From Runella slithyformis DSM 19594 (GTDB lineage: Bacteria > Bacteroidota > Bacteroidia > Cytophagales > Spirosomataceae), in NCBI RefSeq assembly GCF_000218895.1, contig NC_015703.1:557501-621500 (forward strand): a DNA stretch of 64,000 nt. Direction: 5' to 3'. Every line of letters starts with the position of its first letter. Position 1 is the stretch's first letter. The position numbers and the translations under genes are program-made. This document shows positions 1-64,000 of this stretch, piece after piece. Under the pieces are notes generated by a model. It searched no databases and had not been told where the DNA came from. It saw nothing but the letters and a program-made list of their open reading frames with translations.

Positions 1-87
1 AGATTTTATTGATTTTTTCATTTTCATTTTTTCAAAATTGAGTTAACAACAGTAACCGGGGCAGGCATGTTAACCGTTAACGACACT
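1..87. other. Intergenic, no gene seen
   Basis: AT-rich spacer downstream of the isomerase gene. It contains a near-palindrome GTTAACCGTTAAC around 69-81. No coding region is supported and the next gene lies outside the window. Confidence 0.5.
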
Positions 88-969
88 TCAACGGGGTAAG
101 CCAAGGGTGCTATGGTAATAGTCGACCATTTGCCTCAGAGAAGCAAGGTTATTGGGTTGTTCTTTGGTATCTCGCTCAAACATGACGTAACCTTTAAAGC
201 GCTGTTGTTTCAACTCCGTAAAAACGGCCGGGAAATCAACCACTCCCGTTCCTACAGGCACATCCTGAATCTTGTTGTTATTGTATTCTGCAATGTCTTT
301 GAGATGAATCCCGATAATTTTACCCTCCAGCTTCTTTAATGCCAATACAGGATTGATTCCCGACTTGGGATAGTGCCCAAGGTCAGGGCAGGCACCGAAG
401 TTAGGGTGGCCTTTCAACGCTGCCAACACCGAATCAGGATGCCAGTAAATGCTGTTTCCTTTCCAATGGTTGTGCAGGGCCACTTTTATCCCGTAAGCTC
501 CCGCCAAACTATCCACGCTGTCCCATAAGTTTCGGGGCGGTTCAGCCGTTACGTATTTTACGCCAAAGGCTTTTGCCACTTCAAAATCGCGTTGCCAATC
601 CGCAACCGTTTTTCCGCCAATGATGTAGACGGACTCCATTTTAAGGCCTTGGTCGGCCACTTTTTTCTTTAATGCCTGTATTCCAACGGGGGATAGTTTG
701 AATAGTACCGTGTCTTTCAGCTCCTTACCCGCTTTGGCAAACACAAATCCTTCCACATATTTTAGGGAAGCGCTGTCGGCATAAGCCAATTGTTCGGGAA
801 ACGACATCGTACTGAAGGTATAAAGCGCCACGCCCAATTTCCATTCGACAACTTTTGATTTAGTTGGTGTACCCTTCGCCCTGTCCTGAGCGGATAACAC
901 TGCTGAAAAACAAGACATCAGCAATGCAGTCAGTATAACTGATCTGCGTAACTTACATTTCCATTTCAT
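88..969 (-). CDS. Secreted sugar phosphate isomerase/epimerase family protein
   Basis: A 293-residue AP-endonuclease-2/xylose-isomerase-like TIM barrel. Residues 1-27 form a signal peptide ending LSA before Q28, so the protein is exported. Candidate metal ligands of the family are visible: E143 (TAEPP), H166/H168 (ALHNH), D196 and H199 (CPDLGH) and H222 (GIHLKD). Exported members in Bacteroidota usually sit in carbohydrate loci, and some relatives act as 3-keto-glycoside enzymes; the substrate here is not shown by the sequence. It is the last gene of a minus-strand run starting at the Dabb gene 47 bp upstream. A paralogue lies at 32981-33982. Confidence 0.8.
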   Translation of the reverse strand: MKWKCKLRRSVILTALLMSCFSAVLSAQDRAKGTPTKSKVVEWKLGVALYTFSTMSFPEQLAYADSASLKYVEGFVFAKAGKELKDTVLFKLSPVGIQALKKKVADQGLKMESVYIIGGKTVADWQRDFEVAKAFGVKYVTAEPPRNLWDSVDSLAGAYGIKVALHNHWKGNSIYWHPDSVLAALKGHPNFGACPDLGHYPKSGINPVLALKKLEGKIIGIHLKDIAEYNNNKIQDVPVGTGVVDFPAVFTELKQQRFKGYVMFERDTKEQPNNLASLRQMVDYYHSTLGLPR

Positions 970-1016
970 TTCGTTGTGTATTTAATGAACTGTTCAACCT
1001 TCGCCAATACTCACAC

Positions 1017-1310
1017 TCAATTGATTTTTTGATAATCTATTTCCAAAAAATCCTCCACCCACTTCAGCCAAAAATGTTGTATAAAAGCCGTATGTTCGGG
1101 ATGATTGGAGTAGGTATCGTATTGTTGCCGGGTCTCAAATTCCATTGAAATCCCGTACTCAAATTTGTTCTTGGGGCTGATTTGCTTCATTACCTCAAAT
1201 TTTTGAACGTCGGGGATCAACGCCAATAAATCCACTGCCTCAAAAAATGCCTGTTTTTCTTCCGGGCTTATGTTGGATTTGAGTGTTAAAATGACTGAGT
1301 GCCGTATCAT
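1017..1310 (-). CDS. Dabb (stress-responsive A/B barrel) domain protein
   Basis: A 97-residue single-domain Dabb protein. It starts MIRHSVILTLK, and the family's N-terminal strand with its conserved histidine (RH at 3-4) is present. The fold is a dimeric ferredoxin-like alpha/beta barrel also seen in small ring-cleavage and polyketide cyclase-type enzymes; most members have no known reaction. There is no signal peptide, so it is cytoplasmic. It lies 47 bp upstream of the sugar isomerase in the same direction and 147 bp downstream of the rhamnosidase, so it is probably co-transcribed with the isomerase. Its role in glycoside or aromatic use is inferred only from position. Confidence 0.8.
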   Translation of the reverse strand: MIRHSVILTLKSNISPEEKQAFFEAVDLLALIPDVQKFEVMKQISPKNKFEYGISMEFETRQQYDTYSNHPEHTAFIQHFWLKWVEDFLEIDYQKIN

Positions 1311-1457
1311 TGATTTTTGAATTTACTTCCGGGATATGCCATGTTCATTTCATTTGCCCTTTAAACCGATTATTGACCGATTCACGGATGTCCTCTTTTC
1401 GTCAGATTTTGTGGGAGTAATGCATCGCCGAATAGGTCAGACAAACTCATCACTATT

Positions 1458-3851
1458 TTACATATGGAATTGGTTTACACCTTCTTTCAGCGCAATCGTT
1501 TTGCCTTTCCAAACCAGATTACCCGTAATGGTTTTCGGTAATTCAACCTGAATTTTCCATTTTCCATTCTCCAGTTTATAGCTTACCGAAATGCTTCCTT
1601 TGGGGTGCGGCATACTTCCGGTGATGTCCGTCATTTGTCCCAAATGCGGTGCAATTTTTACTTTTGAAAAGGCCAAACCATCGCTGTCTATTCCTAACAC
1701 AGTGCGGTAAAATTCGATGTTGGGGCTTGAGCCCCACGCGTGGCAATCGGAGCGGGTATTGTCCACATCTGAGATTTCGGCCCACGTCGTAAGTCCCATC
1801 TGAATATTTTCACGCCATTTGTCCAGCCATTTCAAATAGTCATTGCCTTTGCCTGCTTTGATCAGCGCCTGATGCAAATAATACTTAAAGTAGATGGAAG
1901 CCGGGGCAAGTTTGGTATTGGTAATGAGTTGATTGGCAATCTCATTCGCCTCTTGAGGCGTGGCTAAACCCGTCAGAATGGCCAATGAATTGGTATGTTG
2001 CGAAAACTCATCTTTTTCTTTACGGTCGGCAAAAAGTTTTTTGGTACCGTCCCAATAGTTGGCTCTGATGCTCTTTTTCAACACTTCAGCAGATTTGAGG
2101 TATTGAGCGGCAAAAGCCGGATTTCCCAGTTTTGTTTCCAGATCTGCCGCTACCTGATACGCCCACAGCAATTGAAAATCAAGCACTGCCGAGGTTCCGT
2201 CGGCACTCATCGGGCCAACCCCTGCCCGCCATTCTTTGAAATTATCCACCCAATCGGTAAACATCCATTGAGGGGTATTTTTTAATGACCCATCGGCTTG
2301 TTGATAGCTTTTGAAATAGTCCAGTATTTGTCGAGTACCGCTTATTTTACTTTTAACAAATTCAATATCAGCACCGTAGCGGGCGTAATCCTGTAACATG
2401 CCGATGTACCAAAGCGAAAAGGTAGGGATAAATTGCGGGGTGTAAGAAGGGTGTCGGCTCAGGGTGACGCCTTCGGGCTGACGGGAGAAATCCATGAGAT
2501 TGATGGCATTTTTTACCAGCCGGTCGTCGCCGCTGTTGTAAAGTGACACCAATGCCTGAATCCTGCCATCTCCGATGTATTGAAGCTGCTCATAATAAGG
2601 GCAGTCCATGTAGGTTTCATAGGCACACAGGCGGGCGGTACGCCAGCCAATTTCAAGGATCCTGTCCATTTCCGGCTGATTGGCCGACAGTTGGGCGTTC
2701 ATTTTAAAAGGATACCCCGTAAAGGTGCCGTACATATCGTTCAACGTAATAGCTTCATTTTGAGTCACAATGCTCAGCTGTACATAGCGATACGTGCGGT
2801 AGGTAAGAGTGGTGAATTTCTGATTTGGGCTTCCGTCCGAAAGGAGGCTGTCGGCCCGACCGATAAAGCTTTTGCCGGCAGTTTCGTTTCTATTCCCTTT
2901 GGAAGGCGATTTGGTGTAAAGTGCTTCTGCGTATCTTACCGTAATAGTGGCGGCTTTGCCTCCGCTAAACTCCAGATTGGGGAAGGCGTTGGTGAGGTAG
3001 CTTTGGTCTAAAATGATCGTTACTTTGGAGTTGGCCGGAATCAGCACTTCTGATTTTTGGGCAGGGAAATCAACCGGCAAATTCGCTAGGCCTTCTTTAC
3101 TGACTACTTTGGCTAATCGCTCATCCTTCAATTCCATTTGAGGAATGATAGACGGCACCAGCATCCAGCCGCTCATGGTACCAAAAGCCCCCAAAATGTT
3201 TTTGGGGACTCCTGCACCCACAGGTCGTGCTTTTTGCCATTTGGCATCGTCAAAGCCTTCACTTTGCCAATTTTTTGGACTTAACGCCAGGTTTCGTATT
3301 TCACCCGCCCCGGCTACGTAATAGCCCCTGGTTCTGAAAACCAATGGAGCAAAGCTGTTGTCTTTCTCGCAAAGCCAGGAGTTATTGGTATTTACCGAAC
3401 TTTCTGCGGAGGTATTTCCCTGTAAAATAAATCCGGTACGGAACGTAATTTGGGCTTCGGGTTTGAATTCGCCCTCGTTCCAAACCTGTGCGGCGATGAT
3501 ATTCCTGCCTGCTTTCAAATAAGAGGCAATATCCATAGTTTCATAATTCCAATGGGCAATATCGCCCCGAGCGGGACCCATCGAAACCAATTTTTCGTTC
3601 ACAAAAAGTTTGTAACGATTGTCGCCCGAAACATGAATTTTAAAAGTACCGGGTTTTGAAGCCAACTCAACCGATTTACGGAAAAGATAGACACCGTATC
3701 CGTCGGGCGTAGCGTTGGGAACGGTAATCCATTGGGCATGCCAACGTTTATTGATGACATCAGGCTCTCCGGTGGGAGGGCCAAACTGAGCTTTTACCAA
3801 ACCGAATGGCAAGGTTAAGAGCACTAAGCCAATAGAAGCTAATTTTTTCAT
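1458..3851 (-). CDS. Secreted alpha-L-rhamnosidase, GH78 type
   Basis: A large exported glycosidase expected to remove terminal alpha-L-rhamnose from plant glycans or flavonoid glycosides. I start it at the ATG at 3851 (MKKLASIGLVLL), which begins a signal peptide ending VKA before QFG; the frame is open up to 3893 but that part is repeat-derived. Beta-sandwich regions fill roughly residues 30-390. The (alpha/alpha)6 barrel carries DCPYYEQLQYIGDGR near residues 416-430, which corresponds to the acidic loop of GH78, and SDCHAWGSSP near 702, whose histidine matches the family's C-terminal barrel motif. A short beta domain ends the protein. The first IS copy lies 43 bp upstream of the start and separates the gene from its former promoter region. 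Confidence 0.85.
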   Translation of the reverse strand: MKKLASIGLVLLTLPFGLVKAQFGPPTGEPDVINKRWHAQWITVPNATPDGYGVYLFRKSVELASKPGTFKIHVSGDNRYKLFVNEKLVSMGPARGDIAHWNYETMDIASYLKAGRNIIAAQVWNEGEFKPEAQITFRTGFILQGNTSAESSVNTNNSWLCEKDNSFAPLVFRTRGYYVAGAGEIRNLALSPKNWQSEGFDDAKWQKARPVGAGVPKNILGAFGTMSGWMLVPSIIPQMELKDERLAKVVSKEGLANLPVDFPAQKSEVLIPANSKVTIILDQSYLTNAFPNLEFSGGKAATITVRYAEALYTKSPSKGNRNETAGKSFIGRADSLLSDGSPNQKFTTLTYRTYRYVQLSIVTQNEAITLNDMYGTFTGYPFKMNAQLSANQPEMDRILEIGWRTARLCAYETYMDCPYYEQLQYIGDGRIQALVSLYNSGDDRLVKNAINLMDFSRQPEGVTLSRHPSYTPQFIPTFSLWYIGMLQDYARYGADIEFVKSKISGTRQILDYFKSYQQADGSLKNTPQWMFTDWVDNFKEWRAGVGPMSADGTSAVLDFQLLWAYQVAADLETKLGNPAFAAQYLKSAEVLKKSIRANYWDGTKKLFADRKEKDEFSQHTNSLAILTGLATPQEANEIANQLITNTKLAPASIYFKYYLHQALIKAGKGNDYLKWLDKWRENIQMGLTTWAEISDVDNTRSDCHAWGSSPNIEFYRTVLGIDSDGLAFSKVKIAPHLGQMTDITGSMPHPKGSISVSYKLENGKWKIQVELPKTITGNLVWKGKTIALKEGVNQFHM

Positions 3852-3869
3852 TGAAATCAGACTTTTGCC

Positions 3870-3894
3870 TTTGCAGGTGTTTTTCACCTGCAAA
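3870..3894. repeat. 25-bp hairpin; left target duplication of IS copy 1
   Basis: A perfect palindrome with 10-bp arms, TTTGCAGGTG and CACCTGCAAA, around a TTTTT loop. It abuts the left inverted repeat of the IS and is repeated exactly at 5335-5359, so it behaves as the target-site duplication. Further copies of the same hairpin family without an IS lie at 52847-52871 and 57232-57256. Confidence 0.85.
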
Positions 3895-3926
3895 CATGAG
3901 TCATCCCGAAGTTTAGGGTAAAAAAG

Positions 3927-3975
3927 AACCTCCTTGTAATTTTGAGAGTCACTACAAACTCAAAAACAGGGAGGT
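3927..3975 (+). promoter_or_regulatory. Leader hairpin covering the transposase ribosome binding site
   Basis: The arm AACCTCCTTGTAATTTTGAG (3927-3946) can pair with CTCAAAAACAGGGAGGT (3959-3975). The second arm contains GGGAGG (3969-3974), a strong Shine-Dalgarno 7 bases before the ATG at 3982. Pairing would hide the start site. The same structure is present in copy 2. Confidence 0.6.
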
Positions 3976-3981
3976 CTTTTT

Positions 3982-5328
3982 ATGTTCAGAACAATACTGC
4001 AAAACAAGGATAAAAACGCTTCAAAGTCAAGAGCTTCAGACTTCATTTTAGAACGGGGGCATCGGTATCTTCACCCACTTCAACTTCGCTTAGATGCCCT
4101 GATTGATACTCGTTTGGTGAGTACATTCTATGACTTATTTATGGCGATATTGGTGTTTCGTCACAACAGGATGGGGCTGTTATTGAGCGAGTTAGGCGGG
4201 TATATTTGTGGATTATCGCACGCCCCGGCGGGTACGAAGCGTATCAGCAATTTACTTCGATGTAAAAAATGGTCTTCCACATTGATTGATGACTTTTTCT
4301 TTGAACGTAGCCGTGAGCGAATTAAGTCCTTACAATCCAATGGTCAACGTCCTTTACTGCTGTGGGATGAGAGTAAGATTGAAAAGAGTGAATCATGGTT
4401 TTTGGAAGGCTTATGCAGTGTGGAAAGCAGTAAAGGCAAACGATTGACCAAAATAAGAAAAGGCTTTTATAAGCCACCTACTCAACGCATTTGTGTGCCC
4501 GGCTTTCATTGGACAGCTACCCTTTTGTCAGCTTTGGGACAAACTCCAAGTGTATGTCAGATGAGTTGGTGGACATCAAGGGGTAAATATCAGGAAGTAG
4601 GGACCAACATTATCTTTCGGATGCTCAAAAAGCTCCATAAAACCATTGGAAGCAGCGTTCTGCATGTGTTAGACCGAGGTTATGCCAATGCCTGGACGAT
4701 TGAATGGATGAATGAGTTTAAACAGGACTTTTTAGTTCGTTGGAAGAAAACACATCTATTATGCCATTCTGAAAAAGGAACCAAACAGACTCATTTATTA
4801 GCTCGCTCTTTCAAAGCAGTGGGGCGTAAAATGCTTCGTGATAACCAACGCAAAATCAGTAAGTATGTCACGATCGCTTACACACAGGTCACTCACGCTG
4901 ATTTCAAAGATAAATCCCTATGGCTCATTATCGTACGTGACAAAAAAAGTTTACAGCCCCCTATGTATCTGCTAACCTCCATTGCCATTACCAATACTCG
5001 ATTGGCTTGGGAGATGTGTCATTCTTATATGCATCGCTGGAATATAGAGCAAACCTTTAGATGTAGTAAAGCCGAATTGGGTATGGAGTCACCCAGGCTT
5101 TGGTTCTGGGAAAATAGACTCAAATTACTTGCTATTGTAGCATTAGTCTATGATTTTCTGCTGATGTTATTGAGAAATTGGAGCCATTGGATTCCGCTTT
5201 TTCTCAGACATTGGTGCCATAGAACAGGAAATCGGTACCGAAACGCTTCGATACCGATTTACAGATTAAGACTCGCCATCTCCCACGTGCTTTACACTGC
5301 TTGTTGCGCTTGCCAAACTTCGGGATGA
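3982..5328 (+). CDS. IS4-superfamily DDE transposase, copy 1
   Basis: A 448-residue DDE transposase. Candidate catalytic acids are D129 (LLLWDESK) and D231 (HVLDRGYA). The C-terminal IS4 signature Y-x2-R-x3-E-x6-K is exact: Y349, R352, E356, K363 in YMHRWNIEQTFRCSK. The N-terminal 110 residues are likely to bind DNA. The stop codon overlaps the right inverted repeat. The reading frame is intact and identical to the protein at 42052-43398, so both copies look recent and possibly active. The IS4 superfamily normally makes short fixed-length target duplications; the palindromic 25 and 51 bp flanks seen here are not typical. Confidence 0.92.
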   Translation: MFRTILQNKDKNASKSRASDFILERGHRYLHPLQLRLDALIDTRLVSTFYDLFMAILVFRHNRMGLLLSELGGYICGLSHAPAGTKRISNLLRCKKWSSTLIDDFFFERSRERIKSLQSNGQRPLLLWDESKIEKSESWFLEGLCSVESSKGKRLTKIRKGFYKPPTQRICVPGFHWTATLLSALGQTPSVCQMSWWTSRGKYQEVGTNIIFRMLKKLHKTIGSSVLHVLDRGYANAWTIEWMNEFKQDFLVRWKKTHLLCHSEKGTKQTHLLARSFKAVGRKMLRDNQRKISKYVTIAYTQVTHADFKDKSLWLIIVRDKKSLQPPMYLLTSIAITNTRLAWEMCHSYMHRWNIEQTFRCSKAELGMESPRLWFWENRLKLLAIVALVYDFLLMLLRNWSHWIPLFLRHWCHRTGNRYRNASIPIYRLRLAISHVLYTACCACQTSG

Positions 5329-5334
5329 CTCATG

Positions 5335-5359
5335 TTTGCAGGTGTTTTTCACCTGCAAA
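5335..5359. repeat. 25-bp hairpin; right target duplication of IS copy 1
   Basis: Exact duplicate of 3870-3894, abutting the right inverted repeat of the IS. Confidence 0.85.
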
Positions 5360-5440
5360 ATAAAATTATCAGCAATAATGATGTTGGCGGTGAAAATACC
5401 CACCAACGACCGAATTAACTTTTTCATTGAAATCAGATGT
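5360..5440 (-). other. Orphan leader-peptide reading frame cut by the IS
   Basis: On the minus strand an ATG at 5427 opens MKKLIRSLVGIFTANIII, which looks like a signal peptide, and runs through the hairpin into the IS. If the IS and one hairpin copy are removed, this frame continues without a stop into the rhamnosidase frame. The 17 bases CTGATTTCAATGAAAAA occur here (5440-5424) and again at the rhamnosidase start (3863-3847), so the segment between them may be an older insertion that duplicated the start. A diverged hairpin of the GGTGAAAA type lies at 5383-5407. Confidence 0.45.
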
Positions 5441-5461
5441 AGGTTTGAAGTGGAAGGGCTG

Positions 5462-6376
5462 TTATTTCAGTTCCTCTTTTAAAAATGCAATGACTTTATT
5501 TTTGATTTCATCAACATCATACATTTTCCCAAAGTGCGGAGCATCTTTCACGATGGTCAGCTCGTTTTTAACGCCAAAATGATTTAACCAGGCACTAAAC
5601 AATTTTGACTGTTTGTTGGAGACGATATTATCTTTTTCACCGTGATAAATCAGAAACGGCGGGTCATTTTTATCAATATACGTGATCGGACTGGCGGCTT
5701 TTGCCAAATCCGGTCTTTCCAAGGGTTTGGCACCGATCAAAATACCTTCGGGTGATTTTACATCTTCATTTCCCGGAAGCAGGGTTAAATCCGTTGGGCC
5801 ATAAAAATCAACCACCGCCTTGTATTTGAATGGACGATAAGAGCCGGGGGAATACAAATTCTTTACTTTGTTGTTGTGTGATGTTCCCATCAGAGAAGCT
5901 AAATGCCCCCCTGCCGAAAAGCCCATGAGCGCTATACGGTTTTTGTCCAAACCATATTGGGCGGCATTGTCATACAAAAACGAAACCGCTTTGTTACAAT
6001 CTTGCAGGATAGCCGGAAAAACGGCGTTCATCGCAAACCGATAATCAATGGACGCTACTGCCATGCCGGTATTGAGCATTGCGGCAACCGTATTGGGCAT
6101 ATAGCCCATATCGGCATATTTATCATTGCCAATCCACCCACCCCCATGAATCAACACCACCAGCGGAACGCCGCCCGAAGGCACTTTCCCTTTGGCTTCG
6201 ACAGGCAGGTAAATATCCAATAAATGTTTTTTAAGGGTATCATTGTTATAAGGGACATTGCCGTGCAGAACGGTGCCCTGCGGCAAAAATTTCATTATGG
6301 GGTTTTCCCGTTGGGCCTGGGCCGTGAACGCCGAAAAAAACACCGACAGGGCAAAGCAGAAAAAGTTGATTTTCAT
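5462..6376 (-). CDS. Secreted alpha/beta hydrolase, esterase/lipase family
   Basis: A 304-residue BD-FAE/acetyl-esterase-like hydrolase with a signal peptide (MKINFFCFALSVFFSAF, cut near TAQAQ). The oxyanion motif HGGGW is at 77-81 and the nucleophile elbow GFSAGG places S154. The likely rest of the triad is D249 (GEKDN) and H281 (DAPHFG). It probably removes acyl groups such as acetate or hydroxycinnamate from plant glycans outside the cytoplasm; the exact ester is unknown. It lies upstream of the rhamnosidase on the same strand and was probably in one operon with it before the IS inserted. An MFS gene is upstream, beyond a terminator-like hairpin. Confidence 0.82.
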   Translation of the reverse strand: MKINFFCFALSVFFSAFTAQAQRENPIMKFLPQGTVLHGNVPYNNDTLKKHLLDIYLPVEAKGKVPSGGVPLVVLIHGGGWIGNDKYADMGYMPNTVAAMLNTGMAVASIDYRFAMNAVFPAILQDCNKAVSFLYDNAAQYGLDKNRIALMGFSAGGHLASLMGTSHNNKVKNLYSPGSYRPFKYKAVVDFYGPTDLTLLPGNEDVKSPEGILIGAKPLERPDLAKAASPITYIDKNDPPFLIYHGEKDNIVSNKQSKLFSAWLNHFGVKNELTIVKDAPHFGKMYDVDEIKNKVIAFLKEELK

Positions 6377-6410
6377 TTTTGAGCAAAAGTTACGGTTTAC
6401 TTTTTATCAA

Positions 6411-6441
6411 AAGGGGAAAGAGTAAGCAACCCTCTCCCCTT
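6411..6441 (-). terminator. Hairpin terminator after the MFS gene
   Basis: On the minus strand AAGGGGAGAGGG pairs with CTCTTTCCCCTT and is followed by TTTTGATAAAAAG. It lies 210 bp downstream of the MFS stop and 35 bp upstream of the esterase start, so it probably ends transcription coming from the MFS gene. Confidence 0.5.
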
Positions 6442-6650
6442 CCATTAGTACAAATAAATACTGCTTTTATCCAGAAAGTATCCTGAACTCACCTGTATTA
6501 ACTCAAAATGAGACAATAATTGTAATTGAACACAAAAAGCTGTTTTGGATAGTCTGATTGATTGAAAATGCATCACCTGCCTGCTTCATTGTGCAAAGGA
6601 AAACAGTAAAAAAAAGCAGGACCGGCAGATGGGGAGACTGACGCTCTCGA

Positions 6651-7871
6651 TCAGGACTTGACCTGCTCTTTCAGCTTCATGACAAAAAATAAACCGATAA
6701 ACGCCAACGTCGCGGCTACCCAAAGAAAAGCGGAAGGAGCGATCCTGTCGGAAAGGACGCCCGCCAAGGCCGGAATCATCACACCGCCGACAATCTCCGC
6801 AATACCCGTGATCAGTCCTATGGCTTTTGCTTTCAGGTGATCGGGGACCGATTCGGAGGGAATTACAGCCGCCACCAGCGGAATAGCCCCCATCGTAAAA
6901 TAGGTAAAAAACATGGCCGGAAGGTGAAAGGCCGAGCCTGCCAAAAAGTAAACGGCAAACGGGTAGAACAATCCGACCGCCATAAAGATCGTCAGCACTT
7001 TTTTCCGCCCAATCTTATCGGAAAGCCCGGGTACGATGATGGAAGACAAAAGCCCCGAAACGCCCAATAGCCCCATGGTTTTGCCCATTTCATCGGCCGA
7101 CATTCCCTGAGAATTCACAAAATAATTGGAGATAAAAGGTAAAGCGGCAAACCACCAGCCAAATACACAGCAGGCCGCTCCAATGCCCCATTTGATGTTG
7201 TTGTACTGTAATAATTCGGCGGTATTAAGGGCTGAGCTTTCCTTCGTTTGAGCGGCCGACGCTTCGGCGACCGTCGCTCCGGCGCTCTCTGCGGTTGAGT
7301 TTTTGACAAATTTCCACGCCAGCAAACCTAACACCAACCCCGGTGCCCCTGCCACAAAAAAGGCATTGCGCCATCCCATGTTTTCGGCAATTTGAACCAG
7401 CACGACCGGGGCCAAAATAGACCCGAAAAGGGCAGACCCTACGCCTTGCAAAATTCCGGCGTTTATACCCAGACGATTGGGCGAGGATTCTTTTTCAACA
7501 AAATTTTGTGCCAAAGGGATCACCGGGCCTTCGGCAAAGCCCATGACGAGGCGGGCGATCAGCAACGTTACAAACGAAACCGCCCATCCTGAACCCACCG
7601 AGCAAAGGGAAAACGTAATGACGGCAACAATAAAAACGAGTTTTTTCCGATTGTGGGTTTCGGCCCAAGCCGTGGAGAAAAAGCTCGAAAATGCCCATGC
7701 CAAGGACAGCGCTCCCGCCAACAACCCGATTTGGGTGTTGTTGAGTTGCAGGTCTTTGGCAACGTAAGGCATCAGAAAATTTAGCGCCAGACGGTCAAAA
7801 AACAGGCACCCAAACGTGAGTGCCATTAACAATACGATACCGTTTTCGTAGGTAAAGAGTCCTTTTTTCAT
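6651..7871 (-). CDS. MFS transporter
   Basis: A 406-residue major facilitator with about 12 hydrophobic helices. The cytoplasmic loop between helices 2 and 3 is AETHNRKKLVF and the second-half counterpart is SDKIGRKKVLT, both of the MFS G-x3-D/E-R-K/R type. The closest general resemblance is to anion:cation symporters and sugar-acid or aromatic-acid importers. A likely role is to import a released sugar acid or phenolic acid, because it sits between two secreted esterases. It is transcribed on the minus strand, downstream of the esterase at 7950 with a 78-bp gap. The substrate cannot be read from the sequence. Confidence 0.85.
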   Translation of the reverse strand: MKKGLFTYENGIVLLMALTFGCLFFDRLALNFLMPYVAKDLQLNNTQIGLLAGALSLAWAFSSFFSTAWAETHNRKKLVFIVAVITFSLCSVGSGWAVSFVTLLIARLVMGFAEGPVIPLAQNFVEKESSPNRLGINAGILQGVGSALFGSILAPVVLVQIAENMGWRNAFFVAGAPGLVLGLLAWKFVKNSTAESAGATVAEASAAQTKESSALNTAELLQYNNIKWGIGAACCVFGWWFAALPFISNYFVNSQGMSADEMGKTMGLLGVSGLLSSIIVPGLSDKIGRKKVLTIFMAVGLFYPFAVYFLAGSAFHLPAMFFTYFTMGAIPLVAAVIPSESVPDHLKAKAIGLITGIAEIVGGVMIPALAGVLSDRIAPSAFLWVAATLAFIGLFFVMKLKEQVKS

Positions 7872-7949
7872 GTATTCAGCGAGGTTTAGGGGTAATTTGA
7901 GTGTAGTGGGCGGCTCTATCCGCCATGGTATTTAAGGCCGGTCGGCGGT

Positions 7950-9089
7950 TTACCTGAACAGCCTCGGGGCAAGGTCCAGCAAATGGCTGCGCCAGGCTAA
8001 AAAGGTGTGGGCTCCGCCACCGTTCTGATAGTTGTATTTGATTCCGTACTCATCAAACATCGCCATCATGTTGAGGTTGTTTTTGTAAGCAATATCCGCT
8101 TCCCCTCCCATGTAAATCCTGAAATCTTTAAAGGTATTGATGGTTTTATTGCGCATAACCTCTCCGTACTTTTCTTTGATCTCTGCAATGGTATTGGGAA
8201 AATAGCCGGTACTCATCGGAAACACCTGCGCAAACAGATCGGGGTGCCAAAGTGCCAAATTGATGGTTTGGATGCCGCCCATGGAAAGCCCTGCAATGGC
8301 TCTATGCTCTCGTTTTGAAGAAACAGGATACGTTTTTTCGATAAACGGAATCACATCCTGCACCATATCGCGGCAGAAAGGGTCCTGCCGGTCGCCGGCC
8401 CCCATAAAGAAACCCTGAACGGGCGTATGTCCGGCGGGCATGACCACGATCATCGGTTTGAGTTTGCCCTGCGCATAGAGGTTATCTAAAATCAGATTGG
8501 CTCGCCCGACGGTGGTCCAGGAGGCATCATTATCGCCCCCGCCATGCAGCAGATACAGCACGGGCAGTTTCTGCGACCTGCTGATCTCGTCGTAGTTTGG
8601 CGGCAAATACACGTGCAAACGGCGCGTGATGCCCTCCAACGCTGACGATTTGTAGTACACTTTTTCGATTTTTCCGTGCGGAACGTCTTTGAGCGTTTGA
8701 AACTCATTTTCAGGGCCTTTGATCTCAAATACATTCGAAAAGCCGTTGTTTGACTCTTTGTATTGCGCATTTTTGGGATCAAATACTTTCAGTCCGTCGA
8801 CGTTGAAATCGTAGGTATAGACATTGGGAGCTACGGCCGAAGCCGTGGTAAACGACCATACCCCTGCGCCGTCTTTTTGCAATTTAGCCGGCGGAAAACC
8901 ATTCGGAAAATCGCCCGACACTGTTACTTCAGAGGCTTTAGGGGCATAAAGGCTAAATTTTACTCTTCCGTCCGTGAGTTGTTGGATGGATTTCAGTGTG
9001 TCATTGGGGGTAGGCGGTCTTTGGGGGAATTGAGCAAACACAGCGGGCGTAAGCGCAACAGCTAAAAGGGCAAGAACAGCTTTTTTCAT
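7950..9089 (-). CDS. Secreted esterase with N-terminal immunoglobulin-like domain
   Basis: A 379-residue exported enzyme: signal peptide 1-19 (ending VFA before QFPQ), an early-set/CBM48-like beta-sandwich at about 35-125, then an esterase-D/feruloyl-esterase fold (PF00756 type). HGGGDND near 182-188 forms the oxyanion hole and GLSMGG places the nucleophile at S269. A late histidine in GGGAHTFLAW completes the triad. This architecture is typical of xylan esterases that release ferulate or acetate from polysaccharide. It heads a minus-strand run with the MFS gene. The expected product, a hydroxycinnamate, would suit the CoA-ligase operon at 46-51 kb. Confidence 0.85.
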   Translation of the reverse strand: MKKAVLALLAVALTPAVFAQFPQRPPTPNDTLKSIQQLTDGRVKFSLYAPKASEVTVSGDFPNGFPPAKLQKDGAGVWSFTTASAVAPNVYTYDFNVDGLKVFDPKNAQYKESNNGFSNVFEIKGPENEFQTLKDVPHGKIEKVYYKSSALEGITRRLHVYLPPNYDEISRSQKLPVLYLLHGGGDNDASWTTVGRANLILDNLYAQGKLKPMIVVMPAGHTPVQGFFMGAGDRQDPFCRDMVQDVIPFIEKTYPVSSKREHRAIAGLSMGGIQTINLALWHPDLFAQVFPMSTGYFPNTIAEIKEKYGEVMRNKTINTFKDFRIYMGGEADIAYKNNLNMMAMFDEYGIKYNYQNGGGAHTFLAWRSHLLDLAPRLFR

Positions 9090-9259
9090 TGCTTCAGAAA
9101 TAATGGGCTAAACTTTGGTACTATTTTGATAAATTTTTATACAAAGCTAACTTATCTCACTCAGAAAAAATGGGCAAAAAACGTCCGAAAGTATGCAAAA
9201 TCAATTCATTGGGTTTCAAAAAGCCTTGAGCGTCCCGCCCGCTTTCTCTCAAAACAATG

Positions 9260-9291
9260 TTTAGTTTCACCGTTTTTTATTCTTATTTTTG
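9260..9291 (+). promoter_or_regulatory. Bacteroidota-type promoter for the first Uma2 gene
   Basis: TTTA (9260-9263), a 20-bp spacer, then TATTTTTG (9284-9291), close to the TTTG/TAnnTTTG consensus. Transcription would start about 30 bases before the ATG at 9327, which supports that start. Confidence 0.5.
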
Positions 9292-9326
9292 GTCATAGTT
9301 TCTTCTTTATATCAAAAAGGTAACGT

Positions 9327-10004
9327 ATGGGCTTTGAATATGTGGACAAAATAATGGCTTCGCCCGATGCACCTCAACAGGTAGAGGCTTTGTACAGAGC
9401 CATCGAGGATGAAAAAAAACGACGCCGTGATTTTCGGGAATGGATTACTCCGGCCATTAAAGCTGAGTTTATCAACGGTCAGGTCGTCTTGCATTCTCCT
9501 GTCAAAAAGCGGCATTTCAGTGTCACCGATTTGCTGTCGAGTTTGTTAAGTTTTTATGTCAGATTTAATAAACTCGGTCGGGTCGCGACAGAGAAAGCGA
9601 TGATTGCGCTTACGCGCAATGACTACGAGCCGGATTTGGTTTTCTTCTCCAAAGAGAAATACGATACGTTTTCCGACGATCAACTCCTTTTTCCCGCCCC
9701 TGATTTCGTAGTCGAAATCATTTCTAAAAAAACGGCTTCCATCGACCGGGGCGTCAAAAAACAGGATTACGCTGCCCACGGGATTCGAGAATATTGGATC
9801 ATTGACCCCTTTCGACAAAATATCGAACAGTACGTGCTTCTTTCGCCCAATGATACCCACTATACACCTCCTAAAACGTTTGGGTTAGCCGATGAAATTG
9901 AAAGCTACGTCATCAAAGGATTCAATATTCCGGTACAGGCTCTTTTTGATGAAGCTGTCAATGTAGAGACCATGCAGTTCCTGATAAACCCACCCACATT
10001 GTAA
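9327..10004 (+). CDS. Uma2 family (DUF820) restriction-endonuclease-fold protein
   Basis: A 225-residue Uma2 protein with a PD-(D/E)xK nuclease-like core. The acidic residues are visible in YEPDLVFF and APDFVVEIISKKT, followed by KKQDYAAHGIREYWIIDP. Function in the cell is unproven; the family is strongly expanded in Cyanobacteria and Cytophagales. It is on the plus strand, opposite to the catabolic genes on both sides, has its own promoter, and lies in a gap between the secreted esterase and the cyclase. A second, diverged Uma2 gene follows at 10859. The pair looks like guest genes rather than part of the pathway. Confidence 0.85.
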   Translation: MGFEYVDKIMASPDAPQQVEALYRAIEDEKKRRRDFREWITPAIKAEFINGQVVLHSPVKKRHFSVTDLLSSLLSFYVRFNKLGRVATEKAMIALTRNDYEPDLVFFSKEKYDTFSDDQLLFPAPDFVVEIISKKTASIDRGVKKQDYAAHGIREYWIIDPFRQNIEQYVLLSPNDTHYTPPKTFGLADEIESYVIKGFNIPVQALFDEAVNVETMQFLINPPTL

Positions 10005-10051
10005 GTTTTCAAAAGCGTGAGTGGGTTTACCAAGCTTTTCCAAGTACACAT

Positions 10052-10813
10052 CTACTCTTCCAAAATGGCCACGGCGCGCGTCCAGCCCGCACTTGCGGCT
10101 TTGATCTTGGCCGGGAAACAAGCCACTTTGAAACCAAACGGCGGCAATTGGTCCAGATTGGCCATTTTTTCAATTTGACAGTATTCTTTTTCAATACCCA
10201 CGTAATGTGCCTGCCAGATAATGCCCGGACGCGGATTGGCCCGGTAATCAGCCGCCTGAATGTGCAGCGGAATATCCCAACCCCAACCGTCGGTGCCCAT
10301 CACTTTGATGCCTTGGTCAATGAGCCAATGTGTGGCTTTGGCCGACGCACCTACGTGAATTTTGACAAAGTCAGGGTCGTGCAAACGCTTATCGGCATCG
10401 CAGCGAATCAGTACGATGTCGAAGGGCTTGAGGGTATAATTGATGGCGGCCAGTTTTTCGATCAGGTCTTCGGGCTCAAACATATAGCCGTCGGGCTTGT
10501 CGGTAAAATCAAGCACTACACCGTCGTGAAAAAACCAATCCAGCGGCATTTCGTCAATGGTACGCGAGGGTTTGCCTTCACTGGTCGGGAAATAATGGTA
10601 TGGGGCATCCACGTGCGTTCCGCAATGGCTCGTCACGGTCAAAAACTCACCGGCCGGGCCGTTTCCGTCAATAAACACATCGCCGGTAATGCCTTCGAAG
10701 AGTTTTCCACCCATTTTTTTAGCTCCTTCTTTATGGTCTTCATAGACGATTTTGGTAGGAAGCGGCTCTTTGATTTCCTCAGAAATCGTCACGGAGAGGT
10801 CAATGATTTTCAT
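10052..10813 (-). CDS. Cyclase family protein (kynurenine-formamidase-like)
   Basis: A 253-residue metal-dependent hydrolase of the cyclase/KynB fold. The family signature H-x-G-T-H-x-D-x-P-x-H is complete: H63, H67, D69 and H73 in SHCGTHVDAPYHYF. There is no signal peptide. Relatives hydrolyse N-formylkynurenine, isatin or lactone/amide intermediates of aromatic breakdown. In this window it is the most downstream gene of the minus-strand ring-cleavage set at 10-18.6 kb, separated from it by a plus-strand Uma2 gene. A tryptophan route is unlikely because no kynureninase or tryptophan dioxygenase is present. I infer hydrolysis of a cyclic or formylated ring-cleavage intermediate. Confidence 0.8.
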   Translation of the reverse strand: MKIIDLSVTISEEIKEPLPTKIVYEDHKEGAKKMGGKLFEGITGDVFIDGNGPAGEFLTVTSHCGTHVDAPYHYFPTSEGKPSRTIDEMPLDWFFHDGVVLDFTDKPDGYMFEPEDLIEKLAAINYTLKPFDIVLIRCDADKRLHDPDFVKIHVGASAKATHWLIDQGIKVMGTDGWGWDIPLHIQAADYRANPRPGIIWQAHYVGIEKEYCQIEKMANLDQLPPFGFKVACFPAKIKAASAGWTRAVAILEE

Positions 10814-10843
10814 TTGAATTGGTTGATAATTACGTTATTTTTG
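10813..10843 (+). promoter_or_regulatory. Promoter for the second Uma2 gene
   Basis: TTTG (10813-10816), exactly 19 bp, TATTTTTG (10836-10843): a full match to the Bacteroidota TTTG-N19-TAnnTTTG pattern, 15 bp before the ATG at 10859. It overlaps the start region of the divergent cyclase gene. Confidence 0.65.
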
Positions 10844-10858
10844 TAAAAAGAACAGGTC

Positions 10859-11485
10859 ATGACTACTCATACACGAGAATTTACGCCTCCTCTCAAACTA
10901 AGCCGTCCTGTGCGTAGGTATACGCTTGAACAGTACCTGAAAAAAGAAGCGAAATCCATTCATAAGCACGAATTCATTGACGGTCAAATCATTAAAATGC
11001 CCTACGCCAAAGGCCCTCACAATATCATTTCGGTCAATATGATGACTCAAATGACAGTTCATTTAGAAAATCTTGAAAAAAACTATATTGTCTTTCCTTC
11101 CGACCAGTTAGTTTATTTTCCAAGTCTTGATGCAGGTGTTTACGCCGATGCGTTAGCCGTTTGTGAAAAGCCGTTGTATTGGGACGACAATCAACTCTTA
11201 TTGATTAATCCGATTATCGTTGTAGAGGTTTTGTCAAAAAGCACCTCAAAATATGACAGAGCAGGGAAATTCGACAAATACAAAACCCTTGAATCATTCC
11301 GTGAATATGTACTCATTCGTCAGGATGAATGCTACGCCGAGGTTTGGTTTCGTGAAAGTCCCGGCCGTTGGCAGGAAACCATTATCACAGATATTACTGC
11401 AAAAATTCCCTTACAATCCGTCGGTATTTCCATTTCAATGGAACGGGTTTATCGTAATATTGAGCTAAAACCCAAATCTTCATAA
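10859..11485 (+). CDS. Uma2 family protein, second copy
   Basis: A 208-residue Uma2 protein. Recognisable core segments are YTLEQYLKKEAKSIHKHEFIDG near the N-terminus, then DALAVCEKPLYWDDNQ, NPIIVVEVLSKSTSKYDRAGKFDKY and ESFREYVLIRQDEC. The E-V-L-S-x-S-T motif carries the presumed nuclease glutamate. It is diverged from the Uma2 protein at 9327, so it is not a recent duplication. It is on the plus strand within minus-strand catabolic genes and starts 45 bp from the divergent cyclase. Function is unknown. Confidence 0.85.
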   Translation: MTTHTREFTPPLKLSRPVRRYTLEQYLKKEAKSIHKHEFIDGQIIKMPYAKGPHNIISVNMMTQMTVHLENLEKNYIVFPSDQLVYFPSLDAGVYADALAVCEKPLYWDDNQLLLINPIIVVEVLSKSTSKYDRAGKFDKYKTLESFREYVLIRQDECYAEVWFRESPGRWQETIITDITAKIPLQSVGISISMERVYRNIELKPKSS

Positions 11486-11605
11486 TGCAGCACCACGGGC
11501 GGGTTTTCAAAAAACGGCCCGATCAATCCGCGCCATTCTTTGAATAATTCCGATTCGCGAAAACCGATTGTGTGCGCTTCGAGTCTCTCCCAAATGAACT
11601 TTTGA

Positions 11606-11689
11606 AGTACGAATAACTCGAATGACGAGTGACGAATTTCTAATCAAACCAATATTCGTACTTCGTCATTCGAGTTATTCGTCATTCAA
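11606..11689. repeat. GAATGACGAAT-type inverted repeat, locus 1
   Basis: Arms of about 34 bases (11606-11639 and 11654-11689) built of GAATGACGAAT-like units pair with a few mismatches around a short AT loop. The right arm contains TCA at 11686-11688, which is the stop codon of the FAA hydrolase gene. The remaining 11486-11605 interval shows no gene. Confidence 0.8.
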
Positions 11690-12639
11690 CAGACTGTGTT
11701 TCTCAAAATCCCGATTCCTTCTATTTCCAATTCTACCACATCGCCCGGTTCGAGCGGACGGTGAACGGTGAAGTTGTTTTCGATCAAACTCCCCCACCCC
11801 ACGGTTCCTGAGCCTAAAATATCGCCGGGCATCAGGTTTACATTGTTTTCGGAGGCGCGCTCTATCATTTGCTCGAAGGTGTAATACACGGTTTGATAGT
11901 TTCCTTCGCAGACCGTTACGCCGTTGATACGGGACGTCATTTTGAGGTTGAATCGGTCGATTTGGACACTCGGCACCCGAATGGGGTCAACGAATACGCT
12001 TTCATCAAACGGCACTCGGTACTGCTCCATTTCGTCGGCTGTAACGATGCAGGGGCCGATGGCATTGGCATAGTCTTTACCCTTGTGAGGCCCCAGCGGA
12101 ATCTCCATTTCCACTTTTTGAATGGCGCGGGCGGTCCAATCGTTGAAGACGGTATAGCCAAAAATGTAAGGACGCGCCTCTTCGGCTTTGATATCTTTGC
12201 CTTTTTTGCCGATGATACACGCCAATTCCAGCTCAATGTCCATTTTGGTCTCTTTGGTCGGCCGTTTGATTTCATCGTCGGGCCCGTAAATGGCCTGGTG
12301 ATTGGTAAAATAAAAAATCGGCATGTCGTACCAGGCGGGTCCGATTTTGTGCCCAAACGAACGCGAAGCATTCTGCATGTGCATTTCAAAACCGATATAA
12401 TCCCGGAAACTGCGGGGATTGGGCAACGGAGCCAGCAATTGAATTTCCGATAGGTAATAATGCGGCGGCACCTCACCTAAGGATTTGATCATGGGAAAGT
12501 ACGCTTCATGATTATCAATGAACGTCAGCATATCCGTTGGCAGGTTTTCATGGGCCAACTGCATATCCACCACGCCCTCGCCTACCAGCCAGCCCGTACG
12601 TGAATCACCCTGTGGGTTTTTGAAGGTTACTAATTTCAT
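11686..12639 (-). CDS. Fumarylacetoacetate hydrolase family protein
   Basis: A 317-residue FAH-fold enzyme. The divalent-metal ligands E136, E138 (KMDIELELA) and D167 (VFNDWTA) are present. The C-terminal core has GDILGSGTVGWGSLIE and the usual EPGDVVELEIEGIG end. Family members cut C-C bonds of acylpyruvates or hydrate dienoates after ring opening, so it fits downstream of the dioxygenase at 17586 and the C-C hydrolase-like gene at 16360. The start is 6 bp from the SDR stop, so they are co-transcribed. The stop codon lies inside a GAATGACGAAT repeat, and the last residues (RNTVC) may be altered by it. Confidence 0.85.
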   Translation of the reverse strand: MKLVTFKNPQGDSRTGWLVGEGVVDMQLAHENLPTDMLTFIDNHEAYFPMIKSLGEVPPHYYLSEIQLLAPLPNPRSFRDYIGFEMHMQNASRSFGHKIGPAWYDMPIFYFTNHQAIYGPDDEIKRPTKETKMDIELELACIIGKKGKDIKAEEARPYIFGYTVFNDWTARAIQKVEMEIPLGPHKGKDYANAIGPCIVTADEMEQYRVPFDESVFVDPIRVPSVQIDRFNLKMTSRINGVTVCEGNYQTVYYTFEQMIERASENNVNLMPGDILGSGTVGWGSLIENNFTVHRPLEPGDVVELEIEGIGILRNTVC

Positions 12640-12645
12640 CTTTTG

Positions 12646-13437
12646 CTATTTTAAAAGTCTGCCGCCGTCGACCGTAATGACAGTACCGGTGGAGAAAATC
12701 AGAGACGTAGCTAACGCATAAACGGCATTGGCCACATCGAAGCCCGTGGCAAAACGCCCAAGCGGTGTATTGTCCATTTGATTTTGCAGGAATTTTGGGT
12801 CGAAAATCTTAGTATATTCACCCTCCACAAAACCGGGCGAAACCGATACCACTCGTATTTTGGGCGCTAAAACCCTTGCCAACGAGCGAGTCATCGAATC
12901 CATCGCTGCTTTGGAAGCACAATAGGCCACATTACTTCCGATGCCGGAAATACCCGCAATCGAGGAAATATTGACGATCAGCGATGACTCATTACTTTCC
13001 TCCGAACCTTTTTCCAATAACTCTTTGGTGGCTCTCACCATCGCAAAGCTGCCTCGGAAGTTGGTCTGCATGATTTTATCGATCCACTCATCGGTCAAGC
13101 CTTCCAAATCATCATGCGGTACGGGTGTGGTAATGCCCGCGTTATTCACCAATACATCTAATTTCCCATATTTCTCTGCCACAAATGCCTTTAAGTCAGC
13201 CACTTTTGGGGCGTCGGTAGTGGGAGCGTGGAAAATTGAATGACGAACAACGAGTGACGAATGACGAATCAGGTCTTCCGAAACAGCATTTAACTCTTCT
13301 GCCAATTTCTCCGCTTTGGCGGAATTGCTGTTATACGTCGCAATGACAGAGTATCCATTCTCGGCAAATTTTCGGCAAATGGCCGAACCGATTTCTCCTG
13401 CCCCACCGGTGACTAAGACTACTTTCATTTGTTTCAT
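12646..13437 (-). CDS. SDR family NAD(P)-dependent oxidoreductase with repeat-derived insert
   Basis: A 263-residue short-chain dehydrogenase. The cofactor motif TGGAGEIG is at 10-17, NNAG at 98-101, the catalytic Ser near 158 and Y172/K176 in YCASK. It resembles 3-oxoacyl reductases and sugar-acid dehydrogenases. Residues 56-68 (LIRHSSLVVRHSI) are translated from a GAATGACGAAT repeat that lies in frame between beta-3 and the NAD-binding D-x-S region, where most SDRs have a shorter loop. The gene sits between HisD (27 bp) and the FAA hydrolase (6 bp) in one operon. It probably oxidises or reduces a ring-cleavage product; the substrate is unknown. Confidence 0.83.
   Translation of the reverse strand: MKQMKVVLVTGGAGEIGSAICRKFAENGYSVIATYNSNSAKAEKLAEELNAVSEDLIRHSSLVVRHSIFHAPTTDAPKVADLKAFVAEKYGKLDVLVNNAGITTPVPHDDLEGLTDEWIDKIMQTNFRGSFAMVRATKELLEKGSEESNESSLIVNISSIAGISGIGSNVAYCASKAAMDSMTRSLARVLAPKIRVVSVSPGFVEGEYTKIFDPKFLQNQMDNTPLGRFATGFDVANAVYALATSLIFSTGTVITVDGGRLLK
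13236..13272. repeat. GAATGACGAAT-type repeat inside a coding region, locus 2
   Basis: Three GAATGACGAAT-like units lie inside the SDR gene without breaking its frame, adding about 13 residues. Confidence 0.75.
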
Positions 13438-13464
13438 TTTTTTAAACCACAGAAATACGAAGAA

Positions 13465-14754
13465 TCACAGAGAGGGGGCTTTGGAGTAGCGACGTACCCG
13501 CAAATCAGCCTGTTCTTTGTGGCCCGCAAAATTTTCAATGGCACATAAACGCGAGCAATATTCACCGATCATGGCACTGGCTTCGGGCGTTTTGATTTCC
13601 TGATAGGTACAGGTTTTCAGAAACTTACCTACCCATAAGCCTCCGGTATAACGGGCGGCTTCGCGGGTTGGCAGTGTGTGGTTGGTCCCGATCACTTTAT
13701 CTCCGTAGGCAACGTTGGTTTTATCGCCGAGAAACAAGCCGCCGAAATTGGTCATTTTATCGAGGAAATACCGCGGATTTTCGGTCATTACCTGTACGTG
13801 TTCACTGGCGATGCGGTCTGCTTCCGAGACCAATTCCTCCACCGTATCCACCAAAATCACCTGCCCGTAATCCCGCCACGATACACTCGCCACATCCGCC
13901 GTTGGCAACACGGTCAATTGACGTTGAATTTCGGCTTCGATGCCTTCAGCAATGGTTTTACTGGTGGTCAACAAAATCGCGGGCGAAGTCGGACCGTGCT
14001 CCGCTTGGCCGAGCAAGTCCGTGGCGCAGGTTTCAACGTCTGTCGTATCGTCGGCAATGACGAGCGTTTCCGTTGGACCGGCAAACAGGTCGATGCCTAC
14101 TTTTCCGTACAATTGGCGTTTGGCTTCGGCGACGTAGGCATTTCCGGGTCCCACGAGCATATCGACGGGCTGAACGGTTTCGGTACCCAACGCCATCATG
14201 GCAATGGCCTGCACACCGCCCAACAAATAAATCTCATCGGCTCCGGCCATGTACATGGCCGCCACGGTTGCGGCAGGAATTTCGCCGTTGATGGGCGGTG
14301 TACACGCAATAACGCGCTTTACACCCGCCACTTTGGCCGTCAACACACTCATGTGCGCCGACGCCACCATCGGGTAGCGGCCGCCCGGCACGTAACAACC
14401 GACCGAGTTGACAGGGATATTCTTATGCCCCAAAATCACGCCCGGCAAGGTTTCCACTTCCACATCTTTGATGGATTCCCGCTGAATTTGGGCGAAATTA
14501 CGGATTTGGGTTTGGGCAAATGTGATGTCTTCAATCACTTGCTCAGGCAACCCGGCGATGATTTGTCGGATCTGCACCGACGATAATCGGAAGCTTTCGG
14601 GCGACCATTTGTCCAGTTTCTCCGAATAGTGTCTGACTGCTTTGTCGCCGTTGGCAGCCACATTTTCCAACATATCTTCTACCAAAGCCCGAACTTTCAG
14701 GTCAGCTTCTTTGCTTTCGGCGTAGGTAATCCCTTTTTTTATTTGTTGTATCAT
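13465..14754 (-). CDS. Histidinol dehydrogenase family protein in a catabolic operon
   Basis: A 429-residue, full-length HisD-fold protein. The zinc site residues are in [16 protein letters not shown] (Q and H), [15 protein letters not shown] (D) and the late [13 protein letters not shown] (H). No other histidine-biosynthesis gene is nearby. It sits between an FAD monooxygenase and an SDR with short gaps, all on the minus strand. HisD paralogues with catabolic roles exist, such as the sulfopropanediol dehydrogenase HpsN, which also oxidises an alcohol to an acid in two NAD-dependent steps. I therefore read it as a four-electron alcohol dehydrogenase of the pathway, not as HisD itself. Confidence 0.82.
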
Positions 14755-14777
14755 ATAACCTCCTCCCGCTGCGGCGG

Positions 14778-14791
14778 CCCCCCCAATGGGG
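14778..14791. repeat. C6-7/G4-5 hairpin repeat
   Basis: CCCCCCCAATGGGG followed by ATTTTTTTA, in the 48-bp gap between the FAD monooxygenase and HisD genes. Similar C-rich/G-rich hairpins are at 47832-47848 (inside a coding region) and 59082-59095. Confidence 0.5.
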
Positions 14792-14802
14792 ATTTTTTTA
14801 TG

Positions 14803-15939
14803 TTAAATCGGGGCCGTTAAGGCCATTCCGGTTTTGCCCATCAGCATCCCCATATTTGCCCCTTCGGGAAGCGGTTGGTTGTTGTATTCCAATAACTCCC
14901 AAGCGCCTAACGTTTCGGAAACATCGACCACCATCATACAGCGTTCATAGCGACGTGTCATGTAGCGATCAAACATTTCTTCTACCTCCCCTTCTTTCTG
15001 TACTTCTTCTATCAACACCACGGCATCTTCAATGGCCAAGGCAGCGCCTGAGCCCAATTGCGGAATGGTGGTGTGAGCGGCATCTCCCAAAACCACTACC
15101 CTGTTCTTATACCAGGGTGCCGGCATTTTGAGCGTCTCTAAAGCTCGGTAATTGACCAATTTGGCGTCGGTTACCTGAGGAATCAGCTCTTGGACAACCG
15201 GCACCGGATAAGCCGACATGTACCCTTTCAGCTTATCGACCAATTGGTCTTCCGGGATCATGGGATTATCGCCTTCGGCCGAATTTAAAAATATATAGCA
15301 CGACTCGGCGGTCATCGGTATCACCCCGAGCTTATGTTTTTTATTAAAGAAAATATACCCGGTATCTAAGCCGGCAGGGCGTTTGAAGGGATAACGCCAT
15401 ACGGATAAGCCTACATAACTTGGCTTGAATTCACCAAAGATGAGTTTTCGCACTTTGGAATGTACGCCATCGGCGGCAATCACAATATCATAGCTATCCG
15501 TTGTGCCGTCCGTAAAAACAACATTGGCAACATCAGGCTGATTATCAATAGACTCTACCGTAATACCCATGCGGTATTTTAACCCGATTTTCTGCGCTTC
15601 CTCAAATAGAACATCGTGCAGAAGGCGTCGGGAAATACCGTTATGGCTGGGAAACCTGCCGATGGGCGGTGTGCCGGCCTCGCCGATCTGAACACCGTGA
15701 GGTAAACACAATTTTACTTTGCCGTAAGGGGATCCTCTTCGCATCACTTCGTCGGCTACTCCAATGGCATCCAGCGCCCTTAGCGCGTTGGCCTGCTGAA
15801 TGATACCGACACCATATACATTAAACTCCGGAAGGATTTCCACCACATCTACCGCAAAACCCGCTTTTTTCAAGCCAATGGCTACCGACTGACCGCCGAT
15901 GCCTCCGCCAACAACCAGCACTTTGTTAATTTTTGTCAT
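14803..15939 (-). CDS. FAD-dependent aromatic-ring monooxygenase
   Basis: A 378-residue class A flavoprotein monooxygenase. The Rossmann motif GGGIGG is at 11-16, the mid-protein FAD/NADPH motif is IAADGVHSKVR, and the second FAD motif is GDAAHTTIPQLGSGAA. This family hydroxylates phenolic or heteroaromatic rings, as in salicylate, 6-hydroxynicotinate or 2,6-dihydroxypyridine hydroxylases. It would create the ortho-diol that the extradiol dioxygenase at 17586 cleaves. It is on the minus strand, followed by HisD after 48 bp. The direct substrate is not identifiable. A second monooxygenase of this class is at 57832. Confidence 0.87.
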   Translation of the reverse strand: MTKINKVLVVGGGIGGQSVAIGLKKAGFAVDVVEILPEFNVYGVGIIQQANALRALDAIGVADEVMRRGSPYGKVKLCLPHGVQIGEAGTPPIGRFPSHNGISRRLLHDVLFEEAQKIGLKYRMGITVESIDNQPDVANVVFTDGTTDSYDIVIAADGVHSKVRKLIFGEFKPSYVGLSVWRYPFKRPAGLDTGYIFFNKKHKLGVIPMTAESCYIFLNSAEGDNPMIPEDQLVDKLKGYMSAYPVPVVQELIPQVTDAKLVNYRALETLKMPAPWYKNRVVVLGDAAHTTIPQLGSGAALAIEDAVVLIEEVQKEGEVEEMFDRYMTRRYERCMMVVDVSETLGAWELLEYNNQPLPEGANMGMLMGKTGMALTAPI

Positions 15940-16017
15940 TTATTATACGATTAAGGGTTATATCTCAATGCGTGACCAACTACCATCCAATTGACTGCGA
16001 ACGTGACCTTTATGATG

Positions 16018-16048
16018 TTTGTAATTATTGGTTTGTTTACTAACTTTA
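16018..16048 (+). promoter_or_regulatory. Promoter for the antitoxin-like gene
   Basis: TTTG (16018-16021), 19 bp, TAACTTTA (16041-16048). It points to a start of translation at the ATG at 16067 and not at the earlier in-frame codon at 16028, which lies upstream of the predicted transcription start. Confidence 0.55.
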
Positions 16049-16066
16049 CTTCAAATACATTTAAAA

Positions 16067-16309
16067 ATGATTGCCTCAAATTCAGCTCAAGACCAAATCG
16101 CTACGCTCATTGCTGATGAAATGCCTGAGCAAATCCTTCATTTCAAATTTTCCTCAAGCATTCAGAAAAGAATTGATGCATTGATCGAAAAGAAAAAAGA
16201 AACGGCCCTTTCTGCTGACGAAGCCAATGAACTCGAAAAGTATTTAATGTACGATTTGCTAATTGGTCTGGCTAAAGCCCGTGCCTACCGACGTTTACAT
16301 CAATCATGA
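16067..16309 (+). CDS. Small antitoxin-like protein, partner missing
   Basis: 80 residues from the ATG at 16067, mostly helical and charged: a MPEQILHFKFSSSIQKRIDAL segment followed by EKKKETALSADEANELEKYLMYDLLIGLAKARAYRRL. This layout resembles small proteins often encoded just before HNH or PIN-type endonucleases, so it may be the antitoxin or cognate small partner. Here the next reading frame overlaps by ATGA but ends after six codons (MTHRIF), so no partner remains. The gene is on the plus strand between minus-strand catabolic genes and has its own promoter. The function assignment is tentative. Confidence 0.55.
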   Translation: MIASNSAQDQIATLIADEMPEQILHFKFSSSIQKRIDALIEKKKETALSADEANELEKYLMYDLLIGLAKARAYRRLHQS

Positions 16310-16359
16310 CCCATCGCATTTTCTAAAAACTATGGTCCTTTTTACCCACTCATTTGACC

Positions 16360-17472
16360 TTATGCCTTTATCTTTTCTGCGATCCAATCGTACATATTGA
16401 AGGTTTTGGTGAAGTCGTCCACGGAACAGTGCGCCGAGCCGCTTTCGTTTTTAGGCACGATCTCCATGACATGTTCACACGTGAGAGCATCATTTACTTT
16501 GTAGGCATTTTCCACAAAATTCTGACGGTCGTCTTCGCTGTGTAAAATGTACGTAGGGCAACTGATTTTTTCTGCTACTCCTTCCAATGTGAAGTCTTTG
16601 AGCCTTTCACGCGCCTCCGTCATGTTGGAAGCGCCTACGATATGCTGCACGATCTCGGCCAGCGGGTGATTGTCCGGGCGGTTTTTCCAAATGTCATAAT
16701 ACGACCAAACCGCCCCGAAGATCATACATACCTTGAACCGCGGCTCGAAAGCCGCACAACGGGCCGCCATATAACCGCCCATTGACACCGCCCCTATGCC
16801 CACCCGCGCTGTATCAACGTGGTCTCCCAGGTTTTCGATGATATAGTCCAGCACTGCCGTTCCGGGCACGTTATAATCATAGCGGGTATGGATGTGATTG
16901 AGGCGCAAAGCCGCCCCCTGCCCCGGACCGTCGACGGCCATCATGGCAATACCCCGCTCATTAAGGTGTTGGGCAATACCGAAATACAGTTCCTCCGCCA
17001 AGCTGTCCAGTCCGCCAAACATGACGACCACAGGTGGATTTTTTACACCCGATGGTTTGAAAAGATAAGCCGGTAAAAACGAGTTCTCGAACGGAATATC
17101 AACCGTAACCGGGCGCTCATCGAATAAATCAATGGCTTTGATGAACGCATCACGACATTTTAAATAATAAGGGATTTTGCGTTCATCGCGAAGCGTCATA
17201 AAAAATTCGGCGGTGCGCAGGTAGTTAAATGCTCTGAGATAGGTTCTTCTGGCCGAAACTTTCTGTCCGGCTGCAGCGTATTTTTCCGCTATATCATAGA
17301 CTTTATCGCCCATTTTTACCCATGCCCGATTGAAGCTCTCGCGGTCGGCAGGGTCTATTTCATTGGCCACTTCCAATATTTCCGCAAATTCGCCGCCACC
17401 GTAGTGAGCCTGCGTCAATGCTCGGTTGACCTGATAAGAGGGCATGTACTGCCCCGGAAAATAATGCCACAT
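16360..17472 (-). CDS. Alpha/beta hydrolase, C-C-bond-hydrolase-like (DHPON hydrolase type)
   Basis: A 370-residue hydrolase with a helical N-terminal domain (about 1-120) and an alpha/beta core. The core has MFGGLDSLAEE, DGPGQGAALR and the nucleophile elbow GAVSMGG with S230. A late Asp (HSEDDRQ) and His (SGSAHCSVDD) complete the triad. This architecture matches 2,6-dihydroxypseudooxynicotine hydrolase and related FrsA-like enzymes, which cut a C-C bond next to an aromatic ketone. Between a dioxygenase (17586) and a monooxygenase (14803) it likely cleaves a beta-diketone or acyl-phenol. There is no signal peptide. The MWHYF start is 113 bp from the dioxygenase stop, with a repeat between them. 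Confidence 0.8.
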   Translation of the reverse strand: MWHYFPGQYMPSYQVNRALTQAHYGGGEFAEILEVANEIDPADRESFNRAWVKMGDKVYDIAEKYAAAGQKVSARRTYLRAFNYLRTAEFFMTLRDERKIPYYLKCRDAFIKAIDLFDERPVTVDIPFENSFLPAYLFKPSGVKNPPVVVMFGGLDSLAEELYFGIAQHLNERGIAMMAVDGPGQGAALRLNHIHTRYDYNVPGTAVLDYIIENLGDHVDTARVGIGAVSMGGYMAARCAAFEPRFKVCMIFGAVWSYYDIWKNRPDNHPLAEIVQHIVGASNMTEARERLKDFTLEGVAEKISCPTYILHSEDDRQNFVENAYKVNDALTCEHVMEIVPKNESGSAHCSVDDFTKTFNMYDWIAEKIKA

Positions 17473-17488
17473 GTTTACGTTTGATTTG

Positions 17489-17581
17489 CGAGTTACGAAT
17501 GTTTGAATGACGAGTTATTCAAATGACGAATGACGAATTTTTATTTTTTATTCGTCACTCGTCATTCGCTCATTCGTCATT
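17489..17581. repeat. GAATGACGAAT-type inverted repeat, locus 3
   Basis: Units GAATGACGAGT, AAATGACGAATGACGAAT and then ATTCGTCACTCGTCATTC around an AT-rich centre near 17539. It fills nearly the whole gap between the hydrolase and dioxygenase genes and ends 5 bp before the dioxygenase stop codon. Confidence 0.8.
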
Positions 17582-17585
17582 ACTC

Positions 17586-18575
17586 TTAAATATCAGCCGG
17601 TTTCACCACGCCATCCGTCAGGCCGAGCTTTTTGCCTTTGCCCATTTCAGCAAACGGGTTGGCACTGCCCCAGGCGTCGTTGGGGTTGTCTTTGAGGTAA
17701 TGTACATCCAGGTGATCGGGCGCAAAAACCAATCGGGCACAGGCGTAGTATTCAAACAAAATACCGCTACCCGGATCAGTGATATAGATAAAGAACCCTT
17801 CATCGGCTTTGTGGCGGGTCGGCGATCCCATGACGCTCTTGTAGCCTTTCTCAATAAAGTAATCAAGGGCCAAAAGCACTTCCTCTCGGCTGTCTACATT
17901 CCAGCAGATGTGGTTCAATACTGCTTCATTTTCACCGATATTCGGATCCGTAAAGACCGCGATATCGTGCGAAAGATTGCCGATGGTCCAAAGCCCGCCG
18001 ATGGGGGGCATCTCGTCCGTAATACGGATCTCATCGGGGTTCTTCAGGCCGAAGGTTTGCCAAAACGCTTTTTCAGCGGCATACTTCCCTTTGGCTACCA
18101 TGTAGGTTACGTGGTCGATCCGACGGGGATTGGCTCCTTTCAGGCGATTGCTGGCGTAGCGGTCGGCATAAACACTGCCCCGTTCGCCCGTTTCGCGCAA
18201 CCAAACCACATCCCAAAAAACTTCGTGCATGTGCCCGTCGGGCGACTGAAAACGGTAGGCTTTCCCGTGGCCTAAATCACCCTCTACCCAGCCTCTTCCG
18301 GCTCCTAAGCTATCGATATGTGCTACACATTCTTCCAGCGCTTCGGGGCTGTCGGCACGCCAGCCGATGTGGCCCAAGCCCGATGCCGCGCTTTGGGTTA
18401 ATTTAAGGGTATGGTGAAAATAATCACCCCAGGCCCGGAGGTACACAGAGTCATTCTCGCGGCCGGTTTCATCCATCCCGACGATGTCGCGGAAGAAATG
18501 AACGGATTTTTCGAGGTCGGTTGTCAATACCTCCACGTGGGCCATTTGTGAAAAGTAATGCGGGTTCTTTGCCAC
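17586..18575 (-). CDS. VOC family extradiol-type dioxygenase
   Basis: A 329-residue protein with two VOC modules (about 10-125 and 141-270). The C-terminal module has the 2-His-1-Glu iron triad of type I extradiol dioxygenases: H145 (RIDHVTYM), H212 (LNHICWNV) and E265 (GILFEYYA). It should cleave a catechol-like ring next to the hydroxyls. The start codon given is GTG; an ATG ten codons later (MAHVEVL, 18545) is possible. It is the first gene of the minus-strand ring-cleavage set. The flanking monooxygenase, hydrolase and FAA genes make a meta-cleavage route likely, but the identity of the catechol is unknown. Confidence 0.83.
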   Translation of the reverse strand: MAKNPHYFSQMAHVEVLTTDLEKSVHFFRDIVGMDETGRENDSVYLRAWGDYFHHTLKLTQSAASGLGHIGWRADSPEALEECVAHIDSLGAGRGWVEGDLGHGKAYRFQSPDGHMHEVFWDVVWLRETGERGSVYADRYASNRLKGANPRRIDHVTYMVAKGKYAAEKAFWQTFGLKNPDEIRITDEMPPIGGLWTIGNLSHDIAVFTDPNIGENEAVLNHICWNVDSREEVLLALDYFIEKGYKSVMGSPTRHKADEGFFIYITDPGSGILFEYYACARLVFAPDHLDVHYLKDNPNDAWGSANPFAEMGKGKKLGLTDGVVKPADI

Positions 18576-19112
18576 TGACGTATATCTTTAAGATTGAATA
18601 CTGCTTTGAATTGTTTTATTTTTCAATGCAAAGATTCAATAAATAAACGCGTCGGTGTTAGTCAAAAAGAAGCCATTCATTGACAAAATCAATCCGTTTT
18701 TCTATTTTTATTAAACGTACAGGCATCATTATATAGAAAATAAAGCCAATGATACGATTAGGCATAAGAGATCACCCTTCTCTCCTTCTTGGGTTATTTT
18801 TTTTCCTTATTTTTCCGTTCGCCCTTGGTAGAATTTCCGAGTATCAATGTGAATTTCATACAATGGTTTAGGGGCGGGGGAGATTAATGCTTTTTTCCTC
18901 AATCAACTTTAAAAAAACGCGGTAGCTTCCCGGCCCATTTCATACCCACACAGGGCCTGAAATTTGCTGCTAAAAAAAAGCGTCAGTACACCAAAAATGA
19001 TACAATACCCGGAAATATTTTCAATTTTAACCCCGATAAAACAGTAAATTTGGTAGAATTGGGTATTCCAATAGTAAGTACCCAATCAAAAAAAACCTCT
19101 AAATCCATAACT
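18576..19112. other. 537-bp intergenic region between divergent genes
   Basis: No gene is supported. The region separates the divergently transcribed dioxygenase and RraA-like gene and is AT-rich. An imperfect inverted repeat GGGTATTCC...AGTACCC lies at 19059-19082, 30 bp before the RraA-like ATG, and could be regulatory. The 12-mer CCCCGATAAAAC at 19034 recurs in the long hairpin after the RraA-like gene. Confidence 0.4.
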
Positions 19113-20066
19113 ATGCGACGCATTCTTTCCGGTTTACTCTTTTCTGCCACTCTTCTTTGCAATAACCTCGAAGCAACGGCCCAATACAACCGAGTGGCCA
19201 TGAATCGTGAATACATCATATCACTGACTCCGCAGTGGAAAGGCGAGCGGCTGCCCGACGGAAGACCCTTTGTGTCGGACGATTTGCTCGAAAGACTCAA
19301 AAAAGTGGTGCTGACCCATGCCTGGGGCGGTTTAAAAAAACATAAGTTCAATAATCAGTACCAGGGAAATTGGATGATGGTCAACCCCGATAAAAACACC
19401 ATCATGACCGGGCGCGCCGTGACGGCCCAATACATGCCGTTGCGACCCGATTTCGGCGATGTGATCCGCAAAGTAGGCTTGGCTGAAGGTCACGGTGAAA
19501 AAGCCCTCTCGAACGTATGGCCGATAGAAATGCTGAAAGAAGGCGATGTATACGTGGCTGATGGTTTTGCCAAAATGAATGAAGGCACCCTGATCGGCGA
19601 CCGTTTGGCCAATTCTATCTATTCAAAATCCAAACGGGGCGTGGTCTTTTGGGGCAGTGTCCGGAATTTGCAGGAAATTCAGAAAGTGGAAGGCTTTAAC
19701 GGATGGATCTTGGGAAACCACCCATCGGCCATCAATGAAGTAATGCTTACTTCCATCAATGCTCCCATTCGTATCGGTGATGCAACCGTGCTGCCCGGAG
19801 ACGTCGTGTACGCCAGCCCGTACGGTACCCTTTTTCTGCCGGCCTACTTAGTGGAAGGAATCGTATTGGAAGCGGAAATCAGCAACCTTCGCCACGTATA
19901 CGGCATCATGCGCAATAAGGCCGGCGATTGGACCACGGGGCAGATCGACAGCGATTATACCCCACAAATGAACAAGGAGTTCCATGATTATTTGAGAGGA
20001 TTGCCGGACAGCAAACTGCCCATGCCTCGTAAAGAACTGAATGCGTATTTGGAAGCTAAAAAGTAA
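19113..20066 (+). CDS. Secreted RraA-like family protein
   Basis: Starting at the ATG at 19113 (MRRILSGLLFSATLL) the protein is 317 residues with a signal peptide ending near ATA before QYN. The frame is open to 19050, but that part lacks signal-peptide character. The core has the RraA-fold segments GDRLANSI, GVVFWGSVRNLQEI and VLPGDVVYAS. Cytoplasmic relatives are 4-hydroxy-4-methyl-2-oxoglutarate aldolases needing a G-x-x-R-D metal site. Here that motif reads SVRN, with Asn for Asp, and the protein is exported, so aldolase activity is doubtful. It is alone on the plus strand and its stop codon is inside a long perfect inverted repeat. Confidence 0.75.
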   Translation: MRRILSGLLFSATLLCNNLEATAQYNRVAMNREYIISLTPQWKGERLPDGRPFVSDDLLERLKKVVLTHAWGGLKKHKFNNQYQGNWMMVNPDKNTIMTGRAVTAQYMPLRPDFGDVIRKVGLAEGHGEKALSNVWPIEMLKEGDVYVADGFAKMNEGTLIGDRLANSIYSKSKRGVVFWGSVRNLQEIQKVEGFNGWILGNHPSAINEVMLTSINAPIRIGDATVLPGDVVYASPYGTLFLPAYLVEGIVLEAEISNLRHVYGIMRNKAGDWTTGQIDSDYTPQMNKEFHDYLRGLPDSKLPMPRKELNAYLEAKK

Positions 20067-20127
20067 ATCAACGTTTTATCGGGGCTGTTCAGCGCGTGGA
20101 ACAGCCCCGATAAAACGTTGATTTACT
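20062..20127. repeat. 29-bp perfect inverted repeat with 8-bp loop over a stop codon
   Basis: Arms at 20062-20090 and 20099-20127 are perfectly complementary (half sequence begins AGTAAATCAACGTTTTATCG) around AGCGCGTG. The TAA stop of the RraA-like gene is inside the left arm at 20064-20066. It may act as a two-way terminator or protect the 3' end of the mRNA. It is much longer than a usual terminator stem and has no clean T tract. Confidence 0.75.
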
Positions 20128-20318
20128 GCCGCATTTTTAATGGCTGATTTTCGATTGCATCTAAACACTGCTTCTTTTCTCTTACGGCACAACAACAATT
20201 CATCAGCGTTTTTCTAAGTGCTTGTACGTACATCGTAATGCATTTGAAATGATTGGCCAACGTCGGGTTGTGAGCACCCCTCTTCAAGGAAGATAAACGT
20301 CACTGTGGCCGTCAGGCA

Positions 20319-20361
20319 ATGACCATTCGTACTTCGTCATTCGTACCTCGTCATTCGTACT
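20319..20361. repeat. GAATGACGAAT-type repeat, locus 4 (single-sided)
   Basis: Three ATTCGTAC/ATTCGTCATTC-like units in one orientation. TCA at 20351-20353 is the stop codon of the AraC gene. The rest of the gap from 20128 shows no gene. Confidence 0.7.
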
Positions 20362-21262
20362 TCCGATACTCACCGGGCGTAAACCCCGTCTTTTGTTTGA
20401 AGAAACGGCCAAAATCGCTCAGGTCATTCTTTCCGATGCGAAAAGCGATCTCAGCAATGGAAAGCCCCGTTTGTTTGAGCATCACTTTGGCCTCCAACAA
20501 CAACATATCATCCAGCAACTCGTGGGCCGACTTGCCGGTAGTGGCTTTTACACATTTATTGAGATGATTGGGCGTAACCGACAGAATATCGGCATAATCC
20601 CTGATCTTTTGTTTTTCGTAACTGTACTGCGCAAGCGCGCTTTTGTATTTTTCCGTGATCTGCGAAGCAGCATTGATCTTTACTTTCCGCTCGGTTTTGA
20701 CAAACGGCTTGATTTCGGCCAGCAACGCGAGCAAATACCCCTGTACAATGCCGAAATCGACCTTTTCATTTTTTTTATATTCTTTTTCAAGACGCCGCAG
20801 GATAAATAAGATCGTTTGGGTGGTTTCGGCATCAATGGTCACTAAGGGGTTTCCGAGAAAATGGAGAAATGAATACTCTTCCAACAACTCCCGGGCCTGA
20901 AAGTTTTTGGTAAGCAATTCGCTGTCGAAGTGGCAATAATAGCCCTTTGCCTCAGCACTCATTGATTTGTGCGTAGTGATCTGGTAGGCAGGCAGAAAGA
21001 AAAAGGTGTTTGCTCCAAACTCATAATGGTCCAGTCCTTTACTGCGTACGCTGGTGCCGTTGGTCAAAAAAACAAAATCAAAGACCATTTTCCGGTGCGG
21101 AGGCAGCGGAAAGTTCATCATATCTTTATACTCTTCCAGCCGATTGATGTGAAAATAATGGTGCGTCGGCGTAAATAATGTCTGCCAGGCCAGTTTCGCG
21201 TCAAAATGGATCTTGCCCATTTCAAACGGATTCAAGATGGGTACAACGGCGTTTTTCACCAA
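20351..21262 (-). CDS. AraC family transcriptional regulator
   Basis: A 303-residue AraC/XylS regulator: an N-terminal cupin-like sensing domain (about 20-150) and C-terminal double helix-turn-helix with RDYADILSVTPNHLNKCVKA and IAEIAFRIGKNDLSDFGRFF. The start codon is non-ATG (TTG at 21262 or GTG at 21259); this start aligns with the ATG of its paralogue at 51684-52586 (shared PIL-PF near residue 10 and PHR near 55). It may respond to a phenolic compound and control the neighbouring esterase or the ring-cleavage genes. The stop codon is supplied by a GAATGACGAAT repeat. Confidence 0.85.
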   Translation of the reverse strand: MVKNAVVPILNPFEMGKIHFDAKLAWQTLFTPTHHYFHINRLEEYKDMMNFPLPPHRKMVFDFVFLTNGTSVRSKGLDHYEFGANTFFFLPAYQITTHKSMSAEAKGYYCHFDSELLTKNFQARELLEEYSFLHFLGNPLVTIDAETTQTILFILRRLEKEYKKNEKVDFGIVQGYLLALLAEIKPFVKTERKVKINAASQITEKYKSALAQYSYEKQKIRDYADILSVTPNHLNKCVKATTGKSAHELLDDMLLLEAKVMLKQTGLSIAEIAFRIGKNDLSDFGRFFKQKTGFTPGEYRKYE

Positions 21263-21389
21263 TGAATTTGTTTAGAAACGCTTAAAAATTAACTTCCTTT
21301 TTTGAAATCATACTTTTTTGATTACCAATACTTTTACATTTTACATTTACCATTTTATATTTTGCGGTTTCCTTAACTATTTTCCACCC

Positions 21390-22952
21390 CTATTTCTTCA
21401 ACGCTTCCCCAATGGCTTTTTCAGCCAACGGGGCCATGATCTGATATCCTTTCAACGTAGGATGTACACCGTCGCCGGCAATATCGGGACTCATGCCGTT
21501 GCGACTGTCTTTCATGGCCGTATGGTAATCCAAATACACTAAACCGTTTTGCTGCGCGTAAGTTTTCAGGCGTTCGTTCAGTTGAATGATCTTACCGGGC
21601 ACATCGGTAATTTCTTTCCGCCACGGAAACTCAAACGCCGGATGTACCGATGCCAGCACGACCCGGATGTTATTGGCTTTGGCGATCTCGACCATTGACG
21701 CGATGTTTCCCAGCGTAAATTCAGGATCGTATGGCCCGGTATTTTCGGCAATATCATTAATTCCGATATTGATGACCACCACTTTAGGCTTCAATGCCAC
21801 CACATCGGGCCGAAAGCGCAGCAGAGCCTGGGGAGAGGTTTGTCCGCTGATACCCCGCCCGATATAATCGCCTTTGGCAAAAAAGTCGGGTTGGCTTCTC
21901 ACCCAGCCTTCGGTGATGGAGTTGCCCAAAAACACCACCCGCTTTTCGCCGGTTTTCGGGGCGGGCAGCTTTTTATTGTCTTCGGCATAGCGGTTCAAAT
22001 ATGCCCAGTCATTGCGCTGAAAATTAGCGATCTGCTCTTCCGGGTATTTCAGTTCCAGGGCAGAAGGGCGCAGTTTTGTCAAATAGCCCTGCAACTTCAT
22101 CCATTCACCGAATCGCTCGTACCACGTATCGGTGGGTATTTTCTGTTTGTTCATACCAAAACCATGTCCTCCTTTTTGATACATGTGCAACTCAGCCGTT
22201 TTTTTAGCCGCGATCCACGCATTATACAGGGCTGTGGCGTGCGGAGCAAAACCCAGCTGATCGTCGGAAGCGGCACATATCCACGCGGGTGGTGCATCGG
22301 CCGGTACGTTGATTCCCCCAAAAACATCGGTTTTGGGATAAATAGGCGCAATAAAATCCGGGCGATTGGCCGCAGTATAGCTCAAACCTACGCCCAAGCT
22401 CAGCGTTCCACCGGCTGAAAAACCCATGATACCGATCCGGTTCGGCAAAATATCCAGTTCTTTCGCGTGGGTTCTGACATATTCGATGGCTTTTTTGCCG
22501 TCGGCCACGGCCATTTCCACCACGGGGGCATTTTCTTCGTCCAATTTTTTAAAATCCTGCATTTTGGGCATCAGTTCCGCCACGGGATCATCGGTCAGGC
22601 TTCTAACCAAACGATATTTCAGCACAAAGGCCGCCACTCCTTTGGAATTGAGCCATTTGGCTACTTCGATACCTTCGTTGTCAATAGATAAAATATGAAA
22701 CGCACCGCCGGGTGCCACAATGACCGCCGTGCCCGTGGCCAGCTCGGGTTTGGGCAGATAGGCCGTCAGCGTGGGTTGGGATACGTTGTAGACAGTCCGT
22801 GTTTTGAAGGCATTGTTCACACTTTCCTTCTCAGACCAGGTCCAGGATTCAGAGCCGGGTGCTTTGCCTTCGTAGAGCGGAATCACCCGTTGGGCATAAG
22901 CCCCAAAAACAACCGTACCCATCAAAAGAGAGAGAGAAAGAAAGGATTTCAT
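21390..22952 (-). CDS. Secreted two-domain esterase: alpha/beta hydrolase fused to SGNH hydrolase
   Basis: A 520-residue exported fusion from the ATG at 22952 (MKSFLSLSLLMGTVVFGAYA). The first half is a BD-FAE-like alpha/beta hydrolase with GGAFHIL as oxyanion region, GFSAGG as nucleophile elbow and a late GGHGFGM histidine. The second half is a GDSL/SGNH hydrolase with block I FLGNSITEGW, GINDIAENTG and GDGVHPT carrying the Asp-His pair. Both domains resemble carbohydrate acetyl-esterases, so one enzyme may strip two kinds of ester from hemicellulose. The GTG three codons upstream is a less likely start. It follows the LacI regulator gene by 65 bp on the same strand, suggesting co-regulation. 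Confidence 0.85.
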   Translation of the reverse strand: MKSFLSLSLLMGTVVFGAYAQRVIPLYEGKAPGSESWTWSEKESVNNAFKTRTVYNVSQPTLTAYLPKPELATGTAVIVAPGGAFHILSIDNEGIEVAKWLNSKGVAAFVLKYRLVRSLTDDPVAELMPKMQDFKKLDEENAPVVEMAVADGKKAIEYVRTHAKELDILPNRIGIMGFSAGGTLSLGVGLSYTAANRPDFIAPIYPKTDVFGGINVPADAPPAWICAASDDQLGFAPHATALYNAWIAAKKTAELHMYQKGGHGFGMNKQKIPTDTWYERFGEWMKLQGYLTKLRPSALELKYPEEQIANFQRNDWAYLNRYAEDNKKLPAPKTGEKRVVFLGNSITEGWVRSQPDFFAKGDYIGRGISGQTSPQALLRFRPDVVALKPKVVVINIGINDIAENTGPYDPEFTLGNIASMVEIAKANNIRVVLASVHPAFEFPWRKEITDVPGKIIQLNERLKTYAQQNGLVYLDYHTAMKDSRNGMSPDIAGDGVHPTLKGYQIMAPLAEKAIGEALKK

Positions 22953-23017
22953 CGTAGACACAGGTTAAGTACTTTAGAGAAAAGAAAGTAGTCATTGAAG
23001 ATAATACGCAACCAGAA

Positions 23018-24037
23018 CTACCCGTTTCGCAGGGAAGACTTTCTAACGATAAGACTGGTTTTCAATACGTTAGATATTAACATTTTATTATCTTCAGGCT
23101 TTTTAATGAGATTTATCAACAATTTAGCCGCCGAACGTCCCATCTCAAAGGCGGGTTGGGATACGGTACTCAAAGGCGGATTGAATAATCCCGCCAAGGG
23201 TAAGTCAGAAAAGCCGATCAACGCGATATCCTGCGGCATGGACAGACCCGCTTCAACAATGGCCGCGTGACAACCGATGGCAATGCTGTTGGCGGAAGCA
23301 CAAATTCCGTCTATTTTGATGTTCCCTTGCAATAACCTGCGCGTAAGCAGCAATGAATGCTCCGCATCAAAATCGGAAGCTAAGATCAGGTCTTCATTGA
23401 TGGGAATTTTGTAGTCCATCAAAGCGGCACGGTACCCATGCAAACGCCGACGACTGATCAGCAGATTTTGTGGCCCCGAAATATGCGCAATGGAGCGGCA
23501 GCCCTGTTGGATGAGGTGTTCCGCAGCGTTATAGGCCCCTTCAAAATCGTCTACCGATACCTTATGCGTGTCGATCTCCTCACATATTCGGTCAAAAAAG
23601 ACCAATGGAAAGCCGGCATCATGCAGGTCTTTGAAATGGGAATAATCGTGCGTATTGGCCGCGACCGACACCAGCAGGCCGTCTTTCCGACGATTAAAAA
23701 TGTGTTTAACGTTCAGTACTTCGCGCTCATAGCTATCGTGGCTTTGGTAAATCACCACATGATATCCCTGTGCAAAGGCCACATCCTCTATGCCGGCGAT
23801 CACCGTTGCAAAGAAAGGATTGGCAATATCGGGCACAATCACACCAATGTCGTTGCTGTGGCTGTTGAGCAGACTAAGCGCTACGGGGTCGGGTGTATAG
23901 TCAAGCTGTTGCGCGAGTTCCAGCACTCTTTTTTTCGTTTCCGCGCCGATCTCATAGCTGTCGCGCAAAGCCCTCGAAACGGTAGAAGTGGAAATATTAA
24001 GCTCGCGGGCAATGTCTTTGATGGTGATTTTTTTCAT
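23018..24037 (-). CDS. LacI family transcriptional regulator
   Basis: A 339-residue LacI/GalR repressor. The N-terminal helix-turn-helix and hinge helix are typical (TIKDIARELNISTSTVSRAL, then YTPDPVALSL). The periplasmic-binding-protein-like core (about 60-330) has the usual IGVIVPDIANPFFATVI opening. It probably senses a sugar. It is divergent from the GH3 gene and upstream of the esterase fusion. A LacI-type operator sits in the shared 286-bp intergenic region, so it is likely to repress itself and the GH3 gene. Confidence 0.9.
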   Translation of the reverse strand: MKKITIKDIARELNISTSTVSRALRDSYEIGAETKKRVLELAQQLDYTPDPVALSLLNSHSNDIGVIVPDIANPFFATVIAGIEDVAFAQGYHVVIYQSHDSYEREVLNVKHIFNRRKDGLLVSVAANTHDYSHFKDLHDAGFPLVFFDRICEEIDTHKVSVDDFEGAYNAAEHLIQQGCRSIAHISGPQNLLISRRRLHGYRAALMDYKIPINEDLILASDFDAEHSLLLTRRLLQGNIKIDGICASANSIAIGCHAAIVEAGLSMPQDIALIGFSDLPLAGLFNPPLSTVSQPAFEMGRSAAKLLINLIKKPEDNKMLISNVLKTSLIVRKSSLRNG

Positions 24038-24140
24038 AGAGACCGTTTCTTAAAAAAGTCATATTTTACCAAAAGCAGTATTAACGAACAGCCCGAGCCC
24101 AGTTCAAATATTTTACCATTTTTTATTGGAATGATGACGT

Positions 24141-24172
24141 TTACGCAAGCGCTTTCGGGAACGTTTGCGTAA
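24141..24172. promoter_or_regulatory. Candidate LacI-family operator
   Basis: CGCAAGCGCTTTCG at 24144-24157 has the central AAnCGnTT-like half-sites of LacI operators. It lies inside a wider inverted repeat TTACGCAA (24141-24148) and TTGCGTAA (24165-24172). It is about 105 bp upstream of lacI-type gene translation and 150 bp upstream of the GH3 start. Confidence 0.5.
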
Positions 24173-24323
24173 CAATTACCGGAAATAAATCCATTTTTTA
24201 TTGTAAAAGTAACGTAATCAGCATAAAATCAACTTCAAATCACGATTGTATTCTACAATGCAATTAATAGTGTCTTGGTTTAATTATACGTATTACAATC
24301 ATTATATCAAAAACGCATAACCT

Positions 24324-26348
24324 ATGAAATCTACTAAATTATTCGGTCACGCCCTTCTTTTGACGGTGCTTGGGTTGTTGACCTCCCACGCCGGCCGTAC
24401 CCAGAGTAAAACCCAGCCGTCACTAGGCTACCGGTCTGCCAAGCTGTTGACCGTGGCCGGCTTACAGTTTAAAGACCTGAACAAAAACGGCAAACTCGAC
24501 CCCTACGAAGACTGGCGTTTGCCCAATGAGGCCCGCATTAAAGATTTGGTTTCACAAATGACGCTGGAAGAGAAGATCGGTTTTATGATCATCAGCACCA
24601 CGCGTATGAAAGGAGATCAGGCTTTTCAGGCCAATGCACCGAGGGGAGAAATTACGAGTGATTTTAACGAGGAGGATCTGATCCAACCCAATAATATGTT
24701 TACCCGTAAGCCGTTGCCCACCCCAATGATGTCGGCCGCCGGAACCACTAAAGGGGTCATGAACTTTCACCTGCGCCATTTTATCTTACGGGCAAACACC
24801 TCCGCCAAGAATATGGCCGATTGGGCCAACAATTTGCAGGCTTTGTGCGAAACTTCGCGCTTGGGCATTCCCGCCATCGTGGCCTCCAACCCCCGCAACC
24901 ACGTGACCGTGGATGCCTCCGTCGGGCTGAGCGTCGGCACAACCGTTTTCTCCAAATGGCCCGGAGAATTAGGCTTAGCCGCCATGCGGGATGTGAAACT
25001 GACGCGTGAGTTTGCCGAAATCGCGGCCAAAGAATGGGCCGCGGTGGGCCTGCGCAAAGGCTATATGTACATGGCCGATCTGGCGACCGAGCCCCGTTGG
25101 CAACGCGTAGAAGGTACTTTTGGCGAAGATGCCGATTTGGCAGCGGCCATGATCCGTGAGATCGTTTTAGGATTTCAGGGCACCAAACTCAGCAAAAACT
25201 CCGTGGCTATGACCACCAAGCACTTCCCCGGCGGCGGTCCGCAGGTCGACGGGCAGGATTCCCATTTTGACTGGGGGAAATTTGCACACTACCCGGGCGG
25301 TCAGTTTGAGTACCACCTCAAACCTTTCAAAGCGGCCATCGAAGCGGGTACGTCGGCCATTATGCCCTACTACTCGGCCCCCAAAGACAAAAGTATGGAG
25401 GCCGTGGGCTTTTCGTACAACAAGGCCATTATTAACGATCTGCTGCGTAAAAAACTCGGCTTCAAAGGCATTATCAATTCCGATACCGGCCCGATCGACA
25501 TGATGCCCTGGGGCGTAGAAAACCTTTCGATCATTGAACGTTACCAAAAAGCCATCGACGCCGGCGTAGACATCTTCTCGGGCGGTGCTGACCCTGCTCT
25601 GCTGCTCGAAACCGCCAAAAAAGGCCTGGTGACCGAAGCACGAATCAACGAATCCATCGCTCGACTTTTGAAGGAGAAGTTTGAACTCGGACTGTTTGAA
25701 AATCCGTACGTAGATACGGATGCCGCCGTAAAATTGGTGGGCAATGCCGAGTTTCAGAAAAAAGCGGATATTGCCCTTCGCAAATCCATCGTGCTGCTGC
25801 GCAATGATGCCAAATTGCTGCCTGTCAAATCTAAAAAGAAGGTTTATTTTGAAACCTATTACGACAACGGCCGCAATCCAAAACCCATCACGGTCAACAA
25901 ACCTGTTTTGCCGGGAACTGATATTGAGTTTGTATCGACCAAAGAAGAAGCCGATATGATCCTGCTGTGGTTGATTCCAACGGGCGGGGCACTGTTCACT
26001 TCGCAGGGGAAACCGATCGAATTGGCATTGTCAAAAAACAAAATCGACGTAGCTCACGTCAACGAACTCATCAACGCCAAGCCTACTGTGGTGGCCATTA
26101 ATTTTTCAAGTCCGTGGGTGATTGAGGAAATTGACAAAGGAAAAGCCCAAACGATTCTGGCGACGTTCGGCACCACGCAGGATGCCCTGCTGGACATCGT
26201 ACGCGGAGCCTTTAAACCCACCGGCAAAATGCCGTTTTCCGTTCCGGTTTCATCGCAGGCAGTAGTGGATAACAAATCAGATGTACCGGGTTCAATGGAA
26301 CCGAAAGGGTATGCCCTATTTAAATTCGGCGACGGCATAAGCTACTGA
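24324..26348 (+). CDS. Secreted glycoside hydrolase family 3 (beta-glucosidase-like)
   Basis: A 674-residue exported GH3 enzyme. The signal peptide covers about residues 1-26 (MKSTKLFGHALLLTVLGLL). The (beta/alpha)8 domain has KHFPGGG (Lys-His substrate site) and the nucleophile Asp near residue 387 in GFKGIINSDTG. The alpha/beta sandwich domain begins near 480 (SIVLLRND). The fibronectin-like third domain of longer GH3 enzymes is absent. Expected activity is removal of beta-linked glucose or xylose from glycosides in the periplasm. It is followed by a strong terminator and is divergent from the LacI regulator, its likely controller. Confidence 0.88.
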   Translation: MKSTKLFGHALLLTVLGLLTSHAGRTQSKTQPSLGYRSAKLLTVAGLQFKDLNKNGKLDPYEDWRLPNEARIKDLVSQMTLEEKIGFMIISTTRMKGDQAFQANAPRGEITSDFNEEDLIQPNNMFTRKPLPTPMMSAAGTTKGVMNFHLRHFILRANTSAKNMADWANNLQALCETSRLGIPAIVASNPRNHVTVDASVGLSVGTTVFSKWPGELGLAAMRDVKLTREFAEIAAKEWAAVGLRKGYMYMADLATEPRWQRVEGTFGEDADLAAAMIREIVLGFQGTKLSKNSVAMTTKHFPGGGPQVDGQDSHFDWGKFAHYPGGQFEYHLKPFKAAIEAGTSAIMPYYSAPKDKSMEAVGFSYNKAIINDLLRKKLGFKGIINSDTGPIDMMPWGVENLSIIERYQKAIDAGVDIFSGGADPALLLETAKKGLVTEARINESIARLLKEKFELGLFENPYVDTDAAVKLVGNAEFQKKADIALRKSIVLLRNDAKLLPVKSKKKVYFETYYDNGRNPKPITVNKPVLPGTDIEFVSTKEEADMILLWLIPTGGALFTSQGKPIELALSKNKIDVAHVNELINAKPTVVAINFSSPWVIEEIDKGKAQTILATFGTTQDALLDIVRGAFKPTGKMPFSVPVSSQAVVDNKSDVPGSMEPKGYALFKFGDGISY

Positions 26349-26374
26349 TTTTCGTGCCCTTTTCAAAACGACAC

Positions 26375-26408
26375 GCCCCTGCAAACAGCAAATTTGCAGG
26401 GGCTTTTT
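26375..26408 (+). terminator. Rho-independent terminator after the GH3 gene
   Basis: The stem GCCCCTGCAAA (26375-26385) pairs with TTTGCAGGGGC (26393-26403) and is followed by TTTTT (26404-26408). It is 27 bp after the stop codon. Confidence 0.85.
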
Positions 26409-26432
26409 GGTTAATCGGCGAACAGTCTGATC

Positions 26433-26735
26433 TCAGCTCACCTCCATTTCCAGCAATGCATAACTCAGGGTTTTGCCGTGGGCGTCGATGGCCAATGAGG
26501 TGGTAACGCCCGTAAGCAGGGCCTCCTCACAGACAAACAATAACGAAGATATATTCGGCAATTCGTAACGGGTGATCGGCCCCGCAACGATGTCTTTCAG
26601 GTGCTCTTTTACCCGCTCGGCTGTCATTTGCTCACACAAAAATGCGTAGTCCTGCTCTTGATAGGGAATCAGCGAAAGCGTCAGGGTATTGCCCTTATCG
26701 CCGGCGCGGCTGTGGGCCAGTTCGTAGAGTTTCAT
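26433..26735 (-). CDS. AtuA-related small C-terminal-type protein
   Basis: A 100-residue protein starting at the ATG at 26735 (MKLYELAHSRAGDKGNTL). The ORF is open to 26759 but only from a TTG. It matches the ferredoxin-like domain that in other bacteria is fused to the C-terminus of AtuA/DUF1446 proteins; AHSRAGDKGNT is the typical opening. Here it is a separate gene 13 bp after the AtuA-like gene, so the two products probably form one complex. The AtuA system is known from acyclic terpene utilisation in Pseudomonas, but its chemistry is unresolved and homologues are widespread outside terpene pathways. Confidence 0.78.
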   Translation of the reverse strand: MKLYELAHSRAGDKGNTLTLSLIPYQEQDYAFLCEQMTAERVKEHLKDIVAGPITRYELPNISSLLFVCEEALLTGVTTSLAIDAHGKTLSYALLEMEVS

Positions 26736-26748
26736 TTTCTGTCTTCGT

Positions 26749-28077
26749 TTAAGATTCAAAAAGGTGAACCTTGGGCACCACGGCCCTGCGGTCCATCAAT
26801 ACCGATACCATTCCAATCACCTCCGTCACGTACTTCCGCGCCCCGCCTCCGCCTGCGGGGCCGTTGGTGTAAAGGGCTTCCACTTCTTCCCCGATCAGGG
26901 CGGCTTTGGCGGCCGTTGGTGCATTGGCCGCCACGCGTAAGCGCACTTCATAGGGCTCGATATGGTGCTCAAAATCCGTACGGTGAATCGCCGACACGCC
27001 TACGTAATCGACTCGCAGCTCAGGGAACGCTTCCCTCAACCGTTTTTCGATAATTTCACCGGCCAACCGCGCCCTTGCCAAGGCATTAGGGCCCGCGTAC
27101 GAAATTTCTCCTTCTCCCAAAAATCCCGCCTGATAGCCCACGCTTACTTTAAGGGTTGACGGTTTTTCGCGGCCCGTTGCGCCCCACACTTTCACCCGGT
27201 CTTTTCCGACTTTTTCCAAATGAACGGTCGTAAAATCGGCCGACACATCGGGCGTAAGATAGGCATTCGGATTGACCACTTCGTACAATAATTGCTCTTT
27301 GGCCGTGGCCAACGTCACCACCCCGCCCGTCCCTTCCACCTTGCTGATAATGGCCAATCCATCCGCAAAAACATCGGCAAACGGATGCCCCAGCGTCTCT
27401 AAATCCGGCACGGGCTTTTGGACAGGATCGGCAAAATAGCCTCCCGTCACCTGGCCGGCACATTCCAGCAAATGCCCGATAACGGTGCCTTTCGCCATCA
27501 GATCCCAATCATCGGCAGGCCAACCAAATTCATGCATCATAGGGGCCAAAAACAGGGACGGATCTGCCACTCTTCCCGTAATAATGATATCGGCTTCTGA
27601 CTTTAAGGCCTCCAAAATCCCTTCCACACCCATGTACGCATTGGCCGACAAAACGTCGTATTCTTTCAATGATTTGCCATTTTCAAGCACCCGAAATTCG
27701 TCATTCGACCATCTTAATTCGTCATTCACAGCATCGCCCGTTACCGCCGCCACCTTAACAGTCACCCCCTTTCTCTGCGCAATTTCGATGATTTTTCCTG
27801 CGGCTGCGATGGGGTTTGCCGCTCCCATGTTGGTAATAAGCCGCACTTTATTTTTAACCAAAATCGGCAACAGCAACTCAATACGACGCTCCAAAAGCGG
27901 GTCGTAGCCTTTGGTCGGGTCCTGACGTTTACGCTTTTGAGCCAGCGCAATCGTGCGCTCTGCCAGGCATTCCAACACCAAATAATTCAATTCACCCTGT
28001 TCGGCCAAAACTACCGCCGGCTCTAATCTATCGCCCGAAAAGCCTGCTCCGCAGCCTATTCTGATTTGTTGTTTCAT
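26749..28077 (-). CDS. Acyclic terpene utilisation AtuA family protein (DUF1446)
   Basis: A 442-residue DUF1446 protein. Family segments seen are IGCGAGFSGDRLEPA at the N-terminus, LITNMGAANP near residue 82, ADIIITGRVADPSLFLAP in the middle and YTNGPAGGGGAR near the end. Residues 117-128 (VNDELRWSNDEF) come from a GAATGACGAAT repeat inserted in frame. The gene is in an operon with the CitMHS transporter, with a RAYT gene between them, and with the small AtuA-related gene. A role in catabolism of a carboxylated compound imported by the CitMHS protein is inferred from that context. Confidence 0.83.
   Translation of the reverse strand: MKQQIRIGCGAGFSGDRLEPAVVLAEQGELNYLVLECLAERTIALAQKRKRQDPTKGYDPLLERRIELLLPILVKNKVRLITNMGAANPIAAAGKIIEIAQRKGVTVKVAAVTGDAVNDELRWSNDEFRVLENGKSLKEYDVLSANAYMGVEGILEALKSEADIIITGRVADPSLFLAPMMHEFGWPADDWDLMAKGTVIGHLLECAGQVTGGYFADPVQKPVPDLETLGHPFADVFADGLAIISKVEGTGGVVTLATAKEQLLYEVVNPNAYLTPDVSADFTTVHLEKVGKDRVKVWGATGREKPSTLKVSVGYQAGFLGEGEISYAGPNALARARLAGEIIEKRLREAFPELRVDYVGVSAIHRTDFEHHIEPYEVRLRVAANAPTAAKAALIGEEVEALYTNGPAGGGGARKYVTEVIGMVSVLMDRRAVVPKVHLFES
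27694..27729. repeat. GAATGACGAAT-type repeat inside a coding region, locus 5
   Basis: Two ATTCGTCATTC units (near 27697 and 27717) within the AtuA-like gene. The frame is kept. Confidence 0.7.
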
Positions 28078-28676
28078 CAGCTAAAGAATTTATCGTTGTT
28101 CCAACTTGACGGGTTGCTTTCAATGTAATCGTTGATTCTTTGGTATTCGTCATCGTTTCGGATGATATGGTCATGGAATCTCGATTGCCAACCAAATGAC
28201 TCCTCCTCATGTTTCAACCCCAACCGATTGGCATGTTTGGTCACGGCCGATTTGTACGAACCAATGATGGATGAAACGGTATTTTTTCCCTGATTTTGAA
28301 AACGTCGTTGGGCGGGCGTTTGCGTTGGGATTTGTTGTTGTTGTAGAGACAAGGCATGCCTTGTCTCTACGTTGGCGTTGGCGGTTGATGTTACAATTTC
28401 GGGTTTATCCAAAATTAAAATGCCGTGAATATGATTAGGCATCACCACAAACGCCCCTAATTCAACGTTTACGGCATGATTTTTTATTTCATGCCAAAAT
28501 ACATCCGCTAATAGTCCCATCGGTGACAGTTGCATCTTATTGTCTTTTATTTCACCGAAAAAATGGGTGCGATTTGCCGTACAAATGGTAATAAAATACG
28601 CGCCTGACCATCCATAATCCCACCATGATGCCCGTGCAGATGCAATGCGGTATTTGTGTTGAAATTTTTCGGACAT
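28077..28676 (-). CDS. REP-associated tyrosine transposase (RAYT), IS200/Y1 type
   Basis: A 199-residue single-domain Y1 HUH transposase from the ATG at 28676 (MSEKFQHKYRIAS). The HUH motif is MPNHIHGI with H82 and H84, and the catalytic tyrosine is Y141 in GSYKSAVTK. Such proteins act on REP palindromes. Two identical 28-bp palindromes are here: one upstream at 28706-28733 and one inside the gene at 28343-28370, where it encodes residues 103-112 (VETRHALSLQ) in frame. Its stop codon overlaps the AtuA-like start codon (ATGA), so the gene sits in the junction of the CitMHS/AtuA operon without separating it transcriptionally. Confidence 0.85.
   Translation of the reverse strand: MSEKFQHKYRIASARASWWDYGWSGAYFITICTANRTHFFGEIKDNKMQLSPMGLLADVFWHEIKNHAVNVELGAFVVMPNHIHGILILDKPEIVTSTANANVETRHALSLQQQQIPTQTPAQRRFQNQGKNTVSSIIGSYKSAVTKHANRLGLKHEEESFGWQSRFHDHIIRNDDEYQRINDYIESNPSSWNNDKFFS
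28343..28370. repeat. REP palindrome inside the RAYT gene
   Basis: A perfect 28-bp palindrome (half GTAGAGACAAGGCA) within the transposase coding region; identical to 28706-28733. Confidence 0.9.
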
Positions 28677-28705
28677 GGTTGATTTTGTAAATTGTAATTG
28701 TACAC

Positions 28706-28733
28706 GTAGAGACAAGGCATGCCTTGTCTCTAC
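28706..28733. repeat. REP palindrome upstream of the RAYT gene
   Basis: A perfect 28-bp palindrome identical to the one inside the RAYT gene. It fills part of the 66-bp gap to the CitMHS transporter gene. Confidence 0.9.
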
Positions 28734-28742
28734 AATGGATAT

Positions 28743-30038
28743 TTATATATGAATCGACCCCGTCAATAACGCCACCATCGCCATCACGATCGTGGTACCC
28801 CACGCCCATTTGAAAATAAAACGCTGATGATCCCCTAAATCTACTTCTGATAATCCTACCAATAAAAACGTAGAGGCCGTCAACGGACTGACGGGAAATC
28901 CGACCGTCATTTGACCGAGCAGGGCCGCCCGCCCGATCTCAAGCGGGTCAATGCCGAATTGGGTGGCCGTTTGACTCAAAATCGGAACCACGCCAAAATA
29001 ATACGCATCGGGTGTAAAAAGCATACTGGCCGGCATACTCGTCAGGGCCGTCAAAGTAGGTAACCATCCGGCATGTTGCTGCGGAATAAGTGATACTAAA
29101 GCCGTTGCCATGGCTTCGATCATTTTAGACCCCGTCAGTATTCCCGAAAAAATCCCCGCTGCAAAGATCATACTCGAGACCATAAAGATATTGTTGCCGT
29201 GCCCGCGCAGGATTTTTTGCTGGTCCGGCAGTTTGGGATAATTAATGACCAACGCCAACATGCTCGCCACCACAAACAGCGCCGGTGCCGGCACCCATCC
29301 TTTCATCAACGTAACGATCAGGGCAATCGTCATCAGGGCATTCAACCACAACAAGGCAGGGCGCCGCAGGCTTTTTTGGGCTTCGGTTAGGCTTTCACTG
29401 TGGTTATAGTCAAAATCAAGAATTCCGAGACGTTTACGTTCTTTTTTGCCAAACCAATACGCCGCAAAAAGCACCCAACAAATACCTCCGATGATGGCCG
29501 GAATATTGGGATTGAAAAGGTGCGGCACATCCGTTTTCAGCGTCGAAATGGCCCGCGCCGAGGTGCCCGACCAAGGCACCAAGTGCATCGGTCCCACGCT
29601 CAGCGCCACAACCCCTGACAACACCAGCCGATTGATGTTGAGTTTTTTGTAAATCGGCAGAAAAGCCGACAGCACGATCATAAAGGTAGCCGTTCCGTCG
29701 CCATCCAAATGAACGATCATGGTCAGAATGGCCGTACCGAGTATAACTTTCAGTGGGTCACCCTTAACCGAGCGGACAATGGCTGCAATGACAGGATCAA
29801 ACAAACCCACATCCAGCATGGTGGCAAAATACAGCACCGCAAACATCAGCAAAATACCCGTAGGTGCTACCTGTTTAATGCCCGCGAGCATCATTTCGCC
29901 CAACTCTTTCACCCCAAACCCCGCTACAAAACCAAACACCAAAGGCACCAGCACCAAGGCGGTAATGACCGACACGCGCTTGGTCATGATCAGGATCAGA
30001 AAAACGGCAATGGTCAAAAAACCGAGAAGAGCAAGCAT
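28743..30038 (-). CDS. CitMHS family citrate/carboxylate:H+ symporter
   Basis: A 431-residue inner-membrane carrier with about 12 hydrophobic segments. CitMHS-like features include the VHLDGDGTATFMI segment near residue 110, and the second-half helices with TPDAYYFGVVPIL. The family imports citrate as a metal complex, or other tricarboxylates. It is the first gene of an operon that continues through the RAYT to the AtuA-like genes, so the imported compound may be the AtuA substrate. There is no regulator beside it. The 120-bp gap upstream carries a terminator for the preceding gene. Confidence 0.85.
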   Translation of the reverse strand: MLALLGFLTIAVFLILIMTKRVSVITALVLVPLVFGFVAGFGVKELGEMMLAGIKQVAPTGILLMFAVLYFATMLDVGLFDPVIAAIVRSVKGDPLKVILGTAILTMIVHLDGDGTATFMIVLSAFLPIYKKLNINRLVLSGVVALSVGPMHLVPWSGTSARAISTLKTDVPHLFNPNIPAIIGGICWVLFAAYWFGKKERKRLGILDFDYNHSESLTEAQKSLRRPALLWLNALMTIALIVTLMKGWVPAPALFVVASMLALVINYPKLPDQQKILRGHGNNIFMVSSMIFAAGIFSGILTGSKMIEAMATALVSLIPQQHAGWLPTLTALTSMPASMLFTPDAYYFGVVPILSQTATQFGIDPLEIGRAALLGQMTVGFPVSPLTASTFLLVGLSEVDLGDHQRFIFKWAWGTTIVMAMVALLTGSIHI

Positions 30039-30097
30039 ACAGAAAACAGGTTTTAAAATCAGCGAGTCTATATTTTTTAAAAAAAGCTATTAAGCTA

Positions 30098-30131
30098 ATC
30101 AGGGGTTTCCCTTGTGAAGAAACCCCCTGAT
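30098..30131 (-). terminator. Hairpin terminator after the carboxylesterase at 30158
   Basis: On the minus strand ATCAGGGGGTTTC pairs, with one bulge, with GAAACCCCTGAT. It is followed by TTAGCTTAATAGCTTTTTTT. It lies 27 bp after the carboxylesterase stop. Confidence 0.65.
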
Positions 30132-30157
30132 CGCCTTATCTGCTCTTTAAACAGCTA

Positions 30158-31771
30158 TTAATTACTGCTCAATAAATCAAACAATTCTTTGTCCATTTGC
30201 GGCTTCACCGCGCACTGATTATCGAAGTGCATTGTGGCGGTATTGGCAGTGGTATAGGCCGGCCAGTTGGGCAGGCCTTTGTGGTTGGGGTTGCCGGTAC
30301 GGGCAAAGTTGATCCACGCCTGACTCATCTTATCGGCCAGTACGTAGGCTTCTTTGGTGCCGCCGGTCATTTCTTCGCAACGCGCCACGTTGTTGAACAC
30401 AAACGGCAACTCCATGCAGTGCATGGCTTTGTACTTACCATCCATCACCGGCGACTGCCAGGTGAACAGGTACATGTACACGGGCGCACCGCCCGCCACG
30501 GCCGATTTCATATTGGCCTGTACCACCGCACCGGGACGAAACATGGCATCAACATCAATTAGATCAGACGGTTTGGTAGCGTTGGGATACGCTTTTTTAA
30601 CCGCCGCCGTGAAAGCATCGGCTTTGGTGCCGTAACGCTTTTTGATAAATTCCGTCACCTGTTCGATCGTGCCCTTGCTTAATCCGGCACCCATCGAGGC
30701 CATAAACTCATTTTTCACCGTTCCGACCAGCAACGGAATATTTTTGGACAATTCAAACGCCTCATTGGAGAACAATTGGTACGGCAGCACTTCTCCGTCG
30801 CGGCTCGGGCCCCAGCTCAACCCAAAACCCACCACGGGCTTGCCTTCGGCTTTCATTTTATCAGCCACAATCCGGAGCGCTTTTTTGCCCGCTGCACTGA
30901 GTTTATCAAACGGAACTTTCTGTAAGCTGTCGGCCTGATTGGGCGGTAGCCCCAGAGCATTCAGCACTTCCGCCGCAATACGCTGCGTTTCCGTCTTTTC
31001 CAGCATGGCTGTTCTGAACGAGCCGCTTTCGTTGACCGCTTTGTGAAACAGTCCTTTGGCCGAAGGCATCGCCATCAGTGTATTGACTTTAGCACCGCCG
31101 CCCGACTGCCCGAAGATCGTCACATTGTTAGGGTCACCCCCGAAGTTGGCAATGTTGGTCTTTACCCATTCCAGCGCCGCTTTCATGTCCAGAATGCTCA
31201 AGTTGGCCGATTGTTTATACTTGTCGCCGTAGGCCGATAAGTCCAGATAGCCCAGAATATTGAGGCGGTGATTGATGGAAACGACCACCACATCGCCTTT
31301 TTTGGCCAGATTTTCCCCATCATACGAAGGCAGTTCCTGCGAAGAGCCGGCCGTAAACCCTCCCCCGTGGATCCAAAACAGCACCGGGCGCTTTTTGCCG
31401 TCGCTGATGCCGGGCGTCCAGACGTTGATACGCATGCAGTCTTCGCTCGTGTAGCCCCAATCGTGGTGAAAGACAAACTCACTTTCATCCTGTACGGAAG
31501 TAGTGGGGTCCATCAGCGGAGCGACGGGTCCATAGGTCATCGAGCTGCGCACACCCGTCCAGGGCTTAGGCTTTTGAGGAGCTTCAAAACGTTTGGCTTC
31601 CGCATACGGTATGCCCTTATACGTAAAGATAGAATTGTGAATATAGCCGCGCACTTTGCCGGCATCGGTCGCAGTAACGGCCACATTTTCACCCGTTTGG
31701 ATTTGGGCCATGGTGGGTTGAAAACAACCGCACACAGCAGTTGCCCACAGAAAAAACGATACTTTTTTCAT
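30158..31771 (-). CDS. Secreted carboxylesterase (type-B, PF00135)
   Basis: A 537-residue type-B carboxylesterase from the ATG at 31771 (MKKVSFFLWATAVCGCF), with a signal peptide containing a possible lipobox-like Cys (AVCGC). The oxyanion HGGGFTAGS, the elbow FGQSGGGAK (nucleophile Ser), and a late AMHCMELPFVF region carrying the catalytic His are visible. The elbow is GQSGG where most family members have GESAGG. It may hydrolyse aryl or feruloyl esters outside the cytoplasm. A related enzyme is at 34033. The next upstream gene, an esterase at 31865, is on the same strand. Confidence 0.83.
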   Translation of the reverse strand: MKKVSFFLWATAVCGCFQPTMAQIQTGENVAVTATDAGKVRGYIHNSIFTYKGIPYAEAKRFEAPQKPKPWTGVRSSMTYGPVAPLMDPTTSVQDESEFVFHHDWGYTSEDCMRINVWTPGISDGKKRPVLFWIHGGGFTAGSSQELPSYDGENLAKKGDVVVVSINHRLNILGYLDLSAYGDKYKQSANLSILDMKAALEWVKTNIANFGGDPNNVTIFGQSGGGAKVNTLMAMPSAKGLFHKAVNESGSFRTAMLEKTETQRIAAEVLNALGLPPNQADSLQKVPFDKLSAAGKKALRIVADKMKAEGKPVVGFGLSWGPSRDGEVLPYQLFSNEAFELSKNIPLLVGTVKNEFMASMGAGLSKGTIEQVTEFIKKRYGTKADAFTAAVKKAYPNATKPSDLIDVDAMFRPGAVVQANMKSAVAGGAPVYMYLFTWQSPVMDGKYKAMHCMELPFVFNNVARCEEMTGGTKEAYVLADKMSQAWINFARTGNPNHKGLPNWPAYTTANTATMHFDNQCAVKPQMDKELFDLLSSN

Positions 31772-31864
31772 TGATGTATGATAGGTTTTATTTTTCAAAA
31801 AATATTACTCCCCATTTAGAATGAACAAGGGATAAACGAGAGGTTCTGAGTGAATCAAAAGTGG

Positions 31865-32893
31865 TTATTCAAACACCAGATAATCGTTGAAAAAGGGCAG
31901 CAAATCAGTTAATACCCGGCCGTCGAGGGTCCAGATTTTATTGCCGTGGTCGCCGATGTATTCTTCCGCATAATGATTGATGCCCAGATTCTCCAACCGC
32001 TGACTCAGCATCCCGATCTGGACGGGAAAACGCGGGGCATCATTTCGGCCCCAGTCCATTTTGATGGCTTTCAGTTTTCGAAGATTCTCAGCATATTTAT
32101 TGACCATGTAGACGGGCATATTCGCCTCCCACTTTTCTAAAACCGACTGATTGACCATCATTTTATCGCCTTCATAGCTAAATGGAAAATCGCAGTAAAA
32201 CGGCGGTTTATCAGGATTGGGCGACCACGCACGCGCTACCGCCACCAATACTTTGGGATAATAGGTTTTCTTTAATTCTTCGGGCGTTTTTACATTTTGC
32301 ACCTCCCTAAAGGAAGTACTGTTGGGACCGAACTCTTTCACCATAGCCAGCAACCCCGGACTCAACGCATAGATACTGCTGAAAACATCGGGGTGAAGCA
32401 TCCCGATCTTAAAAGCGCCATACCCGCCCATCGAATGCCCTGCGATGCCCCGACTGTCGCGGTGGGCGAGGGTGCGGTAGTTTTTATCCATATATTCCAC
32501 CAGTTCTTTCGATTCAAACTCATCCCAATTGCCGGTCAATGAAGAATTTGAATAAAAGCTTCCTTCGTAGAGCGTGTACTGATCCGCCTGGACGAAGATG
32601 AACGGCTTAATCTTCCGGCGGGCAATGCCTTCATCCAAAATCTTCTGCATCTGCGGAAAAATGTCGTCTTTCCCCATAAAGCCATGCAGGTAATAAATGA
32701 CCGGATAACGTTGAGTTGACGCATCGTAGTTGGGCGGCAGATAGACCGAAACCTTACGATTCGGGTTTTCACCACCGGTATTTTGAAGGGATTTTGCGTT
32801 GATCACGAAACTCACTACGTTGCCCGCAGGCGATTGGGCAAATGAACAGGCTACCCACAGTAAGCCGATAAAGAATACTGAAACGTTTCTCAT
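31865..32893 (-). CDS. Secreted esterase of the esterase-D/feruloyl esterase family
   Basis: A 342-residue exported hydrolase from the ATG at 32893 (MRNVSVFFIGLLWVACSFA). PF00756-type features: VSVYLPPNYDAS, YYLHGFMGKDD, the nucleophile elbow GHSMGGYGAFK and a late histidine in YIGDHGNKIW. It lacks the N-terminal beta domain of the esterase at 7950. Likely substrates are acyl or feruloyl esters on plant glycans. It lies in a minus-strand group with a secreted sugar isomerase and two carboxylesterases (30-35.7 kb), all with export signals, which looks like one deacylation module. Confidence 0.82.
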   Translation of the reverse strand: MRNVSVFFIGLLWVACSFAQSPAGNVVSFVINAKSLQNTGGENPNRKVSVYLPPNYDASTQRYPVIYYLHGFMGKDDIFPQMQKILDEGIARRKIKPFIFVQADQYTLYEGSFYSNSSLTGNWDEFESKELVEYMDKNYRTLAHRDSRGIAGHSMGGYGAFKIGMLHPDVFSSIYALSPGLLAMVKEFGPNSTSFREVQNVKTPEELKKTYYPKVLVAVARAWSPNPDKPPFYCDFPFSYEGDKMMVNQSVLEKWEANMPVYMVNKYAENLRKLKAIKMDWGRNDAPRFPVQIGMLSQRLENLGINHYAEEYIGDHGNKIWTLDGRVLTDLLPFFNDYLVFE

Positions 32894-32980
32894 TTTCAAC
32901 GGAATGAAGGATTCGAAGGGAAATATTTACCCGTGAGTATCTGCCCAAAGGACAGACCCCACGGGCGTAGGGTACGTGTG

Positions 32981-33982
32981 TTATGACACTAAAATATTTT
33001 TGGCAAACGCCACACATTTGGCCACTTCTTTGACGGCATTGGAACCGGCCGGAATCTCGTATTCCAACTCAACCGTTACGGGAAACCTGTATTTTTTTGC
33101 TTTAAACATCAACAGCATTTCTTTGATAGGCGTATCGCCTTTGCCCCACTCCAGGTTGCCCGCTCCATGTTCGGGAGTGGTGCGGTCTTTGATGTGCATG
33201 GTGGAAATACGGTCGTGTTTTGCTTCCAAAAAGGCCATCAGCGACTCTTTGGTGTTCTTACCGCCGGCAGCCAGATAATGTCCGCAATCGAAATTGATGG
33301 AATTATACGGCGACTGTGCCAATGCCGTATCCCAGAGCGTATCCGTGGCTTGGGTATGGTTATGATAACCTACGTACATTTTGTTTTTAGCCCCCAAATC
33401 ACCCAGACGTTGGGTTTGTTTAGGGTCCGTCGGCAATTCCAACGTAACCGAGGAGGCCCCCAATACTTTCGCTGCCCGCATGCCGTATTCCACTTCCGCA
33501 TCGGTGTTGTTGGGTCCAAAGGCATTGGGTTTGAAGGCATAGATGGTAATGCCGGCATCGTTGTATTTTTTGCGAACCTCTTTGAATTTGTCCATCGAAA
33601 CGTTGGCACGCCATTCGGCTACCTGCCTGTTGTACTCGGCGAGTTGGGCTTTCTGCTCGTCGGTCAGCGGCGGTCTTCTGCCCCCTCCGGCGGGCGGCGG
33701 GCCCATTTGAATGGGTGACTTGGGCTTGCCGGCATAGGCTTCCACGGAATCGCCCATGAGCTCAATGGCCGAGACGTTGGAGTCAATGCAAAATTGCAGT
33801 AATTGGTCCACATCATGGGGCATACTGCGGTAGGAGTACGTGATGACCCCGATCTGCACACCGCCGAATTTGGAATTGGGTTTTTCGGCATTCGCCCATA
33901 CTTGATTGACTTTCAACAGGCCACCCATGGCAGAGAGGGAGGCAAGTGCCATAAAATGACGGCGGGAAACAGTTTTTTTCAT
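32981..33982 (-). CDS. Exported sugar phosphate isomerase/epimerase family protein
   Basis: A 333-residue xylose-isomerase-like TIM barrel. The N-terminus MKKTVSRRHFMALASLSAMGG has a twin-arginine-type SRRHFM motif followed by a hydrophobic stretch. Metal ligand candidates are in VTLELPTD (Glu), YHNHTQ (His), NFDCGHY (Asp, His), MHIKDRT (His) and VELEYE (Glu). An insertion rich in Gly, Pro and Arg (PPPAGGGRRPPL) near residue 96 is unusual. It is a paralogue of the gene at 88. It is 50 bp from the downstream gene-order neighbour at 34033 and probably co-transcribed with it. The sugar substrate is unknown. Confidence 0.8.
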   Translation of the reverse strand: MKKTVSRRHFMALASLSAMGGLLKVNQVWANAEKPNSKFGGVQIGVITYSYRSMPHDVDQLLQFCIDSNVSAIELMGDSVEAYAGKPKSPIQMGPPPAGGGRRPPLTDEQKAQLAEYNRQVAEWRANVSMDKFKEVRKKYNDAGITIYAFKPNAFGPNNTDAEVEYGMRAAKVLGASSVTLELPTDPKQTQRLGDLGAKNKMYVGYHNHTQATDTLWDTALAQSPYNSINFDCGHYLAAGGKNTKESLMAFLEAKHDRISTMHIKDRTTPEHGAGNLEWGKGDTPIKEMLLMFKAKKYRFPVTVELEYEIPAGSNAVKEVAKCVAFAKNILVS

Positions 33983-34032
33983 GATTCGTGTTAAGGTTTA
34001 ATTTTCTTCCATAAGCTACATTCGACCCGCCT

Positions 34033-35667
34033 TTACTTATTGCCGTAGCTCTTATCCAAAAACAGATAACGAGCATCGTTGGCGGCTTTTTCCGCTTTTG
34101 ACTCCGTGTCCAGAATCATGACGGGCGGCGTCGCGTCCCCAGCTTTGGCGACCGGCCACTCGGGCAGTTTGTCGCCGTTAGGATTGCCTGTTTTGATAAA
34201 ATTGGCGAAAAAATTCAGCATCGTGTCGGATACTTTATAGTCATCGGCGGTCCAGGCGTAGTCTTTCACCAGGTGCAGGTTGCCCATGCAGTACTCGATC
34301 TCACAGGCGTGCGGTGCCCCTACAGCCTTGGGCGGCTTGGGGGCATTGCCATCGGCTCTTACCGTACCGCCGGCCAATCCGGAGGCCAATGATTTATCGA
34401 CCAATTCGGGGCGAAGTTTGCTGTACAGATACCGATACACAGGCTGTGTGCTGTTGTTGCGGTGGAGATCGAACCATTTCCAGGTGCTGTACGAAATGAA
34501 GCGGTCGGCGGCCAAGGCCGTAGCCGACAGTTCAATTTCTTTCTCAGAACCGTGCGGGTAGAGCTTCAGCACTTCTTCAAAATCATTCGGGTATTCTTTC
34601 TTTACGCGTGCTACGTAATTTTCCTCTTTGTAGGGTTGTCCCTGCATGAAAGCCCCGCCGGGAATTTCGGCGGAGTTCCAGCCCAACAGCAGAGGCACCT
34701 GTGCCTGCTCTTTGGCCGCAAAGATCTGAGGGATGGTTTTAGGCAGAAAATAGCCATCAATGACGATGGGAAAACCAAACATTTTTGATTCATCAAACAG
34801 CTCATACACATCTCTTGACGATAAGGCTCTCAGTTGTTTGATTGTGGCTACGCCCGCTTTTTTCAGAAAGTCCACGCCCATCTTTTCGCCATCGGCCAAA
34901 GGGACCGGAGCCATCGTAGGATTGATCCCTGCACCGCTCTCGCCGATCGCGCCGGCAATGAGGCCTCTTGACAGCGGCGATGACATTTGCATACTGACCG
35001 CGATCGAGCCCGCCGACTCCCCGGCAAGGGTGATCTTTTTGGGGTCTCCGCCAAAGGCAGCGATGTTTTTCTGTACCCATTTCAACGCAGCGGCCTGATC
35101 CAGCATGCCGTAATTGCCCGATGCCTTGTAAGGCGCTTCGGCCGAAAGCTCGGGATGGGCCAAAAAGCCAAAAATATTAAGGCGATAATTGCAGGTAACG
35201 ACCACAATGCCTTTTTTGGCCATGGACTCGCCGTCGTAGCGCGGCTCGGAGCCATCGCCGGCGGCGTTACCGCCTCCGTAGTAGTATAATAAAACGGGTA
35301 ACCCTTTGGTGTTGCGCTTGGCAGGCGTCCATACATTTAGGTACAGACAGTCTTCACTCAATCCGTCGGAGCGGGAATTCATATCGCCAAACACGATTTT
35401 CTGCATCGGGCGCGGACCGAATTTCTTGGTTTCTTTGACGCCTTTCCAATTTTCGGCCGGTTGAGGCGCTTTCCAGCGCAGATCACCCACGGGCGGCTTG
35501 GCAAAAGGGACGCCGAAATACGTTTGTATCCCCGTTTTGGTATCGTAATTTCCTTCAATGATTCCGTTCTCAACGGTGGTTTGCACCGCAAAAGCATTGT
35601 TGCCCTGCGCCATCACGGCACCGCTCAACAGGCAAAGGATGCCTAACAAATAGCCTTTTCTTTTCAT
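34033..35667 (-). CDS. Secreted carboxylesterase (type-B, PF00135)
   Basis: A 544-residue type-B carboxylesterase with a signal peptide (MKRKGYLLGILCLLSGAVMA before QGNN). The oxyanion region reads YYYGGGNAAG instead of the common HGGG. The elbow is TLAGESAGSIAV with the catalytic Ser, and the late GAPHACEIEYCMG carries the catalytic His. It is the first gene of the minus-strand run 35667 to 30158 (with isomerase, esterase and second carboxylesterase). It is divergent from the Nudix-type regulator at 35744, which may control the run through the inverted repeat at 35687. Confidence 0.84.
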   Translation of the reverse strand: MKRKGYLLGILCLLSGAVMAQGNNAFAVQTTVENGIIEGNYDTKTGIQTYFGVPFAKPPVGDLRWKAPQPAENWKGVKETKKFGPRPMQKIVFGDMNSRSDGLSEDCLYLNVWTPAKRNTKGLPVLLYYYGGGNAAGDGSEPRYDGESMAKKGIVVVTCNYRLNIFGFLAHPELSAEAPYKASGNYGMLDQAAALKWVQKNIAAFGGDPKKITLAGESAGSIAVSMQMSSPLSRGLIAGAIGESGAGINPTMAPVPLADGEKMGVDFLKKAGVATIKQLRALSSRDVYELFDESKMFGFPIVIDGYFLPKTIPQIFAAKEQAQVPLLLGWNSAEIPGGAFMQGQPYKEENYVARVKKEYPNDFEEVLKLYPHGSEKEIELSATALAADRFISYSTWKWFDLHRNNSTQPVYRYLYSKLRPELVDKSLASGLAGGTVRADGNAPKPPKAVGAPHACEIEYCMGNLHLVKDYAWTADDYKVSDTMLNFFANFIKTGNPNGDKLPEWPVAKAGDATPPVMILDTESKAEKAANDARYLFLDKSYGNK

Positions 35668-35686
35668 TTTCTTGGGTTAAATTTAT

Positions 35687-35711
35687 TTATTGTCTCAATC
35701 TGTGACAATAA
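35687..35711. promoter_or_regulatory. Candidate operator between carboxylesterase and Nudix regulator
   Basis: Inverted repeat TTATTGTC (35687-35694) and GACAATAA (35704-35711) with a 9-bp spacer, 20 bp upstream of the carboxylesterase start and in the shared 76-bp region with the divergent regulator. NrtR-type regulators bind palindromes of this size. Confidence 0.5.
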
Positions 35712-35738
35712 TAATTCACTTTTTGAAATATCCCTAGT

Positions 35739-35746
35739 TAATTTTG
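35739..35746 (+). promoter_or_regulatory. -7 element of the Nudix regulator gene
   Basis: TAATTTTG fits TAnnTTTG exactly. It overlaps the first possible codon at 35744, so translation probably starts further down, at TTG 35774, TTG 35792 or GTG 35795. Confidence 0.4.
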
Positions 35747-36487
35747 AAAAAATTGGTAGATTGCCACAAAAAATTGAACTTAATCCTTGAATTGGTGAAC
35801 GAAAAAGACTTTTTAACGAATATTGCCTTTGACTCGGTGGTGTTTGGCTTTTCGGAAGGCTCGCTGAAAATCTTGATCATGGAATACCACAACACCGGAT
35901 TCTTCGCATTGCCGGGCGGGTTCGTCCATCGAGACGAAAACCTCAACGATGCCGTCAGAAGAGGGCTCAAAGAGCGCACGGGACTGGACAATATCTATTT
36001 GGAGCAGTTTTATACATTTGGAGATACGGCCCGCAGTCAACCCGAGATCATGCAGACCATTCTGGAATCAAGCGGCTATTCGTTGGAGCAATACGCATGG
36101 CTGCTCGACCGCTTTATTTCCGTGGCCTATTACGCGTTGATCAATTACAAAGACGTCGTTCCCCAGCCCGACGCCCTTTCGGATTCGTGCGAGTGGTACG
36201 ACATTGACGCGCTGCCGCCGCTCATCTTCGACCACGCCGACATCGTCGCCAAAGCGCTGCAAACCCTGCGCGACAATCTGGACCGTAAATTGGAAGGTAT
36301 GAATCTTTTGCCGCCCCGCTTCACGATGAATGAGCTGCAAAAAGTATATGAAGTGATTTTGGGAGAGAAAATCCGAAGGACCACGTTTCAACGTAAGATG
36401 CTCAGTCTGGGCATCCTAAAACGCCACGAAAAGCAATACCTGGGCAAAGCCCACAAAGCTCCGTTTCTGTATAGTTTTGAGGTATAA
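35744..36487 (+). CDS. Nudix-domain transcriptional regulator (NrtR/AraR-like)
   Basis: Up to 247 residues: an N-terminal Nudix fold and a C-terminal winged helix (FTMNELQKVYEVILGEKIRRTTFQRKM, then GILKRHEK). The Nudix box GGFVHRDENLNDAVRRGLKE differs from G-x5-E-x7-R-E-U-x-E-E: the first Glu after Arg is Gly and one of the paired Glu is Arg, so hydrolysis is unlikely and the domain probably senses a sugar or nucleotide. In Bacteroidetes such proteins control pentose genes (AraR). No ATG opens the gene; the true start may be TTG 35774/35792 or GTG 35795. It likely controls the divergent esterase group. Confidence 0.8.
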   Translation: MKKLVDCHKKLNLILELVNEKDFLTNIAFDSVVFGFSEGSLKILIMEYHNTGFFALPGGFVHRDENLNDAVRRGLKERTGLDNIYLEQFYTFGDTARSQPEIMQTILESSGYSLEQYAWLLDRFISVAYYALINYKDVVPQPDALSDSCEWYDIDALPPLIFDHADIVAKALQTLRDNLDRKLEGMNLLPPRFTMNELQKVYEVILGEKIRRTTFQRKMLSLGILKRHEKQYLGKAHKAPFLYSFEV

Positions 36488-37000
36488 ATACGTCAGTGAA
36501 GGCCGGGCACAAAAAACGTCGGCGAGGGCTGGGTCGCAACGGCCGGGGCTGCCCGTACGGCACCATGCCCTACGGTTTCGTCAGACTTGATATGTACATT
36601 GGAGAGATAGCCCCTGCCCTGAATTTTGGGCAATTTTCACGGCTTTTCGGCCTTTGTATTCAACAAACTCCACCTTCCTGAAAACTCCGCTTTTCAGGAA
36701 TCAGCGGAATCGTAAAGTCGGCGGATGCGGTGGGTAAAAGCGCTGCTTTGCTCTTATTTTTTTGCGCAAAACCTTGAATGATAATCTGAAGAAAGACAGG
36801 CAAAAAGCGGATATAAGCGGTTTTGGGGGCAATACCGATTTAACGGCACGGGGGCGGTAAGACATACATGGCCGGAAGGCAAAAAAGCAAGGTAATCTTT
36901 AAACATCCGCGCTTTACCCGACCTTTTTCCTCTTTTCAGCCTCTGTACAACCTACAAAACAAAACCATTGCCTGCTGTTGATTCCGGCGGATTTTCATTT

Positions 37001-37016
37001 CTTACCATTTGGTAAG
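37001..37016. promoter_or_regulatory. Operator-like palindrome upstream of the reductase
   Basis: CTTACCA-TT-TGGTAAG, perfect 7-bp arms, 22 bp upstream of the TATTTTTG element at 37038-37045. Position suits control of the reductase and Crp-like gene pair. Confidence 0.45.
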
Positions 37017-37037
37017 TGCCGCTAATCTTGGGTTGTC

Positions 37038-37045
37038 TATTTTTG
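37038..37045 (+). promoter_or_regulatory. -7 element TATTTTTG of the reductase gene
   Basis: Exact TAnnTTTG match 22 bp before the ATG at 37068. No clear TTTG lies 19 bp upstream, so an activator may be needed. Confidence 0.4.
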
Positions 37046-37067
37046 CCCAAACTAAAAATGAAAACAA

Positions 37068-38090
37068 ATGAAAAAGGTACTGTTAACGGGCATTACGGGT
37101 TTTTTGGGTTCGCATACGGCCATTCAATTACTGGAAAAAAACTACGAAGTCATCGGCACGCTCAGAAGCTTGAAGCGAGCGGAATCTATCAAAAACACGA
37201 TCGCAAAACATACGGATAAAGTACAGAATTTAACATTGGTCGAAGCGGAACTCAACGACAAAGGCATTTGGCAAAAGCTCACGGAATCCGTGGATTATGT
37301 ACAGCACATTGCCTCACCGTTTCCCAGAGAATTGCCCAAAAATGACGACGAATTGATCATTCCCGCTAAAAATGGGGTATTGAATATCCTGAAAGCCGCT
37401 TCGCAAAACGGCGTCAAACGAGTGGTTCTGACTTCATCGTCTTCCGCCATTTTATACGGACGGGAAAAACACGACCGCAATGGAACATTTGATGAAACCA
37501 CCTGGACAGATGTGACCAATACAGCCGATACGACACCGTACTTCCGAAGTAAAACCATCGCCGAAAAAGCCGCCTGGGACTTTATTGCCAACGATACCTC
37601 CGGGATGCAATTGGCAACGGTTCTTCCCGGGGCGATACTCGGCCCGGTATTGGAAGAAGACTTCGGGACTTCGGCCAATATTGTCATCAAAGCCCTTGAC
37701 GGAACCATGCCCGCCGTTCCGAAGATCGGTTTCGACATGGTCGATGTGCGATCGGTGGCGGAATTATTGATTTTGGCGATGGAAAAACCACAGGCGGCCA
37801 ATCAGCGCTATGCGGGGTCGGCGGGGTTCATGACCTTTAAAGACGTGATAGAAGTACTGAGGAGCGGCTTTCCCAACCGAAAATTCCCCTCAATGGTTTT
37901 GCCTGATTTTGCAGTACGGCTGTTTTCCAACTTTGATAAAACCTTACAGCCCATTTTAATAGACCTGAGTGTGCAACGTAAGCTCAGCAATGGAAAGGCC
38001 GTCAATCAATTAGGATGGCACCCCCTCTCCAATAAAGAGGCGATTTTGTCCTGTGCCAAAAGCGTGCTCGAACTTGGGATAGTGAAATAG
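37068..38090 (+). CDS. NAD(P)-dependent aldehyde/ketone reductase (extended SDR, DFR-like)
   Basis: A 340-residue extended SDR of the NAD-dependent epimerase family, dihydroflavonol/cinnamoyl reductase branch. The cofactor motif TGITGFLG is at 7-14. The catalytic Ser is in VVLTSSSSAILYG and Tyr-Lys in TPYFRSKTIAEKA. Members reduce aldehydes or ketones with NADPH. A role in handling aromatic aldehydes fits the locus but is inferred. It is followed 22 bp later by a Crp-type regulator on the same strand, suggesting a two-gene operon. Confidence 0.82.
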   Translation: MKKVLLTGITGFLGSHTAIQLLEKNYEVIGTLRSLKRAESIKNTIAKHTDKVQNLTLVEAELNDKGIWQKLTESVDYVQHIASPFPRELPKNDDELIIPAKNGVLNILKAASQNGVKRVVLTSSSSAILYGREKHDRNGTFDETTWTDVTNTADTTPYFRSKTIAEKAAWDFIANDTSGMQLATVLPGAILGPVLEEDFGTSANIVIKALDGTMPAVPKIGFDMVDVRSVAELLILAMEKPQAANQRYAGSAGFMTFKDVIEVLRSGFPNRKFPSMVLPDFAVRLFSNFDKTLQPILIDLSVQRKLSNGKAVNQLGWHPLSNKEAILSCAKSVLELGIVK

Positions 38091-38112
38091 GTGTTGACAG
38101 AAAAAACAGGGT

Positions 38113-38691
38113 ATGGTAAATCTTACAGCAGCACTTCGATTCGGCGGCATATTAAACGAAAACAGTATTCAAAAGGTACTGGAAAATGTAACCGAAACCC
38201 GCCTGAAAGCGAACGAGCATTTTTTGGCATTCGGTCAGATCGCCCACGAGATCATGTTTGTGAGCGAAGGTATTCTTCGCAGCTACGACGTTGACAATCA
38301 GGGTGAAGAAATCACCAAATACTTTGTCAGACCCAATCAGTTTTACGCCGATTTGGAGAGTTATTACAATCTGACTCCCTGCGAAAATGCCATTCAGGCT
38401 GTTACGAATGCGCAGGTGTATGTGATCAAGCGCAAAGCGTGGGAGACACTGAATGAAACTGTTCCGAATTTTTATCTCTACACCAAAAGCATCATTGAGG
38501 CCACTTTGCTTAATAAGATCAAAGACAATGATTTTCTGAACTACGGTACAGCCATGGATAAATACCGTGAATTGCAGAAAAGGTACCCGGAAATCGTACG
38601 TACGGTACCGCAACAATACATTGCTTCGTACCTCAAAATCACGCCGCAATCATTGAGTCGAATCCGAAAAGCCATGAGCAAAAAGGAATGA
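38113..38691 (+). CDS. Crp/Fnr family transcriptional regulator
   Basis: A 192-residue cyclic-nucleotide-binding-fold regulator. The N-terminal beta roll includes FVSEGILRSYDVDNQGEEITKYF. The C-terminal helix-turn-helix ends with IASYLKITPQSLSRIRKAM, a typical Bacteroidota Crp-like recognition helix. It lacks an Fnr Cys cluster. The effector is unknown; many such proteins in this phylum are small stress or redox regulators. It probably shares the promoter of the reductase gene 22 bp upstream and could control it. Confidence 0.85.
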   Translation: MVNLTAALRFGGILNENSIQKVLENVTETRLKANEHFLAFGQIAHEIMFVSEGILRSYDVDNQGEEITKYFVRPNQFYADLESYYNLTPCENAIQAVTNAQVYVIKRKAWETLNETVPNFYLYTKSIIEATLLNKIKDNDFLNYGTAMDKYRELQKRYPEIVRTVPQQYIASYLKITPQSLSRIRKAMSKKE

Positions 38692-38879
38692 AATTACCTC
38701 CGCGGTATGGCAGGAGTTCGCCAATGGAAAATGATTTGTTATTAACCGAAAGCCGGGGAAGGATACGCAACGGGCGTGTCCAACGGAGCCATGTCGGCGT
38801 ATCGGCCGGTAGGTGAACTTCCCCGCAAAATGGCCGCGCGACCGATCTGAGCTTTTTCAGGGATGTCAGTGAAGGTCAC

Positions 38880-39893
38880 CTATATAGTCACGACGATCTT
38901 GCTTTCATTACCCTGCGCGGCCAACTCTAAAGCGGCCTGCAGATGATCGAAATCAGTATAACTTGAAATAATAAAACCCGGGCGAATGACCTTGGCGCGA
39001 ATCAGTTGCATGGCCCGCCGGAAGTCGAACGGATGATCGTAGATGATGGACGGCACGATATGAATGCCTTCCCGGGCAATTTTCAGGGGTTGAAAAGAGG
39101 CCAAGTTGGCCGACAGGCCCACCAAGACAATTTCAGAACCGCGTGGTGCGGCAGCCGTAGCCAACGAAGCCGTAAAGGCCGAGCCGGCACATTCAAAAAC
39201 GGCACACACTTCGTTTTCGGCCCAAAGGTTGGACAGTTCAGCGCTTTGCTCTTCTAAACTCCCCTGCGGCACGGTGGGAATCGCGCCCATGTCGGCGGCC
39301 ATGTTTCGCTTGGTTTCGTTGAGTTCCGACACAAAAACGCGGTAGCCCAACGCCAACGCCAAGTGCGTTACCAGCAAGCCGATGGCTCCCAAGCCAATGA
39401 CGGCAATGGTGTCTCCGGGTTTGGATTGGGTTGAAAACAACGCATGAACGGCCACCGCCGTAGGTTCAAGCACCACGGCATCTTCCTCCGAAATGTCGTC
39501 GGGTACGTGCCGGGCAAAATCGGCCGGCAGCACGACATACTCCGCAAAACAGCCCGCTTCCAGTAAGCCCACGACGCGTTTATTGATGCAGATATTTCCG
39601 CGCCCGCTCACGCAAAAGCGGCATTGTCGGCAGGGAATGTTAGGCTCGACCGCCACCCGCTCGCCGATGTGCCGCCCCGCTACCCCCTCCCCGATCTTAT
39701 CGATCATGCCCAAGCCCTCGTGCCCGATGACGGTAGGATTAGCCAACAGCCGATGCCCTAAAAAAAGGTGTACATCGGAGCCGCAAATGCCTACTTTCGA
39801 CAGTTTTATGCGCACTTCTCCCGCTTTGGGTTCGGGCGTTTCTACAGCGGTGAGGTGAATGTGATGGGGCTGGGTAAGGACGCCTGCTTTCAT
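38880..39893 (-). CDS. Zinc-dependent medium-chain alcohol dehydrogenase
   Basis: A 337-residue MDR dehydrogenase. The catalytic zinc residues are in VGICGSDVH (Cys) and IGHEGLGMI (His-Glu). The structural zinc lobe CRQCRFCVSGRGNIC has all four cysteines. The Rossmann segment is IAVIGLGAIGLLVTHLAL. The family includes sorbitol, xylitol, L-idonate and galactitol dehydrogenases, so it likely oxidises a polyol or sugar acid with NAD. It starts 2 bp after the Fic gene stop on the same strand, so both may be read from one message. Confidence 0.85.
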   Translation of the reverse strand: MKAGVLTQPHHIHLTAVETPEPKAGEVRIKLSKVGICGSDVHLFLGHRLLANPTVIGHEGLGMIDKIGEGVAGRHIGERVAVEPNIPCRQCRFCVSGRGNICINKRVVGLLEAGCFAEYVVLPADFARHVPDDISEEDAVVLEPTAVAVHALFSTQSKPGDTIAVIGLGAIGLLVTHLALALGYRVFVSELNETKRNMAADMGAIPTVPQGSLEEQSAELSNLWAENEVCAVFECAGSAFTASLATAAAPRGSEIVLVGLSANLASFQPLKIAREGIHIVPSIIYDHPFDFRRAMQLIRAKVIRPGFIISSYTDFDHLQAALELAAQGNESKIVVTI

Positions 39894-39895
39894 GT

Positions 39896-41353
39896 TTATA
39901 TTTCACTTGCAATCTGAGCAATCATTACAGTCAATATATTTTCAAGGTGTAATCGAATGTTTTTCTCTTTTGATGAAATCTCATCTTTAATTGAAATAAC
40001 ATGGGGTTTGATGTCAAGCGGGATTGTAGTATCACTGTTTTCATCAAGTAAAATCCCTTTATACTCTAAGAAAGCTCCAATTGCAATTACACTATCATCA
40101 TATCCAAAATGATGTAAGGTAATACCCAACTCATATTTCCTGCTGTCGAATCTAATTCCGAACTTAAAGTATGCTTTAGGTAAGGTTCGATTAAAATAGT
40201 AATTATGTTTATTGGCATAACTTACGATTTGCTCGTAATAATAATGTTGTTTAGTAGCATCATTAGGATTTCCACTTCCAATATAGAATGAAACACTTTC
40301 ATCAAATTCTGCTTCAAGTTTGCGTTTATATTCATTGAGAAATTTATTGCAATATTCAAACACCTGTAACCTGTTGTCAGCAAGCATTCTTTCATATTTC
40401 TTTTGTTTTTCTCTCTGTTTTTCAAGAATTTTTTGTTTGAAAATATTTGTCACTTCATTCAAAGATGTATTACTTACTTCTTTGATATTCAACGCTTCTT
40501 CTATATTTCGTTTTTGGATTTCAGCAAAGTAGGTAACTAACTTCTGAGGTCTTTCAAAATCAGCTTCTTCTAATGCCTGAATGTATTTAACCTTTGCTTC
40601 CTCACGCAATACTGTAATTGGAAAATAATTATTTTTTATAAGAATTAGACTTGCAACTAACCTAACAACTCGACCGTTTCCGTCCTGAAATGGGTGAATA
40701 GTTGTAAATGCATGATGTACCCACGTCGCTGTAATAAGTGGACTTATTTTTTGCTCATTTAATTCATTATAAATTTCAATCAATCTATCCATCTCTGCTT
40801 CCACATGTTCGGGTGGACAATACAGAATAGTCGTCCCGTCATCTCGTGTCGGATTATTTTCATGCTCTTTAAATCTACCCTTGATAAGCGGGATTTTTGT
40901 TTTATTTCCAAATTGGTCTCTACCCTCAGCATATTCCTGATGCCGTGTTGTTAATTGATGCAGTTCACATATAAAACCTTTGGTAAGCGGCCTATCATCT
41001 TTTACTATATCAAAAATAAAATCGACTGCATCAAGATGGTCCTGTAAATGATTAAAAAGAGCCTGTTTTGGTATATTTGTATCTCCGTGGCTTACCAGCG
41101 ACGAAATAAATCCTTCATTAATTAAGGTTTCTGTAACTCCTTTATCAATATCATACATTCTTTCAACAATACCTGTTTCTATAGCATGCCGTCTTTTCAG
41201 CTTATTAATAAAATCTTCATACTCTTTTGAATTTGCCTGTAAGACTTCCCTCCGCGCAAACCAAGATGGCGCAATATCATCTAACAAAGATGTATCACAA
41301 TTTTTCCAGTTGTCAGAAAATGAAATATATTTCCAAAGTCTATGTAATGCCAT
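39896..41353 (-). CDS. Fic domain protein
   Basis: A 485-residue Fic protein. The active-site motif HPFQDGNGRVVR is complete at 220-231, so AMP-transfer to a protein target is plausible. TGIVER at 60-65 lies where class II Fic proteins have the inhibitory (S/T)-x3-E-(G/N) helix, but the last residue is Arg. The long C-terminus after residue 300 has a coiled-coil-like stretch (KQKILEKQREKQKKYERM). Codons are visibly AT-richer than in the flanking metabolic genes, which suggests transfer. No separate antitoxin gene is adjacent. The alcohol dehydrogenase starts 2 bp downstream. Confidence 0.87.
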   Translation of the reverse strand: MALHRLWKYISFSDNWKNCDTSLLDDIAPSWFARREVLQANSKEYEDFINKLKRRHAIETGIVERMYDIDKGVTETLINEGFISSLVSHGDTNIPKQALFNHLQDHLDAVDFIFDIVKDDRPLTKGFICELHQLTTRHQEYAEGRDQFGNKTKIPLIKGRFKEHENNPTRDDGTTILYCPPEHVEAEMDRLIEIYNELNEQKISPLITATWVHHAFTTIHPFQDGNGRVVRLVASLILIKNNYFPITVLREEAKVKYIQALEEADFERPQKLVTYFAEIQKRNIEEALNIKEVSNTSLNEVTNIFKQKILEKQREKQKKYERMLADNRLQVFEYCNKFLNEYKRKLEAEFDESVSFYIGSGNPNDATKQHYYYEQIVSYANKHNYYFNRTLPKAYFKFGIRFDSRKYELGITLHHFGYDDSVIAIGAFLEYKGILLDENSDTTIPLDIKPHVISIKDEISSKEKNIRLHLENILTVMIAQIASEI

Positions 41354-41656
41354 ACTAATTATATTTTAATAAAATGTCTGTCAAATAGATGATAATCTCC
41401 ATTGTAGAGGATATTTAACGAATTAATTGTAAGTATAATTCCTATGAAAGAGCATGAAACTCATTCCGGAACAATCAAAGCCCAAAGTTAGACTTTTCAA
41501 AACTAATTGCCTTACTATCGCATCTGCTCTTCAACTTATGTATTAAGCAGTAATTTAAAGAAAAAACACCCCACAAAACACCCTACAAAAGTAGTAGAAG
41601 CCCCCTCTCCCTGCCTTGTCAAAGGAACCTAAACCTATCAATCAGAATTTCGCCGA
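41354..41656. other. AT-rich intergenic region
   Basis: Nothing coding is supported between the Fic gene and the transporter remnant. A short tandem of CACAAAACACCC-like units lies near 41564-41590. Confidence 0.4.
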
Positions 41657-41956
41657 ATGACCTGCGAAGCGCTGCAAACCCGTTTTACATCTTTGATTGA
41701 CCACAACCCCATGAATACGTTCCAAGTCCTCATGGTGGCGATTTGCTTCATTCTCAACATGAACGATGGCATTGATGTCTTGGTGGTCTCGTTTTCAGGT
41801 TCCGAAATCGTGAAAGAATGGGGGCTTTCCAAAACGGAATTGGGCTACATTTTCAGCGCGGGTTTGATGGGTATGACGGTCGGGGCGTTTTTTCCGGCTG
41901 CCGCTTTTAGTGACGGGGTTGTTTGTTTTCAGCCTGAAATCGAAGAATTTTGAGGA
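41657..41956 (+). pseudogene. Remnant of an aromatic acid:H+ symporter (AAHS-type MFS)
   Basis: The first 75 codons encode the start of an AAHS-family transporter: LIDHNPMNTFQVLMVAICF, MNDGIDVLVVSFSGSEI and LGYIFSAGLMGMTVGAFF. The frame then leaves the family at FFPAA and stops at 41953. In the next frame the DNA reads LLVTGLFVFSLKSK, which looks like the last helix and tail of an MFS protein, so an internal deletion of most of the gene is likely. AAHS proteins import 4-hydroxybenzoate, protocatechuate or hydroxycinnamates; the transporter beside the feruloyl-CoA operon has therefore been lost. Paired palindromes and the second IS follow within 50 bp. Confidence 0.65.
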
Positions 41957-41994
41957 GGAGGTAAACTATCTGCTCAATGCCTGTTTTATCACAT

Positions 41995-42045
41995 TTTGTG
42001 AATCAAATCACAAAACACATACTATTTTGTGATTTGATTCACAAA
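41995..42045. repeat. 51-bp double palindrome; left target duplication of IS copy 2
   Basis: Two 20-bp palindromes, TTTGTGAATCAAATCACAAA (41995-42014) and TTTGTGATTTGATTCACAAA (42026-42045), start to start 31 bp. Together they form one 21-bp-arm hairpin. The whole 51 bp is repeated exactly at 43486-43536 on the other side of the IS. Confidence 0.85.
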
Positions 42046-43485
42046 CATGAGTCATCCCGAAGTTTGGCAAGCGCAACAAGCAGTGTAAAGCACGTGGGAG
42101 ATGGCGAGTCTTAATCTGTAAATCGGTATCGAAGCGTTTCGGTACCGATTTCCTGTTCTATGGCACCAATGTCTGAGAAAAAGCGGAATCCAATGGCTCC
42201 AATTTCTCAATAACATCAGCAGAAAATCATAGACTAATGCTACAATAGCAAGTAATTTGAGTCTATTTTCCCAGAACCAAAGCCTGGGTGACTCCATACC
42301 CAATTCGGCTTTACTACATCTAAAGGTTTGCTCTATATTCCAGCGATGCATATAAGAATGACACATCTCCCAAGCCAATCGAGTATTGGTAATGGCAATG
42401 GAGGTTAGCAGATACATAGGGGGCTGTAAACTTTTTTTGTCACGTACGATAATGAGCCATAGGGATTTATCTTTGAAATCAGCGTGAGTGACCTGTGTGT
42501 AAGCGATCGTGACATACTTACTGATTTTGCGTTGGTTATCACGAAGCATTTTACGCCCCACTGCTTTGAAAGAGCGAGCTAATAAATGAGTCTGTTTGGT
42601 TCCTTTTTCAGAATGGCATAATAGATGTGTTTTCTTCCAACGAACTAAAAAGTCCTGTTTAAACTCATTCATCCATTCAATCGTCCAGGCATTGGCATAA
42701 CCTCGGTCTAACACATGCAGAACGCTGCTTCCAATGGTTTTATGGAGCTTTTTGAGCATCCGAAAGATAATGTTGGTCCCTACTTCCTGATATTTACCCC
42801 TTGATGTCCACCAACTCATCTGACATACACTTGGAGTTTGTCCCAAAGCTGACAAAAGGGTAGCTGTCCAATGAAAGCCGGGCACACAAATGCGTTGAGT
42901 AGGTGGCTTATAAAAGCCTTTTCTTATTTTGGTCAATCTTTTGCCTTTACTGCTTTCCACACTGCATAAGCCTTCCAAAAACCATGATTCACTCTTTTCA
43001 ATCTTACTCTCATCCCACAGCAGTAAAGGACGTTGACCATTGGATTGTAAGGACTTAATTCGCTCACGGCTACGTTCAAAGAAAAAGTCATCAATCAATG
43101 TGGAAGACCATTTTTTACATCGAAGTAAATTGCTGATACGCTTCGTACCCGCCGGGGCGTGCGATAATCCACAAATATACCCGCCTAACTCGCTCAATAA
43201 CAGCCCCATCCTGTTGTGACGAAACACCAATATCGCCATAAATAAGTCATAGAATGTACTCACCAAACGAGTATCAATCAGGGCATCTAAGCGAAGTTGA
43301 AGTGGGTGAAGATACCGATGCCCCCGTTCTAAAATGAAGTCTGAAGCTCTTGACTTTGAAGCGTTTTTATCCTTGTTTTGCAGTATTGTTCTGAACATAA
43401 AAAGACCTCCCTGTTTTTGAGTTTGTAGTGACTCTCAAAATTACAAGGAGGTTCTTTTTTACCCTAAACTTCGGGATGACTCATG
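42046..43485 (-). mobile_element. IS4-superfamily insertion sequence, copy 2 (1,440 bp)
   Basis: Same length, same 20-bp terminal inverted repeats (42046-42065 and 43466-43485) and same protein as copy 1, in opposite orientation. It is flanked by a 51-bp duplicated palindrome pair whose sequence is unrelated to the 25-bp palindrome at copy 1. Confidence 0.9.
42052..43398 (-). CDS. IS4-superfamily DDE transposase, copy 2
   Basis: 448 residues, identical to the product at 3982-5328, with D129, D231 and the YREK signature (Y349, R352, E356, K363). The leader hairpin over the GGGAGG ribosome binding site is also conserved. Intact frame and identity indicate recent transposition within this genome. 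Confidence 0.92.
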   Translation of the reverse strand: MFRTILQNKDKNASKSRASDFILERGHRYLHPLQLRLDALIDTRLVSTFYDLFMAILVFRHNRMGLLLSELGGYICGLSHAPAGTKRISNLLRCKKWSSTLIDDFFFERSRERIKSLQSNGQRPLLLWDESKIEKSESWFLEGLCSVESSKGKRLTKIRKGFYKPPTQRICVPGFHWTATLLSALGQTPSVCQMSWWTSRGKYQEVGTNIIFRMLKKLHKTIGSSVLHVLDRGYANAWTIEWMNEFKQDFLVRWKKTHLLCHSEKGTKQTHLLARSFKAVGRKMLRDNQRKISKYVTIAYTQVTHADFKDKSLWLIIVRDKKSLQPPMYLLTSIAITNTRLAWEMCHSYMHRWNIEQTFRCSKAELGMESPRLWFWENRLKLLAIVALVYDFLLMLLRNWSHWIPLFLRHWCHRTGNRYRNASIPIYRLRLAISHVLYTACCACQTSG

Positions 43486-43536
43486 TTTGTGAATCAAATC
43501 ACAAAACACATACTATTTTGTGATTTGATTCACAAA
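43486..43536. repeat. 51-bp double palindrome; right target duplication of IS copy 2
   Basis: Exact copy of 41995-42045. It continues into AATAGTATGG, which can pair with CATACTATT inside the repeat, giving an alternative hairpin. Confidence 0.85.
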
Positions 43537-43578
43537 ATAGTATGGAAGAATGAATTTCCGGCGAGTATATGATGCTGA

Positions 43579-43636
43579 CTTTTATAGATTCAATTCCATA
43601 AAAGATATGCTTTTTGTGGAATGAAATCCATAAAAG
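43579..43636. repeat. Second paired-palindrome site
   Basis: Two 26-base units (43579-43604, from CTTTTATAGATT; 43611-43636, to ATCCATAAAAG) pair with 21 of 26 positions and start 32 bp apart. Each unit is itself a rough palindrome (CTTTTAT...ATAAAAG). It lies 50 bp after the amidohydrolase stop codon. No intact gene lies between it and the IS. Confidence 0.6.
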
Positions 43637-43687
43637 TTAGAATAAGACAGGCGAGGAAGAAAAATAAAGACCATTTTAAGAAAATAA

Positions 43688-44554
43688 TCAGGCCAATTTC
43701 AGCATCCGGATCGCATTTTCTTTCAGAATCAACGGCTTTACTTCTTCTTTAAAGCCGGCATCCTCAAAGTCTTTCATCCAACGTTCCGGTGTAATCAGGG
43801 GGAAATCAGTACCGAACAACACCCTGTTTTTCAGCATCGTATTGGCGTATTGTACCAACTGCTTAGGGAAATACTTAGGCGACCAGCCGCTCAGATCAAT
43901 GTACACATTGGGTTTGTGCATTGCCACCGAAAGGGCTTCGTCCTGCCACGGCCAACTCGGATGCGCGATGATGATGGGGCAGTCGGGAAAATCAATGGCG
44001 ACATCATCTAAGTGCATGGGATTGGAATATTCCAACCGTAAACCGCCGCCGCCGCGTACACCGCTGCCAAAGCCGGAATGACCGGAATGGAAAAGCATCG
44101 GAAGATTATACTCCGCAATGACCTCGTAAAGATGATACGCCATCTTGTCCTGCGGATAGAATCCCTGCACCGTCGGGTGAAATTTAAAGCCTTTGACGCC
44201 GTAGTTTTCAATCAGATCGCGGGCTTCTCTGGCCCCCATGCGGCCTTTGTGGGGGTCAATACTGGCGAAGGCAATCATCACATCATCGTTTTTGAGGGCC
44301 GCTTCGGCCACTTCGATGTTGGGAATGCGGCGTTTGCCCACATTGTGTTCCGAATCTACCGTAAACATGACAAAAGCCAGGTTGTTTTCCCGGTAAAAAT
44401 CGGCCGTTTCCTGAATCGTCGGGCGTTTGTCTGACTTAAAATATTTGGCAAAAGCCACATCAAACTCCGACCGATAATCGTCGTGCGGCTGACAACACGA
44501 CACTTCTGCGTGCGTGTGTACATCTATGGCAATGATTTTTTGAAGATCTATCAT
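43688..44554 (-). CDS. Amidohydrolase family protein of the hydroxycinnamate side-chain pathway
   Basis: A 288-residue amidohydrolase-2 (PF04909) TIM barrel. Metal-site residues are D11-H13-H15 (DVHTHAE), a His in LFHSGHSGFG, a His in IIAHPSWPWQDE and an Asp in LFGTDFPLI. Similar enzymes occur beside CoA ligase, hydratase and 3-hydroxyacyl-CoA dehydrogenase genes in actinobacterial cou/phd-type p-hydroxycinnamate clusters, where they are thought to cut the aryl-beta-ketoacyl product to an aromatic acid. The same gene set lies upstream here (45-51 kb). Alternatives are a decarboxylase or a 4-oxalomesaconate-hydratase-like role. Confidence 0.8.
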   Translation of the reverse strand: MIDLQKIIAIDVHTHAEVSCCQPHDDYRSEFDVAFAKYFKSDKRPTIQETADFYRENNLAFVMFTVDSEHNVGKRRIPNIEVAEAALKNDDVMIAFASIDPHKGRMGAREARDLIENYGVKGFKFHPTVQGFYPQDKMAYHLYEVIAEYNLPMLFHSGHSGFGSGVRGGGGLRLEYSNPMHLDDVAIDFPDCPIIIAHPSWPWQDEALSVAMHKPNVYIDLSGWSPKYFPKQLVQYANTMLKNRVLFGTDFPLITPERWMKDFEDAGFKEEVKPLILKENAIRMLKLA

Positions 44555-44570
44555 TTTTAATATGTTTTTG

Positions 44571-44671
44571 CGAATGACGAATTATTCAAATGACGAAAGA
44601 CGAATAGAAAATAATGAGTTTACGAATTTGAGTAAGGCACAAAAATTCGTCATTCTCCCATTCGTCATTCA
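44571..44671. repeat. GAATGACGAAT-type inverted repeat, locus 6
   Basis: GAATGACGAATTATTCAAATGACGAA units on the left and ATTCGTCATT...ATTCGTCATTC units on the right, around an AT centre. It fills the gap between the amidohydrolase start and the four-helix-bundle gene. Confidence 0.8.
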
Positions 44672-44721
44672 AAAAGTGACTAACCCGGAACAACATCGTC
44701 TATCGGAATAAATTTTCTTTT

Positions 44722-45078
44722 ATGAACATAGATGAACTAAAGGTGAGATATAAAAATTGGGCAATTTCAGTTATTTTATTGACGAGAAAATTACCCAATG
44801 AACCTGAATTTAAGGCGGCACGAAACCAAATTGTACGTTCGACACCTTCAACCGCCGCTAATTACCGCGCAGCTTGCCGAGGAAAATCAACTCCGGATTT
44901 CATTAACAAGCTCAAAATTGTGGAGGAAGAATTAGATGAAACGATGTTTTGGTTAGAATTTATCGTTGCCTTATTACCGGACATCAGAACGGATATGGTC
45001 CCAATTTACAAAGAAGCCGATGAACTCCTATCCATCACAGTGTCCTCCATCAAAACGGCAAGAAAAAACGGGAAATGA
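44722..45078 (+). CDS. Four-helix-bundle protein (S23/IVS family)
   Basis: A 118-residue all-helical protein of the 23S rRNA intervening-sequence (S23) family: LKVRYKNWAISVILLTRKLP, NQIVRSTPSTAANYRAACRG and ELDETMFWLEFIVALL are typical helices. The cellular role is unknown; homologues occur in 23S intervening sequences and as DGR accessory proteins. It is on the plus strand, opposite to the flanking catabolic genes, and is bracketed by GAATGACGAAT repeats at 44571-44671 and 45090-45173, so it looks like an inserted cassette. Confidence 0.87.
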   Translation: MNIDELKVRYKNWAISVILLTRKLPNEPEFKAARNQIVRSTPSTAANYRAACRGKSTPDFINKLKIVEEELDETMFWLEFIVALLPDIRTDMVPIYKEADELLSITVSSIKTARKNGK

Positions 45079-45089
45079 GGGAGAATGAT

Positions 45090-45173
45090 AAATTACTCGA
45101 ATGACGAATTATTCGAATGTAGAATGACGCAAGCAAATAATTTGTCACTCGTCATTCTACATTCGTCATTCGA
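45090..45173. repeat. GAATGACGAAT-type inverted repeat, locus 7
   Basis: Left arm with CGAATGACGAATTATTCGAATGTAGAATGACG, right arm with GTCACTCGTCATTCTACATTCGTCATTCG. TCA at 45166-45168 in the right arm is the stop codon of the hydrolase gene that follows. Confidence 0.8.
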
Positions 45174-46281
45174 CAAATCCTGCCTTCGCCTTTACTCCCG
45201 TCTTGACCCAGCTTCTGAGTTCATCAAAAACACGGGCCGTTTGTTGTTCGGTAAAATTGCAGTGACCTTGACCGTTGGTGTATTTTACGGTAAAATACGC
45301 CTGCTTTCCCTGCTTCTGAAGCAGGTTTTCATAACTCACAATGGCCAGATCTGCCGGAATGAGCTGATCGTACACAGTATGCAGCGCCAACGTCGGCTTA
45401 TCAATGAGGCCGGTGCGGTCATATTTATCAAAAAGAGTGTTCTGCGATACCGTAGCGGCCAACCGCTCTGCCGTTTGGTTTACCAAAAGGCTGTTGGGAA
45501 AACGTCCGTACACGGTGTTGGTGTTGTCGTAGGGATTGCCGCCGGCTTTTTGCGCAATATCCCGCAAAACACCTTCCCCAAACGCCAGCGAAAAGGCCAA
45601 GTCGTCGGGTTTTAGGTCAAAATGTTTCGCAAATTCGACGGCCAATAAGGAATCTTTGGCATAAATGGCTTTTTTCATCGCATTGGCCTTTTGAAAGGCG
45701 ACAAACATCGGCTCCGGTGCTTTTGACTTCGACAGATCAAAAATATCATGCAGCGATGCGGCGATCCCCGGAAACAGGCCGTTGAACGTGGCAAACATAT
45801 CAAACTCTTTACGGGTTTGCAGATAGATCCTTCCGGCCAAGGGGCACATCGGCAAACCTCCCCGGTAGTTTTGACCGAAGTTTTCCAAAGTAGCCAGCGT
45901 CACCCCTCCCCCCATGGAATGACCGGCAATAAACACCGAATCCGGTTGACCGTACGTTTTTACAAAATAGCGACGCAAGGCTTCGGTATCGTCCACTCCC
46001 TGCGCCAATGCCAGTCCCTGGTACTGATAATCCGACGCCGCTACGGCAAAGCCGCGGTCTAAGAAAGGTTTCATCCGCTTGGGCCATTCGGGACTTTGAC
46101 TTTGGCGGGGTTGGGAACCCATAAACTCATATCCGTGAGCATACATGACCAGCTTGCCTTTCCAGTTTTCGGGAAAAAGAATGCGGTATTTTGCCCCGTT
46201 GACGACTCCGGTATCTATTTTCGCCACATTTTGAGCAAAACTCAAACAGGGTATCAGGAGAAAGAAAAACAGTTTTTTCAT
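45166..46281 (-). CDS. Secreted alpha/beta hydrolase
   Basis: A 371-residue exported hydrolase with signal peptide MKKLFFFLLIPCLSFA before QNV. MYAHGYEFMG gives the oxyanion region, AGHSMGGGVT the nucleophile elbow, and GQGHCNFTEQQ a late catalytic His. It may release aromatic acids from esters in the periplasm for the CoA-ligase route, because its gene is 18 bp downstream of the MetE-like gene in the same operon. The exact ester is unknown. Its stop codon is provided by a GAATGACGAAT repeat, so the last residues (AKAGFVE) may not be original. Confidence 0.8.
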   Translation of the reverse strand: MKKLFFFLLIPCLSFAQNVAKIDTGVVNGAKYRILFPENWKGKLVMYAHGYEFMGSQPRQSQSPEWPKRMKPFLDRGFAVAASDYQYQGLALAQGVDDTEALRRYFVKTYGQPDSVFIAGHSMGGGVTLATLENFGQNYRGGLPMCPLAGRIYLQTRKEFDMFATFNGLFPGIAASLHDIFDLSKSKAPEPMFVAFQKANAMKKAIYAKDSLLAVEFAKHFDLKPDDLAFSLAFGEGVLRDIAQKAGGNPYDNTNTVYGRFPNSLLVNQTAERLAATVSQNTLFDKYDRTGLIDKPTLALHTVYDQLIPADLAIVSYENLLQKQGKQAYFTVKYTNGQGHCNFTEQQTARVFDELRSWVKTGVKAKAGFVE

Positions 46282-46299
46282 GGAACAGCGTTGGTTAAA

Positions 46300-47406
46300 T
46301 TATGCCTCTCCCCATACTTTAATGGCTGTATTTACCACCAATTCCAGCTTGCGCCATTGGTCATCGTGGGTCAGGTCATTGCCATGATGAGTGGACGAGA
46401 AGCCACACTGCGGGCTTACGCACATTTGCTCCAGGGGCATGTATTGAGCAGCTTCGTCAATGCGTTTGGCCAAATCATCAATGCTTTCCAACGTTCTTAC
46501 TTTGGACGAAATAATCCCCAACACCACATTTTTCGCTTTTGGAACAAAGCGCAACGGCGCGAAATCGCCCGAACGCTCGTCGTCGTACTCCAGAAAATAG
46601 GCGTCTACGTTGATGCTGTTAAACAATATCTCCGCCACGGGCTCGTAGCCGCCTTCGGCAAACCACGTACTGCGGTAATTGCCCCGGCACAGGTGAATAC
46701 CGACCGTCAAATCATCGGGACGACCGTCAATGACCGAGTTGATGAGTGCCGCATAGGTACGGGGCAGTTCGTTGGGATCTTCCCCGCGCTCAGCAGCAGC
46801 GGCGCGCATTTTAGGATCGCAGAGGTACGCCAAATTGGTATCGTCGAGTTGCAGGTACCGCAGTCCGGCTTTGTATAAATGATCAATTTCCCGGCGATAC
46901 GCCACCGACAGGTCATGGAAAAATTCGTCCATGTCAGGATACGAATTGATGTCAATGGATTTGCGCCCACCTCGGAAGTGCACCATTGTCGGTGACGGGA
47001 TCGACACTTTCGGCGTTTGGGTCACGACCGATTTCAAATATTCAAAATCAGCCACCTGAATATCTTTGTTGTGTTTTAACTTACCCGTCACGCTCAATTT
47101 CGGCGGCGTAAATCCGTCTTCGGCCGCTTTGGCATTGGGGTTGGCGTCGATACCGCCCGTAACGGTCACGCCCGCCAATTCTTTCAAAAAATCGAGGTGA
47201 AAATAATCCCGGCGAAACTCTCCGTCGGTGATGGATTTCATGCCCGTCGACTCTAATTTTTTGACCGTTTCGGCTATGGCGGCATCTTCAACGGCGCGCA
47301 GTTCTTCCGCTGAAATTTCGCCTTTTTTCCATTTGTAGCGATTTTCTTTGACTTCGGGCGTACGTAACAAACTGCCCACGTGGTCGGCTCTGAAAGGAGG
47401 ATTCAT
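46300..47406 (-). CDS. MetE C-terminal-type cobalamin-independent methyltransferase
   Basis: A 368-residue protein matching the catalytic half of methionine synthase MetE, like Bacillus YxjG/YxjH. Zinc ligands are visible in GIHLCRGNYR (His and Cys), LEYDDERSGDF (Glu) and VSPQCGFSSTHHG (Cys). It lacks the N-terminal MetE half. Relatives transfer a methyl group to homocysteine or another thiol. In this operon with feruloyl-CoA synthase a link to O-demethylation of methoxylated aromatics is possible (methyl acceptor or recycling), but this is inference; simple methionine synthesis remains the alternative. Gaps are 18 bp to the hydrolase and 53 bp from the SDR. Confidence 0.83.
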   Translation of the reverse strand: MNPPFRADHVGSLLRTPEVKENRYKWKKGEISAEELRAVEDAAIAETVKKLESTGMKSITDGEFRRDYFHLDFLKELAGVTVTGGIDANPNAKAAEDGFTPPKLSVTGKLKHNKDIQVADFEYLKSVVTQTPKVSIPSPTMVHFRGGRKSIDINSYPDMDEFFHDLSVAYRREIDHLYKAGLRYLQLDDTNLAYLCDPKMRAAAAERGEDPNELPRTYAALINSVIDGRPDDLTVGIHLCRGNYRSTWFAEGGYEPVAEILFNSINVDAYFLEYDDERSGDFAPLRFVPKAKNVVLGIISSKVRTLESIDDLAKRIDEAAQYMPLEQMCVSPQCGFSSTHHGNDLTHDDQWRKLELVVNTAIKVWGEA

Positions 47407-47459
47407 TGTATAGTTATCGGTTAATCGTTATCAGTTCTTGGAAAAAATAAAGTACACGG

Positions 47460-48254
47460 CTATTTCGCTGCCATCCGGATGGCTCCGTCCAGGCGAACCA
47501 CTTCTCCGTTAAGCATTTGATTTTCAATGATATGTTTTACCAGCGCCGCGTACTCGTCGGGCTGTCCCAAACGCGAAGGAAACGGCACCTGCTGCCCCAG
47601 CGACGCCTTGACATCATCGGGCATTCCCATCAGCAAAGGGGTCTCAAAAATCCCCGGGGCAATGGTCATGACCCGAATCCCGAACCGCGCCAACTCCCGC
47701 GCGATCGGCAGGGTCATGCCGACAATCCCGCCTTTGGAGGCCGAATAAGCCGCCTGCCCGATCTGCCCGTCAAAGGCCGCAACCGACGCCGTGTTTATGA
47801 TGACACCACGCTCGCCGCTGCCCCCCTCAGTCCCCCCATATTGGGGGGAGGCAGGTACATTGTTTTGCATGACCGCTGCCGCCAATCGAATCACGTTGAA
47901 GGTGCCGATCAGGTTGATTTGGATGACTTTCGAGAAGAGTTCCAACGCGTGAGGGCCGTTTTTCCCCACCACTCGCTGGGCCGGGCCAATACCGGCGCAG
48001 TTGGCTACACCGTTGACTCCCCCAAACGTGCCGGTCGCCAGATCAATGGCCACCTGCACCTGTGTTTCATCACTTACATCGGTTTTTTTGAAACGGGCCT
48101 GTGGACCCAATTCACGTTCGGCTTTTTGTCCCGCTTCTTCGTTGATATCGAGCAAAACGGCATTACCGCCATTGTCCACGATCATTTTTGCCGTTGCGAA
48201 TCCCAAGCCCGACGCTCCGCCGGTAACGAGGAATGTTTTTTGTTTTATTTGCAT
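47460..48254 (-). CDS. 3-hydroxyacyl-CoA dehydrogenase, SDR type (HSD10-like)
   Basis: A 264-residue short-chain dehydrogenase of the type-II 3-hydroxyacyl-CoA dehydrogenase group. TGGASGLG is at 11-18, CAGIG at 86-90, S157 in NTASV, and Y170/K174 in AAYSASKGG. It would oxidise the 3-hydroxy-3-arylpropanoyl-CoA formed by the crotonase to the beta-keto thioester. Residues 134-146 ([13 protein letters not shown]) come from a C-rich/G-rich hairpin repeat (47818-47854) inserted in frame before the catalytic strand. A GxxExxY cassette separates it from the CoA ligase. Confidence 0.86.
47818..47854. repeat. C6/G6 hairpin repeat inside a coding region
   Basis: CCCCCC (47832-47837), ATATT, GGGGGG (47843-47848) preceded by CCCCCCTCAGT. 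It is in frame within the hydroxyacyl-CoA dehydrogenase gene. Similar units are at 14778 and 59082. Confidence 0.55.
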
Positions 48255-48314
48255 GTCTTATACTTTTATAGAACGCGGACGGTTCGCCGCAGCGATGACG
48301 CTGATCCCGAATCG

Positions 48315-48777
48315 GGAACGCGGATTTTCGCAGATTTTTCAACTTTCCACCCGTTTTAGTTTCTTCCTTGAATTTTCAAAAACTTTTCTTCTGAATTCAG
48401 GTTTTTTGCCAAAATTCAGCAATAACCCAATTTCCTTGTCCGTACCTTTTAAATAATTAATCAACTGTAGTTCAAACTCTTCCAAAACCACTTCGGCCGC
48501 TTTGAGTTCAAGTATAATGGTATCATTAACGACTAAATCAGCATAGTATTCACCTACTTCAATTCCTTTAAAATGAACTTTTATCTGCTTTTGCGCTTCC
48601 ACCTGAAAGCCTCGTGCCCTTAATTCTAAATACAAAGAATTTTGATACACCTTTTCGAGAAACCCATACCCAAGTTCATTATAAACATCATAAAAAGCCT
48701 TAATAATGGCATCCGTCAAATCTTTATAAAGCAACTCCATCTTATTCGTTTTTAAATCCGTAGTTAATCCGCGTTCC
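48315..48777. mobile_element. GxxExxY gene cassette bracketed by 12-bp inverted repeats
   Basis: GGAACGCGGATT at 48315-48326 and AATCCGCGTTCC at 48766-48777 are perfect inverted repeats around one small gene. Removing the 463-bp segment would bring the dehydrogenase and CoA ligase genes close together, as expected for one operon. No target duplication could be identified with certainty. Confidence 0.5.
48339..48740 (-). CDS. GxxExxY protein (PD-(D/E)xK nuclease-fold family)
   Basis: A 133-residue GxxExxY protein from the ATG at 48740 (MELLYKDLTDAI). The name motif is GYGFLEKVYQNSL. The nuclease-like core follows: GEYYADLVVNDTIILELKAAE, with D...E-x-K, and a late NYLKGTDKEIGLLLNFGK. Function is unproven; the family is repeated many times in Bacteroidota and Verrucomicrobia genomes. 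Base use is AT-richer than in the neighbours. It lies 5 bp after the CoA ligase stop region and inside a pair of inverted repeats, which points to an inserted cassette. The frame is open to 48779, but only from a TTG. Confidence 0.87.
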   Translation of the reverse strand: MELLYKDLTDAIIKAFYDVYNELGYGFLEKVYQNSLYLELRARGFQVEAQKQIKVHFKGIEVGEYYADLVVNDTIILELKAAEVVLEEFELQLINYLKGTDKEIGLLLNFGKKPEFRRKVFENSRKKLKRVES

Positions 48778-48784
48778 AAAATAA

Positions 48785-50581
48785 TTATCCGTACAATTTC
48801 TCCACCAAATCAGCTCTATATTTCAAGACAGCCCGCTGATTCAGGGAACCTTTGTCGGTAATTTCCCCCAGATCAATGGAAGGCGGTTCGACAGCAATAA
48901 CAGCTTTGGCCACCAACGTAGCACTGCCCGTCGCCTGCGCCTGTAAGCGTGCCAGCATTTCATCGATGAATTTCTGCACCGATTCATGCTGAAAAGCAAT
49001 ATCATTCGCTACACTTTCCTCCAATGCCGCCAATTTCCGACAGGCATCGGGATTTAAAAACAAAATGGCCCCAATATAATCGCGGTCAAGTCCCGCAAGA
49101 ACCACATCCTGCACAATAGGCGACCCCGCCGTCAATACTTTAGCTTTCAGAACCCCCACATTGACCCACGTTCCGGTCGATAATTTAAAATCTTCGGCAA
49201 TGCGACCGTCAAACACCAAGCCTTTATCGGGGTTGTTTTCATCCACAAACTTCACGGCATCCCCCGTTTTGTAATAGCCTTCTTCGTCGAAGGCATTGGC
49301 CGTCGCCTCAGGATTCCGCCAATAGCCGGGCGTTACGTTGGGGGCTTTATAGCGCGCCTCCGTTTTGTCGCCGTCGGGTACCAATTTTACACTCATGCCC
49401 GCCACAGGCACGCCCAACAACCCCGAATAGGCCCCGTGCCAACTCGCAAACATAGCCGAAGGTCCCGATTCGGTACAGCCCAGCCCCGTAATGATGGGGA
49501 CTTTCTGACCGATGGTTTCCAAGGCCAACTCCTCCAGGCGATTCCAGACGGGTTGCGCCAAACTTGCCCCCGCATAAAAAAGAATGTGCAGATTTTTGAA
49601 AAATGTTTGTCGTAATTCAGGCTCTTTTTCAAAGTACGGAATCAGCATTTCAAAACCCTTCGGCACGTTAAAATACGCCGTGGGCGAGATGCCCCGCAGG
49701 TTTTGCACGGTCGTTTCGATGCCTTTCGGCGTAGGCTTGCCCTCATCCATGTAGAGCGTACCGCCGTTGTAGAGGGTCAGGCCAAAATTATGATTTCCGC
49801 CGAAAGTATGATTCCACGGCAGCCAATCCACAAACACGGGCGGCTCCGATGCCATAAAGGGAAATACCTGCGTGATCTGCTGCAAATTGGCGCACCACAT
49901 CCGCTGCGTATTGATAACGCCTTTGGGCAAACCCGTTGAGCCCGAGGTAAATAACACCTTGGCTACCGTGTCTTCATTGACGTTGGAATATGCTGTTTCA
50001 ACCGCTTCGGTAGGCACCGCAGTCAGCAATTCTGCAAAATGGATCTCGTGGGTTTCCTCAACGGTCACGATTTTCGCCTCCGGAAAAAGCCGTTTGGCCA
50101 AAGACAGTGCCTGAGCGTATGTGTTTCCGTTTTGGGCAAAAATGACTTTGGGCGTCATCACTTCCAGGCAATGTTTCAGCTTCCCAAAATCATTGGACAC
50201 CAACGAATACGGCGGCGAAATGGGCGAATACGGAATCCCGATATGCACCGCTGCCAAGGCTAAAAGCGCGTGTTCGATGCTGTTTTCGGAAAGAATCACG
50301 ATGGTTTCGTCCTCTGAAAAATGCAGGTTGAGCAGATATTGCGCAATAGCGCGTACTTTCTCTAAGGTTTCAGCGTAAGTTACCCCTTTCCAATTACCGT
50401 CCGCAGGATTTCGACGCATCAGAAATAATGTATTCGGCTCTTTTTTTGCGCATTCAATGAGTTTTTGGGTTAATTTTTCGGGAAACTCGGCCAAAGGCTG
50501 TTTTAATTTTAACAAAACAGAGCCATCCGCCTGCGTCGTTTTTTCGGTAAACGTCGGCCCAAATGCAGTATCTTTAAACAT
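48785..50581 (-). CDS. fcs: Feruloyl-CoA synthase (AMP-binding acyl-CoA ligase)
   Basis: A 598-residue ANL-superfamily ligase of the feruloyl-CoA synthase type. The P-loop is VLFTSGSTGLPKG near residue 208, the aromatic/acyl-site motif GLGCTESGPSAMFASW and the hinge region VFDGRIAEDFKLSTGTWV. It activates ferulate, p-coumarate or similar acids to CoA thioesters with ATP. The gene is 13 bp downstream of a crotonase gene, the usual pairing in hydroxycinnamate degradation. The substrate range cannot be read from the sequence; the family assignment rests on length, motif spacing and context. Confidence 0.83.
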   Translation of the reverse strand: MFKDTAFGPTFTEKTTQADGSVLLKLKQPLAEFPEKLTQKLIECAKKEPNTLFLMRRNPADGNWKGVTYAETLEKVRAIAQYLLNLHFSEDETIVILSENSIEHALLALAAVHIGIPYSPISPPYSLVSNDFGKLKHCLEVMTPKVIFAQNGNTYAQALSLAKRLFPEAKIVTVEETHEIHFAELLTAVPTEAVETAYSNVNEDTVAKVLFTSGSTGLPKGVINTQRMWCANLQQITQVFPFMASEPPVFVDWLPWNHTFGGNHNFGLTLYNGGTLYMDEGKPTPKGIETTVQNLRGISPTAYFNVPKGFEMLIPYFEKEPELRQTFFKNLHILFYAGASLAQPVWNRLEELALETIGQKVPIITGLGCTESGPSAMFASWHGAYSGLLGVPVAGMSVKLVPDGDKTEARYKAPNVTPGYWRNPEATANAFDEEGYYKTGDAVKFVDENNPDKGLVFDGRIAEDFKLSTGTWVNVGVLKAKVLTAGSPIVQDVVLAGLDRDYIGAILFLNPDACRKLAALEESVANDIAFQHESVQKFIDEMLARLQAQATGSATLVAKAVIAVEPPSIDLGEITDKGSLNQRAVLKYRADLVEKLYG

Positions 50582-50593
50582 AGTTCCGTGTCC

Positions 50594-51349
50594 TTAAATC
50601 ACCTTTTTCGCTCGTCCTTCCAAAAAATCCTGTAACCGCTTTTGGGCTTCGGGGCTTGCCGACGAGATCGCCGCAATGAGTGATTCCATCATCAGGCCTT
50701 CCGTTTGTCCCGAATCGACGATTTTAGGCAAAACGTGCATTAGTGCGTAGTTTGTTATTTCGGCATTGGAAGCGATTTTTTTAGCCAACTCAATGGCTTT
50801 TTCCAAACCTTTGCCTTCTTCCGTCAGGTATTGTGAAAGTCCGTAGGTCAATCCTTCTTCAGCGGTCAGCACGCGTCCCGTGAGCATCATATCGGTCATG
50901 CGCGCCATGCCGATGAGTTTGGGCAATCGCACCGAAGCGCCACCGCCCACAAAAATGCCACGCTGTCCTTCGGGAAGGGCATAAAAGGCACTTTTTTCGG
51001 CCACTCGGAGGTGACAGGCCGCCGCAATTTCCAACCCTCCCCCCACACAGGCACCGTGCAGCACTGCGATGACGGGCACCGTACCAAATTGAATACGTTC
51101 CATGACCCGATGCCACATGCGCGAATGATGCAATCCTTCTACGATGTTTCTTTCCCGCAAAGCCGAAAGGTCGAGTCCGGCGCTGAAATGGGGTCCTTCG
51201 CCGTAGATGACGGCACATTTAACACCGGCAGGGATTGTTGTAAAAACAGCCTCAATGCTTAAAAGCAATTCATCATTGATGGCATTTCGCTTTTCTGGCC
51301 GATTGATCCTGACGAACAGCAATTCGTCCTTTATTTCGGTTTGTAACAT
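50594..51349 (-). CDS. Enoyl-CoA hydratase/isomerase (crotonase) family protein
   Basis: A 251-residue crotonase from the ATG at 51349 (MLQTEIKDELLFVRINRPEKRNAIND). Oxyanion-hole segments are GPHFSAGLDLSAL and HGACVGGGLEIAAA, and the PEGQRGIFVGGGAS loop carries the likely catalytic Glu. Beside a feruloyl-CoA synthase it should hydrate the cinnamoyl-CoA double bond. Whether it also acts as an aldolase releasing an aromatic aldehyde is open. The dehydrogenase and amidohydrolase in the operon favour the non-aldolase, beta-oxidation-like route. It is the first gene of the operon, which runs down to 45166 or 43688. Confidence 0.85.
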   Translation of the reverse strand: MLQTEIKDELLFVRINRPEKRNAINDELLLSIEAVFTTIPAGVKCAVIYGEGPHFSAGLDLSALRERNIVEGLHHSRMWHRVMERIQFGTVPVIAVLHGACVGGGLEIAAACHLRVAEKSAFYALPEGQRGIFVGGGASVRLPKLIGMARMTDMMLTGRVLTAEEGLTYGLSQYLTEEGKGLEKAIELAKKIASNAEITNYALMHVLPKIVDSGQTEGLMMESLIAAISSASPEAQKRLQDFLEGRAKKVI

Positions 51350-51683
51350 GGTGTTTTGACGTTGAATCACGTAAATTTAAAAAGGTGCTTTCGGCTTACG
51401 ATTTTCACTACCCGCAAAGGTCGGTTATGAGCAATGGCAGCGGCCGACCGTCCTCCTGCACGGCAGCCATTGGATTAAAATGTTACAAAAATATATCCAA
51501 ATAACACAATGCAAAGTTGCCTCTTTTTTAGCGGTAAGGCTAGGCAAGAAGCGTGGAATTGTAGGCAAAAACAATCTTTTTTTAATTACTCGAATGACGA
51601 ATTATTCGAGCGGTCCCGCACGGGCACGGTACGCCGCGGTGACGAGTGGCGAATTCAAATGCCGCTGTCATTCGTCATTCAAC
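51350..51683. other. Intergenic region upstream of the CoA-ligase operon
   Basis: No gene is seen. The first half (51350-51585) holds the operon's presumed promoter; a TTTG/TAnnTTTG pair could not be placed with confidence. The second half is repeat locus 8. Confidence 0.4.
51586..51682. repeat. GAATGACGAAT-type inverted repeat, locus 8
   Basis: CTCGAATGACGAATTATTCGAG on the left and TCATTCGTCATTCAA on the right, with a GC-rich centre (CGGTCCCGCACGGGCACGG). It ends two bases before the AraC stop codon. Confidence 0.75.
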
Positions 51684-52586
51684 TCATTCACTTAGTCTAT
51701 ACTTCGAAGGTGTCATTCCGGTATTTGCTTTGAAGAAGCGGCTGAAATCACTGGGCTCAAATCGTCCGATTTTAAAGGCAATTTCACCGATGGTCAGATC
51801 GGTTTGCTTCAGCAATACTTTTGCTTCCAAAATGCGCATATCATCGAGCAGGCTATGGGCCGATTTTCCCGTTGAGGCTTTGACACATTTGTGCAGGTGA
51901 TTGGGCGTAACGGCCAAATAATCCGCAAATTCAGCCACTGTTTTTTTCTCATAAATGAACTCCGAAAGCGCATTTTTGTAGCGTTGGGTAAGCAGTGCCG
52001 ACGCATTTTTTACTTTTTGGCCCGCAGGCTCCATTTGGTGTTTTAATTCGGAAAACAGCGTATGTAAATACAGAGGAATCAGCCCGAAACGTTCCTCCCG
52101 ATTTGTGTAATTTTCATTTTCGAGAATACGCAATAGCTGCAAAAAGCGCTCATTGTCGCTTACTTTCAGCAGCGGCTCACCGGTGAGTTGAAAAAAAGGG
52201 AAGTCTTTTTCAAAATCTATTTTGATGGCCGATCGGTTGAAGATTTCGGGCAGAAAATGACAGTAAAAGCCTTCAGCATCCGGACTGACGTATTCCAACG
52301 AAGTGATTTGGTCGGCGGCGAGAAAAAAGAAATGACCGGGGGTGATTTCATAATTGGTCAGCCCCTTGCTTCGAATAACGGTGCCTTGGGTCAGAAATAT
52401 AAAAAAGCAAACCGATCGGCGGTGCGGCAACAACGGCAGCGTCAAATGATTTTTATAATCTTCAATACGCGAAACGTGAAACCGTTCGTAAAACCCCGAA
52501 ATAGGCGCTTTCCAGCCCGCAAACAAATAATCGTCGAACTGAGAAGGCTTCAGAATAGGAATGGGAATGCTTTTTGGGGACTTCAT
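51684..52586 (-). CDS. AraC family transcriptional regulator
   Basis: A 300-residue AraC/XylS regulator, paralogue of the one at 20351-21262. N-terminal cupin-like sensor (about 20-150) and C-terminal helix-turn-helix pair with VAEFADYLAVTPNHLHKCVKA and IGEIAFKIGRFEPSDFSRFF. It ends next to the CoA-ligase operon and is read in the same direction, so it is a good candidate activator for hydroxycinnamate use. It starts at an ATG (MKSPKS). Confidence 0.87.
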   Translation of the reverse strand: MKSPKSIPIPILKPSQFDDYLFAGWKAPISGFYERFHVSRIEDYKNHLTLPLLPHRRSVCFFIFLTQGTVIRSKGLTNYEITPGHFFFLAADQITSLEYVSPDAEGFYCHFLPEIFNRSAIKIDFEKDFPFFQLTGEPLLKVSDNERFLQLLRILENENYTNREERFGLIPLYLHTLFSELKHQMEPAGQKVKNASALLTQRYKNALSEFIYEKKTVAEFADYLAVTPNHLHKCVKASTGKSAHSLLDDMRILEAKVLLKQTDLTIGEIAFKIGRFEPSDFSRFFKANTGMTPSKYRLSE

Positions 52587-52913
52587 TTAGTTTTTGATTC
52601 TTTCAGCAAAGAAGCAACAAAGTGTCAACTACTCTTACCGGTCGGCTTATCCAAGCAATATTCAAAGAAACGGGACAGAATGGCTGTTTCCCACCGTCAA
52701 CGCTGCAAGGACGCTTAGGCATTGCCGACCGAAAAACGTTTGTAAAACCCGAAAACAGAGGATTGGTGTTGAGAGAGCCGGGGTGTTATTATTATCCCCG
52801 ACTTTGGTATTATCACCAAAGTCCTATTTGAAATCAACGGCAAAACTTTGCAGGTGAAAAACACCCGCAAAGGCACTGAAAATCTGAATACTCCGGTACT
52901 TAATCGTCAAAAC
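52587..52913. other. Intergenic region with hairpins
   Basis: No gene is convincing; a 69-codon frame at 52622 has no family features. A perfect hairpin ACTTTGGT-ATTATC-ACCAAAGT lies at 52801-52822, and a GGTGAAAAACACC-type hairpin at 52847-52871. Confidence 0.5.
52847..52871. repeat. GGTGAAAAACACC hairpin, unoccupied copy
   Basis: TTTGCAGGTGAAAAACACCC followed by GCAAA; one mismatch from the palindrome used by IS copy 1, with the same GGCAC extension afterwards. No IS is present. Confidence 0.7.
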
Positions 52914-53687
52914 TTAATGAACGTTTTTAAAATTTCTGCTGAAATTATAGGCCACCATCACATTCCACATAAAGTCTTTGTTGCCGGGTATGGTTGAGGT
53001 AAATGTTTGATTGATCGTGGATTGAAGTGTAAACGGGAAATTTTTGCGGGAAAGAAGGGCTGTTGCTGAAAAATAGGTTCCCCGGTGGCCATCCGTAAGC
53101 AGTAAATACACCATCGGAATAAGCTGAAGTCTAAAATCACCGCCCAATGTAATGTTTGAAATGTTGCTGTTCAAAAAGAAAACATCGGTGTTTTGCGGGC
53201 CGTGCTTTTGCAAACCGCTCCCGTGCAAATACACGGCTCCAATGCTCCAATGGGGTGTGATTTGATAATTGGGTACAACCTCAAAGGCCAAAAACCTCAA
53301 CAGCTCGGTGATTTCGGTCGTATTTCCGTTCTCGGTTAGGTTGCGACGAATAAGCGTAAAAGCAGGATGAGCGCCCACCCTCAAACTGAACTTCTTTTGT
53401 TCGATCAGACGATACCTGAACCAGAAAATCAAACCGCCTTTGCTCGCATCCGGAACAAGGCGAATGTCAGGATCAAAACTGAAGCGTTTTTTACGCCAAT
53501 AAAAATTCATGATGGTTGCCGGGCTGTTTAAAGAGAAGGTAGGAACGATCGAAAAACCATTGTTGGTAAATCCCACCGAACCCGAAAAAGTGGAGACAGT
53601 TTGGGTGCTGTCGGCAGACTGTCCTAAGCTTGTTTGTGATACAAAGGCAAAAAGAAAAAGCAGAAAAAAAGCACTTATACGATTCAT
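52914..53687 (-). CDS. Exported beta-rich protein of unknown function
   Basis: A 257-residue protein with signal peptide MNRISAFFLLFLFAFVSQTSLG before QSAD. The remainder alternates short hydrophobic and polar segments, consistent with antiparallel strands: SVGFTNNGFSIVPTFSLN, FSFDPDIRLV, WFRYRLIEQKKFSLRVG, and the end MVAYNFSRNF. It resembles small outer-membrane or periplasmic beta proteins of Bacteroidota, but I do not recognise a named family. It stands alone between two AraC genes, and the neighbour at 53844 is divergent, so that regulator may control it. Confidence 0.6.
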   Translation of the reverse strand: MNRISAFFLLFLFAFVSQTSLGQSADSTQTVSTFSGSVGFTNNGFSIVPTFSLNSPATIMNFYWRKKRFSFDPDIRLVPDASKGGLIFWFRYRLIEQKKFSLRVGAHPAFTLIRRNLTENGNTTEITELLRFLAFEVVPNYQITPHWSIGAVYLHGSGLQKHGPQNTDVFFLNSNISNITLGGDFRLQLIPMVYLLLTDGHRGTYFSATALLSRKNFPFTLQSTINQTFTSTIPGNKDFMWNVMVAYNFSRNFKNVH

Positions 53688-53762
53688 TGATAGGCAATTA
53701 GTTAGCAGTTCTATAAATTCAATGCAAAATTAGAGGGTGCCTATACGGTTCCTTTTATACAT

Positions 53763-53793
53763 TTTACGGTTTTACTTACCTTTTTTACATTTG
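53763..53793 (+). promoter_or_regulatory. Promoter of the AraC gene at 53844
   Basis: TTTA (53763-53766), 19 bp, TACATTTG (53786-53793), which matches TAnnTTTG exactly; about 50 bp before the ATG. Confidence 0.6.
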
Positions 53794-53843
53794 GCGCAGC
53801 GAGCGGTGATTTTCGTACGTAGATTTGACCTAAAAAAGAGCCC

Positions 53844-54731
53844 ATGATCATATACGACACCATCAAAAAGTACAGCGAGATGTTCAACAATAAGACGTTG
53901 CATCCGCTCATCAATTTGGTTGATTTGAATAAATCGAACCCGTTGGAAAGAACTAAATTCAGGCTGGATTTTTATGCCATTGTTATCAAAGAAACTCGTT
54001 GTGGCGACATTCGTTACGGGAATCAACACTACGATTACAGCGATGGCAGTATGGTTTTCTTTGGCCCCGGCCAGATCATTACCAACGAGCCCGAAGGCGA
54101 GCTGCACCAACCTTACGGCACAGCCCTTCTGTTTCATCCTGACCTTATCAAAGGCACGAGTTTGGGCAAACAGATTCACGAATATTCCTTTTTCAGCTAC
54201 CTATCCAACGAGGCGCTGCATCTTTCGGAGAAAGAAAAAGAAATTGTGGCTGCCTGTTTTGGAAATATTGCCACTGAAATCGGACAAAACATTGACCGCC
54301 ACAGCAAAAAATTAATTGTGGCCAATCTGGAATTGCTTCTGAAGTATTGCACCCGTTTTTATGACCGCCAATTTATCACCCGAGAACACGCCAATCACGG
54401 CATTCTTGAACAATTTGAAGCCTTACTCAACGACTATATTTTTGGCGAAAAACTCAAAACGGAAGGTTTGCCTTCGGTGGCTTATTTTGCCGATGAACTG
54501 CACCTTTCGGCCAACTATTTCGGCGATTTGATAAAGAAGGAAACCGGCAAATCCGCTTTAGATTTTATTCATCTAACACTATTGGAAGCGGCCAAAGAGA
54601 AGGTATTGGACACAACAAAATCAATCAGCGAAGTGGCGTTTGATCTGGGTTTTAAATACCCACAGCACTTTACGAGACTTTTTAAGCAAAAGGTGGGTAT
54701 TTCGCCCAATGAGTATCGGGGCTTGAATTGA
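53844..54731 (+). CDS. AraC family transcriptional regulator
   Basis: A 295-residue AraC-type regulator with a cupin-like N-terminal domain (MVFFGPGQIITNEPEGE near residue 75) and C-terminal helix-turn-helix motifs VAYFADELHLSANYFGDLI and ISEVAFDLGFKYPQHFTRLF. It is not closely similar to the two other AraC proteins in the window. It is convergent with the GMC oxidoreductase gene and divergent from the exported beta protein. The target is unknown. The upstream promoter supports the ATG start. Confidence 0.87.
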   Translation: MIIYDTIKKYSEMFNNKTLHPLINLVDLNKSNPLERTKFRLDFYAIVIKETRCGDIRYGNQHYDYSDGSMVFFGPGQIITNEPEGELHQPYGTALLFHPDLIKGTSLGKQIHEYSFFSYLSNEALHLSEKEKEIVAACFGNIATEIGQNIDRHSKKLIVANLELLLKYCTRFYDRQFITREHANHGILEQFEALLNDYIFGEKLKTEGLPSVAYFADELHLSANYFGDLIKKETGKSALDFIHLTLLEAAKEKVLDTTKSISEVAFDLGFKYPQHFTRLFKQKVGISPNEYRGLN

Positions 54732-54789
54732 AATTTGCCACGAATCGATACGCCGAAGCGGCCCATACACATTCGTGGCAAAGGTAAAA

Positions 54790-56505
54790 TCAAAGGTCTT
54801 TTTTCTTCAATGCTTTCACCGCAAAATCTGCCGCACGGGCGGTGAGGGCCATGTACGTAATGGATGGATTCACACAGGAAGACGATGTCATCGCAGCGCC
54901 ATCGGTTACGAATACGTTTTTGCAATCGTGTACTTGATTGAAAGCATTCAGCACCGAAGTTTTAGGGTCACGACCCATACGGGCGGTTCCCATATCATGG
55001 ATGCCCAAGCCCATGTGCGTTGGGCGGTCATAAGGTGTCACATTTTTAAAGCCTGCCGTTTCGAGCATTTCAACGGCCGATGCTATAATGTCTTTACGCA
55101 TTGCCCAATCATTTTCAACAAATGCGGCATCCGTAACGATCATCGGAATCCCCCACTTGTCTTTTTTCTCCGCGTCAAGGTATATTCTATTGGCAGGATC
55201 AGGCAAAATTTCGCCAAACCCACCGATACTGATTGTCCAGGCCCCGGGTTTGGTTAATCCCTGCTTAAAATCAGCGCCGAAACCGTCGGCATTTACCCCT
55301 CTGTTCCACCCTTCACGACTTGCCCCGCCCTGATACCCAAAACCTCTGAGGTACGCTGTTTGCTTATCATTGCCCCAATTGCGGAAACGTGGAATATACA
55401 TCGCATTGGGGCGTTGTCCGAAAACATAATCATCTTCAAAACCGTCAATAGTCGCCGTGGCACCCGAACCCAATTGGTGGTCCATCAGATTTCTGCCTAC
55501 TTGGTCACTGTCGTTTCCGAAGCCATTCTGAAAACGATTCGATTTTGAATTCAACATCAAAGCGGCTGTGTTGATAGAGCCCGCGTTCAGGAAGATAATT
55601 TTAGCAAAATACTCTTCGGTCTGTAGGGTATTCTGATTGATGATCCTGACCCCGCCGGCGCGTTTTTTTTGCTCATCGTAGAGGATTTCGGCTACTATTG
55701 AATCGTGCAGAATACTCAACCGGTTGGTTCGCATCGCCGCCGGAATGGCGCCGGACAATGAGCTATAATACCCTCCATACGGACAACCTCTTTGGCATTT
55801 ATTACGGTATTGGCAAGAGGCCCGACCCAAAGAGGTATGAATATCTTGAGGTTGAGTAAGGTTTGCTACGCGACCGACCGTCACAGGACGGTTGAATTTT
55901 TCAAACATCTTATTTTTGAAATGAGCTTCCGGCGCAAACAAAGGCATTGCCGGCAGGAAATGACCGTCAGGCAATACGTCTAAACCCTCTTTCTGACCGG
56001 ATACACCTACAAATTTCTCTACGTGCGTGTACCACGACGCTAAGTCTTCGTAGCGAATGGGCCAGTCAATTCCAATGCCTTCTTTGGCATTGGCTTCAAA
56101 ATCCTGTTTATTCCAACGGTACGACTGACGCCCCCAGTGCATTGATTTTCCGCCGGTGTGATAGGCCCGAATCCAGTCAAAAGGGCGTTTTTCGATGTAG
56201 GGATTTTCTTTATCGTTCGTTAAATGATTCACCACCTCTTCACTTCCGAGCCCCCAAAATCGGCTGTTTGCCCAACGTTCTTCGGCCGAAATGTTGGTGG
56301 TTTTACCCCGGTGTTCGATTTCCCAAGGTTGTTTCATGGCGGTGCCGTACCCCTCAATGTGTTTGATTTCGAACCCACGCTCAATCATTAATACTTTCAG
56401 TCCTCTTTCGGTTAATTCCTTTGCCGCAAAACCACCCGACATACCCGAGCCGACGACGATGGCATCAAACGTATTATTTTTATTTGCTTTGATATTCAAA
56501 TTCAT
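54790..56505 (-). CDS. GMC family FAD oxidoreductase
   Basis: A 571-residue glucose-methanol-choline oxidoreductase. The FAD-binding motif GSGMSGGFAAKEL is near residue 17 and the HWGRQSYRW segment near 123. The C-terminal domain has GTARMGRDP and CVNPSITYMALTARAADFA, where the Asn is the usual second catalytic residue. CQYRNKCQRGCPYGGYYSS resembles a Cys-rich patch seen in gluconate/sorbitol dehydrogenase large subunits. It pairs with the subunit-3 gene 80 bp upstream and probably oxidises a sugar, polyol or glycoside in the periplasm. No cytochrome c subunit is nearby. Confidence 0.87.
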   Translation of the reverse strand: MNLNIKANKNNTFDAIVVGSGMSGGFAAKELTERGLKVLMIERGFEIKHIEGYGTAMKQPWEIEHRGKTTNISAEERWANSRFWGLGSEEVVNHLTNDKENPYIEKRPFDWIRAYHTGGKSMHWGRQSYRWNKQDFEANAKEGIGIDWPIRYEDLASWYTHVEKFVGVSGQKEGLDVLPDGHFLPAMPLFAPEAHFKNKMFEKFNRPVTVGRVANLTQPQDIHTSLGRASCQYRNKCQRGCPYGGYYSSLSGAIPAAMRTNRLSILHDSIVAEILYDEQKKRAGGVRIINQNTLQTEEYFAKIIFLNAGSINTAALMLNSKSNRFQNGFGNDSDQVGRNLMDHQLGSGATATIDGFEDDYVFGQRPNAMYIPRFRNWGNDKQTAYLRGFGYQGGASREGWNRGVNADGFGADFKQGLTKPGAWTISIGGFGEILPDPANRIYLDAEKKDKWGIPMIVTDAAFVENDWAMRKDIIASAVEMLETAGFKNVTPYDRPTHMGLGIHDMGTARMGRDPKTSVLNAFNQVHDCKNVFVTDGAAMTSSSCVNPSITYMALTARAADFAVKALKKKDL

Positions 56506-56585
56506 GATTTTCCACTATTTCGTTAATTGAATGTGAAGGGCTTACGATTTACAATTGGCTTTCTCAGCATTCTTAAAATCACAGA

Positions 56586-57143
56586 TCAATAAGCGTATGC
56601 TTTTTGATTAGGTTTCAGCTTAATCAATTCGAGTTTACCGGGAATTTGTACATAGTCAAAAGAAGCCTTCAGGCCGGCTTCTGAGGTGAAATAGCCCAAT
56701 AGGGTCAGCTCTTTTATCAATCGCCAAAACGGAGGTGTTTTGCCGGCAATTTTCTTAGCTTCCTGTTCGAGCAATTTCAGAACGCCTCTTCTTTCATCCG
56801 CATTCAGTTCCAAAAACCTCACCCGTTCCATGGATACCAAGCCTTCCATAAAACTCTGATGCTCGGGAGCTTTATAACAATCGTTCAACATCATTTCGAT
56901 AAATGCCGGTACACCAACGTCTTTTGCCCCGGGCGAAGCGCCGTCCGCTGTACCTGTTTTCGGAATGATCATTTCGGCAATTTCCGCGACAATCTTTTGT
57001 TGCGTTTCGGTTAGGCTAAAAGCGGCACCCTTGCCATTGGGTTTTGCCGCGTTTTCCCAATTATCCATCGCCATGAGTGTGGGGGCAGAGAATACCCCTC
57101 CCAACATCAAGGCTACATTTTTTACGACCTCTCGTCTATTCAT
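56586..57143 (-). CDS. Gluconate 2-dehydrogenase subunit 3 family protein
   Basis: A 185-residue small subunit of a GMC dehydrogenase. The N-terminus MNRREVVKNVALMLGGVFSAP has a twin-arginine-like RR and a hydrophobic stretch, so the complex is exported through this subunit. The body has TETQQKIVAEIAEMIIPKTGTADGASPGAKDVGV-type subunit-3 features and FWRLIKELTLLGYFTSE. It is translated ahead of the large subunit. Together they form a two-subunit dehydrogenase whose electron acceptor is not encoded here. Confidence 0.87.
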   Translation of the reverse strand: MNRREVVKNVALMLGGVFSAPTLMAMDNWENAAKPNGKGAAFSLTETQQKIVAEIAEMIIPKTGTADGASPGAKDVGVPAFIEMMLNDCYKAPEHQSFMEGLVSMERVRFLELNADERRGVLKLLEQEAKKIAGKTPPFWRLIKELTLLGYFTSEAGLKASFDYVQIPGKLELIKLKPNQKAYAY

Positions 57144-57231
57144 TTTTATTTTGCAGGATTGAATAATTTACTGAAACCAAATATATTTAATCAATCTCAT
57201 AATTCCATTTTTAAACGTAGGATATGCTTGA

Positions 57232-57256
57232 TTTGCAGGTGAAAAACACCAGCAAA
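57232..57256. repeat. GGTGAAAAACACC hairpin, unoccupied copy
   Basis: TTTGCAGGTGAAAAACACCA followed by GCAAA, then the tandem GGCACGGAAAGGCACGGAA. The same hairpin family as the IS copy 1 target; no IS here. Confidence 0.7.
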
Positions 57257-57305
57257 GGCACGGAAAGGCACGGAAGATTGAAGGGGTCGCCTGCAATGAT
57301 TATTT

Positions 57306-57755
57306 TTAGATAACCCTGTACACCTGAATCAGCACTTTGTCGGGTTTGCGAACACCCGTGGCTACAAAAACCGACCGGGTCAGCCAGACATATTTAGGGT
57401 CAACGGTTTCGAAAATAGGGATGGAGCGAAAATAATATTCGGAAGGATTTACATCTTTCCCTACCGCCAACCGCTGCATCACTTCAGGGGCTCCGTGTCG
57501 AAGTCCCTGATTGATAATTGTTATCAAAGCACCATCATCGGTGACCAATACATAACGGGCATCCAATTCAGCCACGCCGTCGGTACGGATGATTTGCCAG
57601 TCATACCCACCGGGTTGTACTTTCCCTTTGATATTTTTTCCTTCAAACGTTCCGCCGGTTATCGGAATCATTCGGCGGTTTCCCTTGGGCGTATCGCCCA
57701 TGACCTGTATTGCCGACACTTCTACCCGTAACTCAAAAGCAAATTCCAATTCCAT
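57306..57755 (-). CDS. DUF3237 domain protein
   Basis: A 149-residue DUF3237 beta-barrel protein: LRVEVSAIQVMGDTPKGNRRMIPITGG at the start, then GGYDWQIIRTDGVAELDARYVL and YYFRSIPIFETVDPKYVWL. No activity is established for the family; it is frequent beside aromatic-degradation genes. It follows the FAD monooxygenase by 76 bp on the same strand, so it may bind or isomerise the product of that enzyme. There is no signal peptide. Confidence 0.85.
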   Translation of the reverse strand: MELEFAFELRVEVSAIQVMGDTPKGNRRMIPITGGTFEGKNIKGKVQPGGYDWQIIRTDGVAELDARYVLVTDDGALITIINQGLRHGAPEVMQRLAVGKDVNPSEYYFRSIPIFETVDPKYVWLTRSVFVATGVRKPDKVLIQVYRVI

Positions 57756-57831
57756 CGCTTGATTATTTGTATCTCTCTGCTCCTTAGCGTCTTTGCGTGC
57801 ATAAAACTTACGCCGAGGCGCTAAGAAATCA

Positions 57832-59067
57832 TTACCCTTTCTTATTCAAAGTTTGAACATCAAAACCCGCCACTTTCTTGTAATGATCCATGACCTCTTC
57901 CAACTCTGCGTGCGGGATTTCTTCTTCCGAAAAACCATTTGGAAAACGCTCCTCCATCCTATCCATGATTTGGTCGGGACCTTTGGCGCGGTTTTGCAAC
58001 ACGACTTTTGCCGCCGCCGGAACACGCTCCCGGTCGTAGGCTTCCAGAGCTTCCAACGGATTGTTGTATTTCAGCAAACATTCCGTCAGGTAATCAGCGT
58101 CTAAAATCGCCTGCGAAGCACCGTTGGAACCGATAGGGTACATCGGATGAGCCGCATCACCCAACAGGGTTGCCCGACCGAATGTCCAGCGATCCAGTGG
58201 GTTACGGTCCGACATCGGAAACTCATACACCGCTTTGGCCCCGTCGATCATGGCCGGTACATTGAGCCAATCAAACGTCCACTCCTTATAAATATCCACC
58301 AAACGGGCTTTGTCCGCTTCCCGATTCCAGTCGCGAGCGGTGAGTTTGGATTTTCCTTCCCGCAGGTTTCCCACCCAATTGATGAGATAGTCACCGTTTT
58401 CGTCGGGCGTAGGATCAATGGGATAGACCACCATTTTTTGCCCCATATGTCCGATCATGACCATCGTGGTGCCGTTCAGAAAAGGCTTCATGCGGGTCGT
58501 ACCGCGATACAGTACGTTTTCAGAATACACCGGCGGCCCTTCATTGGGGTACAGCTGTTGACGCACCACGGAGTTGATTCCGTCGGCCCCGATCAACACC
58601 TCGCCCGTTTCTGTGTGCATCGGCTCACCCGTTTCTCGGTTTACAAAATGAGCAATGACTTCCTTTTCATTTTGTTCAAACGAACCCAAATGATGGTTGG
58701 CCACGATCGCATCGGCCCCCAACACCCGCTTGGCTTCTTCAAACAAAATCATTTGCAGGGTACCGCGATGCACCGAAAATTGCGGCCATTTATAGCCTGC
58801 AAAACGCCCGCGCGGCTCGGACCAAAAGGGCTGTCCGAATTTGTTAAAATACGCCAGATCGGTAGTTTCAATGGCATTTTGAGCAATGATATCCTGCAAA
58901 CCGAGGTTGGTCAGCACCCGTACAGAATGAGGCAGGGTATTGATGCCCACGCCTAACGGTTTTACTTCCCTGACCGATTCAAATACTTTGACTTCAAAGC
59001 CTGCTTTATGAAGGCACAGCGCCGTGGTGAGCCCTCCGATTCCGCCTCCGATAATGATAATTTTCAT
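57832..59067 (-). CDS. FAD-dependent aromatic monooxygenase
   Basis: A 411-residue class A flavoprotein hydroxylase. GGGIGG is at 7-12, the middle motif GADGINSVVR near 185, and the second FAD site GDAAHPMYPIGSNGASQAI. The HPMYPIGSNGASQA form is typical of the PhzS/salicylate-hydroxylase-like flavin-dependent oxidoreductases. It should hydroxylate or decarboxylatively hydroxylate an aromatic acid before ring cleavage. It stands with DUF3237 downstream and an efflux gene upstream, in a minus-strand series that begins with the CoA-transferase and thiolase of the 3-oxoadipate pathway. Confidence 0.86.
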   Translation of the reverse strand: MKIIIIGGGIGGLTTALCLHKAGFEVKVFESVREVKPLGVGINTLPHSVRVLTNLGLQDIIAQNAIETTDLAYFNKFGQPFWSEPRGRFAGYKWPQFSVHRGTLQMILFEEAKRVLGADAIVANHHLGSFEQNEKEVIAHFVNRETGEPMHTETGEVLIGADGINSVVRQQLYPNEGPPVYSENVLYRGTTRMKPFLNGTTMVMIGHMGQKMVVYPIDPTPDENGDYLINWVGNLREGKSKLTARDWNREADKARLVDIYKEWTFDWLNVPAMIDGAKAVYEFPMSDRNPLDRWTFGRATLLGDAAHPMYPIGSNGASQAILDADYLTECLLKYNNPLEALEAYDRERVPAAAKVVLQNRAKGPDQIMDRMEERFPNGFSEEEIPHAELEEVMDHYKKVAGFDVQTLNKKG

Positions 59068-59247
59068 AGGTTAGCCCCCTGCCCCCCAATGGGGGAAGTT
59101 AATTGAGTTTTTTTTTATCTCTTGAGGAGATTTCATCTTTTTTACATAATAATTTCATGTTCACCGACGACCGTTAACACCTCTGTATTCAGCAGGCAAT
59201 CCGTTAGGTAATTGATTATTAGCAGTTCGCATTTATAAGGTTTAGGA
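59068..59247. repeat. Intergenic gap with C6/G5 hairpin repeat
   Basis: CCCCCCAATGGGGG at 59082-59095 preceded by GCCCCCTG, the third copy of the C-rich hairpin type. The remainder is AT-rich with no gene. Confidence 0.45.
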
Positions 59248-60441
59248 TTATGCAGTTACCGGCTTGCGGTAAGAACCTGCCCATATCGCCAACAGGCCGA
59301 TAAAAGCCACGCCCGTCATCACGATGACCATCGGTTTGGCCGTACCGTCATAAAAATAACTGCATACTGCCGAGGCCACCGCGCCTGCGCCCATCTGAAA
59401 ACTGCCCATAAGCGCCGTAGCCGAGCCTGTATTTTTAGTGAACGGGCGAATAGCCAACGCTATCGCATTGGCTCCGATCATTCCCAAACATAGCGAATAG
59501 AATCCGACCAATGCCACCAATATCGGTATTGAAAGTTGATTTAAGATGACACAGGCCACCAGGGCCACTCCCATAACGGCTTGTACAAGAAGCCCGTACA
59601 AAGCAACCGTTTGACTGGAATAATACTTTAATAACCAGCGGTTTAACTGGCTCCCTACGACAAAAAAAACGGCATTTAGGCCAAAAATCCACCCAAACGT
59701 TTGTTCGCTTACCCCTAAAAGTTCCATGTATACAAAAGGCGCATTGGAAATAAACGTAAAAATCCCCGCCGTATTCATGGCCCCTACAATGGTATAGGCG
59801 AGAAACGAAGGATTGCGAAGGATGGAATAAAAATCAGCCATGACGGCCTGAGGTTTCAGCGAAATACTGCGGTCTTTGCCCTTGGATTCGGAAAGCAGAA
59901 AATACACCAGTAACGTCACAAAAAAGGCAAACCCCGCCAATACCCAGAAGATGGCCCGCCAGCCAAAACTCACGACCACAAACCCTCCCACGGTCGGGGC
60001 GATGATGGGAGCAACGCCCATCACGAGGGTCATGGTCGAGAATACATGCGCCAGGCGATCGGCAGGAAATACGTCTCGGACTATGGCCCGGTTTGCCACC
60101 ATCCCCATGCTACCGCCAATGGCCTGAAAGAAACGCAGCATGATCAGTCCTTCGACCGACGTAACCATGGTGCATCCCACGCTTGCCAGGGTATACACTC
60201 CAAGCATAAGCAAGAGCGGAACTTTTCGACCAAAACGGTCAATCAGCGGGCCATTCAGCAATTGCCCGAGGCAAATCCCCACAAAATAACTACTCATGGA
60301 GTAGGCCACCTGCGCAATAGACACCTTTAAATCAGCCGCAATACTCGGAAAGGCAGCCAAGTACATATCGGTCGAAAACGGCCCGATGCCCTGCAATGCC
60401 CCCAAGAGAAGAATGATGGTACGTTCCTGTTTTTTGGTCAT
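59248..60441 (-). CDS. Multidrug efflux MFS transporter, Bcr/CflA family
   Basis: A 397-residue 12-helix transporter of the Bcr/CflA group. Diagnostic segments are GPFSTDMYLAAFPSIAADL at the start of helix 1, NGPLIDRFGRKVPLL between helices 2 and 3, and RFFQAIGGSMGMVANRAIVRD (motif C region of drug:H+ antiporters). It exports small toxic molecules; in a phenolics locus it may protect against aromatic acids. It is 180 bp upstream of the monooxygenase and 122 bp downstream of the thiolase, on the same strand. Confidence 0.87.
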   Translation of the reverse strand: MTKKQERTIILLLGALQGIGPFSTDMYLAAFPSIAADLKVSIAQVAYSMSSYFVGICLGQLLNGPLIDRFGRKVPLLLMLGVYTLASVGCTMVTSVEGLIMLRFFQAIGGSMGMVANRAIVRDVFPADRLAHVFSTMTLVMGVAPIIAPTVGGFVVVSFGWRAIFWVLAGFAFFVTLLVYFLLSESKGKDRSISLKPQAVMADFYSILRNPSFLAYTIVGAMNTAGIFTFISNAPFVYMELLGVSEQTFGWIFGLNAVFFVVGSQLNRWLLKYYSSQTVALYGLLVQAVMGVALVACVILNQLSIPILVALVGFYSLCLGMIGANAIALAIRPFTKNTGSATALMGSFQMGAGAVASAVCSYFYDGTAKPMVIVMTGVAFIGLLAIWAGSYRKPVTA

Positions 60442-60563
60442 GGATGAGTTCTTCCCAAAACAACGTCGGTTTTATGAGAAAAATACAAATTTCTGCTAAA
60501 TAATCAAGAGTTCATTAGGCGAAATGCCTATTATTATAGGCAAAACAAATCAATTTACGTGCG

Positions 60564-61772
60564 TTACACTCGCTCAATCACTACTGCATAGCCCATTCCC
60601 ACGCCTACACACATGGACGCGAGCGCGTAGCGTTTGTTTTTCCGAATCAATTCATTGACGGCCGCCTGAATAATCCGTGTCCCCGACATGCCTAACGGAT
60701 GGCCTAAGGCAATGGCTCCTCCGTTGGGATTGATTCTGGGGTCATTATCAGCCAAACCTAAATTCCTTGAAACGGCCAGACATTGAGCCGCAAACGCTTC
60801 GTTGAATTCGATCACATCCATATCGTCCAGTGTCAGGCTTGCTTTTTGGAGTGCTTTTTGAGAAGCCGTGACGGGGCCGATGCCCATGATACGAGGCTCC
60901 ACGCCTACTACGCCCGAGCTGACGATACGGGCTTTGGGGGTCAAATTATATTTTTTCACTCCTTCTTCGGAAGCAATGAACATCGCGGCTGCGCCATCGT
61001 TGAGGCCCGAGGCATTTCCTGCCGTCACGGTGCCTCCTTCTTTTTTGAAGGCGGGTTTGAGTTGGGCCAATTTTTCAAGCGTTGTGCCTCCTTTGATAAA
61101 TTCATCATTGGCAAAAACCGTTACAGTTCCTTTTTTGTCAACCAATTCTACGGGAACAATTTCTTCGGCCAATACACCGTTTTGCTGCGCGGCAAAGGCT
61201 TTTTGCTGCGAATGGTACGCAAAAAGGTCTTGGTCTTCGCGGCTGATGCTGTACATTTCGGCCAGGTTTTCGGCCGTTACACCCATGGCATCCGTGCCGT
61301 ACATCTTCTGCATTTTGGGGTTGATAAATCGCCAGCCAAAGCTTGAATCAAACATCTGCGCATCGTTGCCGAACGGCTTGGACGTTTTGGAAATCACCCA
61401 CGGTCCGCGGGTCATGTGCTCCATTCCGCCCGCGATCAGCACATCGCCATCCCCTGCCTTTATCGCTCTGTTGGCATGAATCACCGCCGACATCCCCGAA
61501 GAGCACAGCCGGTTGACGGTTTCGCCCGGAACGGTATGGGGCAGTCCTGCCAGCAACAGTGCCATACGAGCCACGTTGCGGTTGTCTTCTCCCGCTTGGT
61601 TATGACACCCCAAGATCACGTCTTCGATGACATCCGGAGGGATGGAAGGATTGCGTTTGAGGAGTTCGATAATGGGCAGCGCCGCCAAATCATCGGCCCG
61701 AACGGGCGATAAACTTCCGCCGAAATTGCCGATGGGCGTGCGAACGGCATCTATGATGAAGGAGTCTTTCAT
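60564..61772 (-). CDS. pcaF: Beta-ketoadipyl-CoA thiolase (acetyl-CoA acyltransferase)
   Basis: A 402-residue thiolase very close in layout to Pca[21 protein letters not shown] near residue 55, the nucleophilic Cys in [10 protein letters not shown], the His in [14 protein letters not shown] and the second Cys in [10 protein letters not shown]. It splits 3-oxoadipyl-CoA to acetyl-CoA and succinyl-CoA. Its start codon overlaps the ATPase stop codon (ATGA at 61769-61772), and the CoA-transferase lies beyond the ATPase, giving the last two steps of the 3-oxoadipate pathway in one transcriptional unit. General 3-ketoacyl-CoA thiolysis is the alternative. Confidence 0.85.
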
Positions 61773-62899
61773 TGAATAAAATCTAAATAGTTTTCTTTGG
61801 TAATTACCTCAAATTTGGCCTCGGGATAGGCTTCGGCAAATGCTTTGGGGACCTTGACGTTCCTATTTCCCCACTTAAATTCATACGCTTCCAATTCTAA
61901 ATTTTTTACTTCAATACAATCTATTTCCTGTTGGTCGTAGGTACGCCAGAAATAAATTTCTTTGTACTTTCTTTCGTATTCATTTTTTTTGAGCCTTTCT
62001 GTCATTAGATAGTTTTCCCACAATTCACCAATATCATTTCGGAGGCTTATTGGATTAAAATTATCAATCAAGGCATTTCTGACACCATTGTCATAAAAAT
62101 ACCAGCGAGATGATTTTGAAACTTCTTTTCTCAAATTTTTACTATATCCTCCAACTCGATACACTACAAATACCTTACTCAATAAATCCAAATATTTTTC
62201 TACCGTGTTTTTGCTCATTCCTAACTGCTTTCCCAATTCTTCGTACGAAATTTCTTTTCCTATTTGAAAAGCAATGAGTTTCAGTAAATTCCTGATTTTA
62301 TTTGAGTTCCGAATCTCATCAAAAGTGAGCAAATCTTTGAAAAGGTAGCTATCCAATATCTCTTTTATGTATCTCTCCTTTTCTATAAAATTTTCTATCT
62401 GAAAAATTTCCGGATAACTCCCGTAAATGAGCCTTTCTTCAAGATTCCGGATGGTTTCCAAATAATTTTCATAATGTTGTAATTCTGTTTGGGCAATGGG
62501 GTATAATCTATGCCAATGTGCTCTGCCGACCAAGGGCTCGCCTACTTTATAACTCAACGCATAGGCCGAAGACCCTGATGCAATAATTTTAAGATGAGGA
62601 AATTCATCCACTATTATTTTCAATTTCAAGCCAATATCCTGAATCATTTGAGCCTCGTCAATGATCAAAATACTGATTCCTGAAGTTAGCCTCTTATAAT
62701 TTTGAAGGCTCCTTTCTGCCAGTAAAGTGTGCGTTGATTCATCATCCCCGTTTAGCCATAGATAGGGTTCATCTATACTTTGAATTATCTTCTTCAACAA
62801 AAAAGTTTTACCAACTCTTCTTGCTCCTACTAAGAGATTAACTTTCCCTGCCACTAACTTCTTTCGGAATTCTTCTTCGATGCGTCTTTGAATGACCAT
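61769..62899 (-). CDS. AAA ATPase with DUF4143 (PD-(D/E)xK-like) C-terminus
   Basis: A 376-residue protein from the ATG at 62899 (MVIQRRIEEEF); the annotated-looking GTG at 62917 lies on the predicted -7 element, so the ATG is preferred. Walker A is GARRVGKT, Walker B ILIIDEAQ, with an arginine-rich SGSSAYALS sensor region. A winged helix (KEISYEELGKQLGMSKNTVEKYLDLL) precedes the DUF4143 end, where EIDCIEV and EAYEFKW give a D-x-E-x-K-like nuclease motif. It is AT-rich relative to the thiolase and transferase genes that it separates, so it looks inserted. Function is unknown. Confidence 0.88.
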   Translation of the reverse strand: MVIQRRIEEEFRKKLVAGKVNLLVGARRVGKTFLLKKIIQSIDEPYLWLNGDDESTHTLLAERSLQNYKRLTSGISILIIDEAQMIQDIGLKLKIIVDEFPHLKIIASGSSAYALSYKVGEPLVGRAHWHRLYPIAQTELQHYENYLETIRNLEERLIYGSYPEIFQIENFIEKERYIKEILDSYLFKDLLTFDEIRNSNKIRNLLKLIAFQIGKEISYEELGKQLGMSKNTVEKYLDLLSKVFVVYRVGGYSKNLRKEVSKSSRWYFYDNGVRNALIDNFNPISLRNDIGELWENYLMTERLKKNEYERKYKEIYFWRTYDQQEIDCIEVKNLELEAYEFKWGNRNVKVPKAFAEAYPEAKFEVITKENYLDFIQ

Positions 62900-62916
62900 A
62901 TTCTCGGTATTTGTCA

Positions 62917-62924
62917 CAAAAATA
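62917..62924 (-). promoter_or_regulatory. -7 element TATTTTTG of the ATPase gene
   Basis: Minus-strand TATTTTTG fits TAnnTTTG and lies directly between the paired palindromes (62926-62989) and the ATG at 62899. It implies a very short leader. Confidence 0.5.
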
Positions 62925-62925
62925 C

Positions 62926-62989
62926 AAATTCCGTCAATACATTGACGCTATTTAGCTAAATTCCGTCAATACGTTGACGCTATTTAGCT
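62926..62989. repeat. Two 32-bp tandem palindromic units upstream of the ATPase gene
   Basis: Units at 62926-62957 and 62958-62989 differ at one base. Each holds a palindrome CGTCAAT-AC-(A/G)TTGACG followed by GCTATTTAGCT. They fill the gap between the CoA-transferase stop and the ATPase promoter. Confidence 0.85.
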
Positions 62990-62993
62990 TTTT

Positions 62994-64000
62994 CTATTTA
63001 ATACCCATTTCAAACGCCGCACTCGTTTTGGCTTTTACTTCTTCCAACGTGGCATTCGGCATGAGTTCGATCAAGGTCAGTTTTCCGTTGGGATAGGCAA
63101 AAACCGCCAGTTCGGTAATGACCATATCCACTACATTAGAAGCCGTAAGCGGAAGAACACAATCAGGAACGATCTTCGATGAGCCGTCAGGGTTGGTGTG
63201 GGTCATGGTAATGATCAATTTCTTCGCGCCTTTGGCCAGGTCCATCGCGCCGCCTACGCCCAAAAGCGGCTTACCGGGCACGGCCCAGTTGGCCAGATTT
63301 GCCGCCTCGTCTACCTCCAAACCGCCCATAATGGCCACGTCGATGTGCTTGCCGCGAATCATGGCGAAGCTGTCAGCGCTGTCGAAATAACTGCTGCCGG
63401 GCAAGGCCGTAACGGGGATTTTACCCGCGTTGACGGGATAATCCATCGCGCCGCCACCATCCGTCGGAACGGGACCTACGCCCAACATCCCGTTTTCGGT
63501 GTGGAGAATAATGCCGTGTTGGGGCGTGATCAAATCTGCTACGAGCGTCGGGATACCGATGCCCAGGTTTACGACATCGCCTTTTTTCAATTCGGCCAAT
63601 GCCCGCTTGGCCATATTCATCCGCGATTCATCCACTTTTTTGGAGGAACTCACCGATGCCGACGAGCCTAAGTCTTCAAGGGTAATTTTCGCCTCTACCA
63701 AATAATCCACAAAACAGCCCGGCGTATGAACGTGTTCGGGGGCTATCTCACCCACGGGCACTATCTCTTCCACTTCAACGATCACCAGATCGGCAGCGGT
63801 CGCCATGGCTTTGTTGAAGTTATTTTCGGTCATGCGGTACTGCAAATTTCCTGCGGTATCTGCCCGCCACGCCCGAATAAACGCCACATTTCCCCGCAAT
63901 GCTTTGATAAATACCTGCTCTTCGCCGTCAATGATCTTGGTTTCCCGTCCCTGCGCAATGAGCGTTCCGGCCGACGTGGGCGTATAAAATCCGCCGATAC
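62994..64000 (-). CDS. Fused 3-oxoacid CoA-transferase, subunits A (partial) and B; cut by window end
   Basis: The frame is open to the window edge, so the gene continues upstream beyond 64000; the TTG at 63899 is not the start. The visible part begins in the A subunit ([19 protein letters not shown], then [12 protein letters not shown]) and passes through a linker near [13 protein letters not shown] into a full B subunit. The B subunit has [15 protein letters not shown] and the catalytic Glu in [10 protein letters not shown]. It transfers CoA from succinyl-CoA to 3-oxoadipate or acetoacetate. The PcaF-like thiolase downstream favours 3-oxoadipate. Fused A-B forms are common in some phyla; here both halves lack a stop between them. 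Confidence 0.87.

Follow-up and report, generated by a model that had tools for sequence, protein, structure and literature searches.

A Tn5/IS4-like insertion sequence of Runella slithyformis that probably inserts at the foot of hairpins, with replacement or duplication as the outcome

Replacement of a stem-loop by the incoming element has been reported for IS1272, a member of the IS1182 family, by Wan et al. (2017, PMC5678879), who also drew duplication of a whole stem-loop as an alternative pathway (pathway b). The same article tells of TnSha1 and TnSha2 (Furi et al.), in which stem-loop sequences were removed on transposition; these composites are based on IS1272, unlike the element described here, and stem-loop removal is common to both. 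In its account of IS1272, replacement is what is reported and pathway b is a drawing, whereas both replacement and duplication are seen with the present element. Duplication of inverted repeats was described for IS1630 of the IS30 family (Calcutt et al. 1999, cited in PMC3317919), and in M. fermentans M64 four of the seven complete IS1630 copies have duplicated junctions, of 16, 23, 25 and 26 bp (PMC3317919). IS1630 thus resembles the two copies A and B described below in duplicating palindromes, but it has an IS30-type transposase, and hairpin replacement is not mentioned in the passages of PMC3317919 that deal with it. The original prediction, which was made from the sequence of this locus, had held that no element was known whose duplication equals a full hairpin, a statement superseded by IS1630 and by the drawing of Wan et al.

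Within the IS4 family, the IS231 and ISH8 subgroups share with the present element the Y(2)R(3)E(6)K motif, the D-D-E spacing, a single ORF, 5'-CAT ends and a length of ~1.45 kb (De Palmenaer 2008, PMC2266710). The target duplications tabulated there are 7-13 bp for IS4 subgroups and 8-9 bp for the IS50 (Tn5) subgroup, in contrast to the present element, which shows either no duplication together with loss of a hairpin or duplications of 25 and 51 bp. Long and variable duplications, from 8 to 514 bp, are given in the same source for the IS4-related IS1549/IS1634 elements; the IS1634 family lacks the full YREK motif, which the present element has, and its repeats are not called palindromes in the sections concerned. 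No IS4-type element with both outcomes was found among the titles and abstract openings listed by searches of an open-licence library.

The window, a stretch of 64,000 nucleotides of Runella slithyformis DSM 19594 contig NC_015703.1, contains two copies of the element, A and B (Table 1), which had been taken as identical and differ by one nucleotide. Copy A lies between direct repeats of 25 bp with 10 outer base pairs and copy B between direct repeats of 51 bp with 21 outer pairs, so the predicted repeats and their palindromic nature were both confirmed. With both loci excluded, none of the 60,895 25-mers in the window had at least 10 outer pairs and none of the 60,817 51-mers had at least 20, which rules out palindromes by chance. 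Each repeat had further been described as exactly one complete inverted repeat from TTTG to CAAA; the palindromes stand, but the 51-bp repeat falls short of the whole palindrome. Read from the sequence, its neighbouring bases (..AT before, AT.. after) extend the pairing by two positions, so that the cut at copy B fell within the foot by two pairs, on the 5' side of TTTG.

Table 1. Coordinates of the two element copies and associated features in the window
Feature	Position	Strand	Details
IS copy A	3895..5334	+	1,440 bp, perfect 20-bp ends
IS copy B	42046..43485	-	1,440 bp, perfect 20-bp ends
Palindrome H_A, left copy	3870..3894	.	TTTGCAGGTGTTTTTCACCTGCAAA; stem 10, loop 5
Palindrome H_A, right copy	5335..5359	.	
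Continuation of the dispersed repeat to which H_A belongs	5360..5408	.	contains GTTGGCGGTG..
Palindrome H_B, left copy	41995..42045	.	51 bp; stem 21, loop 9
Palindrome H_B, right copy	43486..43536	.	
Left terminal inverted repeat	3895..3914	+	CATGAGTCATCCCGAAGTTT
Right terminal inverted repeat	5315..5334	-	includes transposase stop codon
Leader hairpin directly 5' of transposase ATG	3921..3981	+	A-tract..CCTCC/GGAGG..T-tract
Transposase, copy A	3982..5328	+	448 aa
Transposase, copy B	42052..43398	-	coordinates mirrored from copy A

By its sequence and predicted fold, the transposase is Tn5/IS4-like. The Tn5 transposase (IS50) was the only solved structure matched by profile (E about 5e-8) and also the top fold match (E 8e-14, TM 0.55, rmsd 6.8 Å, for a model with pLDDT 74.6). 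Pfam yielded DDE_Tnp_1 in 12 and DDE_Tnp_1_4 in 2 of 13 transposases and nothing else. From conservation, the putative catalytic triad is D129, D231 and E356, with 101 and 124 residues between, and the IS4-family Y(2)R(3)E(6)K motif is present as Y349-R352-E356-K363; these four residues and D231 are invariant in all 13 aligned transposases, and D129 is found in 12, with the remaining row having its D one column on. The 5'-CAT ends (as in IS231/ISH8), the single ORF and the typical length are also IS4-family traits. Nine NCBIfam matches were obtained, all below their own cut-offs, including 30.5 bits against a cut-off of 100 for NF033559, the model that tests for IS1634; an IS1634 element would be expected to combine an incomplete YREK motif with repeats of 5-6 bp or long variable ones, a combination not found here. 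No IS1182 model was among the NCBIfam matches (E 0.001), and domain and profile searches gave no match to an IS30-type transposase. With DDE_Tnp_1 and DDE_Tnp_1_4 as its only domains, the transposase is set apart from that of IS1272 by profile matches only. The element is accordingly IS4-like by its transposase and, given its duplication lengths, not a regular IS4 member.

Across the genome, 15 copies have both exact ends. A search for exact or approximate direct repeats at these copies (at least 10 bp, 85% identity, offsets up to 6) recovered those at A and B and none at the other 13; as it allowed for misplaced ends, it also disposed of the possibility that these were masking a short duplication of 10 bp or more. 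Instead of the 7-13 bp (about one helix turn) usual for IS4, the element thus shows 0 bp at 13 of 15 copies and 25 and 51 bp at two, and palindrome duplication of the IS1630 kind is confined to these two. Nine of the 13 repeat-free copies are within 8 nt of copy A, and one of them, L025, equals it in sequence across 1,440 bp. Contrary to the original model, hairpin duplication is therefore not general. Copies lacking palindromic repeats, which had been named in advance as grounds for rejecting that model, do exist at face value in these 13, but at the readable sites they lack them because the hairpin has been lost, not because the target had none.

Seven of the 13 non-duplicated copies (L007, L009, L013, L017, L021, L023 and L025) were examined for the state of the site in relatives; L001, L011, L015, L019, L027 and L029 were left out of this comparison. 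Hairpins were counted by reading the sequences, as the automatic choice of the strongest hairpin often took one away from the IS position. Five of the seven have a stem-loop in relatives, seen in DNA at four and implied by coding homologues at one, which is replacement without duplication as in IS1182/IS1272, with two of the 15 copies duplicating instead. At the four DNA sites, relatives within the genus carry a hairpin at the IS position, and in the nearest relatives it is a stem-loop between an A-tract and a T-tract; here that stem-loop is absent and the IS occupies its position, with an A-rich flank on one side and a T-rich flank on the other. L007 reads TTTCATAAA, IS, TTTTTTGGCAG, where the relative L198 has TTTTCATAAAAGGAGCGGTGTCTTTCGAGACATCGCTCCTTTTTTTGGTAG, and in 11 of 12 relatives a related stem-loop is followed by a T-tract. 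For L009, 11 of 12 relatives align on both flanks; in each of these 11, the same pair of converging ORFs encloses a hairpin, and the IS-bearing site has none. A hairpin also stands at L021 in the three relatives, out of four, that align on both sides, and at L013 in the five, out of 12, whose left-flank alignment reaches to 30 bp or less from the IS. At L009 and L021, the alignment of the left flank ends 25-125 bp short of the IS. The fifth site, L017, lies inside a gene, where six residues held by all 14 aligned homologues (of 69 homologue matches) are missing at the IS; its lost hairpin is inferred solely from the codons, which allow a perfect palindrome. Neither of the other two examined sites has a usable empty counterpart, as L025 has relatives that align on the left side only and the relatives of L023 carry a different inverted repeat there. 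The lost hairpins at the four DNA sites look like transcription terminators, and the element appears normally to replace a stem-loop and sometimes to duplicate one.

Two further duplications are probable in distant relatives, L100 and L098. L100 is flanked on either side by a palindrome of 75 bp, TTTTG..CAAAA, with its centre inverted between the sides and one C missing on the right, which is not expected from simple gap copying. L098 has a palindrome of ~27 bp on both sides with one mismatch; this hairpin may be a dispersed repeat.

At the junctions, the first bases outward from the element are TTT in 130 and TT in 149 of 164 distinct flanks. The AAA/TTT cannot belong to the IS, since 34 of the 164 flanks do not begin with TTT and the T-tracts are present in empty relatives. 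The T-tract located behind the stem in relatives is found immediately next to the IS at L007 and L021. Hairpins with an arm of at least 8 abut the IS end in 9 of 164 flanks, compared with 35 of 3,272 control positions (an estimated ~7 flanks), so these show no general enrichment and only the long ones stand out.

The two outcomes appear to differ in the feet of the hairpins. In the nearest relatives, the four DNA sites have A..T feet (5 of 11 relatives at L007, 6 of 11 at L009, 5 of 5 at L013 and 3 of 3 at L021), and the feet are T..A in the duplicated palindromes of A, B and L100, with L098 being T-initial on both strands. Foot type is mixed among relatives, as 6 of 11 at L007 have no A-tract before the stem and the feet at L009 are different in 5 of 11, being T..A or T..G in three, and the foot of the lost hairpin itself is thus deduced from the nearest relatives. 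Terminators normally have A..T feet, which confounds foot type with target type in a sample of four duplications and five replacements.

The sequence patterns lead us to propose that the element, an IS4/Tn5-type IS, probably inserts at the foot of a hairpin, putatively an extruded cruciform that would be selected more by shape than by sequence, and that the foot bearing the TTT sets the outcome. Both 3' ends of the IS would join to 5'-TTT at the hairpin foot, one on each strand. Where the TTT lies behind the stem, at the 3' foot as in terminators, neither of the single-strand hairpins would be joined and both would be removed, giving replacement without duplication. Where the TTT opens the stem (5' foot, TTTG...CAAA), each side would retain an attached single-stranded hairpin for gap repair to copy, giving a duplication of hairpin length. 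A single reaction would then have two outcomes, with the foot that bears the TTT as the switch. The stricter form, in which one Tn5/IS4-type DDE transposase reads target shape and foot polarity alone decides between deletion and duplication, is a tentative one, with doubt slightly outweighing belief. Of the mechanism originally envisaged, in which the transposase recognises a hairpin or cruciform and joins at its base and the palindrome is then copied, the recognition and the joining at the base are retained (5 of 7 sites), and duplication as the rule is not.

An alternative that we consider unlikely, although the most serious, also has stem-loop targeting with both outcomes but with joining always at the same feet, so that the fate of a common intermediate would decide: the single-strand hairpin could be copied by gap repair, excised by SbcCD-like hairpin nucleases or bypassed through slippage. 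It fits with both outcomes occurring for the same element within one genome and with the longer flanking inverted repeats at L025 (8 bp) and L009 (7 bp), of the kind expected from a left-over stem; 7 bp was reached by 3 of 210 randomly paired flanks. Most other copies, however, have flanking inverted repeats of 2-5 bp, equally given by randomly paired flanks, and the joined strand starts at the 3' foot at L007 and L021 as opposed to the 5' foot at the window sites.

It is improbable that the element only replaces, with the window palindromes doubled beforehand and the IS taking the place of a third hairpin between them. The CAAA-IS-TTTG junctions of the window would fit the AAA-IS-TTT junction of other copies, and no true orthologous empty site was found for A or B; H_A is absent from the orthologous intergenic stretch of the copy A site in three relatives, and the argument for B is one similar palindrome in genome G001. 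Elsewhere in the genus, however, the palindromes are single, with exactly one copy of H_A at each of four places in G006/G012 and the relative of H_B in G001 also single, and a perfect earlier doubling of two unrelated palindromes would be needed, with similar arrangements of other palindromes at L100 and L098.

Still less probable is an ordinary duplication of any target, as in IS1549/IS1634, that was later lost in other copies. Long variable repeats are indeed known in IS4-related elements (PMC2266710), but 13 of 15 copies, nine of them so close to copy A, have no repeat; none of 34 related element pairs, almost all of them short, showed an exact repeat, and it is a stem-loop that the readable sites lack. 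Host selection without structural recognition, by which other insertions were lost and those at terminators were harmless, has the least to recommend it: several copies do lie within 30 bp behind the end of an ORF (ORFs called mechanically), but selection would neither remove the hairpin nor yield palindrome-long duplications, and L017, within a gene, still lacks a stretch whose codons permit a perfect palindrome.

Under the preferred reading, insertion at a hairpin foot with the TTT-bearing foot as the switch, the candidate novelty is that one element, belonging to a third transposase type, gives both outcomes, together with a candidate foot rule. This would unite the replacement of IS1272 and the duplication of IS1630 in a single reaction whose switch can be tested, and would assign that reaction to the Tn5 type of transposase, for which a structure has been solved. 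It would also explain the apparent absence of target duplication in such elements. If the stricter form is true, the same reaction could underlie many IS recorded as having "no target duplication" or "variable long duplications". Finally, the leader hairpin (-25 kcal/mol, z -4.4 for the fold of 3915-3990) looks terminator-like and would hide a GGAGG resembling a ribosome-binding site, so that an IS that would remove terminator-like hairpins of its host has a leader with a hairpin of this same kind.

The two copies of the insertion sequence (IS) in the window, A and B, differ by one nucleotide and have perfect 20-bp terminal repeats, CATGAGTCATCCCGAAGTTT. The direct repeats on either side of copy A each form a 25-bp palindrome (H_A; stem 10, loop 5), and those on either side of copy B one of 51 bp (H_B; stem 21, loop 9). 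In the remainder of the window, none of 60,895 25-mers has 10 outer pairs and none of 60,817 51-mers has 20. The original observation that both copies are flanked by palindromes is correct. The palindrome at copy B is longer than its repeat, which ends two pairs inside the foot (the bases at the hairpin base).

A scan of the Runella slithyformis genome (6,919,729 bp, 6 contigs) for IS ends, allowing up to 2 mismatches, yielded 31 exact ends and five with 1 mismatch, 36 in total. The exact ends account for 15 complete pairs plus a single unpaired end. The five others belong to a sister element whose transposase is 92% identical over residues 1-362; in this element the right end occurs twice in tandem, at a spacing of 77 bp. 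Direct repeats are present at the two window copies only, and none, exact or approximate, was detected at the other 13 pairs. Age does not explain the missing repeats, as nine of these 13 copies differ from copy A by at most 8 nt over 1,440 bp and one of the 13 (L025) is identical to it over that length. Duplication is a minority outcome for this IS, and the proposal that it copies the full hairpin as a norm fails, with 2 of 15 copies conforming; the accompanying idea that hairpins are the target is supported. The 13 non-duplicated copies mostly lie in the context ...AA(A)-IS-TT(T)...

Coordinates of the IS copies and associated features (window positions unless a locus is named)
Feature	Position	Strand	Remark
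IS copy A, 1,440 bp	3895-5334	+	
IS copy B, 1,440 bp	42046-43485	-	
Leader hairpin of transposase	3921-3981, equivalent in copy B		-25 kcal/mol, z -4.4
Right terminal repeat	5315-5334		
H_A and sequence after it	5335-5408		
Gene left of copy B	41800-41950		
Inverted repeat beside H_B	43578-43640		ACTTTTATAGATTCAATTCC..GGAATGAAATCCATAAAAGT
Spirosoma element with flanking palindromes	L100, 1105-3807		
Sister element	L034, 604-2136 (G000:C4:2340103-2341635)		

No intact IS copy was found in the 12 other genomes of the genus (traces: one exact 16-bp end in one, partial matches only in two), and these genomes can therefore display the pre-insertion state. Seven of the 13 non-duplicated sites were compared, six by DNA and one by protein; at L023 the relatives have a different inverted repeat, and at L025 they align on the left side only. 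At L007, where R. slithyformis has TTTCATAAA-IS-TTTTTTGGCAG, 11 of 12 relatives carry a related stem-loop followed by a T-tract (TTTTCATAAAAGGAGCGGTGTCTTTCGAGACATCGCTCCTTTTTTTGGTAG, for example); an A-tract precedes it in five of the 11, including the four nearest, and the twelfth has a different hairpin. L009 sits between two converging ORFs, and in all 11 relatives that align on both sides a hairpin, its sequence varying, lies between the stop codons, with A..T feet in six, including the four nearest, and other feet in five; R. slithyformis has no hairpin there outside the IS. At L021 (ACACAAAAAA-IS-TTTTTATAG), all three relatives with both flanks aligned contain GATAAAAAAGGGTRGCCTCA..TGAGACCACCCTTTTTG, although the left flank can be aligned no closer to the IS than the end of the ORF, at a distance of 124 bp. 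At L013 (AATAAA-IS-TTTGTG), the hairpin GGGCAAACGG..CCGCTTGCCC is present in all five relatives that align on the left as far as the site, and the neighbourhood differs in the remaining seven. L017 lies inside a gene, and six residues (SAFNAL or similar) held by all 14 aligned homologues (of 69 found) are absent at the IS; their codons would permit a palindrome, AGTGCATTTAATGCACT.

Reading outward from the element, 130 of 164 distinct flanks begin with TTT and 149 with TT (ends with up to 1 mismatch, R. slithyformis copies included). Where the hairpin was replaced, this TTT corresponds to the T-tract following the stem (3' foot); where it was duplicated, the stem begins with the TTT (5' foot). 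Standard DDE chemistry would predict loss of the hairpin where TTT is at the 3' foot and duplication of the whole hairpin where it is at the 5' foot, provided that both IS 3' ends are always joined to a 5'-TTT at the foot of a hairpin. We give this rule slightly less than an even chance, because the sample is small (four duplications versus five replacements), the lost hairpins are known from relatives alone, and foot type is confounded with whether the hairpin is a terminator. Hairpins with an arm of at least 8 abut the IS in 9 of the 164 flanks, about the control expectation, which argues against a general preference for leaving one beside the element. Hairpin loss and hairpin duplication are drawn as alternative pathways a and b in Fig. 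13 of Wan et al. 2017 (PMC5678879), who reported replacement. The IS resembles IS1272 at readable non-duplicated sites and IS1630 at two sites, and its transposase places it outside both families.

H_A belongs to a dispersed repeat and occurs singly at four places in two genus relatives (G006 and G012); at two of these places (L126, L128) the GTTGGCGGTG stretch comes next, as it does in the window. H_A with the sequence after it matches a repeat dispersed in the genus that is perhaps REP-like. The repeat is absent from the orthologous intergenic stretch at the copy A site in three relatives, so no true orthologous empty site was found for copy A. An H_B-like palindrome occurs once in another relative, G001, and the G006 stretch orthologous to the H_B site holds about 1.2 kb of other sequence. 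The G006 counterpart of the inverted repeat beside H_B borders about 1.2 kb absent from the window, and the gene left of copy B, probably a transporter, lacks about 1 kb that is present in G006.

Within the family, the 16-bp end CATGAGTCATCCCGAA is present in 43 of 222 genomes. Of 40 stretches from other genomes, 34 contain paired ends when up to 2 mismatches are allowed; almost all of these bound short elements of 136-284 bp, and none of the 34 has an exact direct repeat. Elements at L209-L246 (G047, G049, G037, G048, G135, G013, G060) share these ends, are mostly 136-284 bp long and have A-rich/T-rich flanking bases without exact duplication; they are apparently non-autonomous. One of them in G013 (L242) is flanked by a 10-bp inverted repeat with one extra base, TTCTATCAAA/TTTGATAGAA, perhaps the leftover lower stem of a replaced hairpin. 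Among 19 relatives from named genomes, ends were correctly paired in 16, whose exact repeats measure 0-3 bp, or 6 bp at L098 if the ends are shifted; L065 runs to a contig end, and L099 and L100 were mispaired, L100 then being paired by hand. Of these 19, only the distant relatives L098 and L100 have palindromes on both sides, as two further cases of probable duplication. At L098, from a Chloroflexi MAG with a transposase of 33-36% identity, they are about 27 bp with one mismatch. At L100, on a Spirosoma contig, a 75-bp palindrome, TTTTG..CAAAA, has its centre in opposite orientation on the left and right of the element (CCCATAGGG / CCCTATGGG) and lacks one base on one side; the element was later split by another insertion, whose ORF we took for an IS110-type transposase.

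The 448-aa transposase has a Pfam match to DDE_Tnp_1, and its nine NCBIfam matches, some to IS4-related models, all fall below their own cut-offs. Across 13 aligned transposases, D231, E356 and the Y349/R352/E356/K363 set are invariant and D129 is present in 12, with IS4-like spacing of D129, D231 and E356. A profile search of solved structures (E up to 1) returned no match besides Tn5 transposase and its inhibitor form (E about 5e-8), and Tn5 transposase was also the top fold match of the AlphaFold model (mean pLDDT 74.6; E 8e-14, TM 0.55, rmsd 6.8 A). The leader hairpin has A-tract and T-tract feet and covers the GGAGG ahead of the transposase ATG; the IS may thereby bring a terminator where one was removed. 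The transposase reading frame ends inside the right terminal repeat, which supplies its last residues and stop codon, and most aligned relatives likewise end in QNSG.
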